Origin: Lichenostomus cassidix
Taxonomy: Eukaryota; Chordata; Aves; Passeriformes; Meliphagidae
Assembly (NCBI GenBank): GCA_008360975.2
Contig: VLJF02000033.1
Span: 3,286,001-3,350,000 of the forward strand
Reading direction: 5' to 3'
Length of the DNA: 64,000 nt
The position numbers and the translations under genes are program-made. This document shows positions 1-64,000 of the stretch, in pieces. Below the pieces are notes generated by a model. The model was given only the letters and a program-made list of their open reading frames with translations. It was not told the origin of the DNA and did no database searches. Every line of letters begins with the position of its first letter. Position 1 is the stretch's first letter.

Positions 1-381
1 TCCCAATTTCCCCCATTTCCCCCATTTTCCCCATTTTCCCATTTTTCCCCATTTTTCCCCATTTCCCCATTTTTTCCCTCATTTTCCCCCATTTTTCCCC
101 ATTTTTCCCATTTTCCCCATTTTCCCATTTTCCCATTTTCCCCATTTTTCCCATTTTTCCCCATTTTCTCCCCAAAATCCCATTTTCCCCAATTTTTCCC
201 CATTTTCCCCAATTTCCCCATTTTTCCCCAAAATCCCATTTTCCCCATTTCCCCAATTTCCCCCATTTTTTCCCATTTTCCCCATTTTCCCCAATTTCCC
301 CAATTTCCCCATTTTTCCCCAATTTCCCCCATTTTTCCCATTTTTCCCATTTTTTCCCATTTTTCCCCATTTTCCCCCCAG
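1..381. repeat. Intronic CCCCATTTT-type simple repeat upstream of the first visible collagen exon
   Basis: Pyrimidine-rich repeat built on variants of CCCCATTTT and CCCAATTTC, ending in a C-run and AG that serves as the acceptor of the exon at 382. Nothing coding is seen; the long open frames here result from the repeat lacking stops. Confidence 0.85.
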
Positions 382-489
382 GGCCACCCCGGGCTCATTG
401 GGCTGATTGGACCTCCTGGGGAGCAAGGGGACAAAGGGGACAGAGGGAGACCTGGAATTCCCGGAAAAACCGGGAACAAGGGAGAGACG
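382..489 (+). CDS. COL11A2: COL11A2 triple-helix exon, 108 bp
   Basis: Encodes 12 Gly-X-Y triplets in phase 0, including [19 protein letters not shown], which resembles the C-terminal helix of type V/XI chains. The acceptor is a C-run plus AG at 380-381 and the donor is GTGAGG at 490. From about 421 onward, the 3' two-thirds of the exon plus the donor recur 15 times in the following intron. Confidence 0.9.
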
Positions 490-3400
490 GTGAGGAATTG
501 GGGTGAAAATGTGGGATTTTGGGAAAAAATATGGGATTTGGGGAAAAAATAGCCAAAAAATGGGATTTGGGAGGAAAAAACTGCAAAAAAATGGGATTTT
601 GGGGACAAAGGGGACAGAGGGAGACCTGGAATTCCCGGAAAAACCGGGAACAAGGGAGAGACGGTGAGGATTTGGGGTGAAAATATGGGATTTTGGGAAA
701 AAACCCTAAAAAAATGGGATTTCGGGGAAAAAATCCGCAAAAAAATGGGATTTTGGGAGGAAAAACTGGGATTTTTGGGGACAAAGGGGACAGAGGGAGA
801 CCTGGAATTCCCAGAAAAACTGGGAATAAGGGAGAGACAGTGAGGAATTGGGGAGAAAAAATGGGATTTTGGGAAAAAACCCTAAAAAAATGGGATTTTG
901 GGGAAAAAATACCAAAAAAATCCGATTTTAGGAAGGAAAAAAGGGATTTTGGGGACAAAGGGGACAGAGGGAGATCTGGAATTCCCGGAAAAACCGGGAA
1001 CAAGGGAGAGACGGTGAGAAATTGGGGAGAAAAAGTGGGATTTTGGGAAAAAATATGGGATTTGGGGAAAAAACCCGAAAAAAATCGGATTTGGGAGGAA
1101 AAATCACCAAAAAAATGGGATTTTTGGGGACAAAGGGGACAGAGGGAGACCTGGAATTCCCGGAAAAACCGGGAATAAGGGAGAGACGGTGAGGAGTTGG
1201 CGAGAAAATATGGGATTTTGGGAAAAAACAAAAAAAATGGAATTTGGTGGGAAAAAATACCAAAAAATTGGGATTTTTGGGGAAAAAAATTGGGATTTTG
1301 GGGACAAAGGGGACAGAGGGAGACCTGGAATTCCGGGAAAAACTGGGAACAAGGGAGAGACGGTGAGGAGTTGGGGAGAAAAAACGGGATTTTGGGAAAA
1401 AATTGGGATTTTGGGGAAAAAACCTGAAAAAAATCGGATTTGGGAGGAAAAATCCCCCAAAAAATGGGATTTTGGGAGGAAAAATGGGATTTTTGGGGAC
1501 AAAGAGGACAGAGGGAGACCTGGAATTCCAGGAAAAACTGGGAACAAGGGAGAGACGGTGAGGATTTGGGGAGAAAAACTGGGATTTTGGGAAAAAAAGC
1601 CAAAAAAAATGGGATTTCGGGGAAAAAATCCGCAAAAAAATGGGGTTTTGGGAGGAAAAATGGGATTTTGGGGACAAAGGGGACAGAGGGAGACCTGGAA
1701 TTCCTGGAAAAACCGGGAATAAGGGAGAGACGGTGAGGAGTTGGGGTGAAAAAATGGGATTTTGGGAAAAAACCTAAAAAATGGGATTTTGGGGGGAAAA
1801 AATACCAAAAAAATCCGATTTTGGGAGGAAAAATCACCCAAAAAATGGGATTTTGGGGACAAAGAGGACAGAGGGAGACCTGGAATTCCTGGAAAAAAAC
1901 TGGGAATAAGGGAGAGACGGTGAGGAATTGGGGGGAAAATGTGGGATTTTGGGAAAAAAACCCTAAAAAAAAGGGATTTGGGGGGAAAAATACCAAAAAA
2001 ATCAGATTTTGGGAGAAAAAAACTGCAAAAAATGGAATTTTTGGGGACAAAGGGGACAGAGGGAGACCTGGAATTCCCAGAAAAACTGGGAATAAGGGAG
2101 AGAAGGTGAGGAGTTGGGGAGAAAAACTGGGATTTTGGGAAAAAACCCTAAAAAAATGGGATTTTGGGGAAAAAATCCGCAAAAAAATGGGGTTTTTGGG
2201 AGGAAAATTGGGATTTTTGGGGACAAAGGGGACAGAGGGAGACCTGGAATTCCTGGAAAAACTGGGAATAAGGGAGAGACGGTGAGGAATTGGGGAGAAA
2301 AAGTGGGATTTTGGGAAAAAACAACAAAAAAAAAGGGATTTTGGGGGAAAATTTGCCAAAAAAATTAGATTTTGGGAGAAAAAACTGCAAAAAATGGGAT
2401 TTTTGGGGACAAAGGGGACAGAGGGAGACCTGGAATTCCGGGAAAAACTGGGAATACGGGAGAGACAGTGAGGAGTTGGGGAGAAAAAATGGGATTTTGG
2501 GAAAAAAACCTAAAAAAATGGGATTTTGGGGAAAAAATCCGCAAAAAAATGGGATTTTGGGAGGAAAAATGGGATTTTTGGGGACAAAGAGGACAGAGGG
2601 AGACCTGGAATTCCGGGAAAAACCGGGAACAAGGGAGAGACGGTGAGGAGTTGGGGAGAAAAAATGGGATTTTGGGAAAAAAACCAAAAAAAATGGGATT
2701 TTGGGAAAAAATCGCCCAAAAAATCAGATTTTGGGAGGAAAAATGGGATTTTTGGGGACAAAGGGGACAGAGGGAGACCTGGAATTCCCAGAAAAACTGG
2801 GAATAAGGGAGAGAAGGTGAGGAGTTGGGGAGAAAAAATGGGATTTTGGGAAAAAACCCTAAAAAAATGGGATTTTGTGGGAAAAAAATACCAAAAAAAT
2901 CCGATTTTGGGGAGAAAAATGGCAAAAAAATGGGATTTTGGGGACAAAGGGGACAGAGGGAGACCTGGAATTCCCGGAAAAACCGGGAACAAGGGAGAGA
3001 CGGTGAGCAATTGGGGAGAAAATGTGGGATTTTGGGAAAAAACCCTAAAAAAATGGGATTTGGGGGGAAAAAATACCAAAAAAATCCGATTTTGGGAGGA
3101 AAAATGGAATTTTTGGGAAACAAAGGGGACAGAGGGAGACCTGGAATTCCGGGAAAAACTGGGAATAAGGGAGAGGTGATGAGGAAATTGGGGAAAAATG
3201 GGATTTTGGGAAAAAAGTTATTAAAAGTACGTATTTTGGGGAAAAAAACTCCAAAAAAATGGGATTTTGGGAGAAAAAATGGGAAAAAAAAGGGATTTGG
3301 GAGGAAAAATCATCAAAAAAGCAAAGGGAGTTTTTTTGGAAAATGGATTTTTGGGGGAAAAATTGGGATTTGGGGGAAAAAATGGGATTTTGGGGAAAAA

Positions 3401-6400
3401 GGTTTTAAAAATGGGGATTTTGGGTGGAAAAAATTAAATTTTGGGGGAAAAAATCGCAGAGAAATTAGGTTTTGGGAGGAAAAAAATGGGTTTGGGAGAA
3501 AAAAATCACCCAAAAATGGGATTTGGGGGAAAAATATTCCAAAAAAATTGGGATTTTGGGCTGGAAAATGGGATTTTGGGGAATTTGGGGGGAAAAATGG
3601 GATTTTTTTGGGGAAAAATGGGATTTTTGGGGAAAAAAATCCTCCCAAAAAATGGGATTTTGGGAGGGAAAGAAATCCCAGAGAAATTGGGATTTGGGGG
3701 GAAAATGGGATTTGGGGAAGAAATTCCCCAAAAAATGAGATTTGAGGAAATAAAAGAGATTTGGGGGAAAAAAATCCTCAAAAAATGGGATTTTTGGGGG
3801 AAAAATCCTAAAAAAAATGGGATTTGGGGTTGGAAAATGGGATTTTGGGGGAATTTGTGGGGAAAAAATGGGATTTTTGTGGAGAAAAATGGGATTTTTG
3901 GGAAAAAAATGGGATTTTGGGGAGGGAAAAGTGGGATTTGGGGGGAAAAATCCTAAAAATGGGATTTGGGGTTGGAAAATGGGATTTTGGGGGAATTTGT
4001 GGGGAAAAATGGGATTTTTGTGGAGAAAATGGGATTTTGGGAAAAAAATGGGATTTTGGGGAAAAATCCTAAAAATGGGATTGGAGGAAAAATAGGATTT
4101 TGGGGGAAAAGAGATTTTGAGAAAATCCTTAAAAAAAAGGGATTTGGGGGGAAAAAACCAGGATTTTGGGGGAAAAAAGGGATTTTGGGGAAAAATGGGA
4201 TTTTGGGGAAAAGTCTTAAAAAAATGGGATTTGGGGGAAAAAATCGGATTTTGGGGGGAAAAAAGGGATTTTTGGGGGAAAAAGTGGGATTTGGGGTGGG
4301 AAAAATGGGATTTTGGGGAAATTAGTGGGGGAAAAATGGGATTTTTGGGAAAAAAGTGGTATTTTGGGGAAAAAAACCCTAAAAAAAATGGGATTTGGGG
4401 TGGAAAAATGGGATTTTGGGGGAATTTTTGGGGGAAAAAATGGGATTTTTGAGGAAAAAAAAGGGATTTTTTGGGGAAAAAAGTGGGATTTGGGGTGGGA
4501 AAAATGGGATTTGGGGGAAAAAATTGGATTTTTGGGAAAGAAAGTGGGATTTTGGGGGGAAAATCCTAAAAAAATAGGATTTGGGGTGGGAAAATGGGAT
4601 TTTTGGGGAATTTGTGGGGAAAAAATGGGATTTGTGGGGAAAAAATGGGATTTTGGGGAAAAAGTGGGATTTGGGGAAAAAAACCTAAAAAAATGGGATT
4701 TGGGGAAAAATAGGATTTTTTGGTGGAAAAATGAGATTTTGGGAGAAAAATCCTAAAAAAAAGGATTTGGGGGAAAAAATTGGGATTTTGGGAAAAGTCT
4801 TTAAAAAATGGGATTTGGGGGAAAAATAGGATTTTGGGTGGAAAAATGGGATTTTGAATTAGTAGGGAAAAAATGGGATTTTGGGAAAAAGTGTGATTTT
4901 GGGGGAAAAATCCTAAAAAAAATGGGATTTGGGGAAAAAAATTGGGATTTTGGGGAAAAAAAGTGGGATTTTGGGGGAAAAATCCTAAAAAAAATGGGAT
5001 TGGGGGAAAAAAATAGAATTTTTGGGGAAAAAAATGGGATTTGGGGTGGGAAAAAGAGGATTTTTTGGGGGAAAAAAGCAGATTTTGGGTGGATTTTTGG
5101 GGGATTTGGGGGATTTTGGGATTTTTGGGATGTGAAATTCCATGAATTTTCTTTCCCAGGGAATTCCTGGAGCTGCAGGACCTTTGGGACCTTCGGGACC
5201 TCCTGGGCTGCCTGTGAGTCACCAAAAAACCCCAAAAATTCCCAAAAAAATTCCCAAAAAATTCCCAAAATCCCACTCTGCAAATTCCCTCCCCACATGC
5301 CCAAATCCCCCTCCTCAAATTCCCCGAAATTCCCCAAATTTCCCCAAAATTCTCTCCCCAAATTCCCCCAAATTCCTCAAATTTCCCAATTCCCCAATTT
5401 CTCTTCCCCAAATCCCCAAATTCCCCAAAAAAATCCCCAAATTCCTCCCCAAAAATCCCCAAATTCCCAAAAAAAAATCCCCAAATTCGCCAGAAAGTCC
5501 CCAAATTCCTCCCAAAATCCTTTTCCCAAATTCCCTTCCCAAATCCCCAAAATCCCCAAAATCCCCAAATTCCCAAAATTCCCCAAAATCCCCCAAATTT
5601 CCTTCCCAAATACCAAAATCTCCAAATTTCCCAAATTCTCCAAATCCCCAAACTCCCAAAATTCCCCCAAAATCCCAAAATCCTGTCCCAAATCCTCCCC
5701 AAATTCCCCAAATTTCCCCCAAATTTCCAAATTTCTCAAATTCCCCAAATCCCCCAAATTTCCCTCCCCATTTTCTCTTCCCCAAAATCCCCAAATTCCC
5801 CCAAAAAATCCCCAAATTCCTCCCAAATTCCTCTTCCCAAATTCCCTTCCCAGATCCCCAAAAACTCCCAAATTCCCAAATTCCCCAAATTCCCAAATTC
5901 CCAAATTCCTCAAATTCCCAAATCCCCAAAATCCCCAAATTCCCCAAAATCCCCCAAATTTCCTTCCCAAATACCAAAATCTCCAAATTTCCCAAATTCT
6001 CCAAATCCCCAAACTCCTGAAATTCCCCCAAAATCCCAAAATCTTGTCCCAAATCCTCCCAAATTTCCCAAAATTCCCCAAATTTCCCCCAAATTTCCAA
6101 ATTTCTCAAATTCCCCAAATCCCCCAAATTTCCCTCCCCATTTTCTCTTCCCCAAAATCCCAAAATTCCAAAAAAAATCCCCAAATTCCTCCCAAATTCC
6201 TCTTCCCATATTCCCTTCCCAAATCCCCAAAAACTCCCAAATTCCCCAAATTCCCTAAATTCCCTAAATTGCCCCAAAATCCCCAAAATTCCCAAAATTC
6301 CCCAAAATCCCGCAAATTTCCTCCCCAAATCCCCAACTTCCTCTCCAATTCCCAAATTCCCCAAAAATGCCCAAATCCCCAAAATTCCCAATTTCCCCAA

Positions 6401-9400
6401 ATTCCCAAATTCCCCAAACTCCCAAAATTCCTCCCAAAATCCTTTCAATCCCCAAAATGCCCAAATTCCCCAAAATCCCCCAAAATTCCCCAAATGCCCA
6501 AGTTCCCCCAAATCCCCAATTTCCCCAAAAATTCCCAAATCCCCCAAATTCCCCAAATTCCCCCAAAATCCCCAAATTCCCCTAAATCCCCAATTTCCCC
6601 AAAAATTCCCGAATCCCCCAAATTTCCCTAAATCCCCCAAATTGCTCCTCCTCCCCATATTCCCCAAATTCCCTTGAAATTCCCCAAAATCCCCTGAAAT
6701 TCCCAAAATCCCCAAATTCCTCCCAAAATCCTTTCAATCCCCAAGTTCCCCAAATTCCCCAAAATCCCCAAATTCCTCCCAAAATCCTTTCAAACCCCAA
6801 AATTCCCAAACTGCCACAAATCCCCAAATTCCCCCAATCCCCAAATTCCCCCAAATTCCCCAAATCCCCCAAATTCCCCAAAATCCCTGAAATTCCCCAA
6901 ATTCCCCAAAATCAAATTCCCCAAATTCCCCAAAATCCCTGAAATTCCCCAAATTCCTCCCAAAATCCTTTCAATCCCCAAATTCCCCAAAATCCCCAAA
7001 TTCCCCAAAATTCCCAAATTCCCCAACCTCCTCCCCAAATCCCCAAAATTCTCAAATTCCCAAATTCCCCAAAATCCCCTGAAATTCCCCAAATTCCCCA
7101 AAAATTCCCAAATTCCTCCCAAAATCCTTTCAATCCCCAAATTCCCCCAAATCCCCAAATCCCCCAAAATCCCCAAATTCCCCAAAATTCCCCAAAATTC
7201 CCTAAATTCCCCAAATCCCCAAACTCCCCAATTTCCCCAAATTCTCTCCCCAAATCCCCAAAATCCCCAAAATCCCCAAATTTCTCCATTTTTCCCCCTC
7301 AGGGTCCTGCAGGACCTAAAGGAGCCAAAGGAGCCATGGTGAGAAAATACCCAAAATCACCCCAAAAATATCCCCAAAAATACCCCAAAAATGTCCCAAA
7401 ATGTACCCCAAAAATACCCCAAAATAGATCCCAAAAATGTCCCATAAATCACCCCAAAATATCCCCCAAAATATACCAAAAATACCCCAAAAATATCCCA
7501 AAAAATACCACAAAATCCCCCAAAATACCCCAAAATATACCCAAAAATATCCCATAAATTACCCCAAAATATCCCACCCAAAAATATCCCAAAAAATCCC
7601 CAAAAGTACCAAAAATATCCCAAAAATATCCCAAAATATACCCCAAAAAATACCCAAAAAATAGTCAAAAAATACCCCAAAGATACCCCAAAAATATCCC
7701 CAAATATATCCCAAGAATATCCCAAAAATATATCCCAAAATACCCCAAAATATACCTCAAAAATATCCCAAAATATATCCCAAAATAACCCAAAATGTAC
7801 CTCAAAAATATCCCAAAATATACCCCAAAAATATCCCAAAAATATCCCAAAATATACCCCAAAAATATCTCAAAATATATCCCAAAAAATACCCCAAAAT
7901 ATACCCAAAAAATATCCCAAAATATATCCCAAAATGTCCCATAAATCACCCCAAATATACCCCAAAATATACAAAATACCCCAAAAAATATCCCAAAAAT
8001 ACCACAAAATCCCCCAAAATATACCCCAAAAATATCCCATAAATTACCCCAAATATACCCCAAAATATACCAAAAATCCCCCCAAAAATACCCCAAAATA
8101 TATCCCAAAATATCCATAAATCACCCCAAAATATACCAAAAATATCCCAAAAATATCCCAAAATATACCCCAAAAATATCCAAAAAATATCCCAAAATAT
8201 ACCCCAAAAATTACCCCAAAATATACCCAAAATATCCCAAAATATATCCAAAAATATCCATAAATCACCCCAAAATATACCCCAAAATATACCAAAAAAT
8301 ACCCAAAAAATATCCCAAAATACCACAAAATCCCCAAAAATACCCCAAAATATATCCCATAAATTACCCCAAATAGACCCCAAAATATACCAAAAATCAA
8401 AAAAAAATACCCCAAAATATATCCCAAAAATATCCAAAAAATATCCAAAAAAATACCCCAAAAATATCCCAAAAATATCCCAAAATATACCCCAAAAAAT
8501 ACCCAAAAAATAGTCAAAAAATACCCCAAAGATACCCCAAAAATATCCCCAAATATATCCCAAGAATATCCCAAAAATATATCACAAAATATCCCGAAAT
8601 ATACCTCGAAAATATCCCAAAATATATCCCAAAATGTACCCCAAAAATATCCCAAAAATATCCCAAAAAATATCCCAAAATATACCCCAAAATACCCCAA
8701 AAATATCCCAAAATACCCCAAAAATACCTCAAAAACATCACAAAAACACCCCCAAAAATACCCCAAAAACATCCCAAAATACCCCAAAAATACCCCAAAA
8801 ACACCCCCAAAAATACCCCAAAAACAGACCTAAAAAATCCCCCAAAAATACCCCAAAAAATACCCAAAACCAGAAAACATCCCAAAAAATCCCCAAAAAA
8901 TACCCCAAAACCACCCCAAATAATATCTGAGAAATACCCCAAAACCAGCCCAAAATATTCCAAAAAATATCCTAAAAAATCAAAAAAAAAAATATCCCAA
9001 AAACACCCCAAAGGAGCCATGGTGAGAAAATACCCAAAAATACCAAAAAATACCCAAAAAACCCAAAAACTCCCCCAAAAATTTCCCTAAAACACCCCAA
9101 AACAGCCCAAAAAATACTCCAAAATATCCCAAAAATATCCCAAAACCTCCCCAAAATATACCTCATAACCATCCCAAAACCACCCAGAAAATACCCCAAA
9201 ACACCAAAAAATACCCCAAAATCCCCAAAAAACCCTAAAATATACCCCAAAAACATCCCAAAACCACCCAGAAAAAACCAAAAAAAAATCTCCCCAAAAA
9301 TATCCCAAACACCAAAATCCCCCAGAAAACACCTCAAACAATCCCAAAAAATACCCAAAAATATCCTAAAACCATCCCAAAATATACCCCAAAAAATCCC

Positions 9401-12400
9401 AAAACCACCCAAAATAATCCCAAAAATCCCCACAAAAATCCCCAAAAATATCCCCAAATAAAAATCCTAAAACCACCCCAAAATTAACCCCAAAACCACC
9501 CAGAAAATATCCCAAAATACCAAAAAATATCCCAAAACAGCCCAAAAAATCCTCAAAAACACCCCAAAACCACCCAAAATCCCCCAAATTTCCCCCAAAT
9601 TTCCCCCAAAAATGCCCCAAATTTCTCTGCAGGGCCAAGCAGGACCCAAAGGGCAACGAGGACCTCCTGGACCTCCTGGGCATCCTGTGAGATTTGGGAT
9701 TTTGGGGAATTTTGGGGGAATTTGGGGGATTTTGGGGAGATTTGGGGGATTTTGGGGGCATTTGAAATTTGAGAGATTTTGGGGAAATTGGAGTGGATTT
9801 TGGGAAATTGAAGGATTTTGGGGAATTTTGGGGGATTTTGAGGATTTTGGGGAGATTTTGGGGGCATTTGGGGGAAATTTGAGAGATTTTGGGGGGATTT
9901 GGGTGGATTTTGGGGAAATTTCATGATTTTTGGGGAATTTTGGGGATTTTGGGGATTTTGAGGAGAGTCTGAAGAATGTTTTGGGGAAATGGGGATTTTG
10001 AAATTCGGGTGGTTTGGGGATTTTGAAAGTTTGGGGATTTTCAGGGGGATTTTGGGGAGATTTGGGGATTTTGAGGGAAGTTTGGGGCAATTTTGGGGAA
10101 ACTGGAATTTAGGGAGTTTTGGGGAATTTTGGGTGGATTTGAAAATTTGAGGGTTTGGAAATTTGGGTGATTTTGGTGGTTTTAAAATTTGGGGAGATTT
10201 GGGGTTTTGAAAATTTTGAGGAAGGTTGGGAATTTTTGAAATGGATTTTGGGGGGTTTGGAGAATTTGGGAATTGGAGTGGATTTTGGAAATTGGGTGAT
10301 TTTGGGGAATTTTTGGGGATTTTGGGGAGAGTTTGAGAGAATTTTTTGGGGAAAATGAGATTTTGGGGGGGAATTTGGGGTGGATTTGGGGAGTGGGGAT
10401 TTTGGGGAAGTTTGGGGATTTTGGGGTTTGGGGAAGTTTTGGGAGGGGGAAAATTTCGGGAGGGTGGGGATTTTGGAATTTGGGGATTTTGGGGATTTGG
10501 GGGTTTTAGGGGGAATTTGGGTGATTTTGGGAGATTTGGGGATTTTGGGAGGATTTAGGGGATTATGGGGGAAGGTTGGGGATTTTTGGGGAAAAAATGG
10601 GATTTTGGGATTTGGGGTGGATTTGGGGAGATTTGAGGGATTTTGAAATCTGGTGATTTGGGGGGGATTTTGGGGAGATTTTTGGGGATTTTAGAGGGAA
10701 GATTTTTGGGGGAAGGGTTTTGGGGAACTCAGTGATTTTGGGAATTTTGGGAATTTTGGGGAATTTGGGAATTTGGGATTTTGGGGATTTGGGATGAAAA
10801 TTTGGGAAATTTGGAATTTGGGGATTTTGAGGATTTTGGAGGAATTTGGGGGAATTTGGGGATTTTGGGGAGATTTTGGAGGGATTTTGGGGGAAGTTGG
10901 AGGAATTTTGAGAGATTTTGAGGATTTTGGGGAATTTAGGAAATTTGGGATGCAAAACAGGATTTTGGGGGGTTGGAGGATCTTGGGGGTGGATTTGGGA
11001 ATTTTGGGAGGGATTTTGGAGATTTTGGGATTTTGGGGAATTTGGGGGATTTAGGGGGATTTGGGAATGGAAAGTGGGATTTGGGGGAAATTTTGGGGGA
11101 AAAAGGGGATTTGGAGGGAAAGAAGGGATTTTGGGATTTCCCATCAGAATTTTGGGATTTTCCATGGGAATTTTCGGATTACCCATTGGAATTTTGGGAT
11201 TTTCTGTAGGAATTTTGGGATTTTCCGTCGGAATTTTGGGATTTCCCATCAGAATTTTGGGAATTCCCATCGGAATTTTGGGATTTCCCATTGGAATTTT
11301 GGGATTTCCAATGGAATTCTGGGATTTCCCATCGGAATTCTGGGATTTTTCAGCTAAATTTTGGGATTTCCCGTCAGAATTCTGGGATTTCCAGTCGGAA
11401 TTTTGGGATTTCCCATCAGAATTTTGGGATTTCCTGTCGGAATTTTGGGATTTCTATTGGAATTCTGGGATTTCCCATCAGAATTTTGGGATTTTCCGTC
11501 AGAATTTTTGGGTTTTCCATCAGAATTTTGGGATTCCCATGGGAATTTTGGATTTTCTGTAGGAATTTTGGGATTTCCAGTCGGAATTTTGGGATTTCCC
11601 GTCAGAATTTTTCGATTTCCCATCAGAATTTTGGATTTTCCCATCAGAATTTTGGGATTTCCCATCGGAATTTTGGGATTTTCCATCAGAATTTTGGGAT
11701 TTCCCGTCGGAATTTTGGGATTTCCCATCAGAATTTTAGGATTTTCCATCTGAATTTTGGGATTTTCCATCGGAATTTTGGGATTTCCCGTCGGAATTTT
11801 GGGATTTTCCTGTTGGAATTTTGGGATTCCCATGGGAATTTTGGATTTTCTGTAGGAATTTTGGGATTTCCCATCAGAATTTTGGGATTTTCCGTCAGAA
11901 TTTTGGGATTTTCCATCACAATTTTGGTATTTCCAGTTGGAATTTTGGATTTTCCCATCAGAATTTTGGGATTTTCTGTAGGAATTCTGGGATTTCCCAT
12001 CAGAATTTTGGGATTTTCTGTAGGAATTTTGGGATTTCCCGTCAGAATTTCATGATTTCCCGTCGGGATTTTGGGATTTCCCATCAGAATTTTGGGATTT
12101 CCCATCGGAATTTTGGGATTTCCCGTCAGAATTTTGGGATTTCCTGTTGGAATTTTGGGATTTCCCGTCAGAATTTTGGGATTTCCTGTTGGAATTTTGG
12201 GATTTCCCATCGGAATTTTGGGATTTCCCCCCGCAGGGTCCTCCCGGTGACGTCATCCAACCTCTTCCTCTCCAAATTCCCAAAAAATCCAAACGATCCC
12301 TCGACGGGAAATCCGGGAATCGACGGGAATTCGGAGATCAGAAATTCGGGAATCATCCGGAATTTGAGGATCAAGAATTTGGGAATCTTGGAGAATTCCA

Positions 12401-15400
12401 GGACAAGAAATTCAGGAATCTTGAGGAATTCAGAGACGAAAAATTCGGGAATCATGAAGAATTCCAGGATCAAGAATTCGGGAATCGCGAGGAATTCGGA
12501 GACGAAAAATTCAGGAATCATCCGGAATTTGAAGATCAGAAATTTAGGAATTCTCGGGAATTCCAGGCTGAGGATTTCGGGAATCGTGAGGAATTCCAGG
12601 ATCAAGAATTTGGGAATTCTCAGGAATTCCAGGATGAAAAATTCGGGAATTCCCGGGAATTTGAGGCTCAGAAATTCGGGAATTATGAAGAATTTGAGGC
12701 TCAGAAATTCGGGAATTCCCGGGAATTCCGGGATGAAAAATTTGGGAATTCTGAAGAATTCCAGGATGAAAAATTTGGGAATTCTTGGAAATTTCGGGAT
12801 CGCTCCCAGGCTCTCCTTGGCTCCCTGAATTCCCTAAAATCCGAGGTGGAGCAGCTCCGGAACCCGCCGGGAAGTCGGGAATTCCCTGCCAGGACCTGCC
12901 AGGACCTGCACCTCGCCCACCCCGAGCTGCCCGACGGTCTGTGGGGTTTGGGGGATTTTGGGAATTTTGGGGGAGTTTGGGATTTTTTTCTGGGAATTTT
13001 TGGGATTTTTGGGGATTTTTTGGGGATTTTTGGGGAATTTTTGGGGATTTTTGGGGGATTTTTGGGGGAATTTTTGGGATTTTTGGGATATTCTGGGGAA
13101 TTTTTGGGGATTTTTTGGGATTTTTTGGGGAATATTTGGGGATTCTTTTGGCATTTTTTGGGGATTTGGGGAATTTTGGGATTTGGAATTTTTTCGGGTT
13201 TTTGAGATTTTTTAGGATTTTTTTGGGATTTTTTGGGATTTTTGGGGGGAATTTTTAGGATTTTTTGGTGGGATTTTTAGGATTTTTTGGTGGGATTTTT
13301 TTTGCGAATTTTTGGGATGTTTTGGGATTTTTTTTGGATTTTTTTTAGATTTTTTTAAAATTTTTGGTATTTTTGGGGTTTTTTTTTCAGGAATTTTTGG
13401 GATTTTTGGGGGAATTTTTTTAGGATTTTTTGGGGGGATTTTTGGGATATTTTTTCTTTTTTAGGATATTTTGGGGAATATTTGGGATGTTTTGGGATTT
13501 TTTGGGGATTTTTTTTAATTTTTGTTAGGAATTTTTGGGATTTTTAGGATTTTTTAGGATTTTGGGGATTTTTTGATTTTTTTAATTTTTGGGGATTTTT
13601 TGAGATTTTTTGGAATTTTTGGGGAATTTTTTGGGATTTTTGGGGATTTTTGGAGATTTTTTTGGATTTTTTGGGGGATTTTTGGGGATTTTTTGGGATT
13701 TTTTTGATTTTTTTTTTTTTGGGATTTTTTGGGATTTTTTGGGGAATTTTTGGGATGTTTTGGGATTTTTGGAATTTTTGGTATTTTCCAGGTGACTATT
13801 GGATTGATCCCAACCAGGGATTCTTTACGGGATTTTTTCGGGATTTTTGGGGTTTTTTGGGCTAAAATTTGTTATTTTCCAGGTGACTATTGGATCGATC
13901 CCAACCAGAGATTCTTTCTGGGAATTTTTCAGGAATTTTTCAGGAATTTTGGGGGATTTTTTCCGGAATTTTTGGGCTGATTTTGGGTTTTTTCCCATGA
14001 TTATTGGATTGATCCCAACCAGGGATTCTTTCTGGGATTTTTTCTGGGATTTTTTGGGGTTTTTTTGGGATTTTTTGGGATTTTTTCAGGATTTCTTTGT
14101 TATTTTCCAGGTGACTATTGGATCGATCCCAACCAGGGATTCTTTATGGGATTTTTCAGGAATTTTTCAGGATTTTTTGGGAATTTTTGGGCTAAAATTT
14201 GTTATTTTCCAGGTGACTACTGGATCGATCCCAACCAGGGTTGCTCCAGAGATTCTTTAGGGGATTTTTCTGGATTTTTGGGGTTTTTTTGGGTTAAAAT
14301 TTGTTTTTTTCCAGGAATTTTTTCAGGATTTTTTGGGATTTTTCAATAATTTTTGTTATTTTCCAGGTGACTATTGGATCGATCCCAACCAGGGTTGCTC
14401 CAGAGATTCTTTAGGGGATTTTTTTGGGGATTTTTCAGGTTTTTTCAGGATTTTTTGGGATTTTTCAATAATTTTTTGTGTTTCCCAGGTGACTATTGGA
14501 TCGATCCCAACCAGGGTTGCTCCAGAGATTCTTTCCAAGTTTTCTGCAATTTCACAGCTGGAGGAGAGAGCTGCATCTTCCCCGAGATCCCACAGGTCTG
14601 AAATTCCCTAAATTTAACCCAAAATTCACCCAAAATTACCCCAAAATTCCAAAAAAATTCCCCCGAAATTTCCCTGAAATTCCTAAAAAAATTAACCCAA
14701 AATTCCCACAAAATTCCCACAAAATTACCACAAAATTCCCACAAAATTACCACAAAATTCCTCCAAAAATTCCTCCGAAATTACCCTGAAATTTCCACAA
14801 AATTCCCCCGAAATTCACACAAAGTTTCCCCTGAAATTCCTCAAAAAATTCCCACAAAATTCCCCCAAAATTATCCTGAAATTCACACAAAATTCCCCTG
14901 AAATTCCTAAAAAATTCCCACAGAATTTCTAAAAAAATTCCCCTGAAATTCTCCCAAAATTCTCACCAAATTCCTCCAAAAAACCCCCCAAAATTCCCAC
15001 AAAATTCCCACAAAAATTCCCTGAAATTCCCTGGAAATTCCTCAAAAAAATCCCTCAAAATTTCCCTGAAATTCTCCCCAAAAATTCCCACAAAATTCCT
15101 CCAAAAATTCCCCAAAAAGTCCTACAAAATTCCCTGGAATTCCTAAAAAAATTCCACCCAAATTGCCACAAAATTCCTACAAAATTCTTAAAAAGATTCT
15201 CCCAAAATTCCCCAAACATTTTCACAAAATTCCCCCAAAATGCCTCCAAAAATTCCTCCAAAATTCCCCTGAAATTCCTTTAAAAATTCCCAAAAATTCC
15301 CCCAAAATTACCACAAAATTACTCCAAAAATTACCCCAAAATTCCTCTGAAATTCTCCCAAAATTGCCCCAAAATTCATTTCAAAATTCCCACAAAATTC

Positions 15401-18400
15401 CCACAAAATTCCCAAAAAATTTCCCACCAAATTCCCAAAAAAATTCCCACAAAATTCTCATAAAATTCCCACAAAATTCCTCCAAAAATTCCCCCAAAAT
15501 TCCCCCAAATTCCCAAAATTTACCCCAAAATTCCCACCAGACTCTCCTGAAATTCCCCCAAATTTCCCAAAGATTCCCACAAAATTATCCTGAAATTCCT
15601 CAAAAAATTCCCACAAAATTCCGAAAAAAAATTCCACAAAATTTCTCCAAAAATTTCTCCAAAAATTCCCACAAAATTCCCCTGAAATTCCCCACAAAAT
15701 TCCCCCAAATTCCCTCAAAAATTCTCCCAGAATTCCCAAAATTTACCCCAAAATTCCCACCAGATTCTCCTGAAATTCCCCCCAAAATTTCCCAAAAATT
15801 CCCACAAAATTCCTCCAAAAATTTCTCACAAAACTTCCCCAAAATTCCTCTGAAGTTCCTAAAAAAATTCCCCCAAAATTCCCCCAAAAAATTCCCCCAA
15901 AATTCTCTCAAAATTTAAAAAAAAAAATTCTCACAAAATTCCCACAAAATTATCCCAAAATTCCTCCAAAAATTCCCCAAAAATTCCCTCAAAATTGCCC
16001 TGAAATTCTTTCCAAAATTCCCGAATTCCCAAGGGTTGGGATCCCAAAATTCCCCAAAATTCCTGGCAATTCCAGGATTATTTTTGGGAATTTTGGGATT
16101 ATTTTGGGGAATTTTGGGATTATTTTTTGGAATTCTTGGGATTTTTCTGGGATCTTTGGGATGTCCTGGGAATTTCGGGATTTCTGGAAATTTCAGGATT
16201 ATTTTCAGGAATTTTGGGATTTTTCCCAGGAATTTCAGGATTTTTTTCCCAGGAATTTCAGGATTATTTTCAGGAATTCCTGGGATTATTCCCAGGAATT
16301 TCTCCCCCAACTCTCTCCCCCTTTAGGAGTTTTTCCCAAATCCAGATATTTGGGATTTTTGGGATCTCCAGGATTTTGGGATCTTTGGGATCTTCGGGAT
16401 TTTTGGGCTCTCCAGGATTTCTTTGAGCTCTCCTGGGAATTTTGGGATTTCTGGAAATTTCAGGATTATTTTCAGGAATTCCAGGATTATTTTGGGGAAT
16501 TCAGGATTATTTTTGGGAATTTTGGGATTTTTCCCAGGAATTTCTCCCCCAACTCTCTCCCCCTTTAGGAGTTTTTCCCAAATCCAGATATTTGGGATTT
16601 TTGGGATTTCCAGGATTTTGGGATTTTTCTGGGATCTTCGGGATCTCCTGGGAATTTTGGGATTTCTGGAAATTTCAGGATAATTTTCAGGAATTTTGGG
16701 ATTTTTCCCAGGAATTTCAGGATTTTTTTTGACATCTCTGGGATTATTTTGACATCTCTCCTGGAATTTTGAGATTATTTTCGGGAATTTTGGGATTATT
16801 TTCAGGAATTTCGGGATTATTTTTGGGAATTTCAGGATTATTTTCAGGAATTTCAGGTTTTTTCCCAGGAATTTCAGGATTATTTTGACATCTCCTGGAA
16901 TTTTGAGATTTCCAGGAATTCTGGGATTTTGGGAATTTTGGGACTATTCCCAGGAATTTTGGGATTATTTCAGGAATTTTGGGATTATTTTCAGGAATTT
17001 CATTATTATTTTCAGGAATTTTAGGATTTTTCCCAGGAATTTCAGGATTTTTTTGATATCTTCAGGAATTTTGGGATTATTCCCAGGAATTTCAGGATTA
17101 TTTTCAGGAATTTTGGGATTATTTTCAGGAATTTCAGGATTATTTTCAGGATTTTCGGGATTATTTTCAGGAATTTCTGGATTATTTTCAGGAATTTTGG
17201 GATTATTTTCAGGAGTTTTGGGATTATTTTCAGGAGTTTTGGGATTATTTTCAGGAATTTTGGGATAATTTTCAGGATTTTCAGGATTATTTTAATGAAT
17301 TTCAGGATTATTTTCAGGAATTTCTGGATTATTTTCAGGAATTTCAGGATTTTTTTGATATCTCCCGGAATTTCGGGATAATTCCCAGAATTTCTCTCCC
17401 CTCAGGTTCCTTCCCCAAATTCGGATCCCAAGGAGGAAATTCCAACCCCAAAGTGGTTCAGCCAATCCCGGGGAGGCCACAGGGTGAGCAATTCCCAAAA
17501 TTCCCAAAATTCCCAAAATTCCCCAAATTCCCAAAATCCCTGTTTTCCCCCCAAATTCCCTTTTTCCCCAAAAATTTTCCCATTTTTCCCCAAAAATTCC
17601 CATTTTTTCCCATTTCTCCCCCCAAAATTCCAATTTTTTCCCCAAAAATTCCCATTTTTCCCCATTTCCCACCCAAAATTCCCCTATTTTCCACATTCCC
17701 CAAAATCCATTTCCCACCTAAATTCCATTTTCCTTTTCCCCCAAATTTCCCTTTTAACACCCAAATTTGCTTTCCCCCAAATTCCATTTGTCCCCATTTT
17801 CCCCAAAATTCCCATTTTCCCCATTTTTTCCCAATATTTTCCCTTTTTTCCCCTTTTCTCCACAACATTTTCCCATTTTTCCCCATTTTTTCCCCATTTT
17901 TTCCCATTTTTTCCCATTTTTTCACATTTTTCCCAGTTTTTTCCCGCAGTTTTCCTACAGCCATTCCCAATCCCAACCTTTCCCCCATTTTTCCCATTTT
18001 CTCCCCATTTTTTCTCCCCAAAATTCCCATTTTTCCCCCATTTTTCCCATTTTTTCTGTTTTTTCCCCATTTTCTCTCCCAGCCATTTTCCCACAATAAT
18101 TTCCCATTTTTCCCATTTTCTCACTATTTTTTCTCACCATTTTTCCCGTTTTTTCCCTTTTTCTCCCCATTTTCTCTCCCAGCCCTTTCCCCATTTTCCC
18201 CGCATTTTCCCTCCATTTTTTCACTATTTTTTCACTATTTTTTCACTATTTTTTCCCCATTTTTTCCCCATATTTTCACAGTATTTCCCCCATTTTTTCC
18301 CGTTTTTTCCCCATTTTCACTCCCAGCCCTTTCCCCATTTTTTCCTGGTTTTCGTTATTTTTTTCCTGTTTTCTCACCGTTTTTCCCATTTTTTCCCATT

Positions 18401-21400
18401 TTTTCCCATTTTTCCCATTTTTTCCCATTTTCTCCCCATTTTCCCTCCCAGCCTTTTCTCCATTTTCCCACAATAATTTCCCATTTTCCCCACAATTTCC
18501 CATTTTTCCCATTTTCTCACCATTTTTCCCAATTTTTCCCCTTTTCTCCCCATTTTCTCTCCCAGCCCTTTCCCCACAATAATTTCCCATTTTTTCACAA
18601 TAATTTCACAATAATTTCACCATTTTTTCCCATTTTTTCCCATTTTCTCCCCATTTTCCCTCCCAGCCTCTCTCGGTGGTTCAGCTGAAGATGTTTTCAC
18701 AATAAATTCACAATAATTTCACTATTTTTAACCATATTTTTCCCGTTTTTTCCCATTTTCTCCCCATTTTCCCTCCCAGCCTCTCTCAGTAGTTCAGCTG
18801 AAGATGTTTTCACAACAAATTCACTATTTTTTCACAATAATTTCACTATTTTTTCCCGTTTTTTCCCTTTTTCTCCCCATTTTCCCTCCTAGCCCTTTCC
18901 CCATTTTCCCCACAATAATTTCCCATTTTTTTCTCCCCAAAATTCACCATTTTTCACAATATTTTTCCCGTTTTTTCCCATTTTCTCCCCATTTTCTCTC
19001 CCAGCCCTTTCCCCATTTTCCCCCATTTCCCCCCCATTTTTTCACAATAATTTCAGTATTTTTTCTCCCCAAAATTCACCATTTTTTCCCATTTTCTCCC
19101 CATTTTCCCTCCCAGCCTCTCTCGGTGGTTCAGCTGAAGACGTTTTCACAATAATTTCACTATTTTTTCCCGTTTTTCCCCTTTTTCTCCCCATTTTCTC
19201 TCCCAGCCCTTTCCCCATTTTTTCTCCCCATTTCCCCACAATAATTTCCCATTTTTTCACAATAATTTCACAATAATTTCACAATAATTTCACAATAATT
19301 TCACAATAATTTCACAATTTTTTCCCGTTTTTTCCCATTTTCTCCCCATTTTCTCTCCCAGCCTCTCTCGGTGGTTCAGCTGAAGATGTTTTCACAATAA
19401 TTTCACAATAATTTCACTATTTTTAACCATATTTTTCCCATTTTTTCCCGTTTTCTCCCCATTTTCTCTCTCCCAGCCCTTTCCCCACAATAATTTCCCA
19501 TTTTTTCACAATAATTTCAGTATTTTTTCTCACCATTTTTCACAATAATTTTCCCATTTTTTCCCTTTTTCTCCCCATTTTCTCTCCCAGCCTCTCTCGG
19601 TGGTTCAGCTGAAGATGTTTTCACAATAATTTCACTATTTTTTCACAATAATTTCACTATTTTTCCCATTTTTTCCCTTTTTCTCCCCATTTTCTCTCCC
19701 AGCCTCTCTCGGTGGTTCAGCTGAAGTTCCTGCGGCTCCTCAGCGCCACCTGCCGGCAGCGCCTGGCTCTGCCCTGCGCCCCCCAAAACCCCCAAAATCA
19801 CCCCAAAAACACCCAAAATCACCAAAATTCCCAAAATTCCGGGAATTCCCAAAATTCCGGGGGTTCCCTGCGGTTCCTGGGAGCGAACGAGGAGGAGCTG
19901 GGAGAGGAGAACATCCGGATACTCGAGGATGGATGTGGGGTGGGTGGAGAAAAAAATGGGGATTTTGGGATTTTGGGTGGGAAAATGGGAATTTTGGGAT
20001 TTTGGGTGGGAAAATGGGAATTTTGGGTGGGAAAATGGGGATTTGGGGGATTTGGGTGGGAAAATGGGGATTTTGGGTGGGAAAGGTGGGGGATTTGGGG
20101 TGGGAAATGGGAATTTTGGGGATTTCAGGGTGGGAAAATGGGAATTTTGGGGTGAGAAAAGGGAATTTTGGGTGGGAAAAGTGGAAAATTTTGGGTGGGA
20201 AAAGTGGGAATTTGGGAATTTTAGGGTGGGAAAATGGGAATTTGGGGTGGGAAAAGGGAATTTTGGGAATTTTGGGGTGGTAAAATGGGAATTTTGGGGA
20301 TTTTCGGGGAAAAAGGATTTGGGAGAATTTTTGGATGGGAAAATGGGAATTTTGGGGATTTGGGGTTGGAAAAGTGGAAAATTTTGGGGATTTGGGTGGG
20401 AAAATGGGAATTTTGGGATTTTGGGGTGGAAAAAGTGGAAAATTTTGGGGATTTGGGTGGGAAAATGGGAATTTGGAGGAGAAAGTGGGGGAAAATGGGA
20501 AAAGTGGGAAAAATGGAGAAAATGGGTTTGGGGGGAAAAATGGGAATTTGGGGGATTTGGGGTGGGAAAATGGGAGTTTTGGGGATTTGGGAGGGAAAAT
20601 GGGAATTTTGGGATTTTGGGGTGGGAAAATGGGGATTATGGGTGGGAAAATGGGAATTTGGGGTGGGAAAGTGGAAAATTTTGGGATTGGGGTGGGAAAA
20701 GTGGGAATTTTGGGGATTTGGGGTGAGAAAAATGGGAATTTTGGGTGGGAAAGGTGGGAAATTTTTGGAGTTTTGGGGTGGGAAAAGTCGGAATTTGGGG
20801 GATTTGGGTGGGAAAAGTGCAAAATTTTGAGATTTGGGGTGGGAAAAGTGGGAATTGTGGGGATTTTGGGGTGGGAAAATGGGAATTTTGGGTGGAGAAA
20901 GTGGGAATTTGGGGATTTTGGGTGGGAAAACTGGGAATTTTGGGGTGGGAAAATGAATTTTGGGGATTTGGGGTGGGAAAATGGGAATTTTGGGGTGGGA
21001 AAAGGGATTTTGGGGTGAGAAAATTGGGAAATTGGGGATTTTGGGGTGGAAAAAGTGGGAATTTGGGGTGGGAAAAGTGGGATTTTGGGAATTTGGGGTG
21101 GAAAAAGTGGGAATTTGGGGTGGCAAAATTGGGAAATTTGGGGGATTTCGGGTGGAAAAAGTAGAAATTTCGGGATTCTGGGTGGGAAAAAGTGGGAATT
21201 TTGGGGTGGGAAAAGGGATTTCGGGGATTTCGGGTGGGAAAACTGGGAACTTGGGGGTGGCAAACCAAATTTCAGGATTCATCACCCCAAACTCCCTAAA
21301 AATCCCCCAAAATTCCCGATTTTTCCCCATTTTTCCAGCCCCAGGGCAGCTCCGGCCGGCGCCTGCTGGAGCTTCGCTCTTCCCGCCCGGAGCAATTCCC

Positions 21401-21479
21401 AATCCAGGAATTCCCCAAATTCCCGAAATTCCCGCGGAATTCCCAGCTGGAGCTCGGCCCCCTCTGCTGCTCGGGGTGA
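382..21479 (+). CDS. COL11A2: Fibrillar collagen type XI alpha-2 chain, 3' part of gene (nine exons: end of triple helix and C-propeptide)
   Basis: Secreted fibrillar procollagen chain, part of the minor collagen that nucleates and limits cartilage fibrils. Exons seen: 382-489, 5160-5213, 7303-7338, 9633-9686, 12237-12936, 14489-14595, 17406-17483, 19703-19939 and 21339-21479. The first four encode Gly-X-Y triplets in the 108, 54, 36 and 54 bp sizes typical of fibrillar collagen genes. The fifth leaves the helix with the VIQPLP motif shared by type V/XI chains, and the rest form a COLFI domain with [18 protein letters not shown] and a terminal GPLCC-type motif. All phases join. The gene starts upstream of the window. 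The paralogues COL11A1, COL5A1 and COL5A3 are alternatives; the adjacent RING1 gene and the C-terminal end favour COL11A2. Oddities are the 11-residue repeat at 12321-12782, an extra intron inside the COLFI domain, and exon-edge repeat arrays in the introns. Confidence 0.85.
490..3190 (+). repeat. Tandem array of 15 partial copies of the preceding exon with its splice donor
   Basis: Units of about 174-190 bp. Each carries about 65 bp of the exon's 3' end (GGGGACAAAGGGGACAGAGG through GGGAGAGACG) followed by the GTGAGG donor and GGGATTTTGGGAAAAAA-type intron sequence. Copies start near 601, 777, 951, 1126, 1301, 1495, 1671, 1855, 2044, 2218, 2406, 2579, 2754, 2939 and 3115. None has its own acceptor at the exon's 5' boundary, so they are not complete alternative exons. 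The last copy is degraded: GGGAGAGGTGATGA where the donor should be. Confidence 0.92.
3191..5159. repeat. G-rich intronic simple repeat (GGGATTTTGGGGAAAAA type)
   Basis: Variants of TGGGATTTTGGGGGAAAAA continue without exon fragments until the acceptor CTTTCCCAG at 5151-5159. The + strand is G/A/T-rich with recurring GGG runs, so quadruplex potential is high. No gene is seen. Confidence 0.85.
5160..5213 (+). CDS. COL11A2: COL11A2 triple-helix exon, 54 bp
   Basis: Encodes six Gly-X-Y triplets ([18 protein letters not shown]). It follows TTTCCCAG and is followed by the donor GTGAGT at 5214. The 54-bp length is the ancestral fibrillar collagen exon size. Confidence 0.92.
5214..7302. repeat. C-rich intronic repeat (CCCCAAATTCC type)
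   Basis: Dense CCCCAAATTCCC and CCCAAAATCC variants. A higher-order repeat is present: 5577-5780 closely resembles 5938-6145, a shift of roughly 361 bp. Strand polarity is opposite to the intron before it. No exon fragments are seen. It ends at the acceptor CCCCCTCAG. Confidence 0.85.
7303..7338 (+). CDS. COL11A2: COL11A2 triple-helix exon, 36 bp
   Basis: Encodes [12 protein letters not shown] in phase 0. It is bounded by CCCCTCAG and by GTGAGA at 7339. The 36-bp size and the PKGAKGA sequence suit a C-terminal helix exon of a type V/XI chain. Confidence 0.88.
7339..9632. repeat. Intronic A/C-rich repeat (CCCCAAAATATA type) with one copy of the preceding exon end
   Basis: Repeats of ATACCCCAAAAATATCCC. 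A block near 7626-7720 resembles one near 8478-8572, showing higher-order duplication. At 9011-9036 the last bases of the 36-bp exon with its donor (GGAGCCATGGTGAGAAAATA) reappear, a single exon-edge duplicate. Confidence 0.82.
9633..9686 (+). CDS. COL11A2: COL11A2 triple-helix exon, 54 bp
   Basis: Encodes [18 protein letters not shown]. It is preceded by TTTCTCTGCAG and followed by GTGAGA at 9687. It is the last exon made only of Gly-X-Y triplets. Confidence 0.92.
9687..11130. repeat. G-rich intronic repeat (GGGGATTTTGGGG type)
   Basis: Irregular GGGGATTTTGGG, GAATTTGGGG and TTTGAAATT variants. No exon fragment is seen. Short fragments in the minus frames are repeat translations. Confidence 0.82.
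11131..12236. repeat. 21-bp intronic minisatellite carrying GGGATTTCCC units
   Basis: A period of about 21 bp with consensus GGAATTTTGGGATTTCCCATC runs to the acceptor CCCCCCGCAG at 12236. Because 21 is divisible by three and the unit lacks stops, several frames stay open for hundreds of residues without being genes. By eye about 20 units keep the decamer GGGATTTCCC, which fits the NF-kappaB consensus. Confidence 0.88.
12237..12936 (+). CDS. COL11A2: COL11A2 exon: end of helix, C-telopeptide/propeptide linker with expanded repeat, start of COLFI domain
   Basis: This 700-nt exon opens with GPPGD and the type V/XI motif VIQPLP, then a lysine/arginine-rich stretch (KKSKRS) in the region of the C-proteinase site. 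Next come 14 tandem 11-residue units, then [16 protein letters not shown], which matches the conserved coiled segment before the COLFI domain, then the first COLFI cysteine (ARTCQDL) and PELPDG. It ends in phase 1 at GACG before GTCTGT, matching the phase of the next exon. Mammalian homologues have a short non-repetitive linker here, so the exon is enlarged by roughly 460 nt. Confidence 0.88.
12321..12782 (+). repeat. COL11A2: Coding minisatellite: 14 in-frame 33-bp units in the collagen propeptide linker
   Basis: Units follow the pattern x-x-E-F-x-D-x-K/E-F-G/R-N, for example [22 protein letters not shown] and [11 protein letters not shown]. Fourteen full units are followed by a partial one (SWKFRDR). 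All copies differ from each other, with charged positions varying and Phe and Asn nearly fixed. The unit is acidic and hydrophilic. It lies outside the intronic repeats and the frame is kept. Confidence 0.9.
12937..14488. repeat. Intron with T/G-rich repeat and six partial copies of the next exon's 5' end
   Basis: 12937-13785 is GGGATTTTTTGGGG-type repeat. From 13792 the acceptor plus the first 40 or so bases of the next exon recur, starting near 13792, 13883, about 14000, 14111, 14213 and 14367, before the true exon at 14489. The two copies nearest the exon share its GGTTGCTCC segment; the more distal ones do not. The copy near 14000 has lost its splice site (CCCATGATT). Confidence 0.9.
14489..14595 (+). 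CDS. COL11A2: COL11A2 COLFI-domain exon
   Basis: It completes a Gly codon (phase 1) and encodes [21 protein letters not shown] followed by TAGGESC, the signature core of the fibrillar collagen C-propeptide with three cysteines. It ends in phase 0 at CAG before GTCTGA. It is the only full-length copy in the array. Confidence 0.93.
14596..17405. repeat. Intron: CACAAAATTCCC repeat, then CAGGATTATTTT repeat with two degenerate exon-edge copies
   Basis: 14596-16030 is C/A-rich (CACAAAATTCCC). 16080-17400 is mostly TTTCAGGAATTTTGGGATTA. At about 16311-16350 and 16555-16595 the phrase CCCCTTTAGGAGTTTTTCCC occurs. It resembles the acceptor and start of the exon at 17406 (CTCAGGTTCCTTCCCC), so these look like decayed edge copies in a unit of about 245 bp. 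Confidence 0.75.
17406..17483 (+). CDS. COL11A2: COL11A2 COLFI-domain exon, 78 bp
   Basis: Encodes 26 residues in phase 0, including [14 protein letters not shown], which fits the WPKEK...WFSE region of type XI propeptides. It has a CCCCTCAG acceptor and GTGAGC donor. In mammalian homologues this segment continues in one exon into the VQLxFLxLL segment; here about 2.2 kb of repeat separates them, and the intervening residues (about a dozen) are not found. Confidence 0.8.
17484..19702. repeat. Pyrimidine-rich intron with five partial copies of the next exon's 5' end
   Basis: CCATTTTTTCCC and TTTTCTCCCC repeats plus CACAATAATTT units. The acceptor CTCCCAG followed by CCTCTCTCGGTGGTTCAGCT and GAAGA recurs starting at 18667, 18780, 19116, 19362 and 19591, before the true exon at 19703. 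Each copy stops about 25 bases into the exon. Confidence 0.88.
19703..19939 (+). CDS. COL11A2: COL11A2 COLFI-domain exon with low-complexity insertion
   Basis: Begins [18 protein letters not shown], matching the conserved VQLTFLRLLS segment, and ends with [20 protein letters not shown] followed by DGCG, matching the conserved LR(F/L)xGxN(D/E)xEL...DGC. Between them is an asparagine/glutamine/proline-rich stretch of about 28 residues (near 19781-19866) made of AAAACCCCCAAAATC-like sequence, the same kind of repeat as the introns. It may be a repeat retained in the coding exon or a small unrecognised intron. Phase 0 at both ends with the GTGGGT donor at 19940. Confidence 0.78.
19940..21338. repeat. 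G-rich intronic repeat (GGGTGGGAAAATGGGAATTTT)
   Basis: Repeats of GGGTGGGAAAATGGGAATTTT with strong G-strand bias and closely spaced GGG runs. The ATCACCCC stretch at 21279 leads into a short C-rich acceptor region before 21339. No exon fragments are seen. Confidence 0.85.
21339..21479 (+). CDS. COL11A2: COL11A2 last coding exon
   Basis: Encodes [11 protein letters not shown]...EQFPIQEF...[10 protein letters not shown] followed by TGA at 21477-21479. This matches the C-terminal strand of COLFI domains of type XI alpha-2 (G-R-x-x-L-E-x-R and a terminal G-P-x-C motif). A short Lys/Phe/Pro tract (FPKFPKFPR) replaces the usual connecting loop. A second in-frame acceptor, CCCCAG at 21339-21344, could shorten the exon by two codons. 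Confidence 0.87.
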   Translation, partial: PQGSSGRRLLELRSSRPEQFPIQEFPKFPKFPRNSQLELGPLCCSG

Positions 21480-23150
21480 AAACCCCAAAATCCCGGGGAT
21501 TTAACCCAAAAATTCCAGGGATTTAACCAAAAATTCCAGGGATTTAACCCAAAAATTCCAGGGATTTACCCCAAAATTCCAGGGATTTAACCCCAAAAAT
21601 TCCAGGGATTTAACCCGAAATTCCTGCCAGGATCCCGCGGGGAGAGGAAATTCCCAAATTCCCAAATTTCTGCCAAAAACTCCCAAATTCCTGCAGAAAA
21701 ATCCCAAATTTCTGCCAAAAAATTCCCAAATTTTTGCCAGAAGTTCCCAAATTTCCATGGGTTTCGATGGGAATTCCCAAATTTTTGCCAAAAATTCCCA
21801 AGTTTTTGCCAGAAATTCCCAAATTCCTGCTGGAAAGTCCCAAATTCCTGCCCAGAATTCTCAAATTCCTGCCAGAAATTCCCAAAATTTCTGCAGAAAA
21901 TTCCCAAATTTCTACAGGAAATTCCCAACTTTTTGTCAGAAATTCCCAAATTCCCAACAGAAATTCCCAAATTTCCAATGGAAAATACCAAATTTCTGTC
22001 AGAAATTCCCAAAATCCTGCCGGAAATTCCCAAATTTTTGCCAGAAATTCCCAAATTTCTGATGGGAATTCCCAATTTTTTTCCCAAATTCCCAAATTCC
22101 TCACAGAAATTCCCAAATTCCTGCCAAAAATTCCCAAATTTCCACTGGAAATTCCCAAATTCATGCCAGAAAGTCCCAAATTCCTACATGAAATTCCCAA
22201 ATTCCTCACAGAAATTCCCAAATTTTTGCCCAAATTCCCAAATCCCTCACAGAATTTCCCAAATTCCCAAATATTCCCAAAATTCTGCATGAAATTCCCA
22301 AATTCCTGCTGAGAATTCCCAAATTCCTGCCAGAAATCCCCAAATTTACACAGGAAATTCCCAAATTCCTGCCGGAAAATCCCAAATTCCCACCAGGAAT
22401 TCCCAAATTTTCACTGGAAATTCCCAAATTTTTGCCCAAATTCCCAAATTCCTGCTGAGAATTCCCAAATTCCAAACAGAAATTCCCAAATTCCAAACAG
22501 AAATTCCCAAATTCTGGCAGGAAATTCCTAAATTCCCACAGAGAATTCCCAAATTCCCATGGAAATTCCCAAATTCCTGCAGAAAAATCCCAAATTTCTG
22601 CCAAAAATTCCCAAATTCCCACCAGAAATTCCCAAATTCCAACCAAAAATTCCCAAATTTACACAGGAAATTCCCAAATTTTTGCCAGAAATTCCCAAAT
22701 TCCTGCTGGAAATTCCCAAATTCCTGCGAAAATTTCCAAATTTTTGCCCAAATTCCCAAATTCCTGCTGAGAATTCCCAAATTCCAAACAAAAATTCCCA
22801 AATTCTGGCAGGAAATTCCTAAATTCCCACAGAGAATTCCCAAATTCCCATGGAAATTCCCAAATTCCTGCAGAAAATTCCCAAATTCCAACCAAAAATT
22901 CCCAAATTTACACAGGAAATTCCCAAATTTTTGCCAGAAATTCCCAAATTCCTACAAAAAATTCCCAAATTCCCGCCGGAAATTCCTCAATTCCCACAGA
23001 GAATTCCCAAAATCCTGCTGGAATTCCCCAAATTCCTGCAGGAAATTCCCAAATTCTGGAATTTTCCTCCCCTTGGGATCCAAAATCCCAATTGTTTCCT
23101 CAGAGAGTTTTAACTTTGTCCAAATAAAGTTATATTTTAATATGGAAAGA
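21480..23150 (+). repeat. COL11A2: COL11A2 3' UTR made of GAAATTCCCAAATTCCTGC repeat
   Basis: The first 130 bases repeat CCAAAAATTCCAGGGATTTAA. From 21640 to 23060 a unit of about 21 bp, GAAATTCCCAAATTCCTGCCA, dominates, with many GGAAATTCCC decamers. A higher-order copy of about 320 bp links 22430-22600 with 22740-22900. Transcription probably ends near 23145. Confidence 0.8.
23123..23128 (+). terminator. COL11A2 poly(A) signal AATAAA
   Basis: AATAAA lies in unique sequence (GTTTTAACTTTGTCCAAATAA then AGTTATATTTTAATATGG) at the end of the repeat-rich 3' UTR, followed by T-rich sequence. Confidence 0.78.
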
Positions 23151-23159
23151 AGAGAATTT

Positions 23160-23869
23160 CCCAGTTTTTTGGGGCTTTTGGGGGTTTTTTGGGGGTTTTT
23201 TGGGGTTTTGGGGTTTTTGGGTTTTTATTTCTGGAATTTGTGTTTCGGTTTTGGGATTTTTTTGTTCAGTTTTTTGGGGTTTTTAGTTGGATTTTCGGGG
23301 TTTTTGTTTGTTTGTTTGTCGGTTTGACTTTTTGGTTTTGGGGTTTTTGGGGATTTTTTGGGGATTTTTTGGGGATTTTTTTGGGATTTTTTGGGGATTT
23401 TTTGGGATTTTTTGGGGATTTTTTTGGGATTTTTTGGGGATTTTTTGGGGATTTTTTGGGGTTTTTTTTTGGAATTTGTATTTTGTTTGAGGATTTTTTT
23501 TGTTTGGTTTTTTGGGGTTTTTTTGTTTGATTTCTTGGGGGTTTTGATTGTTGATTCGGTTTTTCTGGTTTTGTTTTGGGGTTTTGGGGTTTTTTGGTGT
23601 TTTTTTGGGGTTTTTTGTTTGTTGGTTTGATTTTTTGGTTTTGGGTTTTTTTTGGTGAGGTTTTTTTGGGTTTTGGGGTTTTGGTTATTTTTTGTTTTAT
23701 TTGCGCTTTTTTGGGGGTTTTTGGTATTTTGGTTTGATTTTTTTTGTTTTGGTTTTTGGGGTTTGGTTTTTTGGGGGTTTTTTTGTTGTTTTTTGGTTTT
23801 GGGGTTTTTTTTGTTTCTTTGTTTTTTTTTGTTTTTTTATATTTTTGTTTGTTTCTCGTTTTTGGGAGG
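23160..23869. repeat. Intergenic T/G-rich tract
   Basis: TTTTTTGGGGTTTTTGG-type low-complexity sequence between the collagen poly(A) site and the minisatellite upstream of RING1. No gene is seen on either strand. Confidence 0.8.
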
Positions 23870-24745
23870 AACTGGGAGGGACTGGGATGGACAAACTGGG
23901 ATGGACTGGGATGGACTGGGATGGAACTGGGATTGAACTGGGATGAACTGGAATGGACTGGGAGGGAACTGGGATGGACTGGGAGGGACTGGGAATGGTT
24001 TAGGGTGAACTGGGATGGACTGGGAGGGAACTGGGATGGACAAACTGGGATGAACTGGGATGGACTGGGAGGGAACTGGGATGGACTGGGAGGGACTGGG
24101 AGGGACTGGGATGGAACTTTGGGGATACTGGGATGAACTGGGAGAAATTGGGAGGGAACTTTGGGGGTACTGGGAGGGAACTGGGAGAGTCTGGGATGGA
24201 CTGGGATGAACTGGGAGGGACTGGGAATGGATTTGGAATAAACTGGAACAAACTGGTATGAACAAACTGGGACGAACTGGGATGGATTGGGATGAACTGG
24301 GATGAACAAACTGGGATGAACTGGGATGGACTGGGATGAACTGGGATGGACTGGGATGGACTGGGATGGACTGGGAGGGACTGGGATGGACTGGGATGAA
24401 CTGGGATGGACTGGGAGGGACTGGGATGGACTGGGAATGGATTTGGAATAAACTGGAACAAACTGGGATGAACAAACTGGGACAAACTGGGATGGACTGG
24501 GACGAACTGGGATGAACTGGGATGGACTGGGATGGACTGGGATGAACAAACTGGGATGAACTGGAATAAACTGGGATGAACTGGGATGAACAAACTGGGA
24601 CGAACTGGGACGAACTGGGATGAACAAACTGGGATGAACTGGGATGGACTGGGACGGACTGGGACGAACTGGGATGAACTGGGATGGACTGGGATGAACA
24701 AACTGGGATGAACTGGGATGGACTGGGATGAACTGGGATGAACTG
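23870..24745. repeat. Minisatellite of ACTGGGATGA/ACTGGGATGG units, about 10 bp
   Basis: Roughly 85 tandem units of ACTGGGATGR or ACTGGGAGGG with interspersed AACAAACTGG. Higher-order copies of about 240 bp are seen (the block near 24225-24300 recurs near 24430-24500). Minus-strand translation gives a long Ser/Pro/Val/His-rich frame that is a repeat artefact. It ends just before the RING1 promoter. Confidence 0.9.
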
Positions 24746-24769
24746 GTCTCTCTCTCCGCTCTTTCCCGC

Positions 24770-25120
24770 CCGCCTGCAGAGGCCACGCCCCTTCCCAAGC
24801 CACGCCCATTCACACCCATATAAGGACAAGGCCACGCCCCTCCCGGTTTCGCGCCACACCGCTGTGGCTCTTTTACATAACCACGCCCATCTTATTTACA
24901 TAACCACGCCCCCAAACACGCTGCTAATGGTCAGCTGCTCCTCATCTGCATAACCACGCCCCGAATCACCATTTATGGGCAGAGCGGTGGTTAATTTACA
25001 TAACCACGCCCACAAAGAGAGCCTATTGGCCGAACCCAGCCGCGCCTCCCATTGGCCGACGCGCGGTGATGTAATCAGGCGGCGCCACCCGGAAGCGACG
25101 GCGGCGCGCGGCTCGGGCGG
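24770..25120 (+). promoter_or_regulatory. RING1: RING1 promoter and non-coding first exon
   Basis: Unique, CpG-rich sequence. It holds seven CCACGCCC (GC-box/KLF-like) sites, four of them in the module TTTACATAACCACGCCC or a close variant (24872, 24894, 24943 and 24993); a TATAAG at 24819; two inverted CCAAT boxes (CTATTGGCC at 25023, CCATTGGCC at 25049); and an ETS-like CCGGAAG at 25089. A GTGAGG donor follows at 25121, consistent with a short non-coding exon 1 ending at 25120 and the coding start lying in the next exon. The factor assignments come from motifs only. Confidence 0.72.
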
Positions 25121-27080
25121 GTGAGGGGGAGAAGAGAATTTGGGTTTTTTGGGGGAAAATTTGGGGTTTCTGAGGGGAATTTGGGGTTTCTGAGGGGAAT
25201 TTGGGGATCCGGAGGGGGATTTTGGCGTTTTGAGAGAAATTTGGGGTTCCGGAGGGGAAATTTGCGGTTCCGGGGAGGATTTGGGGATCCTGAGGGGAAT
25301 TTTGAGTTCTGAGGGGAATTTTGGGGTTTTGAGGGAAAATTTGGGAATTCTGAGGGAAAAATTGGGGTTTCTGAGGGGAATTTGGGGATCCGAAGGGGAG
25401 ATTTGCGGTTCTGAGGGGAATTTGGGATTTCTGAAGGGAATTTGGCATTTCTGAGGCGAATTTTGGGGTTCCAGGAAGGAATTCGGGATTTCTGAGGGAA
25501 ATTTGGCGTTCTGAGGCGAATTTTGGGGTTCCCTGAGGCGAATTTTGAGTGGAATTTAGGAATTTTGAGGGGAATTTGGGGATCCGGGGCGGAATTTTCG
25601 GGTTTTGAGAGGAATTTTGGAATTTCTGAGTGGATTTTGTGGTTCCTGAGGCGAATTTCGAGGTTTTTGAGGGAAATGTGGGGGTTTTGAGGGGAATTTG
25701 AGGATCCTGAGGGGAATTTTGGGGTTTCTGAGGGGAATTATTGAGTTCTGAGAGGATTTTGGGGATCCTGAGGGGAAATTTGGGGATCCGGAGGGGATAT
25801 TTGGGATTTCTGAGGCGAATTTTGGAGTTCCGGGAAGGAATTTTGGGAATTCTGAGGGGAATTCGGGGTTTTGAGAGGAATTTTGGGGTTTTTGAGGGAA
25901 ATGTGGGGTTTTTGAGGGGAATTTGAGGATCCTGAGGGGATTTTTGGGATTTCTGAGGCGAATTTTGGGGTTTCTGAGGAGAATTTTGGAGTTCTGAGGG
26001 GAATCCGGGGATCCGGAGGGGAATTTGGGGATTCTGAGGGGAAATTTGGGGGTTCCGGAGGGGAATTTTGGGGTTTTGTGGAGAATTTGGGGTTTCTGCG
26101 GGGAATTTAGGAATTCTGAGGGGAATTTTGGGGTTTCTGAGGGGAATTTGGGGGTTCTGAGGAGAATTTTGGAGTTCTGAGGGGAATTTGGGGTTTCTGA
26201 GGGGAAATTGGGAATCTTGAGGGGAAATTGGGGTTTTTGAGGCGAATTTGGGAATTCTGAGGGAAATTTTGGGGATCCTGAGGGGAATTTTGAGGTTTCG
26301 GAGGGGAATTTGGAGTTCCGGGTAGGAATTTGGGGTTGCTGAGGGGAAATTTGGGGATTCTGAGGGGAAATTTGGGGATTCTGAGGGGATTTTGGAGATC
26401 CAGAGGGGAATTTTGGGGATCCGGAGGGGAAATTTGGGATCGTGAGGGGAAATTTGAGGTTTCTGAGGGAAATTCGGGGTTTTTGAGGGAAATCTGGGGT
26501 TTCTGAGGGGAATTTTGGGGTTTCTGAGGGGAATTTGGGGATCTGGGGAGAAATTTTGGGGTTTTGAGAGGAATTTTGAGGTTTCTGAGGGAAATTTTGG
26601 GGGTTTTGAGGGAAATGTGGTGTTTCTGAGGGGAATTTGGGTATCCAGAGGGGAAATTTGGGGTTTCTGAGGCGAATTTTGGGGTTTCTGAGGGGAATTT
26701 GGGATTTCTGAGGCAAATTTTGGAGTTTCTGAGAGGAATTTTGGGGTTTCTGAGAGGAATTTGGGATCCGGGGAGGAATTTTGGGGTTTCTGAGGGAAAT
26801 TTTGGGGTTTTTGAGAATAATTTAGGGTTTTGGAGGGGAATTTGGGGATCCTGAGGGTAATTTTGGGGTTCTGAGAGAAATTTTGGGATTCCTGAGGGAA
26901 TTTTGGGGTTTCTGAGGGGAATTTTGGGATTCCAAGGGTGATTTTTGGGGTTCCAAGGCTGATTTTGGGGCTGAAAGGCTGATTTTGGGGTCCCCAGGGT
27001 GATTTTTGGGGTCTCTGGATGGATTTTGGGGTCTCTGGATGGATTTTTGGGGCTGAAAGGCTGATTTTTGGTGTCCCCAG
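25121..27080. repeat. RING1 intron 1: GGGGTTTCTGAGGGGAATTT repeat
   Basis: Tandem units of about 20-22 bp (GGGGTTTCTGAGGGGAATTT with GGGGATCCTGAGGGG variants). From 26930 they pass into GGCTGATTTTGGGG variants. Minus-frame translation is a long Pro/Asn/Ser-rich frame that is a repeat shadow. It ends at the acceptor TGTCCCCAG at 27080. Confidence 0.85.
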
Positions 27081-27162
27081 GGCGATGGCCGCCCCCGCCA
27101 GCGCGCAGAGCGCCAGCAAGACGTGGGAGCTGAGCTTGTATGAGCTGCACAGGACACCTCAG
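27081..27162 (+). CDS. RING1: RING1 first coding exon
   Basis: ATG at 27085, four bases after the acceptor, in the context GGCGATGG. It encodes 26 residues ending HRTPQ at CAG before GTAACC. The start is chosen because the N-terminus ([17 protein letters not shown]) matches the RING1/RNF2 family. Confidence 0.92.
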
Positions 27163-30100
27163 GTAACCGAAATTTGGGGGAAAACTGCCTGGAATTGGGA
27201 AAAACTGACGGGAATTGGGGAGAAACTGCCTGGAATTGGGGAGAGACATCATGGAATTGGGGAGAGACATCATGGAATTGGGGAAAACTGCCAGAAATTT
27301 GGGGGAAAACAGGCTGGAATTGGGGAGAGACAGCCTGGAATTGGGGAGAGACAGCCTGGAATTGGGAAAAACTGCCGGGAATTGGGAAAAACTGCCGGGA
27401 ATTGGGAAAAACTGCCGGGAATTGGGAAAAACTGCCGGGAATTGGGAAAAACTGCCGGGAATTGGGAAAAACTGCCGGGAATTGGGAAAAACTGCCGGGA
27501 ATTATGGAAAGACTGCCTGGGATTGGGAAAAACTGCCTGGGATTGGGAAAAACTGCCTGGGATGGGGAAAAACTGCCTGGAATTGGGAAAAACAGGCTGG
27601 AATTGGGAAAAACTGCCTGGAATTGGGAAAAACTGCCTGGAATTGGGGAGAGACAGCATGGGCAGCATGGAGACAGCAGTGTCCCCTCAGGGTGTCACTG
27701 ATCTCATGGTCACTGCCACACCCCAGTGTCACATCGTCACCCCCAGGAGGCCATCATGGACGGCACAGGGATCGCGGTGTCCCCTCAGGGTGTCCCCAGG
27801 GTGTCCCTGACCCCAGTGTCCCCCGAATGACCCCAGTGTCACTGTCACCTTCAGGAGGCCATCATGGATGGCACGGAGATCGCGGTGTCCCCGCGGTCAC
27901 TGCACTTGGAGCTGATGTGTCCCCATGGACACTGTGTCACTCTGATGTCACTCTGTGTCCCCAGGAGGCCATCATGGACGGCACAGAGATCGCGGTGTCC
28001 CCGCGGTCACTGCACTCGGAGCTGATGTGTCCCCATGGTGTCACTGACCCCATGATGTCACTGTGTGTCCCCAGGAGGCCATCATGGACGGCACAGAGAT
28101 CGCGGTGTCCCCGCGGTCACTGCACTCGGAGCTCATGTGTCCCCAATGTCACTCTGTCCCCAGGAGGCCATCATGGACGGCACAGAGATCGCAGTGTCCC
28201 CGCGGTCACTGCACTCGGAGCTCATGTGTCCCCATGGTGTGTCACTGACCCCATGATGTCACTGTGTGTCCCCAGGAGGCCATCATGGACGGGACAGAGA
28301 TAGCAGTGTCCCCACAGTCACTGCACTCGGAGCTGATGTGTCCCCATGGTGTCACTGTGTCACTCTGATGTCACTCTGTGTCCCCAGGAGGCCATCATGG
28401 ATGGCACAGAGATCGCGGTGTCCCCGCGGTCACTGCACTCGGAGCTGATGTGTGCCTATGGTGTGTCAGGGATGTCCCCATGGTGTCACTGACCCCAATG
28501 TCACTCTGTCCCCAGGAGGCCATCATGGACGGGACGGAGATCGCAGTGTCCCCGCGGTCACTGCACTCAGAGCTGATGTGTCCCCATGGACACTGTGTCA
28601 CTCTGATGTCACTGTGTGTCCCCAGGAGGCCATCATGGACGGGACGGAGATCGCGGTGTCCCCGCGGTCACTGCACTCGGAGCTGATGTGTCCCCATGGG
28701 TGTCACTGATCTCATGATGTCACTCTGATGTCATTGTCACCCCCAGGAGGCTATCATGGACGGCACAGAGATCGCGGTGTCCCCGCGGTCACTGCACTCG
28801 GAGCTGATGTGTCCCTATGGTGTCACTGTGTCACTCTGATGTCATTGTCACCCCCAGGAGGCCATCATGGATGGCACAGAGATCGCGGTGTCCCCACGGT
28901 CACTGCACTCAGAGCTGATGTGTCCCCATGGTGTGTCAGGGATGTCACTGTCCCCAGTGTCACTCTGATGTCACTGTGTGTCCCCAGGAGGCCATCATGG
29001 ACGGGACGGAGATCGCGGTGTCCCCGCGGTCACTGCACTCGGAGCTGATGTGTCCCATCTGCCTGGACATGCTGAAGAACACGATGACCACCAAGGAGTG
29101 TCTGCACAGGTTCTGCTCCGACTGCATCGTCACCGCGCTCCGCAGCGGGTGAGTGACACTGTCACCTGTGTGTCATTGTCACTGTCATTGTCACCTGTGT
29201 CACTGTCATTGTCACCTGTCCCACTCCTGTCCCTGCATCACCTCTGCTCCGACTGCATTGTCACCGCGCTCCGCAGCGGGTGAGTGACACTGTCATTGTC
29301 ATTGTCATTGTCATTGTCACCTGTGTGTCATTGTCACCTGTGTGTCACCTGTGTGTCATTGTCACTGTCATTGTCACCTGTGTGTCAGCTGTGTGTCATT
29401 GTCATTGTCATTGTCATTGTCACCTGTGTGTCATTGTCACCTGTGTGTCAGCTGTGTGTCATTGTCATTGTCATTGTCATTGTGTTACTTGTCATTGCCA
29501 TTGTTACCTGTGTGTCACCTGTGTCATTGTCACTGTCATTGCCACCTGTGTGTCACCTGTCCCTGCATTGGTCACCAGTGTGACCTTTCTGACCTGTGTA
29601 ACCTCCCTGTGTCACCTGTCACCTGTGTGTCATTGTCATTGTCACCTGTGTGTCATTGTCATTGTCACCTGTGTGTCATTGTCACCTGTGTGTCACCTGT
29701 CCCACTCCTATCTCTGCATTGGTTCTGCTCTGACTGCATTGTCACCATGCTGAAGAGCAGGTGAGTGACACTGTCATTGTCATTGTCACCTCTGTGTCAT
29801 TGTCACTGTCATTGTCACTGTCATTGTTACCTGTGTGTCACCTGTGTCATTGTCACTGTCATTGTCACCTGTGTGTCACCTGTCCCTGCATTGGTTCTGC
29901 TCCGACTGCATTGTCACTGCCTCAGCAGGTGTCATTGTCACCTGTGTGTCATTGTCACCTGTGTGTCATTGTCATTGTCCTGTCACTGTCACCTGTGTCA
30001 CCTCCTTGTGTCCCTCCTGCCCTGCATTGATTCTGCTCTGACTGCATTGTCACCGCGCTGAGGAGCGGGTGAGTGACACTGTCATTGTCACCTCAGTGTC

Positions 30101-33100
30101 ATTGTCATTGTCACCTGTGTCATTGTCATTGTCACCTGTGTGTCACTTGTATAACCTCTGTAACCTCCCTGTGTCATCTCTGTCACCTGTGTGTCACCTG
30201 TGTCACCTCATTGTCACCTGTCCCTGCACTGGTTCTGCTCTGACTGTATTGTCACCGCGCTGAGGAGCGGGTGAGTGACACTGTCATTGTCACCTCAGTG
30301 TCACCTGTGTGTCATTGTCAATGTCACCTGTGTGTCATTGTCCTGTCATTGTCACCTGTGTCACCTCCTTGTGTCCCTCCTGTCCCTGCATTGGTTCTGC
30401 TCTGACTGCATTGTCACCGCGCTGAGGAGCGGGTGAGTGACACTGTCATTGTCATTGTCACCTCAGTGTCACCTGTGTGTCATTGTCAATGTCACCTGTG
30501 TGTCACCTGTATAACCTCTGTAACCTCCCTGTGTCATCTCTGTCACCTGTGTGTCACCTGTGTCACCTCATTGTCACCTGTCCCTGCATTGGTTCTGCTC
30601 CGACTGTATTGTCACTGTGCTGAGGAGCGGGTGAGTGACACTGTCACTGTCATTGTCACCTCAGTGTCACCTGTGTGTCAGCTGTGTGTCATTGTCACTG
30701 TCATTGTCACCTGTGTCACCTCATTGTCACCTGTCCCTGCATTGGTTCTGCTCTGACTGTATTGTCACTGTGCTGAGGAGCGGGTGAGTGACACTGTCAT
30801 TGTCATTGTCACCTGTGTGTCACCTGTGTGTCAGCTGTGTGTCATTGTCACTGTCATTGTCACCTGTGTGTCACCTGTCCCTCCATCAATTCTGCTCCAG
30901 CTGCATTGTCAATGCATTGAAGAGCGGGTGAATGTCATTGTCACCTCAGTGTCATTGTCACCTGTGTGTCACCTGTGTGTCATTGTCATTGTCATTGTCA
31001 TTGTCACCTGTCTCTGCATTGATTCTGCTCTGACTGCATTGTCACCGCATTGAGTGGTGTCATTGTCACCTGTGTGTCACCTGTATAACCTCTGTCACCT
31101 GTGTGTCACCTGTGTCTGTGTCACCTGTGTGTCACCTGTGTGTCACCTGTATAACCTCTGTCACCTGTGTGTCACCAGTGTCATTGTCACCTGTGTGTCA
31201 CCTGTGTGTCGCCTGTATAACCTCTGTCACCTGTGTGTCACCAGTGTCTGTGTCACCTGTGTGTCGCCTGTGTGTCACCTGTATGTCACCTGTGTCATTG
31301 TCACCTGTGTGTCACCTGTGTGTCCTTTCCCTGTTCCCATTTCCAATTATTTCCCATTAATTCCCATTAATTCTCATTAATTCCCATTATTTCCCATTAT
31401 TTCCCATTAATTCCCATTTCTCATTCCCAGTTCCCATTTCCCATCCCAAATTCCCACTTTTCCGGGTTTTTTCAGTGCTCTCTCCATCCTGACCCCAATT
31501 TCGACTCTCTGATCTCAATCATTCTCATTTCCTGATCCCAAATTCCCATTTTTTGGGGTTAAATGCCATTTTTTCTGGGATTTTCCAGGAACAAGGAGTG
31601 TCCCACATGCCGTAAGAAGTTAGTTTCCAAGCGCTCTCTCCGCCCCAACCCCAATTTCGACTCTCTGATCCCAAATTCCCATATTTTGGGTTATTTCCAG
31701 GAACAAGGAGTGTCCCACATGCCGTAAGAAGCTGCTCTCCAAGCACTCTCTCCGCCCCAACCCCAATTTCGACTCTCTGATCCCAAATCCCCATTTTTTT
31801 GGGTTATTTCCAGGAACAAGACTGTCTGATCTCAATCATTTCCCAATCCCAATTCCCCAATTCCCATTAAATCCCATTAAATCCCAATAATTCCATGTTT
31901 TTCCAGGAACAAGGAGTGTCCCACGTGCCGTAAGAAGTTGGTTTCCAAGCGCTCTCTCCGCCCCAACCCCAATTTCGACTCTCTGATCCCAAATCCCCAT
32001 TTCCTGATCCCAAATTCCCATTTTTCCCATATTTTTCAGGAACAAGGAGTGTCCCACGTGCCGTAAGAAGCTGTTTCCAAGCACTCTCTCCACCCCGACC
32101 CCAATTTCGACTCTCTGATCCCATTAATTCCCATTTTTCCCATTAAATCCCAACAATTCCATGTTTTTTCAGGAACAAGGAGTGTCCCACATGCCGTAAG
32201 AAGCTGCTCTCCAAGCGCTCTCTCCGCCCCGACCCCAATTTCGACTGTCTGATCCCAAATTCCCATTTTTTTGGGGTTAAATCCCATTTTTCCCATATTT
32301 TCCAGGAACAAGGAGTGTCCCACATGCCGTAAGAAGCTGGTTTCCAAGCGCTCTCTCTGCCCCGACCCCAACTTCGACTCTCTAATCCCAAATTCCCATA
32401 TTTTTGGGTAATTTCCAGGAACAAGGAGTGTCCCACGTGCCGTAAGAAGCTGTTTCCAAGCGCTCTCTCCGCCCTGACCCCAACTTCGACTCTCTGATCC
32501 CAAATTCCCATTTTTGGGGTTAAATCCCATTTTTTCTGGGATTTTCCAGGAACAAGGAGTGTCCCACATGCCGTAAGAAGCTGGTCTCCAAGCGCTCTCT
32601 CCGCCCTGACCCCAATTTCGACTCTCTGATCCCATTAATTCCCATTTTTCCATGGTTTTTCCCATATTTTTGGGTTATTTCCAGGAACAAGGAGTGTCCC
32701 ACGTGCCGTAAGAAGCTGCTCTCCAAGCGCTCTCTCCGCCCTGACCCCAATTTCGACTCTCTGATCCCAAATCCCCATTTTTTCCCATTAAATCCCAATT
32801 AATCCCATATTTTTGGGTTATTTCCAGGAACAAGGAGTGTCCCACATGCCGTAAGAAGTTGGTCTCCAAGGGCTCTCTCTGCCCCGACCCCAATTTCGAC
32901 TCTCTGATCCCAAATTCCCATTTTTTGGGGTTAAATCCCAATAATTCCATGTTTTTCCAGGAACAAGGAGTGTCCCACGTGCCATAAGAAGCTGCTCTCT
33001 CCACGCGCTCTCTGTGCCCTGACCCCAATTTCGACTCTCTGATCCCAAATCCCCATTTCGTGATCCCAAATTCCCATTTTTCCCATATTTTCCAGGAACA

Positions 33101-36100
33101 AGGAGTGTCCCACGTGCCGTAAGAAGCTGTTTCCAAGCACTCTCTCCACCCCAACCCCAATTTCGTCTCTCTGATCCCATTAATTCCCATTTTTCCCATT
33201 AAATCCCATTAAATCCCAATAATTCCATGTTTTTTCAGGAACAAGGAGTGTCCCACATGCCGTAAGAAGCTGGTTTCCCAGTGCTCTCTCCGCCCCGACC
33301 CCAATTTCGACTCTCTGATCCCAAATTCCCATTTTTTGGGGTTAAATCCCAATAATTCTGGTTATTTCCAGGAACAAGGAGTGTCCCACATGCCGTAAGA
33401 AGCTGCTCTCCAAGCGCTCTCTCCGCCCCGACCCCAATTTCGACTCTCTGATCCCAAATCCCCATTTCCTGATCCCAAATTCCCATTTTTTGGGGTTAAA
33501 TCCCATATTTTGGGTTATTTTCAGGAACAAGGAGTGTCCCACATGCCGTAAGAAGCTGGTCTCCAAGCGCTCTCTCCGCCCCGACCCCAACTTCGACGCG
33601 CTCATCTCCAAGATCTATCCCTCCCGCGACGAGTACGAAGCTCACCAGGACAGAGTCCTCGCCAAGCTCAGTCGCCTCCACAACCAGCAGGCGCTCAGCT
33701 CCAGCATCGAGGAGGGGCTGAAAATGCAGGCCATGCACAGGTTTGGGGAGAATTCGGGAAATTTTGGGAATTTTGGGGGTTTTGGGGTGGGAATGGTGAA
33801 AAAAACGGGGTGAAAATCGCTTTAAATTCAACAAAAAAAGCATTGAAAAACTGAAAAAAATATAAAATTTCTTCAAGAGTTTTTCTGGTTGTTCCCAAAT
33901 CACTGAAGATCTCACAAATCCCACTATTTCCCCCAAATCCCACAAATTTCCCACAAATTCCCCCAAAATCCTCAAAAATCCCACCAAAAACTGCCTCAAA
34001 TCCCACAAATTCTCCCCAAAATCTCATCCAAAATTGCCCCAAATCCCACAGTTTCTCCCCAAATCTTCTCAAATCCCACAAATTCTCCATTCAGGCTGCA
34101 GGCCATGTGTGGTTTGGGGAGAATTTGGGGATTTTTGGGGTTTTTTGGGGTTTTGAGGGGTTTTGGGGTGGAAATTGTGCAAAAAACAGGGTGAAAATTG
34201 CTTTAAATTCAACAAAAATCGCATTGAAAAACTGAAAAAAATATAAAATTTCTTCAAGAGTTTTTCTGGTTGTTCCCAAATCACTGAAGATCTCACAAAT
34301 CCCACTATTTCCCCCAAATCCCACAAATTTCCCACAAATTCCCCCAAAATCCTCAAAAATCCCACCAAAAACTGCCTCAAATCCCACAAATTCTCCCAAA
34401 ATCTCATCCAAAACTGCCCCAAATCCCACAGTTTCTCCCCAAATCCCCTCAAATCCCACAAATTCTCCATTCACAATGCAGGCCATGCACAGGTTTGGGG
34501 GGAATTTGGGGATTTTTGGGGTTTTTTGGGAATTTTGGGGTGGAAATTGTGCAAAAAACGGGGTGAAATTCACATTAAATTCAACAAAAATCGCATTGAA
34601 AAACTGAAAAAAATATAAAATTTCTTCAAGAGTTTTTCTGGTTGTTCCCAAATCACTGAAAATCCCACAAATCTCACAAAATCCCCACAAAATCCCCCAA
34701 ATTCTCCCCAAATCCCATCAAAAACTGCACCAAATCCCAGAAATTCTCCCCAAAATCTCATCCAAAAACTGCCCCAAATCCCACAATTTCTCCCCAAATC
34801 TTCTCAAATCCCACAAATTCTCCATTCAGGCTGCAGGCCATGCACAGGTTTGGGGGGAATTTGGGGATTTTTGGGGTTTTTGGGAATTTTGGGGTGGAAA
34901 TCATGCAAAACCAACGTTTTTCCCTTACAACCCCCGTTTTTTCCACTTAAAAATCTCTTTTTTTCCCCATTATTTTTTCCAAAATGCTCTTTTTCCCCCA
35001 CAAACTCCATTTTTTCACTTAAAAACTCCATTTTTTCACTTAAAAATCCCATTTTTTCCCCATTTTTTCACTTAAAAACCTCATTTTCCCCCCTAAAATC
35101 TCCATTTTTTCACTTAAAAACTCCATTTTTCCACCTAAAAATCCCATTTTTTCACTTACAAACTCCATTTTTTCACTTAAAATCCTCATTTTTTCCCCCT
35201 AAAAACTCCATTTTTTCACTTAAGAATTCCTTTTCCCCCCATTTTTTCACTTAAAAATTCAATTTTTTCCCTTAAAAACTCCATTTTTTCACTTAAAAAT
35301 CCCATTTTTTCCCCCTTTTTTTCCCTACCACTCCCATTTTTTCACTCCAAATCCCTTTTTTTCCCGTTCTGATCCCAATTTTTCCCATTCTGATCCCAAA
35401 TTTCCCTATTTTTCCCCCAGAGCTCAGCGCGTCCGCAAGCTGGCGGCCGAGTCCGACCCAGCAGGTTCCCCCTAAAACTCTCATTTTTCACCTAAAAATC
35501 CCATTTTTTCCCTGAAACTCCCCTTTTTTCCCTTTAAAACCCCAACTTTCCCCTAAAAACTCCATTTTTTCACTTAAAAATCTGATTTTTTCCCCATTTT
35601 TTCCCCTAAAAACTCCATTTTTCCCCTTAAAAATCTGGTTTTTTCCCCGTTTTTCACTTAAAAATTCAATTTTTTCACCCTAAAAAGTCCCATTTTTATT
35701 CCATTTCCCCATTTTCTCCCCATTTCCAGAGCTCAGCGCGTCCGCAAGCTGGCGGCCGAGTCACACCCTCTGCTCTCAGCAGCGCCAAGGAAGCTCTGGG
35801 GATTCCCTTAAAAATCCCTTTTTTCCCTTTAAAAATCCCATTTTTTCCCTTAAAAACTCCATTTTTTTCACTTAAAAACTCCATTTTTTCCCCTATAAAC
35901 TCCATTTTTTCACTTAAAATCCTCTTTTTTTCTCCTAAAAACTGCGTTTTTTCCCTTAAAAACTCAGTTTTTTTCCCCTTAAAAATCTCAATATTTTTTC
36001 CCGTTTTTCTCCCATTTTTTCACTTAAAAATTCAATTTTTTTCCCTTAAAAACTCCATTTTTTCACTTAAAAATCCCATTTTTTCCCCGTTTTTCCCCTG

Positions 36101-39100
36101 AAAGCTCCATTTTTTCACTCCAAATCCCAATATTTTCCCCATTTTTATTCAATTTCCCCGTTTTCTCCCCATTTCCAGAGCTCAGCGTGTCCGCAAGCTG
36201 GCGGCCGAGTCCGACCCGTCAGCTCTCAGCAGCACCGAGGAAGCTCTGGAGATTTCCTTAAAAATCCCTTTTTCCCCCAGGTTTTCCCTAAAAACTCCAT
36301 TTTTTCCCTTAAAAACTCAATTTTTTTCTCTTAAAACTCCATTTTTCCCTTAAAAACCTCATTTTTTCGCTTATAAACCCCATTTTTTCCCCATTTTTTC
36401 ACATAAAAATCCCATTTTTTCACTTGAAAATCCCATTTTTTCCCCATTTTTTCACTTAAAAACCTCATTTTCCCCCCTAAAATCTCAATTTTTTCACTTA
36501 AAAACTCCATTTTTTTCCCCTATAAACTCCATTTTTTCACTTAAAATCCTCTTTTTTCTCCTAAAACTGCGTTTCCCTTAAAACTCTTTTTTCCCTTAAA
36601 AATCTCAATATTTTTTCCCATTTTTCTCCCATTTTTCACTTAAAATCCCATTTTTTCACTTAAAATTTCAATTTTTTCCCTTAAAAACTCCATTTTTTCA
36701 CTTAAAAATCCCATTTTTTCCCCGTTTTTTCCCCTAAAAGCTCCATTTTTTCACTCCAAAATCCCATTTTTTTCACTAAAAACCCCATTTTTTCCCATTT
36801 TCTCCCCATTTCCAGAGCTCAGCGCGTCCGCAAGCTGGCAGCCGAGTCTGACCCGTCAGCTCTGAGCGGCGCCGAGGAAGCTCTGGGGATTCCCTTAAAA
36901 ATCCCTTTTTTCCCTTTAAAAATCCCATTTTTTCCCTTAAAAACTCCATTTTTTTCACTTAAAAACTCCATTTTTCCCCTATAAAAATCCCATTTTTTCC
37001 CTTAAAAACTCCATTTTTTCCCCTTAAAAATCTCAATATTTTTTCCCATTTTTCTCCCATTTTTTCACTTAAAAATCCCTTTTTTTCACTTAAAAATTCA
37101 ATTTTTTCCCTTAAAAACTCCTTTTTTTCACTTAAAAACTCCATTTTTTCACTTAAAAATCCCATTTTTACCCCTGAAAGCTCCATTTTTTCACTCCAAA
37201 TCCCAATATTTTCCCCATTTTTATTCCATTTTCCCATTTTTTCCCATTCCCAGAGCCCAGCGCGTCCGCAAGCTGGCGGCCGAGTCGGACCCGTCGGCCC
37301 TGAGCGGCGCCGAGGAAGCTCTGGAGGCTCTGGGCAGCGTTGGCAGCGCCGCCGACCCCGCGGCGGGACCGAGCCGCAAACGCTCCCGCGCCTCCGACGA
37401 CTCCGGCGCCGAGCCCGAGCCCGAGGGGGCGGGGCCTGACGGGGCGGGGCCGGGGGGGAGGGGCAGCCCCGAGACAGAGCAGGAAGTGGCCAGCAGCGAG
37501 ATCGAGCTCGTCTTCCGGCCACACCCCCTGCTGGTGGAGAAGGGAGAGTACTGCCAGACACGGTGAGGACACTTCCGGGTCACTTCCTGTTCGTTTCCTG
37601 TTCATTTCCGGGTTCATTTCCGGGTTTGTGTTCCACTTCCTGTTCCGTTTCCGAGTTTGTTTCCAGTTCCTGTTCTCCTTCCGGCCACACCCCCTGCTGG
37701 TGGAGAAAGGGCAGTACTGCCAGACACGGTGAGGAGACTTCCTGTGCCATTTCCTGCTCACTTCCGGGTTCATTTCCGGGTCATTTCCTGTTTGTGTTCC
37801 AATTCCGGTTCCATTTCCTGTTCCACTTCTGGGTTCCTTTGTTTTTCCATCTCTGGATTCCTTTCTGGTTCCATTTTCAAAGAGAACAGTTTTCCATGTT
37901 TTCTTCCCAGATTTTTTCCCAGATTTTTCCCCACTTGTCTACCATCCCCAAATTTCCCATTTCCCCCTGAATTCACCCCATTTTTGGGTTACTTTTCCCC
38001 CCAGGTTTGTCAAAACCACCTCCAACCCCACGGTGGATCACCTCTCCAAGTACCTGTCCATCCCATTTTCTCAGCCATTTTTCCATTATTTTTTCTGCGA
38101 TTTTTTCCCAGATTTTTTCCAGACTTTTCTCCTATCCTGAATTTCCCATTTCCCCTGAATTCACCCCATTTTTCCCTGTTTTTTTTCCATAGATTTGTTA
38201 AGACAACGTCGAACGCGACGGTGGATCACCTGTCCAAGTACCTGTCCTTCCCATTTTGGGCTCTTTTTCCCATTTTTGGTTATTTTATCTCTATTTTATC
38301 TCTATTTTATCTCTCAGGTTCGTCAAGACGACGTCGAACGCGACGGTGGATCACCTGTCCAAGTACCTGTTTATCCCATTTTTGGTTATTTTATCTCTAT
38401 TTTATCTAGATTTTATCCATATTTTATCTAGATTTGTCAAAACCACCTCCAACCCCACAGTGGATCACCTCTCCAAGTCCCTGTCCATCCCATTTTCTCA
38501 GCCATTTTTCCATTAATTTTTCTGCGATTTTTTCCCAGATTTTTTACAGACTTTTCTGCTATCCTGAATTTCCCATTTCCCCCTGGATTCACCCCATTTT
38601 TCCCTGGTTTTATCCCATAGATTTGTCAAGACGACGTCGAACGCGATGGTGGATCACCTGTCCAAGTACCTGTTTGTCCCATTTTTGGGCTCTTTTTCCC
38701 ATTTTTCACCCATTTTTTGGTTATTTTATCTCTCAGGTTCGTCAAGACGACGTCGAACGCGACGGTGGATCACCTCTCCAAGTACCTGTTTGTCCCATTT
38801 TGGTTATTTTATTTCTATTTTATCTCTATTTTATCTCACAGATTTGTCAAGACGACGTCGAACGCGACGGTGGATCACCTCTCCAAGTACCTGTCCTTCC
38901 CATTTTGGGCTGATTTCCCCATTTTTCCCTGTTTTTATCTCACAGGTTCGTGAAGACGACGTCGAACGCGACGGTGGATCACCTGTCCAAGTACCTGGCC
39001 CTGCGGATCGCGCTGGAGGAAGCTCCTCCCCCCGGCCCTGACTCCTCCCCCGCCCTGCGCGACGTCAGCGAGAAGCAATACACCATCTACACCACCACTG

Positions 39101-41159
39101 CCGCCGGCGCCTTCACGGTACCCACCCGGAAATGGACCCGGAAGTGACCCGGAAGTGGGGGTGGAGGGGTGGGAGGGTGATGGGGAGGAGCTGGAGAGTC
39201 ACTTCCGGTGGTTCTTTCACGGGAATTCCCCGGAAATGAGCCGGGAGCGACCCGGAAGTGAACCGGAAATGAACCCGGAAGTCACCCGGAAGTGGGGGTG
39301 GAGGGGCGGGAGGGAGGTGGGGAGGAGCTGTGGCGTCACTTCCGGTAGTTCTTTCACGGAAATTGCCCAGAAGTCACCCGGAAGGGACCCGGAAGTGGGC
39401 CTGGAGGGGTGGGAGGGAGCTGGGGAGGGGGTGTGACATCACTTCCGGCGGTCCTTTAATGGGATTTTCCTGGAAATGAGCCGGGAGCGACCCGGAAGTC
39501 ACCCGGAAGTGGGGCTGGAGGGGTGGGAGGGAGGTGGGGAGGAGCTGGAGCGTCACTTCCGGTGGCTCTTTCACGGGAGCCACCCGGAAATGAGCCGGAA
39601 GCGACCCGGAAGTCACCCGGAAGTTAGAGTGGAGGGGTGGGAGGGAGATGGGGAGCAGCTGTGACATCACTTCCGGTGGTTATTTCACGGGGATTTCCCC
39701 CGAAATGAGCCGGAAGTGACCCGGAAGTGTCACAGGGTAACCCGGAAGTGAGGGTGGAGGGGTGGGAGGGAAGTGGGGCGGAGCTGTGACGTCACTTCCG
39801 GTGGTTCTTTCATGGGAATTTCCAGGAAATGAACCCGGAAATGAACCCGGAAATGAACCCGGAAGTGCAGTGGGATTTTGGGAGGTTCCGGTGGTGGAGT
39901 TGAGAGAAATTCGGGGGAAATTTTGGGAGGTGGAATTTTGGGATTTTTGAGGGGAATTTTGGGATTTTTGGGAGGAGAATTTCAGGATTTTTGGGGAAGG
40001 AATTTGGGATTTTTTGGGGAGATTTTAGGGGTTTTTTTGGGGATTTTTTGGGGGAATTTTGGGATTTCTCAAGGGAAATTTTGGGATTTTTTTCAGGGGA
40101 ATTTTGGGATTTTTGAAGAGGATTTTGGGATTTTTTTGGGGATGATTTTGGGATTTTGGGGGGAAATTTGGGATTTCTTGGGGGGAATTTCAGGATTTCT
40201 TCAGGGGAATTTTGGGATTTTTTGAGGGGAATTTGGAATTTCTTGAGAGGAATTTTGGGATTTCTTTGGGGAGGATTTTGGGGTTTTTTGGGGAGATTTT
40301 AGGGCTTTTCCTTGGGATTTTTTGGGGGATTTTGGGGAAGATTTTTGGGGAAGATTTTGAGATTCATTTGAGAGGACTTCGGGATTATTTTTGGTGGGGA
40401 TTTTGGGTTTTTTGGGGAATCTTTAGGGATTTTTTTTTGGGGTGAATTTTTGGAGGATTTTGGAATTTTTGGGGGATTTTTGGGATTTTTTGGGGAGGAT
40501 TTTGGGATTTTTTGGGGAGAATTTCGGGATTTTTCAGAGGAGAATTTCGGGATTTCTTGGAGGGGAATTTTGGGATTTCTTCGGGGGATAATTTTGGACT
40601 TCTGGGGAGGATTTTTTGGGGTGATTTTGGGATTTCTCGAGGGGAATTTTGGGATTTCTCCAGGGAGGATTTTGGGATTTTTTGGGAGATTCCTTGGGGG
40701 AGTTAGGAAGGATTTTGGGATTTTTTTTTGGGGAAGATTTGGAGATTTTTTGGGGTGAATTTTTGGAGGATTTTGGTATTTTTGGGGGAGATTTTTAGAG
40801 TCTTTTGGGGAGGATTTTGGGGTTTCTTTGAGGGGATTTTGGGATATTTTTTGGGGAGATTTTAGGCCTTTTGGTTGGAATGTTTTGGGGGAATTTTGGG
40901 ATTTCTTCAGGGAGGATTTTGGGATTTTTTTGGGGTGAATTTTTGGGGAAATTTCTGGGAGCTTCCGGGAGGAATTTTCGGGATATTCCAGTGGTAAATC
41001 CACTGTTTTTTGGGGAATTTGACCCAAATTTGACCCAAATTTCCCATTTCCCTGCAGCCCCTGAACGGCTCTCTGACGCTGGAGTTGGTGAATGAGAAGT
41101 TCTGGAAACTCAGCAAACCTCTGGAGCTTTACTATGCACCCACCAAGGAGCAGAAATAG
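27085..41159 (+). CDS. RING1: RING1, E3 ubiquitin-protein ligase of Polycomb repressive complex 1 (six coding exons, 345 aa)
   Basis: Nuclear E3 ligase that monoubiquitinates histone H2A within PRC1. Coding exons: 27085-27162, 28988-29148, 33525-33740, 37254-37562, 38946-39117 and 41058-41159. They total 1038 nt and all phases match. The N-terminus carries the [15 protein letters not shown] motif, then a complete C3HC4 RING (CPIC...CLHRFCSDC...CPTC), the [17 protein letters not shown] helix, a Glu/Gly/Pro-rich linker with a basic RKRSR motif, and the C-terminal RAWUL domain ([14 protein letters not shown]...[14 protein letters not shown]...EKQYTIY...[14 protein letters not shown]). The paralogue RNF2 is rejected because [15 protein letters not shown] is RING1-like. 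The gene is somewhat shorter than mammalian RING1, mainly in the linker. Almost every intron is expanded by exon-edge repeats. Confidence 0.94.
27163..27660. repeat. 20-bp intronic minisatellite (GGAATTGGGAAAAACTGCC)
   Basis: About 25 units of GGAATTGGGAAAAACTGCCT or GGAATTGGGGAGAGACAGCC. The central run (27360-27500) is nearly perfect. It precedes the exon-edge array. Confidence 0.9.
27661..28987 (+). repeat. Eleven partial copies of RING1 RING-exon 5' end with its acceptor
   Basis: Units of about 88-130 bp hold CCCCAG plus the first 60-66 bases of the exon (GAGGCCATCATGGACGGCAC through GAGCTGATGTGTCCC), then CATGGTGTCACTG-type linker. Copies start near 27746, 27856, 27963, 28074, 28162, 28276, 28387, 28515, 28625, 28746 and 28857; the true exon is at 28988. 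Copies stop right where the RING domain cysteines begin, and none carries the RING. Confidence 0.93.
28988..29148 (+). CDS. RING1: RING1 exon encoding most of the RING finger
   Basis: Encodes [20 protein letters not shown] followed by [20 protein letters not shown] and [14 protein letters not shown], giving the first six zinc ligands of the C3HC4 RING. It ends in phase 2 at GG before GTGAGT. Start and end each border a repeat array derived from its own edge. Confidence 0.95.
29149..31060 (+). repeat. About ten partial copies of the RING-exon 3' end with donor, within TGTCATTGTCACC repeat
   Basis: Fragments such as TCTGCTCCGACTGCATTGTC followed by ACCGCGCT...GAGCGGGTGAGTGACAC recur near 29244, 29724, 29893, 30030, 30231, 30395, 30593, 30747, 30889 and 31024, separated by TGTCATTGTCACCTGTGTG repeats. 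Most keep GTGAGTGAC; the copies near 29893 and 31024 have lost the donor. Confidence 0.9.
31061..31587. repeat. CACCTGTGTGTCACC repeat and TTCCCATTAA repeat
   Basis: CACCTGTGTGTCACCTGTAT repeats continue to about 31330, followed by TTCCCATTAATTCCCATT to 31450. A degenerate exon-edge fragment (TTCAGTGCTCTCTCCATCCT then GACCCCAATTTCGAC) lies at 31470-31508. Confidence 0.78.
31588..33524 (+). repeat. Array of 14-15 partial copies of the next RING1 exon's 5' end with acceptor
   Basis: Units of about 112-150 bp contain TTTCCAG plus GAACAAGGAGTGTCCCACAT through CCCCAATTTCGACTCTCTGA (about 80 bases), then ATCCCAAATTCCCATTTTT. Copies start near 31588, 31701, 31907, 32040, 32172, 32305, 32419, 32550, 32685, 32828, 32960, 33096, 33238 and 33371; a very short one lies near 31814. 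The true exon at 33525 differs by reading GACGCGCTCATC where the copies have GACTCTCTGATC. Confidence 0.93.
33525..33740 (+). CDS. RING1: RING1 exon: last two RING cysteines and following helices
   Basis: Completes the Gly codon and encodes [20 protein letters not shown] followed by [20 protein letters not shown] and [20 protein letters not shown], conserved in RING1/RNF2 and used for pairing with PCGF proteins and nucleosome contact. It ends in phase 2 at CACAG before GTTTGG, a weak but positionally correct donor. Confidence 0.94.
33741..34860 (+). repeat. Three repeats of 350-380 bp containing the RING1 exon 3' end and donor
   Basis: Each unit starts with TGCAGGCCATGCACAGGTTT or a variant (near 34095, 34477 and 34832; the true junction is at 33740) and continues through a well-conserved stretch, GAAAAACTGAAAAAAATATA then AAATTTCTTCAAGAGTTTTT, and ACCCCAAATCCCACAAATTC-type repeat. 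The first copy reads CATGTGTGG and has lost the donor context. Confidence 0.88.
34861..37253 (+). repeat. CCATTTTTTCACTTAAAAA repeat with four partial copies of the next RING1 exon's 5' end
   Basis: Filler is CCATTTTTTCACTTAAAAAC. Partial copies (CCAGAGCTCAGCGCGTCCGC plus AAGCTGGCGGCCGAGT) start at about 35421, 35730, 36179 and 36816. Those at 36179 and 36816 extend 60-80 bases into the exon (to GAGGAAGCTCTGG); the others are shorter or mutated. The true exon is at 37254. Confidence 0.9.
37254..37562 (+). CDS. RING1: RING1 exon: linker and start of RAWUL domain
   Basis: Encodes [20 protein letters not shown], a GC-rich disordered linker with RKRSR (possible nuclear localisation signal) and acidic/Gly stretches, then [20 protein letters not shown] followed by TR. 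It joins in phase 2 to the previous exon and ends at CG before GTGAGG. Confidence 0.93.
37563..38945 (+). repeat. Intron with one copy of the previous exon end and seven copies of the next exon start
   Basis: 37676-37735 repeats TTCCGGCCACACCCCCTGCT through the GTGAGG donor. Acceptor-plus-exon fragments (CAGGTTTGTCAAAACCACC or CAGGTTCGTCAAGACGACG, through GTGGATCACCTGTCCAAG) start near 38006, 38191, 38319, 38431, 38621, 38737 and 38842; the true exon is at 38946. Two sequence classes alternate (AAAACCACCTCCAACCCCAC and AAGACGACGTCGAACGCGAC); the true exon belongs to the second. Confidence 0.92.
38946..39117 (+). CDS. RING1: RING1 exon: core of RAWUL domain
   Basis: Encodes [30 protein letters not shown] and [18 protein letters not shown], the ubiquitin-like fold that binds CBX and RYBP proteins. 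It ends at ACG before GTACCC, phase 0. Confidence 0.93.
39118..39870. repeat. RING1 intron minisatellite of about 110-125 bp rich in CCGGAAGT
   Basis: About six units with consensus parts GTCACTTCCGGTGGTTCTTT, CACGGGAATTTCC, GAAATGAGCCGGGAGCGACC, CGGAAGTCACCCGGAAGTGG and GGTGGAGGGGTGGGAGGGAG. By eye about 14 CCGGAAGT and 6 ACTTCCGG octamers, identical to the core ETS/GABP consensus. Confidence 0.87.
39871..41057. repeat. RING1 last intron, G/T-rich repeat (GGGATTTTTTGGGGA)
   Basis: GGGAATTTTGGGATTTCTTGAGG-type units with T-runs. No exon copies are seen. The final 60 bases turn C-rich (ACCCAAATTTGACCC) and end in the acceptor CCCTGCAG at 41057. Confidence 0.84.
41058..41159 (+). CDS. RING1: RING1 last coding exon
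   Basis: Encodes [20 protein letters not shown] followed by [13 protein letters not shown] and TAG at 41157-41159, the conserved C-terminal end of RING1/RNF2. Confidence 0.95.
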
Positions 41160-44100
41160 CCAAAATCCACCCAAAATCCGGGTTTGGGAGCCCAAAATTC
41201 ACTCTGGGAGCCCAAAAATTCACTTTTGGGGTCTCAAAATCCACCTGGTGATCCAAAAAATTCAGTTTTGGGTCCCAAAATACACCCTGGGATCCCAAAA
41301 ATTCACTTTTGGGGTCACACAATCCACCTGGGGAGCCCAAAAATCCACCTGGGGAGCGAAAAAATTCAGTTTTGGGGTCTCAAAATCCACCCTGGGGACC
41401 CAAAAATTCAGTTTGGGACCCCAAAAATTCATTTAGGAATGCCTCAATCCACTTGGGGACTCAAAAATTCACTTTTGGCTCCCAAAAAGTCACTTGGAGA
41501 TCCCAAAAATTCACTTTTGGGGTCTCAAAATCCACCTGGGGAGCCCAAAAATTCACTTTGGGAGCCCAAAAAAGTCCCCAGGGGGTCCTCAAAATTCAGT
41601 TTTGGTTCCCAAAAATCCACTCTGGGAGCCCAAAAATCCACTTGGAGATCCTAAAATTCACTTTTGGGTCCCAAAATCCACTTTGGGAGCCCAAAATTCA
41701 GTCTGGGAGCCCAAAAATCCATCTGGGGAGCCCAAAAAATTCAGTTTTGGGTCCCAAAATTCACCTGGGGAGACCGAAAAACCCCCAGGGGGTCATGAAA
41801 AATCACTTTTGGGTCCCAAAAATTCCCTTTGGAATCCCAAAATCCACTTGGAGATCCTAAAATTTGATTTGGGATCCCCAAAATCCACCTGGGGAGCCCA
41901 AAATTCAGATTGGGACCCCAAAAATTCACTTGGAGGTCCCAAAATCCACCTGGGAATTCCTCCTGGGAATCCCAAAATCCACTTGGAGATCCTAAAATGC
42001 ACTTTTGGGGTCTCAAAATCCACCTGAGGAGCCAAAAAATTCAGTTTTGGGTCCCAAAAATCCACTCTGGGAGCCCAAAATCCACTTTGGGACACCAAAA
42101 TCCACCTGGGGAGCCAAAAAATTCACTTTTGGGGGCCCAAAATTCAGTCTGGGAGCCCAAAAATCCACCTGGGGAGCCCAAAAATTCACTTTGGGAGCCC
42201 AAAAAAGTCCCCAGGGAGTCCTTAAAATTCACTTTGGGACCCAAAAAATCACTTTTGGGGTCTCAAAATCCACCTGGGGAGCCAAAAAATTCACTTTTGG
42301 GAGCCCAAAATTCACTTTGGGACCCCAAAAATTCACTTTGGGAACCCAAAATTCAGTTTTGGGGCCTCAAAAATTCAGCTTTGGGTCCCAAAATTCACTC
42401 TGGGAGCCCAAAAAAGTCACTCTAGGAGCCCAAAAATCACTTTTGGGGTCTCAAAAATTCAGTTTTGGGTCTCAAAATTCACCTGGGAAGCCCAAAAATT
42501 CACTCTGGGACCCCAAAATCCACCTGGGGGTCCTCAAAATACAGTTTTGGGTCCCAAAATCCACCTGAGGAGCCCAAAAATTCATTTGGGGATCCCAAAA
42601 ATTCACTTTGGGGTCCCAAAATCCACCTGGGGAGCCAAAAAATTCCGTTTTGGGTCCCAAAATGCACTTTTGGGGTCTCAAAATCCACCCAGGGAAACCC
42701 AAAAATTCATTTGGGGATTCCTCAATCCACTTGGGGACTCAAAAATTCACTTTTGGCTCCCAAAAAGTCACTTGGAGATCCCAAAATTTCACTTTTGGGG
42801 TCACAAAATCCACCTGGGGAGCCAAAAAATTCACTTTTGGGTCCCAAAATCCACTTTGGGAACCTGAAATTCACCTGGGGAGCCCAAAAATTCACTTTTG
42901 GGGTCTCAAAATCCACTCTGGGACCCCAAAAATCACTTTGGGACACCAAAATTCACCTGGGGAGCCCAAAAATCCACCTGGGGAGCCAAAAAATTCAGTT
43001 TTGGGTCCCAAAAATCCACCTGGGGAGCCAAAAAATTCAGTTTTGGGTCCCAAAAATCCACCTGGGGAGCCAAAAAATTCAGTTTTGGTTCCCAAAATTC
43101 ACTTGGAGATCCCAAAAAATTCAGTTTGGGAGCCCAAAAACTCCCCAGGGAAACCCTAAAATTCATTTGGGGATCCCAAAAATTCACTTTGGGGTCACAA
43201 AATTCACTTTTGGAATCCTAAAAATTCGCTCTGGGAGCCCAAAAAACCCCCAGGGGGTCCTCAAAATACACTTTGGGGTCCCAAAAATTCACTTGGAGAT
43301 CCCAAAATTCACCCAGGAATGCCCCAAAAAAATTTGGGGATCCCAAAAACCTGACTGAGGATCCCAAAAATCCAATTTAGGAATCCCAAAATCCACTTTG
43401 GGATCCCAAAAATCCACCCAGGAATCCCAAAAAATCCAATTTATTCCACCTTGGGATCCCAAAAATCCAAATTATTCCATTTTAGGATCCCAAAAATCCA
43501 ATTTAGGAATCCCAAATTTCCTTTTTGGGATCCCAAAATCCACCCAGGAATCCCAAATTTCACTTTGGGATCCTAAAAATCTAATTTAATGATCCTAAAA
43601 TCCACTTTTGGGATCCCAAAAATCCAATTTATTCCTCTTTGGGATCCCAAAAATCCAATTCAGGGATCCCAAATTTCCACTTTTGGATCCCAAAATCCAC
43701 CCAGGAATCCCAAATTTCACCTTTGGCATCCCAAAAATCCATTTTTTGGATCCCAAAAATCCAATTTATTCCACTTTGGGATCCCAAAATTCCACTTTTG
43801 GATCCCAAAATCCACCCAGGAATCCCAAAAAATCCAATTTATTCCACTTTGGGATCCCAAAAATCCAAATTATTCCATTTTAGGATCCCAAAAATCCCAT
43901 TTTGAGCTCCCAAATTTCAGTTTGGGATCCCAAAAATCCAAATTATTCCATTTTAGGATCCCAAAAATCCAATTTAGGGATCCAAAATTTCAGTTTAGGA
44001 TCCCAAAATCCACCCAGGAATCCCAAATTTCACCTTTGGGATCCCAAAAATCCAATTTATTCCACCTTGGGATCCCAAAAATCCAAATTATTCCATTTTA

Positions 44101-44477
44101 GGATCCCAAAAATCCAATTTAGGAATCCCAAATTTCCTTTTTGGGATCCCAAAATCCACCCAGGAATCCCAAAATCCACTTTGGGATCCCAAAAATCCAA
44201 TTTACTCCCCTTTGGGATCCCAAAATTCCATTTTGAGATCCAAAAACCCGATTTGGGATCCCAAAATTCCATTTTGGGTCCCCAAACCCTCAGGGCCCCT
44301 CCTCCCCTCCCCTTCCCTCGGATTTTTGGGGAATTTTGGGGAATTTTTGGGAATTTTTGAGCTGGGGGGGGATGGGGAGACTCCGAAATCCCCAAAATTC
44401 CCCGAAATTCCCAAAATTTCCCCAAAATCCCCAAAATTTCCCCAAATTCCCCCCCAGCTGTCACCAGCAGCAATAAA
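41160..44477 (+). repeat. RING1: RING1 3' UTR, AAAATCCACCTGGGGAGCCC repeat
   Basis: 41160-43370 is built of units such as AAAATTCACTTTTGGGTCCC and AAAATCCACCTGGGGAGCCC with higher-order copies (41440-41590 resembles 42190-42270 and 42715-42800). 43370-44280 is GGGATCCCAAAAATCCAATT type. 44281-44460 is C-rich. It probably forms a 3.3-kb untranslated tail; an unseen internal poly(A) site cannot be excluded. Confidence 0.7.
44472..44477 (+). terminator. RING1 poly(A) signal AATAAA
   Basis: AATAAA in unique sequence (CACCAGCAGCAATAAAGCAA), followed within 30 bases by TTTATTGTGTCTG, a T/G-rich downstream element. Confidence 0.72.
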
Positions 44478-44500
44478 GCAACAGTTGGAGCTTCAAATCC

Positions 44501-44506
44501 TTTATT
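44501..44506 (-). terminator. Possible poly(A) signal for a convergent minus-strand gene
   Basis: TTTATT on the + strand reads AATAAA on the minus strand, 24 bases after the RING1 signal, an arrangement typical of tail-to-tail genes. No minus-strand coding exon is seen in the adjoining 900 bases before the assembly gap. Confidence 0.22.
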
Positions 44507-44510
44507 GTGT

Positions 44511-45410
44511 CTGAATTTGGGAAAAATGTGGGAATTTGGGAAAAATGGGAATTTTTGGGGAGGAAATTGGGAGTTTTGAGGGAAAAATTGGGAATTTTGG
44601 GTGGAAAATGGGAATTTTTGGGGGGGAAAATGGGGAGTTTGGGGTGGAAAAGCAGGAATTTTGGGGAAAAATGGGAATTTTGGGGAGAAAAATTGGGGAT
44701 TTTGGGGAGAAAAGAGGGAATTTTTGGGGGAAAAATGGGGAATTTTGGGGGAAAATTGGGGATTTGAGGAAAATCAGGAATTTTGGGTGGAAAATTGGGA
44801 ATTTTGGGGAGAAAAGAGGGAATTTTAGGGGAAAAATCAGAATTTCAGGGAGAAAATTGGGAATTTGGGGGGAAAAATGGAGAATTTGGGGGGGAAATTG
44901 GGAATTTTGAGGGTGGAAAAGCAGGAATTTTGGGGGAAAATGGGAATTATGGGGAAAATCAGGAATTTGGGGAGAAAATTGGGAATTTCAAGGGAAAATT
45001 GGGAATTTTGGGGGAACATGAGGAATTTTGGGGGAAAAGTTGGGAATTTGGGGAAAATCAGGAATTTGGGGGAAAACAGGGAATTTGGGGGGAAAAATGG
45101 GAATTTTGAGAGAAAATTGGGGATTTTGGGGTGGAAAAGCAGGAATTTTGGGGGAAAATGGAAATTTGGGAAATCAGGAATTTGGGGGAAATGGGGAATT
45201 TGGAGGGAAAAATCGAATTTTGGGGAAATGGAAATTTCAGGGGAAAATGGAATTTGGGGGAAAGTGAAATTGAGGGAAAATTGGGAATTTTGGGGGTGGA
45301 AAACAGAATTTTTGGGAAAATGGGGAATTTCACGGTGGAAAAGCAGGAATTTTGGGGAAAAATCAGGAATTTGGGGGGAAATCAGGAATTTAAGGGGAAA
45401 ATTGGGAATT
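44511..45410. repeat. G-rich repeat (TTGGGGGAAAATGGGAATTTT) between RING1 and the assembly gap
   Basis: Units of about 22 bp, GGGAATTTTGGGGGAAAATG, on the + strand. Nothing else is seen. Confidence 0.83.
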
Positions 45411-45910
45411 NNNNNNNNNNNNNNNNNNNNNNNNNNNNNNNNNNNNNNNNNNNNNNNNNNNNNNNNNNNNNNNNNNNNNNNNNNNNNNNNNNNNNNNNNN
45501 NNNNNNNNNNNNNNNNNNNNNNNNNNNNNNNNNNNNNNNNNNNNNNNNNNNNNNNNNNNNNNNNNNNNNNNNNNNNNNNNNNNNNNNNNNNNNNNNNNNN
45601 NNNNNNNNNNNNNNNNNNNNNNNNNNNNNNNNNNNNNNNNNNNNNNNNNNNNNNNNNNNNNNNNNNNNNNNNNNNNNNNNNNNNNNNNNNNNNNNNNNNN
45701 NNNNNNNNNNNNNNNNNNNNNNNNNNNNNNNNNNNNNNNNNNNNNNNNNNNNNNNNNNNNNNNNNNNNNNNNNNNNNNNNNNNNNNNNNNNNNNNNNNNN
45801 NNNNNNNNNNNNNNNNNNNNNNNNNNNNNNNNNNNNNNNNNNNNNNNNNNNNNNNNNNNNNNNNNNNNNNNNNNNNNNNNNNNNNNNNNNNNNNNNNNNN
45901 NNNNNNNNNN
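45411..45910. other. Assembly gap, 500 N
   Basis: Exactly 500 N, a placeholder-sized gap that ends one base before the TG of the 5' LTR. The left flank and any target-site duplication of the retroviral insertion are therefore hidden. Confidence 0.99.
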
Positions 45911-46492
45911 TGTAATAAATTACAATCAGTTTAGTTCACGAACTGTTTGAAAAAGGTGATAAGTCTTAAAATTGCCTTTCCTTTTATTTTTCTTTTTTCT
46001 TTCTTTCTTTTTTTTTTTGCTGTTATAAAAACGAATCTTGTTAGGAACCCTGCCCAACCCCCATGAGGCAGATACAAAGGAATTTGGCTCAGGGGCCATA
46101 AAAAAACCTCCCCCTGTGCAGCCCCTATGAGGCAGATACAAAAGGAATGTGGTTCAGGGGTCCATAAAAACCTCCCCCTGTGCAACCCCCACGGAGAGAC
46201 CATCCCAGGAGGCCCAGTAACCATCACCCAACGCAGAGCACACCAGCCTAAGACGTCTCAACAGCCAATCAAGGATTCATGAAGAGACGCCAATCAAGAC
46301 ATACGGGGGGAGTGGGGTACTAAAGGGTTATAAAATTCAGTCCTCTGTGGGCCCGAGGCGCGGTGCATAGAAATATGCTTGAATCTCTGCCCGTCCAGCG
46401 CTGACTTGACTGATATCCGCTTGCTTTTAATTAATAAATTTTTTTAATTGGATCTACGTCCCTGATTGGATAATGAGGCTAAATTGATAACA
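45911..46492 (+). repeat. 5' LTR
   Basis: Begins TGTAATAAATTAC and ends at about GATAACA. Contains a T-rich CTTTCTTT tract, a 64-bp direct repeat with units at 46061-46124 and 46125-46188 (ATGAGGCAGATACAAA), a CCAATCA box, TATAAAA at 46329-46335 and AATAAA at 46433-46438. From these, R begins near 46358 and U5 follows about 46455 (inferred). Confidence 0.9.
46329..46335 (+). promoter_or_regulatory. LTR TATA box
   Basis: TATAAAA about 30 bases upstream of the likely cap site. The same motif occurs in the 3' LTR near 56389. Confidence 0.7.
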
Positions 46493-46497
46493 AATTT

Positions 46498-46515
46498 TGG
46501 TGCCGCGACTCGGAT
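46498..46515 (+). other. Primer binding site, tRNA-His type (first copy)
   Basis: TGGTGCCGCGACTCGGAT, five bases after the LTR. It matches the complement of the 3' end of tRNA-His except for one C; the duplicated site at 47431 matches exactly. Confidence 0.82.
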
Positions 46516-46894
46516 AGGGAAATTCCTCTGGAGTTCCCCAAAGGGAGGCGCCCCGTCGTGATTTGACGGCCTGGAGGGGACACTCCACTGGCACCCCTAA
46601 CCGACGAACCCAAATTTCGGATATCAGCCAAGGGTTCAAGGCCCCTGAAATTCCGTGCACAGAAGACCACAAGACGCCGGACAGCGGAGTGTGAGTATCG
46701 GTTGAGATACAGAGACACACATGGCGTGGGTGGTTGGGGTGGTTTTCCCGGAGTGCAGTGTGTGAGACGTCCATATGCGGACGAAGTGATTGGGACTCTC
46801 CAGTAGTGCAGTTCCTGTTCCCCGCGAGGGGTCAGGTCACGACCGAGAGAAAGCGAGTGTTGTGTTGTTGGTGCGTGTGAGGGCACTCCGGAAG

Positions 46895-47333
46895 ATGGGA
46901 CAGAGGGACAGCAAGCCTTCTGCCTCCATGAAGAAAAAAAATGGGAGACTCCCAGGGATTCCCCCTGACAGTCCGTTAGGCATACAGCTGAAATATTGGG
47001 CTGATGATCCCCGGACCCAGGGGAAGAGTAAAAATAAAATGATTAACTATTGTGTAGCAATTTGGGGAGGAAGACAGATTAGGGCAAACTCCTTATATTG
47101 GCCGGTCTTTGGATCCGACGAGGAATCTCTATGTCAAGCCCTAAATCTCTGGGTTAACAGCAAAAGACCATTTAACCCAGAGGAGAGCGACTATGCGGCT
47201 CTTTGGCTCCCTTACGAGAGGGGGGTGGGAGTGTTTGTGCTCCAAAGAAAAGACAAAAGAAAGAAACTTGTTGATACACCCCCACCATACGCACCACCAC
47301 CTCCTGCAGCTCCACCACAGCGGGAGGCGGGAG
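46895..47333 (+). pseudogene. gag: gag 5' end, first copy (matrix region), cut off by tandem duplication
   Basis: ATG at 46895 with an N-terminal MGQ...S myristoylation-type signal, followed by an intact matrix-like reading frame up to the Pro-rich region including a PPPY late motif (near 47281-47290). At 47334 the frame runs into a second copy of LTR R/U5 sequence and ends at 47380. The homopolymer of 8 A at 46932-46941 keeps the frame here. Not translatable into a full Gag from this start without crossing the duplication. Confidence 0.85.
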
Positions 47334-47430
47334 CTGACTTGACTGATATCCGCTTGCTTTTAATTAATAAATTTTTTTAATTGGATCTACGTCTCTGATT
47401 GGATAATGAGGCTAAATTGATAACAAATTT

Positions 47431-47448
47431 TGGTGCCGTGACTCGGAT
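47431..47448 (+). other. Primer binding site, tRNA-His type (second copy)
   Basis: TGGTGCCGTGACTCGGAT, 18 of 18 bases complementary to the tRNA-His 3' end as known for the HERV-H type of primer site. Confidence 0.85.
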
Positions 47449-47827
47449 AGGGAAATTCCTCTGGAGTTCCCCAAAGGGAGGCGCCCCGTCGTGATTTGAC
47501 GGCCTGGAGGGGACACTCCACTGGCACCCCTAACCGACGAACCCAAATTTCGGATATCAGCCAAGGGTTCAAGACCCCTGAAATTCCGTGCACAGAAGAC
47601 CACAAGACGCCGGACAGCGGAGTGTGAGTATCGGTTGAGATACAGAGACACACATGGCGTGGGTGGTTGGGGTGGTTTTCCCGGAGTGCAGCGTGTGAGA
47701 CGTCCATATGCGGACGAAGTGATTGGGACTCTCCAGTAGTGCAGTTCCTGTTCCCCGCGAGGGGTCAGGTCACGACCGAGAGAAAGCGAGTGTTGTGTTG
47801 TTGGTGCGTGTGAGGGCACTCCGGAAG

Positions 47828-49590
47828 ATGGGACAGAGGGACAGCAAGCCTTCTGCCTCCATGAAGAAAAAAATGGGAGACTCCCAGGGATTCCCCCTGA
47901 CAGTCCGTTAGGCATACAGCTGAAATATTGGGCTGATGATCCCCGGACCCAGGGGAAGAGTAAAAATAAAATGATTAACTATTGTGTAGCAATTTGGGGA
48001 GGAAGACAGATTAGGGCAAACTCCTTATATTGGCCGGTCTTTGGATCCGACGAGGAATCTCTATGTCAAGCCCTAAATCTCTGGGTTAACAGCAAAAGAC
48101 CATTTAACCCAGAGGAGAGCGACTATGCGGCTCTTTGGCTCCCTTACGAGAAGGGGGTGGGAGTGTTTGTGCTCCAAAGAAAAGACAAAAGAAAGAAACT
48201 TGTTGATACACCCCCACCATACGCACCACCTCCTGCAGCTCCACCACAGAGGGAGGCGGGAGGAACTCCCCCACCACAGCGGGAGGCGGGAGGAACTCCT
48301 CCACCACAGCGGGAGGGGGAAGGTGCGGCTTTGTTACATCAGGAAAGAGGGGGTGTAGATCCGTTAGTCCGAAGAGGGGGAGGTGCGGCACCACCACCTC
48401 CTGCAGCTCTACCACAGCGGGAGGCGGGAGGAACTCCCCCACCACAGCGGGAGGGGGGAGGTGCGGCTTTGTTACATCAGGAAAAGGGGGATATAGCTCC
48501 GTCAGCCCGAGGAGAGGGAGACAGCCTGACTCCGGGGGGAAGTGCTGAGCCATCGTCTCCTGGGAAACGGGAAAGTCCCTTATCTGACTATGAGGTCAAC
48601 ACTCTGCAGGGTCCGATTACCCGGAGCAGAGCTCAAAATTTATACCCTCTAAGGGAAGTGGCTATGGGGATGGTAAACCAAGAGGGGCGTGGCCAGGTAC
48701 CGGGCATAGGGTATGTAGAAGTGCCTCTGAACTCCATAGATGTCCGTGAATTTAAAAAAGATATGGGGCATCTTTTAAAAGATCCACTTGGGGTAGCAGA
48801 GCGAGTGGATCAATTCCTAGGTCATAGTCTCTATACATGGGATGAGTTACAATCAATTTTGGGGATACTTTTCACCATAGAAGAGAGACGCATGATCCGA
48901 ATCGCAGGCATGCGTATTTGGGAAAACCAGCACCCACAGGGTCCCATGGGTGATATAAAGTGGCCTTTGCAAAGGCCCAATTAGGACAATCAAAACCCAC
49001 AAGATCGGGCTAACATGCAGGACTTGAGAGCTATTATAATTCAAAGAATAAAGGAGGCTGTGCCTAGAGGGCAAAATATGCACAAAGCCTTTAATGAGAA
49101 TCAAAAGAAAGATGAGGATCCAACCACCTGGTTGGAAAGGCTAAGGAAAAACTTGCAATTATATTCTGGAATAGATCCTGATAATCCGGCAGGCCAAACC
49201 CTTTTAAAAGTGCAGTTTGTGTCAAAGGGATGGCCTGACATTCGGAGAAAATTGGAGAAGTTAGAAAATTGGCAAGAGAGAGGGTTAGATGAATTGTTAA
49301 GGGAGGCACAGAAAGTGTATGTGAGAAGGGAAGAAGAAAGTTATAAAAAGCAAGCCAGAGTGATGGCCGCGGTGGTGAGGAGTGAACAAGGAAATGCAAG
49401 AAGGCAAGAAAAGGAAAGTCAGCTTCTTCGGTCTGAGAGCTTGCGAGCTGAGAGAGAGTTTCACCCCCCCCAGAGAAGGGAAGGAAGAGATATGAGTAAA
49501 GTTGTGTGTTTTTATTGTCAGAAACCGGGGCATGTGAAAAGAAATTGCAGGCAGAGGATCGCCGATGAGAAAATGTTTGCCGAGGAATAG
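47828..49590 (+). pseudogene. gag: gag, second copy (matrix to nucleocapsid), broken
   Basis: Encodes the internal structural polyprotein. The ATG at 47828 has only 7 A at 47864-47873 (8 in the first copy), so it shifts and stops after 27 codons. The downstream frame is open from 47971 (matrix) with a PPPY motif at 48211-48222, a Pro/Gly/Glu-rich segment with two imperfect repeats (48230-48500), and the capsid. A TAG at 48982-48984 interrupts capsid where gammaretroviral capsids have a conserved Trp. Nucleocapsid has one C-X2-C-X4-H-X4-C knuckle (about 49504-49545). The frame ends at UAG 49588-49590, the normal gag terminator in this group. Confidence 0.9.
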
Positions 49591-49608
49591 GGCTGTCAGG
49601 GGCTGTAT
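49588..49608 (+). promoter_or_regulatory. gag-pol UAG readthrough site (putative)
   Basis: The gag UAG is followed by GGCTGTCAGGGGCTG and pol continues in the same frame, the arrangement used by gammaretroviruses to make Gag-Pol by stop-codon suppression. A downstream pseudoknot was not modelled. Confidence 0.65.
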
Positions 49609-52600
49609 TTGCTGGGGTCACATAAGACCGCTGAGCCCTTGATAAGGATTTTGATAAGACCCCAGCGCCAAGAATTTGAGTTCCTTGTAGACTCAGGAGC
49701 TGAAAGATCAACAATTCAATCCTTGCCATTAGGGTGCAAAATTTCCAGAGATACAGTACAAGTGATTGGGGCCAAAGGAGAACCTTTTAGAGCATCTGTG
49801 ATTAAGGATGTACTATTTGAAACACCATCTAAATTAGGGGTGGGATCACTACTACTATTACCAGAAGCAGAATTTAACTTGTTGAGACAAGATTTAATGG
49901 TTGAATTAGGCATTGGGTTACAAATAAAAGAGAGTGAATTGCAAGTTAAATTATATACCTTGTCTACTCGAGACGAACAACAAATTGACCCACAGGTATG
50001 GTATACACCAGATACCGTGGGTAAACTTAATATTGAACCAATCACAGTTACTCTCAAAAACCCAGAGATACCGATTAAAATACAGCAATATCCAATATCT
50101 AACGAAGGCAAGAAGGGTCTGCAACCAGAAATAAAACGATTATTAGAACAAGGTATCCTTGAACCATGCATGTCTCCCTATAATACTCCAATTCTGCCAG
50201 TTAAGAAAGCAGACGGCAGCTACCGATTAGTCCATGATCTAAGGAAAATAAATAAAAAGACCATTGAGCGATTCCCAGTAGTAGCCAATCCGTACACTAT
50301 CTTAAGCCAGTTGGGACCACATGATATATGGTACAGCGTCATAGATTTAAAGGATGCCTTTTGGACTTGCCCACTCGATGTAAACTGCAGGGATTACTTT
50401 GCATTTGAATGAGACGATCCAGAAACACATATTAAACAGCAACTCCGATAGACTGTGCTGCCTCAAGGATTCACAGAGTCCCCTAATTTATTTGGCCAAG
50501 CACTAAATCAAATTTTACAAAATTACCAACCAGGACCTGCTATAAAATTAATTCAATATGTAGATGACCTCCTCATAGCCGGACAGCTTGAAGAAGATGT
50601 TCGACGAGAAAGTATTAAACTATTAAACTTTCTAAGTTCTCAAGGACTGAAAGTGTCCAAATCCAAATTACAATTCACAGAACAAGAAGTAAAGTACCTG
50701 GGACACCGGTTAGTAAATAGGACCAAGAAATTAGATCCTAGTCGAGTCCAGGGCATATTAGATATGCCCCCTCCGAGAACCAAAAGGGAAGTCAGGCAAC
50801 TACTAGGACTGTTTGGATATTGCAGGCAGTAGATTTTGAATTACAGCCAAAGAGTAAAATTTCTATACGAAAAGCTAACTCATGAGGGCTTGCTAAAATA
50901 GACAGAGCAAGATGATGAAGCTTTTCAAGTTTTAAAACAAGAATTAATTAATGCTCCTGTACTAAACCTCCCAGATTTAACAAGGCCTTTCTGTCTGTTT
51001 GTAAATGTAAATGAGGGCACAGCGTATGGGGTGCTAACTCAGGATTGGGCTGAGAGCAAAAAGCCTGTGGCTTATCTGTCTAAACTATTGAACCCAGTGA
51101 GTAAAGGGTGGCCCACTTGCTTACAGACAGTAGCTGCAGCCGCTCTGATGGTGGAGGAGTCAATAAAAATCACCTTTAGAAGTGAGATCCGAGTATTTTC
51201 ACCACATGACATAAGGGGGATTCTAGCCCAAAAAGCAGACAAATGGATTACTGATGCCAGGTTACTAAAGTATGAAGGAATGTTAGTGGCATCACCTAAA
51301 CTGACTTTAAAAACCACATCTCTCCAAAATCCGGCACAATTTCTATATGAAACCCCCTCCACAGAACCACTGACACATAATTGCCTTCGAACTATAGAAG
51401 AACAAGCAAAAATTAGGCCTGACCTCGAAGAGGAAGCACTTGGGGAGGGCAGAGAACTCTATATAGATGGGTCTGCCAGGGTGGTAGAAGGAAAGAGAAA
51501 ATCAGGCTATGCAGTGATTGGTGAAGGCTTTGAAGTACTTCAGTCAGGACCCTTAAGTCCTGCTTGGTCAGCGCAGGCTTGTGAGTTATATGCCTTGCTG
51601 CAGGCATTAAAAATCCTAGGCTCCAGTAAGGGAACAATTTATACAGATTCTAAATATGCTTTTGGGGTAATACACACCTTTGGAAAAATATGAGAAGAAA
51701 GAGGCTTGATTACATCTCGGGAAAAAGAACTAATCCATGAACAGCTAATTAAAGAGATCCTAAAAACAGCCAGGAAACCAGAGCGATTGGCTGTGGTACA
51801 TATAAAAGGGCACCAAAAAGGGATTAGTAAAACTATCCGGGGTAATAACATAGCCGACCAGGAAGCCAAACGTGCAGCTTTACTAAATATAAGAATTGTG
51901 AGTAAGCCTGGTGACCCCTGGAGACATCCCCGGTTAAGTTGTGAGAGCTACAAACAAGATCCCGAAAGTGAACCCTGTTATTCCTGTCTAAAGGAATTAG
52001 ACCCAATGGATGCATTTGTGTGTAGCTGCTACAATCCTTACAGAAACTACTGCTATGCGTGTAACACAGATACTGAAGATCATGAGAAACTTGCCTACAA
52101 CCCTTACTGTAGAGACATAAAATATGTTGTGCCAAAATTACTAACATTTACTATAAAAGAAAAAGAGAAACTAACACAAACGGGAGCAATTGAAAATTCA
52201 GAAGGGAAATGGATGCTAGCTGATGGGAGGGAGATCTTACCCAAGAGCATGGCACTTCGGGTATTAAAGAAATTACATGAGAAAACACACTGGGGAACAC
52301 AAGCTTTGGTGGACCACTTTGCCAATAAATATATGTGTCTAGGGGTGTACAACCTAGCTAAACAGATAACTATGGGGTGTATAACCTGTCAAAGAGTAAA
52401 CAAACAGCATTTGAGAAAAGCAGTCCCAGGGGGAAGAGAGTTGGCTCATCGTCCATTTTCACATGTGCAAGTAGATTTTACTGATTTACCCCAAGTGGGA
52501 CAATATAAGCACTTGCTTGTTATCGTAGACCACCTAACCCACTTTGTGGAGGCCATTCCTGCAACTAGAGCCACGGCACAAACTGTTACTAAAACTTTAT

Positions 52601-53289
52601 TGGAACACATAATTCCCAGGTATAGGCTAATTGAAGTCATAGACTCAGACAGAAGACCACATTTTGTCTCTAAAGTATCTAAATTAGTTGCAGATGCACT
52701 GGGAATCCGTTGGGAACATCACACACCTTGGCACCCACAAAGTTCGGGGAGGGTAGAGCGTATGAATGGAGAAATAAAAAAACAATTAACTAAATTAATG
52801 CTTGAAACAAAAATGAGCTGGGTAAAGTGCTTACCGCTAGCTCTATTAAACATCAGGACACAGCCTCGCTCAGATGTAGGAGCGTCTCCATTTGAAATGT
52901 TGTATGGAATGCCCTTTGATGCAGAAATCCCTGCAGATCATCCTAAAATCTCTGATGCTCATTTACAAGCTTATATTAATCAGTTGTTTAAACAGAGAGA
53001 AAAACTACGACAAAAGGGCTTGATAGTTCAAAGACCTCCCCTCTGGATACCGATACACAAACTTCAAGTGAGAGACGAGGTACTAATAAAATCATGAAAA
53101 GAATCCACACTAACCCCTCAATGGGAGGGACCTTATGTTGTCTTACTCACCACAGAGTCTGCCATACGAACTGCTGAGAAAGGGTGGACTCACGCCAGCC
53201 GTGTGAAGAAGTTCACCCAAGACCCGACGTGGCAGATCATCCCATCGCAACGGCCTGAGGACTTAAAGCTAAGGCTTAAGAAGCAATAA
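49591..53289 (+). pseudogene. pol: pol (protease, reverse transcriptase, RNase H, integrase), with six premature stops
   Basis: One uninterrupted frame to TAA at 53287-53289. Protease has DSG at 49690-49698. Reverse transcriptase has LPQGF and YVDD (50557-50568). RNase H has its first Asp at 51466 and later TDS. Integrase has an HHCC zinc region (about 52276-52390) and the catalytic triad Asp 52474, Asp 52648 and Glu 52756 with 35-residue spacing; the residue after SDR, normally Gly, is Arg (AGA at 52654). Stops are TGA 50410, TAG 50449, TAG 50830, TAG 50899, TGA 51691 and TGA 53095, each where related Pol proteins have Trp. An unusual Cys-rich segment lies at about 51930-52125. Confidence 0.92.
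51930..52125 (+). other. Cysteine-rich segment between RNase H and integrase
   Basis: About 65 residues containing C-x(10)-C-x2-C, a CSC and a YCYAC-type C-x2-C, ending with YC. Eight or more cysteines suggest a zinc-binding or disulfide module. Well-known gammaretroviral Pol proteins have no such cluster at this place to my knowledge. The surrounding frame is intact. Confidence 0.6.
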
Positions 53290-53305
53290 GCTTCCTATAA
53301 CTCAC

Positions 53306-53557
53306 ATGAATCTTGTCAACATTCATTTAAAGAAGCCTGTTTACAGTTATAGATCTGGATATGCTCTTAGCCTATATGCACAAGATTATGTGGTTAAATG
53401 TTATGATACTAATTGTGATTGTTATCCTTTTGTGTGCTTTGTTTGCAAGGTATGTAATGAAAAGTGGTGGATCCATTGCAGAAAAGAGAGACCCCCATCA
53501 GGGGTTTGTCTCCCTTGCTATAAAGCAGAAAGAGCTGAGACAATGCAAATGTTATAA
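53306..53557 (+). other. Small cysteine-rich ORF between pol and env, 83 codons
   Basis: Starts 17 bases after the pol stop in a third frame. The translation has about a dozen cysteines clustered in C-x-C and C-x2-C patterns around VCFVCKVCNEKWW. It overlaps the membrane-segment ORF in another frame, so at most one is likely to be selected. It is not recognised as a known accessory gene. Confidence 0.3.
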
Positions 53558-53582
53558 TTGGCACCTATCATGGGCAGATTAG
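53361..53582 (+). other. Small ORF with a membrane segment between pol and env, 73 codons
   Basis: Same frame as env. Residues 12-29 form a hydrophobic stretch (VMILIVIVILLCALFA) flanked by basic residues, followed by a polar tail. It ends at TAG 53580. The frame then stays open to a TAG at 53661, just upstream of the env ORF start at 53682. It may be an accessory membrane protein or an unusually long env leader. Confidence 0.35.
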
Positions 53583-53681
53583 AAAAGGGGTCTAAAGAAT
53601 GGTGAGAGACCTTCGCCCATGGCATTCACCCCGACTTGTACTGTTATCACTCCGATAAACCCAGACCCATGGTAGCCGAGC

Positions 53682-55883
53682 TTGTTAAGAGCGAATGCAG
53701 AGTCAAACTTGCGCACTTACCCTGCTCGAAAGGAGCAGTCAAACACACAAACTAGATTAGTTACCAGAACCGCTGGAAGCAGCGGCACAGGTGCTTCACA
53801 GAAGTGTATCCTTGCTGCTGAGAAGATAGATACCCCTGTGGCTGGAAGCAACCCAGTCGACAGGCGAAGCAGAAGTGAGAAACCAAATGTGAGAATGCAA
53901 CCTGGAAATAAGACTCTGAACTTCCTTTTCACGAAACGGAGTGAACCGGGGTATTTGCCAATCAAATTAGAGAATAATCTAACATTGTTTAAAATATCAA
54001 AGGCAGTGAGATCCTCCACTCAAGCCTTGCAAATATATTATGTGTTACTGATAATAGCCTGTTCCATGCCATGTAGCAATGCAGCTTTGACACTCTCACA
54101 CCACCCACACCAACCATTTAAGTGGACACTAGGCAAGTTAGACAAATCTACTGTAATACAAACCCACATTATAGTAGGAGCCCCAGTTTTCACCGTCACC
54201 TCGTGTGACATGGTTGATTACTCACCCTGTGAAAACCCAGAAGCACGAGCAAAAGGATGGGTGGGACCAAGAGCCTTTTACATGTGCCCTAATCCAAATC
54301 CAGCAGACACTAAGAGGGGCCAGATTTGGTGCGTCAAACAAAATTCGTACTGTGCATAGTACAGATGTGAAACTATAAACTCAGTTTATTCTCCAAGAGC
54401 CGGAAAAGATCAATTTATCACAGTCTGGTGGGGACCATACGGGTGCAAACCACCTAGATATAACAAGGGACCTTCTGCCTATGATCCATATGCCAGGAGT
54501 GGTTTAGAAGAACAGAAGGGAGTTCCTTGTCAATTTGCAGATATACATGTGGAACAACCCGATGATCCAGGGTGGATAATTGGAAAAAAATGGGAGTTTA
54601 GACTTTGGATTCCAAGCAATAATCCCATTAACGAACCGGGAAATGGTCTCAGTCACGATCCGAAAGGCCTCTTTTACATAAAAAAAGAAATAGTCCTTCC
54701 AGACCCACAACCTATAAGTCCAAACACAGCAATCAATCCACGGAATATGCTACCAGAAACTAACATCACAGATTCAGATAATCTATGGAAATTAGTAAAA
54801 AATAGCTACTATGCTTTAAATGCTACTAATCCTAACTTAACAGAACATTGCTGGCTTTGTTATAGCTCTAAACCACCCTTTTATGAAGCTATTGCTATTG
54901 ATAGAAGAGAGACTAAAACCAATGACAGCAATCCTACCCAGTGTAAATGGAGAAGTGATTTAAATATAAAAACTAGAATCACCTTAGCACAAGTAACTGG
55001 AACTGGCACCTGCATCGGTCGAGTGCCACAAGAAAAACAAAGCCTGTGCAGTAAAATTGTGGAAAATCCTAACAATCAACAACCAGCTAAATGGTTGTTA
55101 CCCGCAAAAAATGCACATTAGGTTTGTGCCAGTGTTGGAGTCACCCCATGCATACCCTCGAATGCTTTTAAAACCACGGATCATTGCATTCAAGTCATGA
55201 TTATTCCCCGACTTACTTACCACTCTAATGAATATGTGCTGGATCATCACATGATACCAGAACACCCTATAATAAAAAGAGAGCCGATCACAGCTATAAC
55301 CATTGCCACTTTATTAACATTGGGAGCTACTAGAGCTAGCACTGGTATAGCTTCCCTCGTACAACAAAGAAAAGAGTTTTCCGCACTAAGAACAGCAGTT
55401 GATGAAGACCTTGTAAAAATCGAAAGTTCTATTACTGCGTTAGAAAGTTCTCTAAGATCTCTGTCTGAAGTTGTATTACAACACGGAAGGGGTTTAGAGG
55501 TTTTGTTCGCACATGAGGGTGGATTGTGTGTAGCTCTAAATGAAGAATGCTGTGTGTATGCTGACCATACTAGAGTAACCCGAGATGCAATAGCAGAGCT
55601 ACGAAAAGAACTAGAAAAGCGTAAACGAGAAAGAGAGGCCACACAAGCATGGTATGAAAATTGGTTCCAATCTTTTCCCTAGTTAACAACCTTACTATCC
55701 ACTATTGCTAGACCCCTAATTATGTTAATCCTAGCCCTAACGTTTAGACCTTGCATTTTTAATCGTTTAATTACACTTGTTAAAAACCGTTTAGAAGCAG
55801 CACATCTATTGCCTATTACAATACAGTATGAGGACATTCCAGTTAATGAAAATTCGGCTCTCGAAGATGAAAATGACTTATAA
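53682..55883 (+). pseudogene. env: env, gamma-type envelope glycoprotein with three premature stops
   Basis: Surface and transmembrane subunits of the viral envelope. The frame is continuous to TAA at 55881-55883. A signal peptide-like hydrophobic segment lies near 54025-54080, after a long polar leader of about 115 codons. The surface subunit has the CWLC motif (54849-54860). A KR cleavage site followed by a fusion peptide-like stretch lies near 55275-55350. The transmembrane subunit has CX6CC (55527-55553), a heptad region and an anchor near 55683-55790. Stops are TAG 54357, TAG 55119 and TAG 55680. The last two fall where homologues have Trp; the first is uncertain. There are no frameshifts. 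Non-functional as it stands. Confidence 0.88.
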
Positions 55884-55948
55884 ACAAGTTAGTCATCACT
55901 GTCAGAGCCTAGATTATCATCCAGACAAATTCGTAAACTAAATAAACA

Positions 55949-55963
55949 TGAGAGAGGGGGGAT
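55949..55963 (+). other. Polypurine tract
   Basis: ATGAGAGAGGGGGGAT directly before TG of the 3' LTR, the plus-strand priming site of the element. Confidence 0.82.
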
Positions 55964-56549
55964 TGTAATAAATTACAATCAGTTTAGTTCACGAACTGTT
56001 TGAAAAAGGTGATAAGTCTTAAAATTGCCTTTCCTTTTATTTTTCTTTTTTTCTTTCTTTCTTTCTTTCTTTTTTTTTTGCTGTTATAAAAACGAATCTT
56101 GTTAGGAACCCTGCCCAACCCCCATGAGGCAGATACAAAAGAATTTGGCTCAGGGGCCATAAAAAACCTCCCCCTGTGCAGCCCCTATGAGGCAGATACA
56201 AAAGGAATGTGGTTCAGGGGTCCATAAAAACCTCCCCCTGTGCAACCCCCACGGAGAGACCATCCCAGGAGGCCCAGTAACCATCACCCAACGCAGAGCA
56301 CACCAGCCCAAGACGTCTCAACAGCCAATCAAGGATTCATGAAGAGACGCCAATCAAGACATACGGGGAGAGTAGGGTACTAAAGGGTTATAAAATTCAG
56401 TCCTCTGCAGGCCCGAGGCGCGGTGCATAGAGATATGCTTGAATCTCTGCCCGCCCAGCGCTGACTTGACTGATATCCGCTTGCTTTTAATTAATAAATT
56501 TTTTTTAATTGGATCTACGTCTCTGATTGGATAATGAGGCTAAATTGAT
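55964..56549 (+). repeat. 3' LTR
   Basis: Begins TGTAATAAATTAC and carries the same 64-bp internal repeat, TATAAAA near 56389 and AATAAA near 56493 as the 5' copy. The alignment with the 5' LTR ends at ATTGAT (56549). The 5' copy continues AACA, whereas here CCAAATTTCC host-like sequence follows, so the last four bases seem lost. Confidence 0.9.
56493..56498 (+). terminator. LTR poly(A) signal AATAAA
   Basis: AATAAA in R of the 3' LTR, followed by a T-run and TTGGATCTACGTCTCTG. Confidence 0.7.
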
Positions 56550-56799
56550 CCAAATTTCCATTTTTTCTCCAAATTTTCTCATTTTTCCCCAAATTTTCCC
56601 TCAAAAATCCTCATTTTCCCCCAAATCTTATAGGGCGGAGCCTCCCGAGTTCCCTTTTCACCCAAATTTTCCCATTTTTTCCGGATTTTCCCCCAAAATT
56701 CGAGTCCCTCCTCAAATCCCACAGCGCTGAGCCTCATAAATTCCCATTTTTCCCCCAAATTTTCCCATTTTCCCCCATTTTTCCCCCAAAAATCCCCTG
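56550..56799. repeat. Pyrimidine-rich CCCCAAATTTTCCC repeat
   Basis: TTTTCCCCCAAATTTTCCC repeats between the provirus and the promoter-like region, with two degenerate CTTATAGGGCGGAGCCTCCC and CCACAGCGCTGAGCCTC segments. No gene is seen. Confidence 0.7.
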
Positions 56800-57862
56800 A
56801 GGAGCCAAACAAGATGGCGGCGCCACCCTCACCCTTCCCAATTTTCCCCATTTTTTCCCATTTCTGAGGCGATTTTTCAACCGAATCTTCACCAAAACAC
56901 CTGAAAACGATTCCGAATTACCGGAAACTTACCGGATTTATTTCTCGCTTCGATTTGAAGCACCAAAAACCGGAAAAATCGGCGAAAATCGACGATTTGG
57001 CGCTGAAACCGGAGGTCGCCATATTGTACGGCGAGGAGGAGGATGAGGCTGAGGGGAACTTCCGCTTCCGGTCGCGGTGCGCGATGGGAGTTGTAGTTCC
57101 AAACAATCCCGAAAATGGCGGGAGAGGAAATTTTGAGCCGAAAAATGGCGAAAAAATAGATTTTTCTGCAGATTTGAGACTCTCCAGGAAATGTAAAAAT
57201 TTCCATATTTTTTCCTTTATTTTTTCTGGTTGAAAACTTTAATTTCCCTTTATTTTCGCGGCGTTAAAGTTCATTTTTTTCTCTATTTAAAGAGCGCGGC
57301 GCCATCTTGAGGAGCTCGACAAGATGGCGGCGCCTCCCTCACCTTCCCAATTTTTCCCATTTTTTCCCCATTTCTGAGGAGATTTTTGCACCAAATCTTC
57401 ACCAAAACACCTCAAACCGGTTCGGAATTACCGGAGAGTTACCGGATTTAACTCTCGGTTGGTTTAAACCACCGAAAACCGGAAAAAACGGCGAAAATTA
57501 GAGATTTGAGGTGAAAATAGAGGTCGCCATGTTGTACGGCAAGGGGGAGGCTGAGGGGAACTTCCGCTTCCGGTCGCGGTGTGCGATGGGAGTTGTAGTC
57601 TCAAAAAGCCCCGAAAAAGGCGGGAAATGAGGTTTTTGGGTGGTTTGAGACGCTCTGGGAGGTTTGATCAACTCTATGGTTTTTTAAGGTTATTTTTCCG
57701 TTGATTTGAGGAGCGAAAAAGCGGCAAAAAAAGGCGGCAAAGGGTCGAGCATGGAGGCCGCCATGTTGTACGGCAAGGAGAGGTGGCTGAGGGGAACTTC
57801 CGGTTTGGGGAACTTCCGGTTCCGGTGGGGGGAGCGGCCTGGCGGCGGCTGAGGAGCTGAGG
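56800..57862 (+). promoter_or_regulatory. Duplicated CpG-containing promoter region ending in a candidate non-coding first exon
   Basis: Two similar blocks offset by about 503-510 bp each contain AAGATGGCGGCGCC (YY1-like, 56811 and 57321), ACCGGAAAC/ACCGGAGAG stretches, CGCCATATTGTACGGC or CGCCATGTTGTACGGC (inverted YY1-like, near 57017 and 57525), CTTCCGCTTCCGGTCGCGGT (ETS-like) and GGGAGTTGTAGT (inverted ZNF143-like, 57086 and 57588). A third partial block has GCCGCCATGTTGTACGGC (57757) and three CTTCCGG sites. GCTGAGG before GTAAAC at 57863 looks like a donor. The gene driven is unknown. Confidence 0.6.
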
Positions 57863-60800
57863 GTAAACAGAGGCCTGAGGGGTTCGGAAATTTGGGAATT
57901 TTTTGGGAATTTTGGGGTTTTTTTGGGGAATTTCGGGAATTTCTGAGGGGAAGTGGGGTGAGGGGGTGGGGGAGGGGAGGGAGGATTGGGGGGTTTGGGG
58001 GATTTTGGGGATTTTTGGGGAATTTGGGTCTGTGGATTTGGGAGTTTTGTGGAATTTGGGGATTTTTTTAGGATTTTGGGGGTCTGAGGGGATTTGAGGG
58101 GTTTGGGGGAAATTTGGGGAATTTTTGGGAATTTTTGGATTTTTGGGGAATTTGTGGAAATTCTTTAGGATTTTGGGAAATTTTGTGAAATTTCTTCGGA
58201 TTTGTGGAAATTTCTTCGGATTTTGTGAAATTTTTAGGGGTTTTTGGGGAATTTTGGGATTTTTTTAGAATTTTGTGGATTTTTTTAGGAATTTGGGGAA
58301 TTTTTGGGGATTTTGTGGGAATTTTTGGGGAATTTTTTGGATTTTTTGGGGAATTTTGTGGGATTTTTTTAGGCTTTCGGGGGAATTTCGGGGGATTTGA
58401 GGGGTTTGGGGTGATTTGTGAGAATTTTGTGGATTTTGGGGAATTTTGTGGATTTTTTGGGAATTTCGTGGAAATTTTTTTTTATTCTGTGGAATTTTTT
58501 TAGGATTTTTTTGGAATTTTGTGGATTTTGGGGGAATTTTGTGGAAATTTCTTTGGATTTTTTGGGAATTTTGGGGGATTTTGTGGTTTTTTAAGGAATT
58601 TTGTAGAAATTTCTTTGGATTTGGAAATTTTAGGATTTTGGGGAATTCTGTGGATTTTGGGGAATTTGGTGGAAATTTCTTTGGATTTTGTGGATTTTTA
58701 GGATTTTGGGGAAAATTCGGGGATTTTGGGGTCTGAGGGTTTGGGGTGATTTGGGGGAATGTTGATGATTTTGGGGAATTTTATGGAAGTTTTTAGGATT
58801 TTTTGGAATTTTGTGGAAATTTTTTAGGATTTTGTGGGAATTTTGTGGATTTTTGGGGAGTTTTGGGGGAATTTCAGGGAATTTTGGGGGTGTGAGGAGG
58901 ATTTTTGGGATTTTGTGGATTTTTTGGGGATTTTTGTGGAATTTTGTGGAAAATTTTTAGGATTTTTGTGGAATTTTGTGGAATTTTTGGGGACTTTTTG
59001 GGGAATTTTGTGAATTTTTAACTTTGAAATTTGTGGATGATTTTTTTTAGGATTTTTAACAAAATTTTGACTGAGGGAAATTTTAGGTATTTTGGAAAGG
59101 GAATTTTATTAGGATTTTGAAATGGGCATTTTTAGGAATTTTGGGGAAGATTTTGTGGGAATTTATGGGAATTTTGTGGAGATTTTCTTTGATTTTGTGG
59201 AAATATTTTAGGATTTTTTGGGATTTTTGTGGAACTTGGTGGAACTTTCTTTGGATTTTTTGGAAACTTTTTCGGATTCTGGGGAATTTTGTGGATTTTT
59301 GGGGATTTTTGGGGGAATTTTTGGGGATTTTTTTAGGATTTTGGGGGAATTTCGGGGAATTTTGGAGGTCTGAGGAGGATTTTTGGGATTTGAAGGATTT
59401 TTTTGGGATTTGGGAGGAATTTTGTGGAATTTTTGGGGAATTCTGTGGAATTTTTTGGGATTTTTGGGGAATTCTGTGGGATTTTATGGATTTTTTTAGG
59501 ATTTTTGGGATTTTTTTGGGAAGCTGAGTGGATTTTGGGAGGATTTTTGGGGAATTTTGGGTGAATTTGGGTGAATTTTGAGGGAATTTGGGGGAAATGT
59601 GGGGGATTTTTAGGGAATTTTGGGTATTTTTTGGGAATTCCAGTGGATTTTGGGAGGATTTTTGGGGAATTTTGGGGAAAATTTGAGGGAATTTTGGGGA
59701 TTTTTGGGGAATTTTGGGGATTTTGTTGGAATTTGGGGAAATTTGGGGAATTTTTGTGTCTTTGAGGAGATTTTGGGGGAATTTGAGGAAATTTGGGGAA
59801 AATTTGAGGGAATTTTGGGAAAGTTTTATAGAATTTTTGGGATTCTTGGGGAATTCGAGTGGATTTTGTTGGAATTTTGGGAGATTTTGGTGGTTTTGAG
59901 TAAATTTCAGGGAATTTGGGGCAAATTGGAGAGATTTTGGGGAATTTTAGGGAATTTTAGTGATTTTTTGGGGGAATTTTTGGGAATTTTGTGATTTTGG
60001 TGAATTTTAGGGAATTTTGTGATTTTTTTTGTGAATTTTGGGAATTTTGTGATTTTTGGGGGAATTTTAGAATTTTTTAATCTTGGGAAATTTTGTGATT
60101 TTTTTGTGAATTTTTGGGAATTTTTGTGATTTTTTTGGGGAATTTTGGGGAATTTTTTTGATTTTTTTTGGTGAATTTTTGGGAATTTTAGTGATTTTTT
60201 TTGTGAATTTTGTGGAATTTTTGTGATTTATTTGGTGAATTTTGGGGAATTTTTGTGATTTTTTTGGTGAATTTTTGTGATTTTTTGGGTGAATTTTTGG
60301 GAATTTTGGGAATTTTTGGGTGAATTTTAGGGAATTTTGTGATTTTTGGGGAATTTTGTGACTTTTTGGGTGAATTTTGGGAATTTGTTTTGGGGGAAAT
60401 TTTAGGGAATTTTTGTGATTTTTTTTTGTGAATTTTGGTGATTTTTTGGGTGAATTTTTGTGAATTTTTGGGGAATTTTGGTGTTTTTTTGTTAATTTTG
60501 GGGAAAATTTGTGATTTTTTGTGGGAATTTGAGTGAATTTTGGGATTTTTGGGTTCTCAGAACAAAATTTGGGATAAATTTGGGAGAATTTTAGGAGATT
60601 TTGGGGAAAATTTTAGGGAAATTTGGGAATTTTGGGAATCCTGAAGTAAATTTTGATAATTTTTAAATTAATTTTGGGAAATTTTTAGGAATTTGGGAGT
60701 GTGGTGAAATTTGGGAGATTTTTTGGAATTTGTGGAAAAATTTGGGCATTTTGGTCATTTTGGATGAATTTTGGGAATTTTTGGGAATTTTGGAGATTTT

Positions 60801-61030
60801 GGGAGGAATTTGAAATTTTGGGAAAATTTGAGGGAATTTTGGGGAATTTTGGGGAATTTTGTGGAAAAATTCGGGAATTTTGGGTTCTTTGAGTGAATTT
60901 TGATTATTTCTGAGTTAATTTTGGGAAATTTTCTGAAATTTTTGGGAATTTTACAATTTTTTCTAATATTTCGATTCCCAAAATTCCCAAATTTTGGGGG
61001 AAAAAAATCCTAATTTTCCTAATTTTTTTT
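57863..61030. repeat. G/T-rich repeat region (GGGAATTTTGTGGATTTTT), probable intron
   Basis: Follows the candidate donor at 57863. Units are GGGGAATTTTGTGGAATTT variants. No convincing exon is seen on either strand. Confidence 0.7.
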
Positions 61031-63300
61031 TTCAGGTTCTTCAGATCAACAAAACTGAGAAAATTTTGGGAGAAAATTCCCTAAATTCCCTGAAAATTCC
61101 ATGAAGATTCCAAAAAATTCGCTGAGAATTTATTAAAATTCACCAAAAAATTCAAAAATTTACTAATGCTGAAAAAACAGAAAAATCCTAAAAAATCCCA
61201 AAATTTATAAAAATCACTAAAATTCACTTTAAAATCCCAAATAATTCACAAAAAAATCCAAAAATATTTGCTTTAAAAAATCATTAAAAATTAACAAAAA
61301 AAAAATTTAAAATAACATCAAAAATTGGTTGAAAAATTACTAAAAAAATAAAAAAAAATTTGGTGGAAAATCAGTAAAATTACAAAAAAACCCCAAAAAA
61401 ATTTCACCAAAAAAATTTCACCAAAAATACCAAAAAATCCTAAAAAATTTTCTGAAAAATCTCTAAAAAAATCAAAAAAAAATTTGCTGAAAAAATCATT
61501 AAAATTCAGGAAAAAATTAAATAAAAAATTGCTGAAAAATCATTAAAATTCACCAAAAAGTTTTTTAAAAATTGCTGAAAAATCTCCAAAAATTTGCTAA
61601 AAAAATCAAAAATTCCCTAATCAAAGCGAATTCCCTAAAAATCGAAAAAATGTCATAAAAATCCCTAAAAATTCACTAAAATCCCATTAAAAAAATCTTA
61701 AAAATTACTAAAAGTTCAATAAAAGTATAAAAATTCACTAAAAACTCCCCAAAAATCACTAAAAATCCCCCAAAAATCTCAAAAAATCCGAAAAAATCTC
61801 ATCAAAATCCCCAAATATTCACTAAAATCCCCCAAAATTCACTGAAAAAATCACAAAATCCTCTAAAAAATCCCAAAAATTCACTGAAAATTAAAAAACA
61901 TTTTACTAAAAAATCACTAAAATTCACTTAAAAATCACAAAAATTGATTAAAAATTCCCAAAAAATCACTAAAAATCCCCAAAAATTCTCCAAAAAATCC
62001 AAAAAATTCACTAAAAATTCCCAAGAAATACCCAAAAATTTACTAAAGCATCAAAAAGCATTAAAAATTCCCTAAAAAATTACTAAAAATTCTCAAAAAA
62101 TCCCAAAAAATTCACCCAAAAAATCATAAAAATTCTCCAAAAAATCCCAAAAATTCACTAAAAAATCCCTAAAAATTCCCTAAAAATCCCAAAAAATCTC
62201 AAAAATCAAAAAAATCCCAAAATTCACTAAAAAAACCCATTAAAAAGTCTCTAAAAATCCCTAAAAATTCAAAAAATCCCTAAAAATCCCCAAAAATTCA
62301 CCAAAAAATCACTAAAAATCTCGAAAAATTCACTAAAAAATCCCCAAAAATTCTCAAAGTTCCTCAAAAATTCACTAAAAATCCCCAAAAATTCAAAAAA
62401 ATCCCAAAAAATTCACTAAAAACTAATTAAAATTCACTAAAAAATCCCAAAAAACCCCAAAAATCCCCTAAAAAATCCCAAAAAATTCACTAAAAAATCC
62501 CCCCAAAATCCCCTAAAAATCCCAAAAATTCACTGAAAAACCACTAAAATTAACTTAAAAATCACCTAAAATCCCAAAAAATCCCCAAAATTCCTAAAAA
62601 TCCCCCAAAAATCCCCAAAAAATCCCAAAATCCCCTAAAAAATCCCAAAAAATTCAAAAAAATTCCCCAAAAATTCTCTAAAAAATCCCCAAAAATCACA
62701 AAAAAATCCCAAAAATCCTAAAAAATCCCCAAAATTCCCAAAAAAACCCCAAAAAATTCCCAAAAAATCCCCAAAAATCCCCTAAAAATCCCAAAAATTC
62801 CCAAAAAAACCCAAAAATTCTAAAAAATCCCTAAAAATTCCCCAAAAAATTCACTAAAAATCCCCAAAAATTCACCAAAAAATCCCTAAAAATCTCAAAA
62901 AATTCCCACAAAAATCCAAAAATTCTCAAAAAATCCCAAAAAATTCACTAAAAATCCCAAAATTCACTGAAAAAAACACTAAAATTAACTTAAAAATCCC
63001 CAAAAATCCCTAAAAATCCCCAAAATTCCCCAAAAAATCCCCAAAAAATCCCAAAATTCCTCCAAAATCCCCAAAAAATTCCAAAAAATTCCCCTTTAAA
63101 TCCCAAAATTCACCAAAAAATCCCCAAAAATCCCCTAAAAATCCCAAAAAAATCCCAAAATCACTAAAAATCACCAAAATTGACCAAAAAATCCCAAAAA
63201 ATTCCCAAAAAATCCCAAAAATTCCCAAAAAATCCCAAAAAACCCAAAAATTCCCTAAAAAATCCCAAAAAATCACAAAAACCCCAAAAAACCCCAAAAC
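61031..63300. repeat. A/C-rich repeat region (CCCAAAAATTCACTAAAAA)
   Basis: Polarity changes abruptly from G/T-rich to A/C-rich near 60970-61070. The switch contains TTTTTTTTTTCAGGTTCTTC and AGATCAACAAAACTGAG, which may hold a short exon from 61036, since polarity switches elsewhere in the window flank exons. The remainder is AAAAATCCC/AATTCAC repeat with nothing coding. Confidence 0.65.
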
Positions 63301-63515
63301 CTCCCAAAAATGCTGTGACTCCCCCCCCTTGCATGGCCTCCCCTCCCCCTGGCTCAGAATCTCAGGGAATTTTAGGGGAATTTTGGGAATCTCAGGATGG
63401 GGGATTCGGCCTGGGGGAGGGGAGGATCCTGCAGATCCCCAAAAAACAGGAGGAGGAGGAAGAGAGGAGGAGGAGGAAGAGCAGCTGGACCCGAGGATCA
63501 GGTGGGGAGCCCAAA
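63301..63515 (+). other. Unique island, possible exon fragment with Glu/Arg-rich coding potential
   Basis: Non-repetitive island between two repeat blocks: TGTGACTCCCCCCCCTTGCA, a CTCAG, GGATCCTGCAG and then GAGGAGGAGGAAGAG runs ending CCGAGGATCAG before GTGGGG at 63501. One frame reads REEEEEEQLDPRIR. The acceptor has no pyrimidine tract on the + strand, so exon status and strand are unsure. Confidence 0.25.
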
Positions 63516-64000
63516 ATTTGGGGGAAATTCCGGAAATTTTTGGGAAAAATACCGAAAATTTGGGAAAAATCCGGAAAATTTGGGGGTTTTGGGTGGAAAT
63601 TCGAGGATTTTTGGTGGAAATTTGGGGATTTTGGGGGAAATTTGGGTGTTTGGGGTCAAAATTTGGGCGAAAATCCGGAAAATTTGGGGATTTTGGGGGG
63701 AAAATCCCAAAAATTTGGGGGTTTTGGGTGGAAATTTGGGGATTTGGGGAGGAAATCCCAAAAAATTTGGGGGAAAATCCGGAAATTTGGAGAAAAATCC
63801 GGAGAATTTGGGGGTTTTGGGGAGGAAATCCTGAAAATTTGGGGGATTTTAGGTGGAAATTTGGGGATTTTGGGAGGAAAAATCCCAAAATTTGGGAGAA
63901 AATCCCAGAAATTTGGGGGAAATCCTGAAAATTTGGGTGTTTGGGGTCAAAATTTGGGGGAAAATCCCAGAAATTTGGGGGAAATCCTGAAAATTTGGGT
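63516..64000. repeat. G-rich repeat (AAAATTTGGGGGTTTTGGGTGGAAATTTGGGG)
   Basis: Repeat of AAATTTGGGGGAAATCCTGA with AATCCGGAAAATTTGGG variants running to the window edge. No gene is seen. Confidence 0.8.

Follow-up and report, generated by a model that had tools for sequence, protein, structure and literature searches.

We examined how introns at the 3' end of COL11A2 and within its neighbour RING1 came to contain copies of exon edges, each carrying a splice site, and if such copies remain in contact with the exons that they resemble. The window was the whole stretch of 64,000 nucleotides from Lichenostomus cassidix (contig VLJF02000033.1).

Exon-edge arrays of COL11A2 and RING1

Exons were placed through splice signals and open frames, giving nine for the COL11A2 3' end (C1–C9) and six coding exons for RING1 (R1–R6); both gene identities were backed by Pfam. 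Each exon was aligned against the stretches on both its sides, every stretch having five block-shuffled controls, and a copy was called at a score of at least 34 that was at least 4 above the control (control maxima, 14–31). One hundred alignment rows passed, and 74 fell into ten exon-edge arrays: in COL11A2, C1 donor (15), C6 acceptor (6) and C8 acceptor (5); in RING1, R2 acceptor (11), R2 donor (9), R3 acceptor (15, 14 of them with acceptor), R3 donor (1), R4 acceptor (4), R4 donor (1) and R5 acceptor (7). The 26 rows dropped (8 from the C5 coding repeat against the upstream intron, 16 from the C9 interior against the 3' flank, and 2 of low complexity, at 17494 and 21281) did not reach any edge of their source exons. 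The exons concerned and their arrays are as follows.

382..489, + strand: COL11A2 exon C1, 108 nt, collagen Gly-X-Y (splice sites, open frame, Pfam Collagen)
490..3175, + strand: C1 donor array, 15 copies of the last 56–63 nt of C1 with donor and about 115–136 nt of intron; GT intact in 14/15
12237..12936, + strand: COL11A2 exon C5, 700 nt (splice sites and open frame)
12309..12803, + strand: coding array within C5, 15 in-phase 33-bp units (11-aa motif), frame open
13792..14488, + strand: C6 acceptor array, 6 copies of acceptor and first 46–64 nt of C6; AG intact in 5/6
14489..14595, + strand: COL11A2 exon C6 (splice sites and open frame)
18667..19702, + strand: C8 acceptor array, 5 copies of acceptor and first 24 nt of C8; AG intact in 5/5
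19703..19939, + strand: COL11A2 exon C8 (splice sites and open frame)
27747..28987, + strand: R2 acceptor array, 11 copies of acceptor and first 38–69 nt of R2; AG intact in 11/11
28988..29148, + strand: RING1 exon R2, 161 nt (splice sites, open frame, Pfam)
29149..31048, + strand: R2 donor array, 9 incomplete copies of the end of R2; border reached in 7/9, GT intact in 6/7
31589..33524, + strand: R3 acceptor array, 14 copies of acceptor and first 86–91 nt of R3; AG intact in 14/14; block copies
33525..33740, + strand: RING1 exon R3, 216 nt (splice sites and open frame)
33741..34849, + strand: R3 donor array, unit about 380 bp, 3 short copies of the last ~18 nt of R3 with donor (1 scored, 2 shorter ones recognised by eye)
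35421..37253, + strand: R4 acceptor copies, 4 with the first 39–73 nt of R4; AG intact in 4/4
37254..37562, + strand: RING1 exon R4, 309 nt (splice sites and open frame)
37678..37728, + strand: R4 donor copy, a single copy of the last 51 nt of R4 with donor
38005..38945, + strand: R5 acceptor array, 7 copies of acceptor and first 52–55 nt of R5; AG intact in 7/7
38946..39117, + strand: RING1 exon R5, 172 nt (splice sites and open frame)

One extra R3 fragment, without acceptor, lies at 31474.

The ten array-bearing edges proposed by a sequence-only reading of this DNA were all real, three in COL11A2 and seven in RING1, and at every one the unit was as it had described: a piece of the exon joined to that exon's splice site and to part of the intron. 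The "dozens of decoy splice sites" that it announced came to 71 copies reaching the splice site, with AG or GT retained in 68, and its statement that no unit holds a whole exon agrees with the finding that no copy spanned more than 60% of its exon. Arrays were present at 10/28 exon edges (tabulated by hand) and in 7/13 introns, occupying 45–88% of each of the seven; the remaining intron DNA, including the whole of the six other introns, was repeat in which exon-edge copies were not detected. The view that the introns grew from exon edges is thereby retained for about half of them, and there in part, and is dropped for the other six. The tandem-repeat finder run that it had called for gave TRF coverage of 0.85–0.99 for every intron (13/13), against 0.02 for 46–56 kb.

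That acceptor copies precede exons and donor copies follow them had been taken for a shared rule; it is instead a forced outcome of geometry, because a tandem duplication that crosses the border leaves each copy type on that side. The feature in need of explanation is the absence of whole-exon copies alone, which fits unit size together with selection. Arrays occurred at 0/10 edges of exons shorter than 100 nt and at 10/18 edges of longer exons (Fisher p 0.004 per edge, 0.026 per exon), length here being confounded with gene, because arrays lie at 7/11 edges in RING1 and 3/17 in COL11A2.

Relation to exon stuttering and intron gain

Hron et al. 2026 (PMC12954441) describe from chicken dot chromosomes "exon stuttering", or sequence stuttering, in which a lateral part of an exon (20–187 nt) is copied 1–44 times with its donor or acceptor, strictly locally, within repeat-filled introns; this class shows extensive length variation among individuals and strongly prefers dot chromosomes (190/236 introns). 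The present arrays share with it the copying of part of the neighbouring exon together with donor or acceptor, the local tandem clusters and the repeat-filled introns: all 13 introns were repetitive, and 71 of the 74 rows in the ten arrays aligned to the border. Their exon parts measure 18–91 nt, in 1–15 copies (plus the two R3 donor copies seen by eye). Judged by this sequence anatomy, the COL11A2 and RING1 arrays are members of the published kind, local in origin, and add two further genes to it; the agreement also supports the locus-wide process that had been put forward for them. They differ in gene and in bird, and in that in-frame repeats here also lie inside a coding exon, C5; repeats crossing into exons were never observed by Hron et al. 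The main text of PMC12954441 names neither COL11A2 nor RING1 and lacks the words "synonymous" and "microhomolog"; relative to that text, the synonymous bias, the in-frame coding array and the failure of G-quadruplex motifs to correlate with the arrays, all given below, are additions. In duck, COL11A2 and RING1 lie within one MHC block (PMC10845735), and chicken chromosome 16, which carries the MHC, is a dot chromosome (PMC10845735, PMC8893315, PMC9974502, PMC12954441).

Intron gain by tandem genomic duplication (PMC4974935, PMC3443670) likewise yields extra splice sites by duplicating a gene segment. There a new intron arises, whereas here the copies are partial, lie inside existing introns and leave exon structure unaltered; no new intron in former coding sequence was found, and open frames continue through the original exons.

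Reading frame in the variation among copies

Variants within the exon parts of all arrays were synonymous in 57/88 cases against 37.3 expected, and 0/20,000 simulations, which matched sites by base and CpG state, were as high. The two other frames were without synonymous excess (15 against 22.2 expected, and 12 against 18.9). The excess persisted whichever single array was removed, and also when CpG sites were excluded (26/40 against 13.4 expected); for the COL11A2 arrays alone it was not significant (11/16 against 9.3 expected, P 0.19). These trimmed sets omit copies 17494, 27747, 31474 and 35421, along with the R3 donor array, because its copies are too short; they supersede an uncleaned codon test (84 synonymous to 95 non-synonymous) that had included misaligned copy ends. 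Private variants showed a weaker excess (21/40 against 14.4 expected, P 0.011), so that a model in which old shared snapshots are sharply separated from subsequent neutral decay is oversimplified.

A use of the copies, as alternative exons or as regulatory splice decoys, might be thought to maintain them. The canonical dinucleotide stands at 68/71 copy borders, and the nearest R3 acceptor copy would extend its exon by 153 nt, open and in frame. Against such putative usage, 69/71 decoys, if used, would bring a stop into the extended exon and 45/71 would shift the frame, and frame-breaking indels are present in some copies; coding use of the copies therefore does not account for the synonymous bias. 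Nor does retention of the dinucleotides require selection, because the copies are young, their exon parts diverging by 3–21% on average. We regard a functional role as very improbable.

The same variation bears upon the systematic assembly artefact that had been offered as an alternative, namely false tandem copies at repeat-rich borders. Such regions are difficult to sequence and assemble (PMC12954441), but for chicken PHF8 arrays of this type were confirmed there in raw nanopore reads, and the differences among the present copies fall into blocks and respect the reading frame (with COL11A2 alone at the P 0.19 given above); because of this respect for the frame, an artefact is extremely unlikely. 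Copy number in the assembled arrays may still be off.

Exon parts were less diverged than intron parts in 8/8 arrays tested (of ten), a contrast to which low-complexity spacers may contribute by diverging through slippage of their own. In the R5 array and the R2 donor array, exon and spacer distances covaried on one side, as would be expected if whole units were copied; they did not covary in the C1, R2 acceptor and R3 acceptor arrays. Two of the four R4 copies encode the leucine of this bird's exon, at a position that is phenylalanine in 15/16 bird records (the sixteenth is without the stretch). The synonymous bias in the RING1 copies suggests, from sequence comparison, that they were re-copied from the selected exon or underwent conversion with it.

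Origin of the arrays and possible exchange with the exon

Slippage or template switching had been proposed as the source of the arrays, and this was not borne out: junction homology, assessed by script and by eye, was convincing in 2/10 arrays and ambiguous in two more. At C1, 5 nt of homology was found in 3/15 copies and none in 5/15. The outermost R2 copy (27747) had no parent by script and, by eye, an 8-nt GTGTCCCC match to the intron at about 27,679, a site that is also the script-assigned parent of copy 28626. Matches at C6 (up to 8 nt) and R3 (up to 10 nt) are ambiguous, the supposed parents sitting in or beside other copies; R2 donor junctions showed 0–2 nt; and for C8, R3 donor, R4 donor, R4 acceptor and R5, either no junction homology or no parent was found.

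Isolated replication slippage, perhaps aided by G-quadruplexes or other structure, with no later contact with the exon, would make the synonymous bias a mutational accident. Hron et al. call any mechanism only speculative, replication stress at G-quadruplex-type structures being one speculation (PMC12954441), and motif coverage here was far above shuffled in several introns (0.48 in C2–C3, 0.51 in C8–C9). Yet these two introns are without exon-edge arrays, whereas coverage is 0.00–0.04 in the four RING1 introns that hold seven of the ten; the motifs do not track exon-edge capture, and the G-quadruplex was rejected as local cause. Similarity fell with distance among the C6 copies (r 0.48, p 0.045), as slippage would have it, but not in 7/8 arrays tested, and the bias survives both base and CpG-state matching and CpG exclusion. 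Isolated slippage is thus an unlikely source.

Minisatellites that turn over by unequal exchange or gene conversion have imperfect units, block copies and no simple gradient between neighbours. The same traits are found here, with the difference that each array ends, on one side, in an edge of a working exon that is subject to purifying selection.

We consider it probable that these are exon-stuttering arrays formed by local duplication across the exon border and then multiplied, their exon parts being held close to the working exon. With nearly all intron DNA in tandem repeat, some local duplications would by chance span an exon-intron border; each would place a copy of the exon edge, splice site included, in the intron, where further multiplication would follow. 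Partial-exon units would remain because whole-exon duplications would change the protein and were presumably removed. In the order that we favour, duplication between sites sharing little or no homology would come first and unequal exchange or conversion after it. Fresh copying or gene conversion may keep the exon parts near the working exon as the intron parts drift.

More tentatively, and with somewhat less than even confidence, we suggest that sequence passes both ways between the arrays and the working exon, each array being both a mixed record of its past edge states and a reservoir of neutral variants for writing back by conversion. In genes of this kind an exon edge would then behave in evolution like the terminal part of a minisatellite that is filtered by coding constraint, and where the protein tolerates it the process would enter the exon, as in the 15 x 11-residue block of COL11A2. 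The reading-frame test requires just a complete genome; should the decoys of many genes with such arrays prove to have an excess of synonymous variants, this would mean contact between array and exon and point to recombination or conversion over isolated slippage. Given such contact, the arrays would be an archive of earlier states of the exon, and coding exons too would be open to the process.

That COL11A2 block, 15 x 33 bp in frame inside coding exon C5, had synonymous variants in 8/29 cases against 5.8 expected (P 0.18), no significant sign of selection on the repeated peptide. In a protein search with the collagen part, no match covered more than 64% of the query part among the best 120 of 167, a length-limited set without full-length collagens. 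The closest record among the matches listed, a partial hawfinch product, has 17 residues at the site and is without an array of this type (six of the 120 were examined). A second frame through the C5 array is stop-free too, and exon C8 contains an in-frame, intron-like CCCAAAAT stretch at about 19779–19872.

Exon-edge arrays in COL11A2 and RING1

We placed 15 exons via splice signals and reading frame, nine from the COL11A2 3' end (C1–C9) and the six coding exons of RING1 (R1–R6), and neither frame was interrupted up to its stop codon.

Within the window, + strand: COL11A2, 3' end (splice signals, frame, Pfam)
Within the window, + strand: RING1, coding part (splice signals, frame, Pfam)

Pfam recognized collagen and fibrillar C-terminal domains in the COL11A2 part, and RING and RAWUL domains in RING1, whose protein was 89% identical to that of Chamaea fasciata and 85–88% identical to five other named passerine records, as is likely for DNA of a passerine. 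Nearly all of the intron sequence was tandem repeat: TRF, a check of the kind that the sequence-only reading had proposed, covered 0.85–0.99 of each of the 13 introns, compared with 0.02 of the region 46–56 kb. Intron strand asymmetry was extreme over 1–41000, GC skew reaching −0.94 in one direction and +0.87 in the other, with the sign flipping between one intron and the next.

Each exon was aligned to its own flanks, and rows were scored against shuffled controls. One hundred rows exceeded the controls; 74 made up ten arrays, each adjoining its own source exon, and the remaining 26, matches of exon interiors to low-complexity DNA, were left out. These are the ten borders named from sequence alone, and the repeat units (part of an exon, its own splice site and some intron) had likewise been described correctly. 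The broader statement that the introns grew from exon edges goes too far: it holds for seven introns, and in part, as arrays there span 45–88% of the intron; the same alignment found no exon-edge array in the other six. The longest copied part was 60% of its source exon. Seventy-one copies aligned as far as the exon border, and 68 of these retained the canonical dinucleotide. If used, 69 of the 71 decoy sites are predicted to put a stop in the extended exon and 45 to shift the frame; the only one predicted to be both open and in frame is the nearest R3 acceptor decoy, adding 153 nt.

The arrays are of a kind already published as exon stuttering, a form of sequence stuttering described on chicken dot chromosomes, in which a lateral exon part with its donor or acceptor is copied along the adjacent intron (Hron et al. 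2026, PMC12954441), and they match that description in its testable features. In chicken, 236 introns of 115 genes are affected, 190 of them on dot chromosomes; 183 of 192 exon-stuttering introns vary in length, and stuttering in PHF8 was confirmed in raw nanopore reads (PMC12954441). The main text of that paper, whose gene list is in its supplements, names neither COL11A2 nor RING1. Chicken chromosome 16 carries the MHC and counts as a dot chromosome, and a duck MHC paper describes one block extending from COL11A2 through RING1; the window may sit on a chromosome of this type. In the duck block, COL11A2 and RING1 are separated by RXRB, SLC39A7 and HSD17B8, whereas here they are neighbours with only repeats, by eye, between them (21480–27080); the three genes have possibly been lost or moved elsewhere.

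Two further stretches were seen: a provirus-like coding stretch, so labelled by eye, which forms an island of ordinary sequence where tandem repeat is nearly absent (54000–56000), and a GC-rich, promoter-like stretch with repeated segments (56800–57850), perhaps the beginning of another gene.

Synonymous bias among the copies

Every distinct difference between a copy and its working exon was classed as synonymous or not, and the null placed the same base change randomly on sites of equal base and CpG state. Synonymous differences numbered 57 of 88 against 37.3 expected, and none of 20,000 simulations was as high; another alignment gave 54 of 82 (36.3 expected), and the two wrong frames fell below expectation (15 vs 22.2 and 12 vs 18.9). 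The excess persisted after dropping any single array, after excluding CpG sites (26/40 vs 13.4) and after removing variants carried by every copy (52/82 vs 34.4). The signal is held by the RING1 arrays (46/72 vs 28.0); the COL11A2 arrays by themselves showed no significant excess (11/16 vs 9.3).

Variants common to at least two copies were 34 synonymous to 10, compared with 18 to 17 for private variants (Fisher p 0.019); under a different alignment the synonymous shares were 34/45 and 21/40. Private variants were also above expectation (21/40 vs 14.4, P 0.011). Since the copies are not expected to code, the simplest reading would place the origin or filtering of many variants in the working exon, from which they entered the array by repeated copying or conversion. 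Such reading-frame-respecting variation in non-coding exon copies would be what this locus adds, with one locus and mainly one gene as its basis, and it bears on the mechanism of stuttering.

Geometry and mode of copying

The sequence-only reading had taken the sides of the copies, acceptor copies before an exon and donor copies after it, as a rule shared by both genes. The geometry of tandem duplication forces the side: duplication over an acceptor necessarily places the added copy on the upstream side of the exon, which stays intact, and duplication over a donor places it on the downstream side. The part of the rule that calls for explanation is the absence of whole-exon copies. Arrays adjoined 0 of 10 edges of exons shorter than 100 nt vs 10 of 18 edges of longer exons, a contrast confounded by the short exons being mostly from COL11A2, which has fewer arrays anyway; it is as expected if units including a whole exon get removed.

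A further sign of such copying or conversion is that intron parts were more diverged than exon parts in all eight arrays tested (of ten), although independent slippage of the spacers may contribute. Exon-part and spacer distances did not covary in the C1, R2 acceptor and R3 acceptor arrays (named by the exon edge copied), which suits patchwise exchange; they covaried on one side in the R5 and R2 donor arrays (r 0.85 and 0.76), which suits whole-unit copying, and C6 was intermediate (r 0.47, p 0.057). Similarity did not drop with distance in seven of eight arrays tested, and block copies occur in the R3 array, where units 31907 and 32040 match 32961 and 33096. The R4 copies at 36179 and 36816 encode SALS, the leucine of which is phenylalanine in 15 of the 16 bird RING1 records compared (the sixteenth, chicken, is without the stretch); these two copies were made or overwritten later than the phenylalanine/leucine change. 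The remaining pair of R4 copies is broken either at this site or ahead of it. Convincing junction homology, partly read by eye, was present in two arrays only, and G-quadruplex motifs did not track exon-edge capture.

Repeats within exons and at gene ends

Hron et al. (PMC12954441) saw no repeats that extended into exons, whereas two COL11A2 exons here contain repeats.

12309–12803, + strand: C5 coding array, 15 in-phase 33-bp units with an 11-residue motif, open frame
19779–19872, + strand: intron-like CCCAAAAT repeat, in frame inside exon C8

A hawfinch unnamed partial product, the closest record among the best 120 of 167 matches, has 17 residues between the segments flanking C5 and no array of the C5 type, and a different low-complexity stretch at the C8 position. 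Both repeats are putatively expressed, judging from the open frame only. In the COL11A2 3' flank (21937–23050), a motif similar to internal sequence of the last coding exon recurs (16 rows), and stuttering may extend to this gene end as well. The chicken RING1 model contains an insert of repeated sequence with the look of intron repeat that has been translated; automatic gene models may be corrupted by stuttering.
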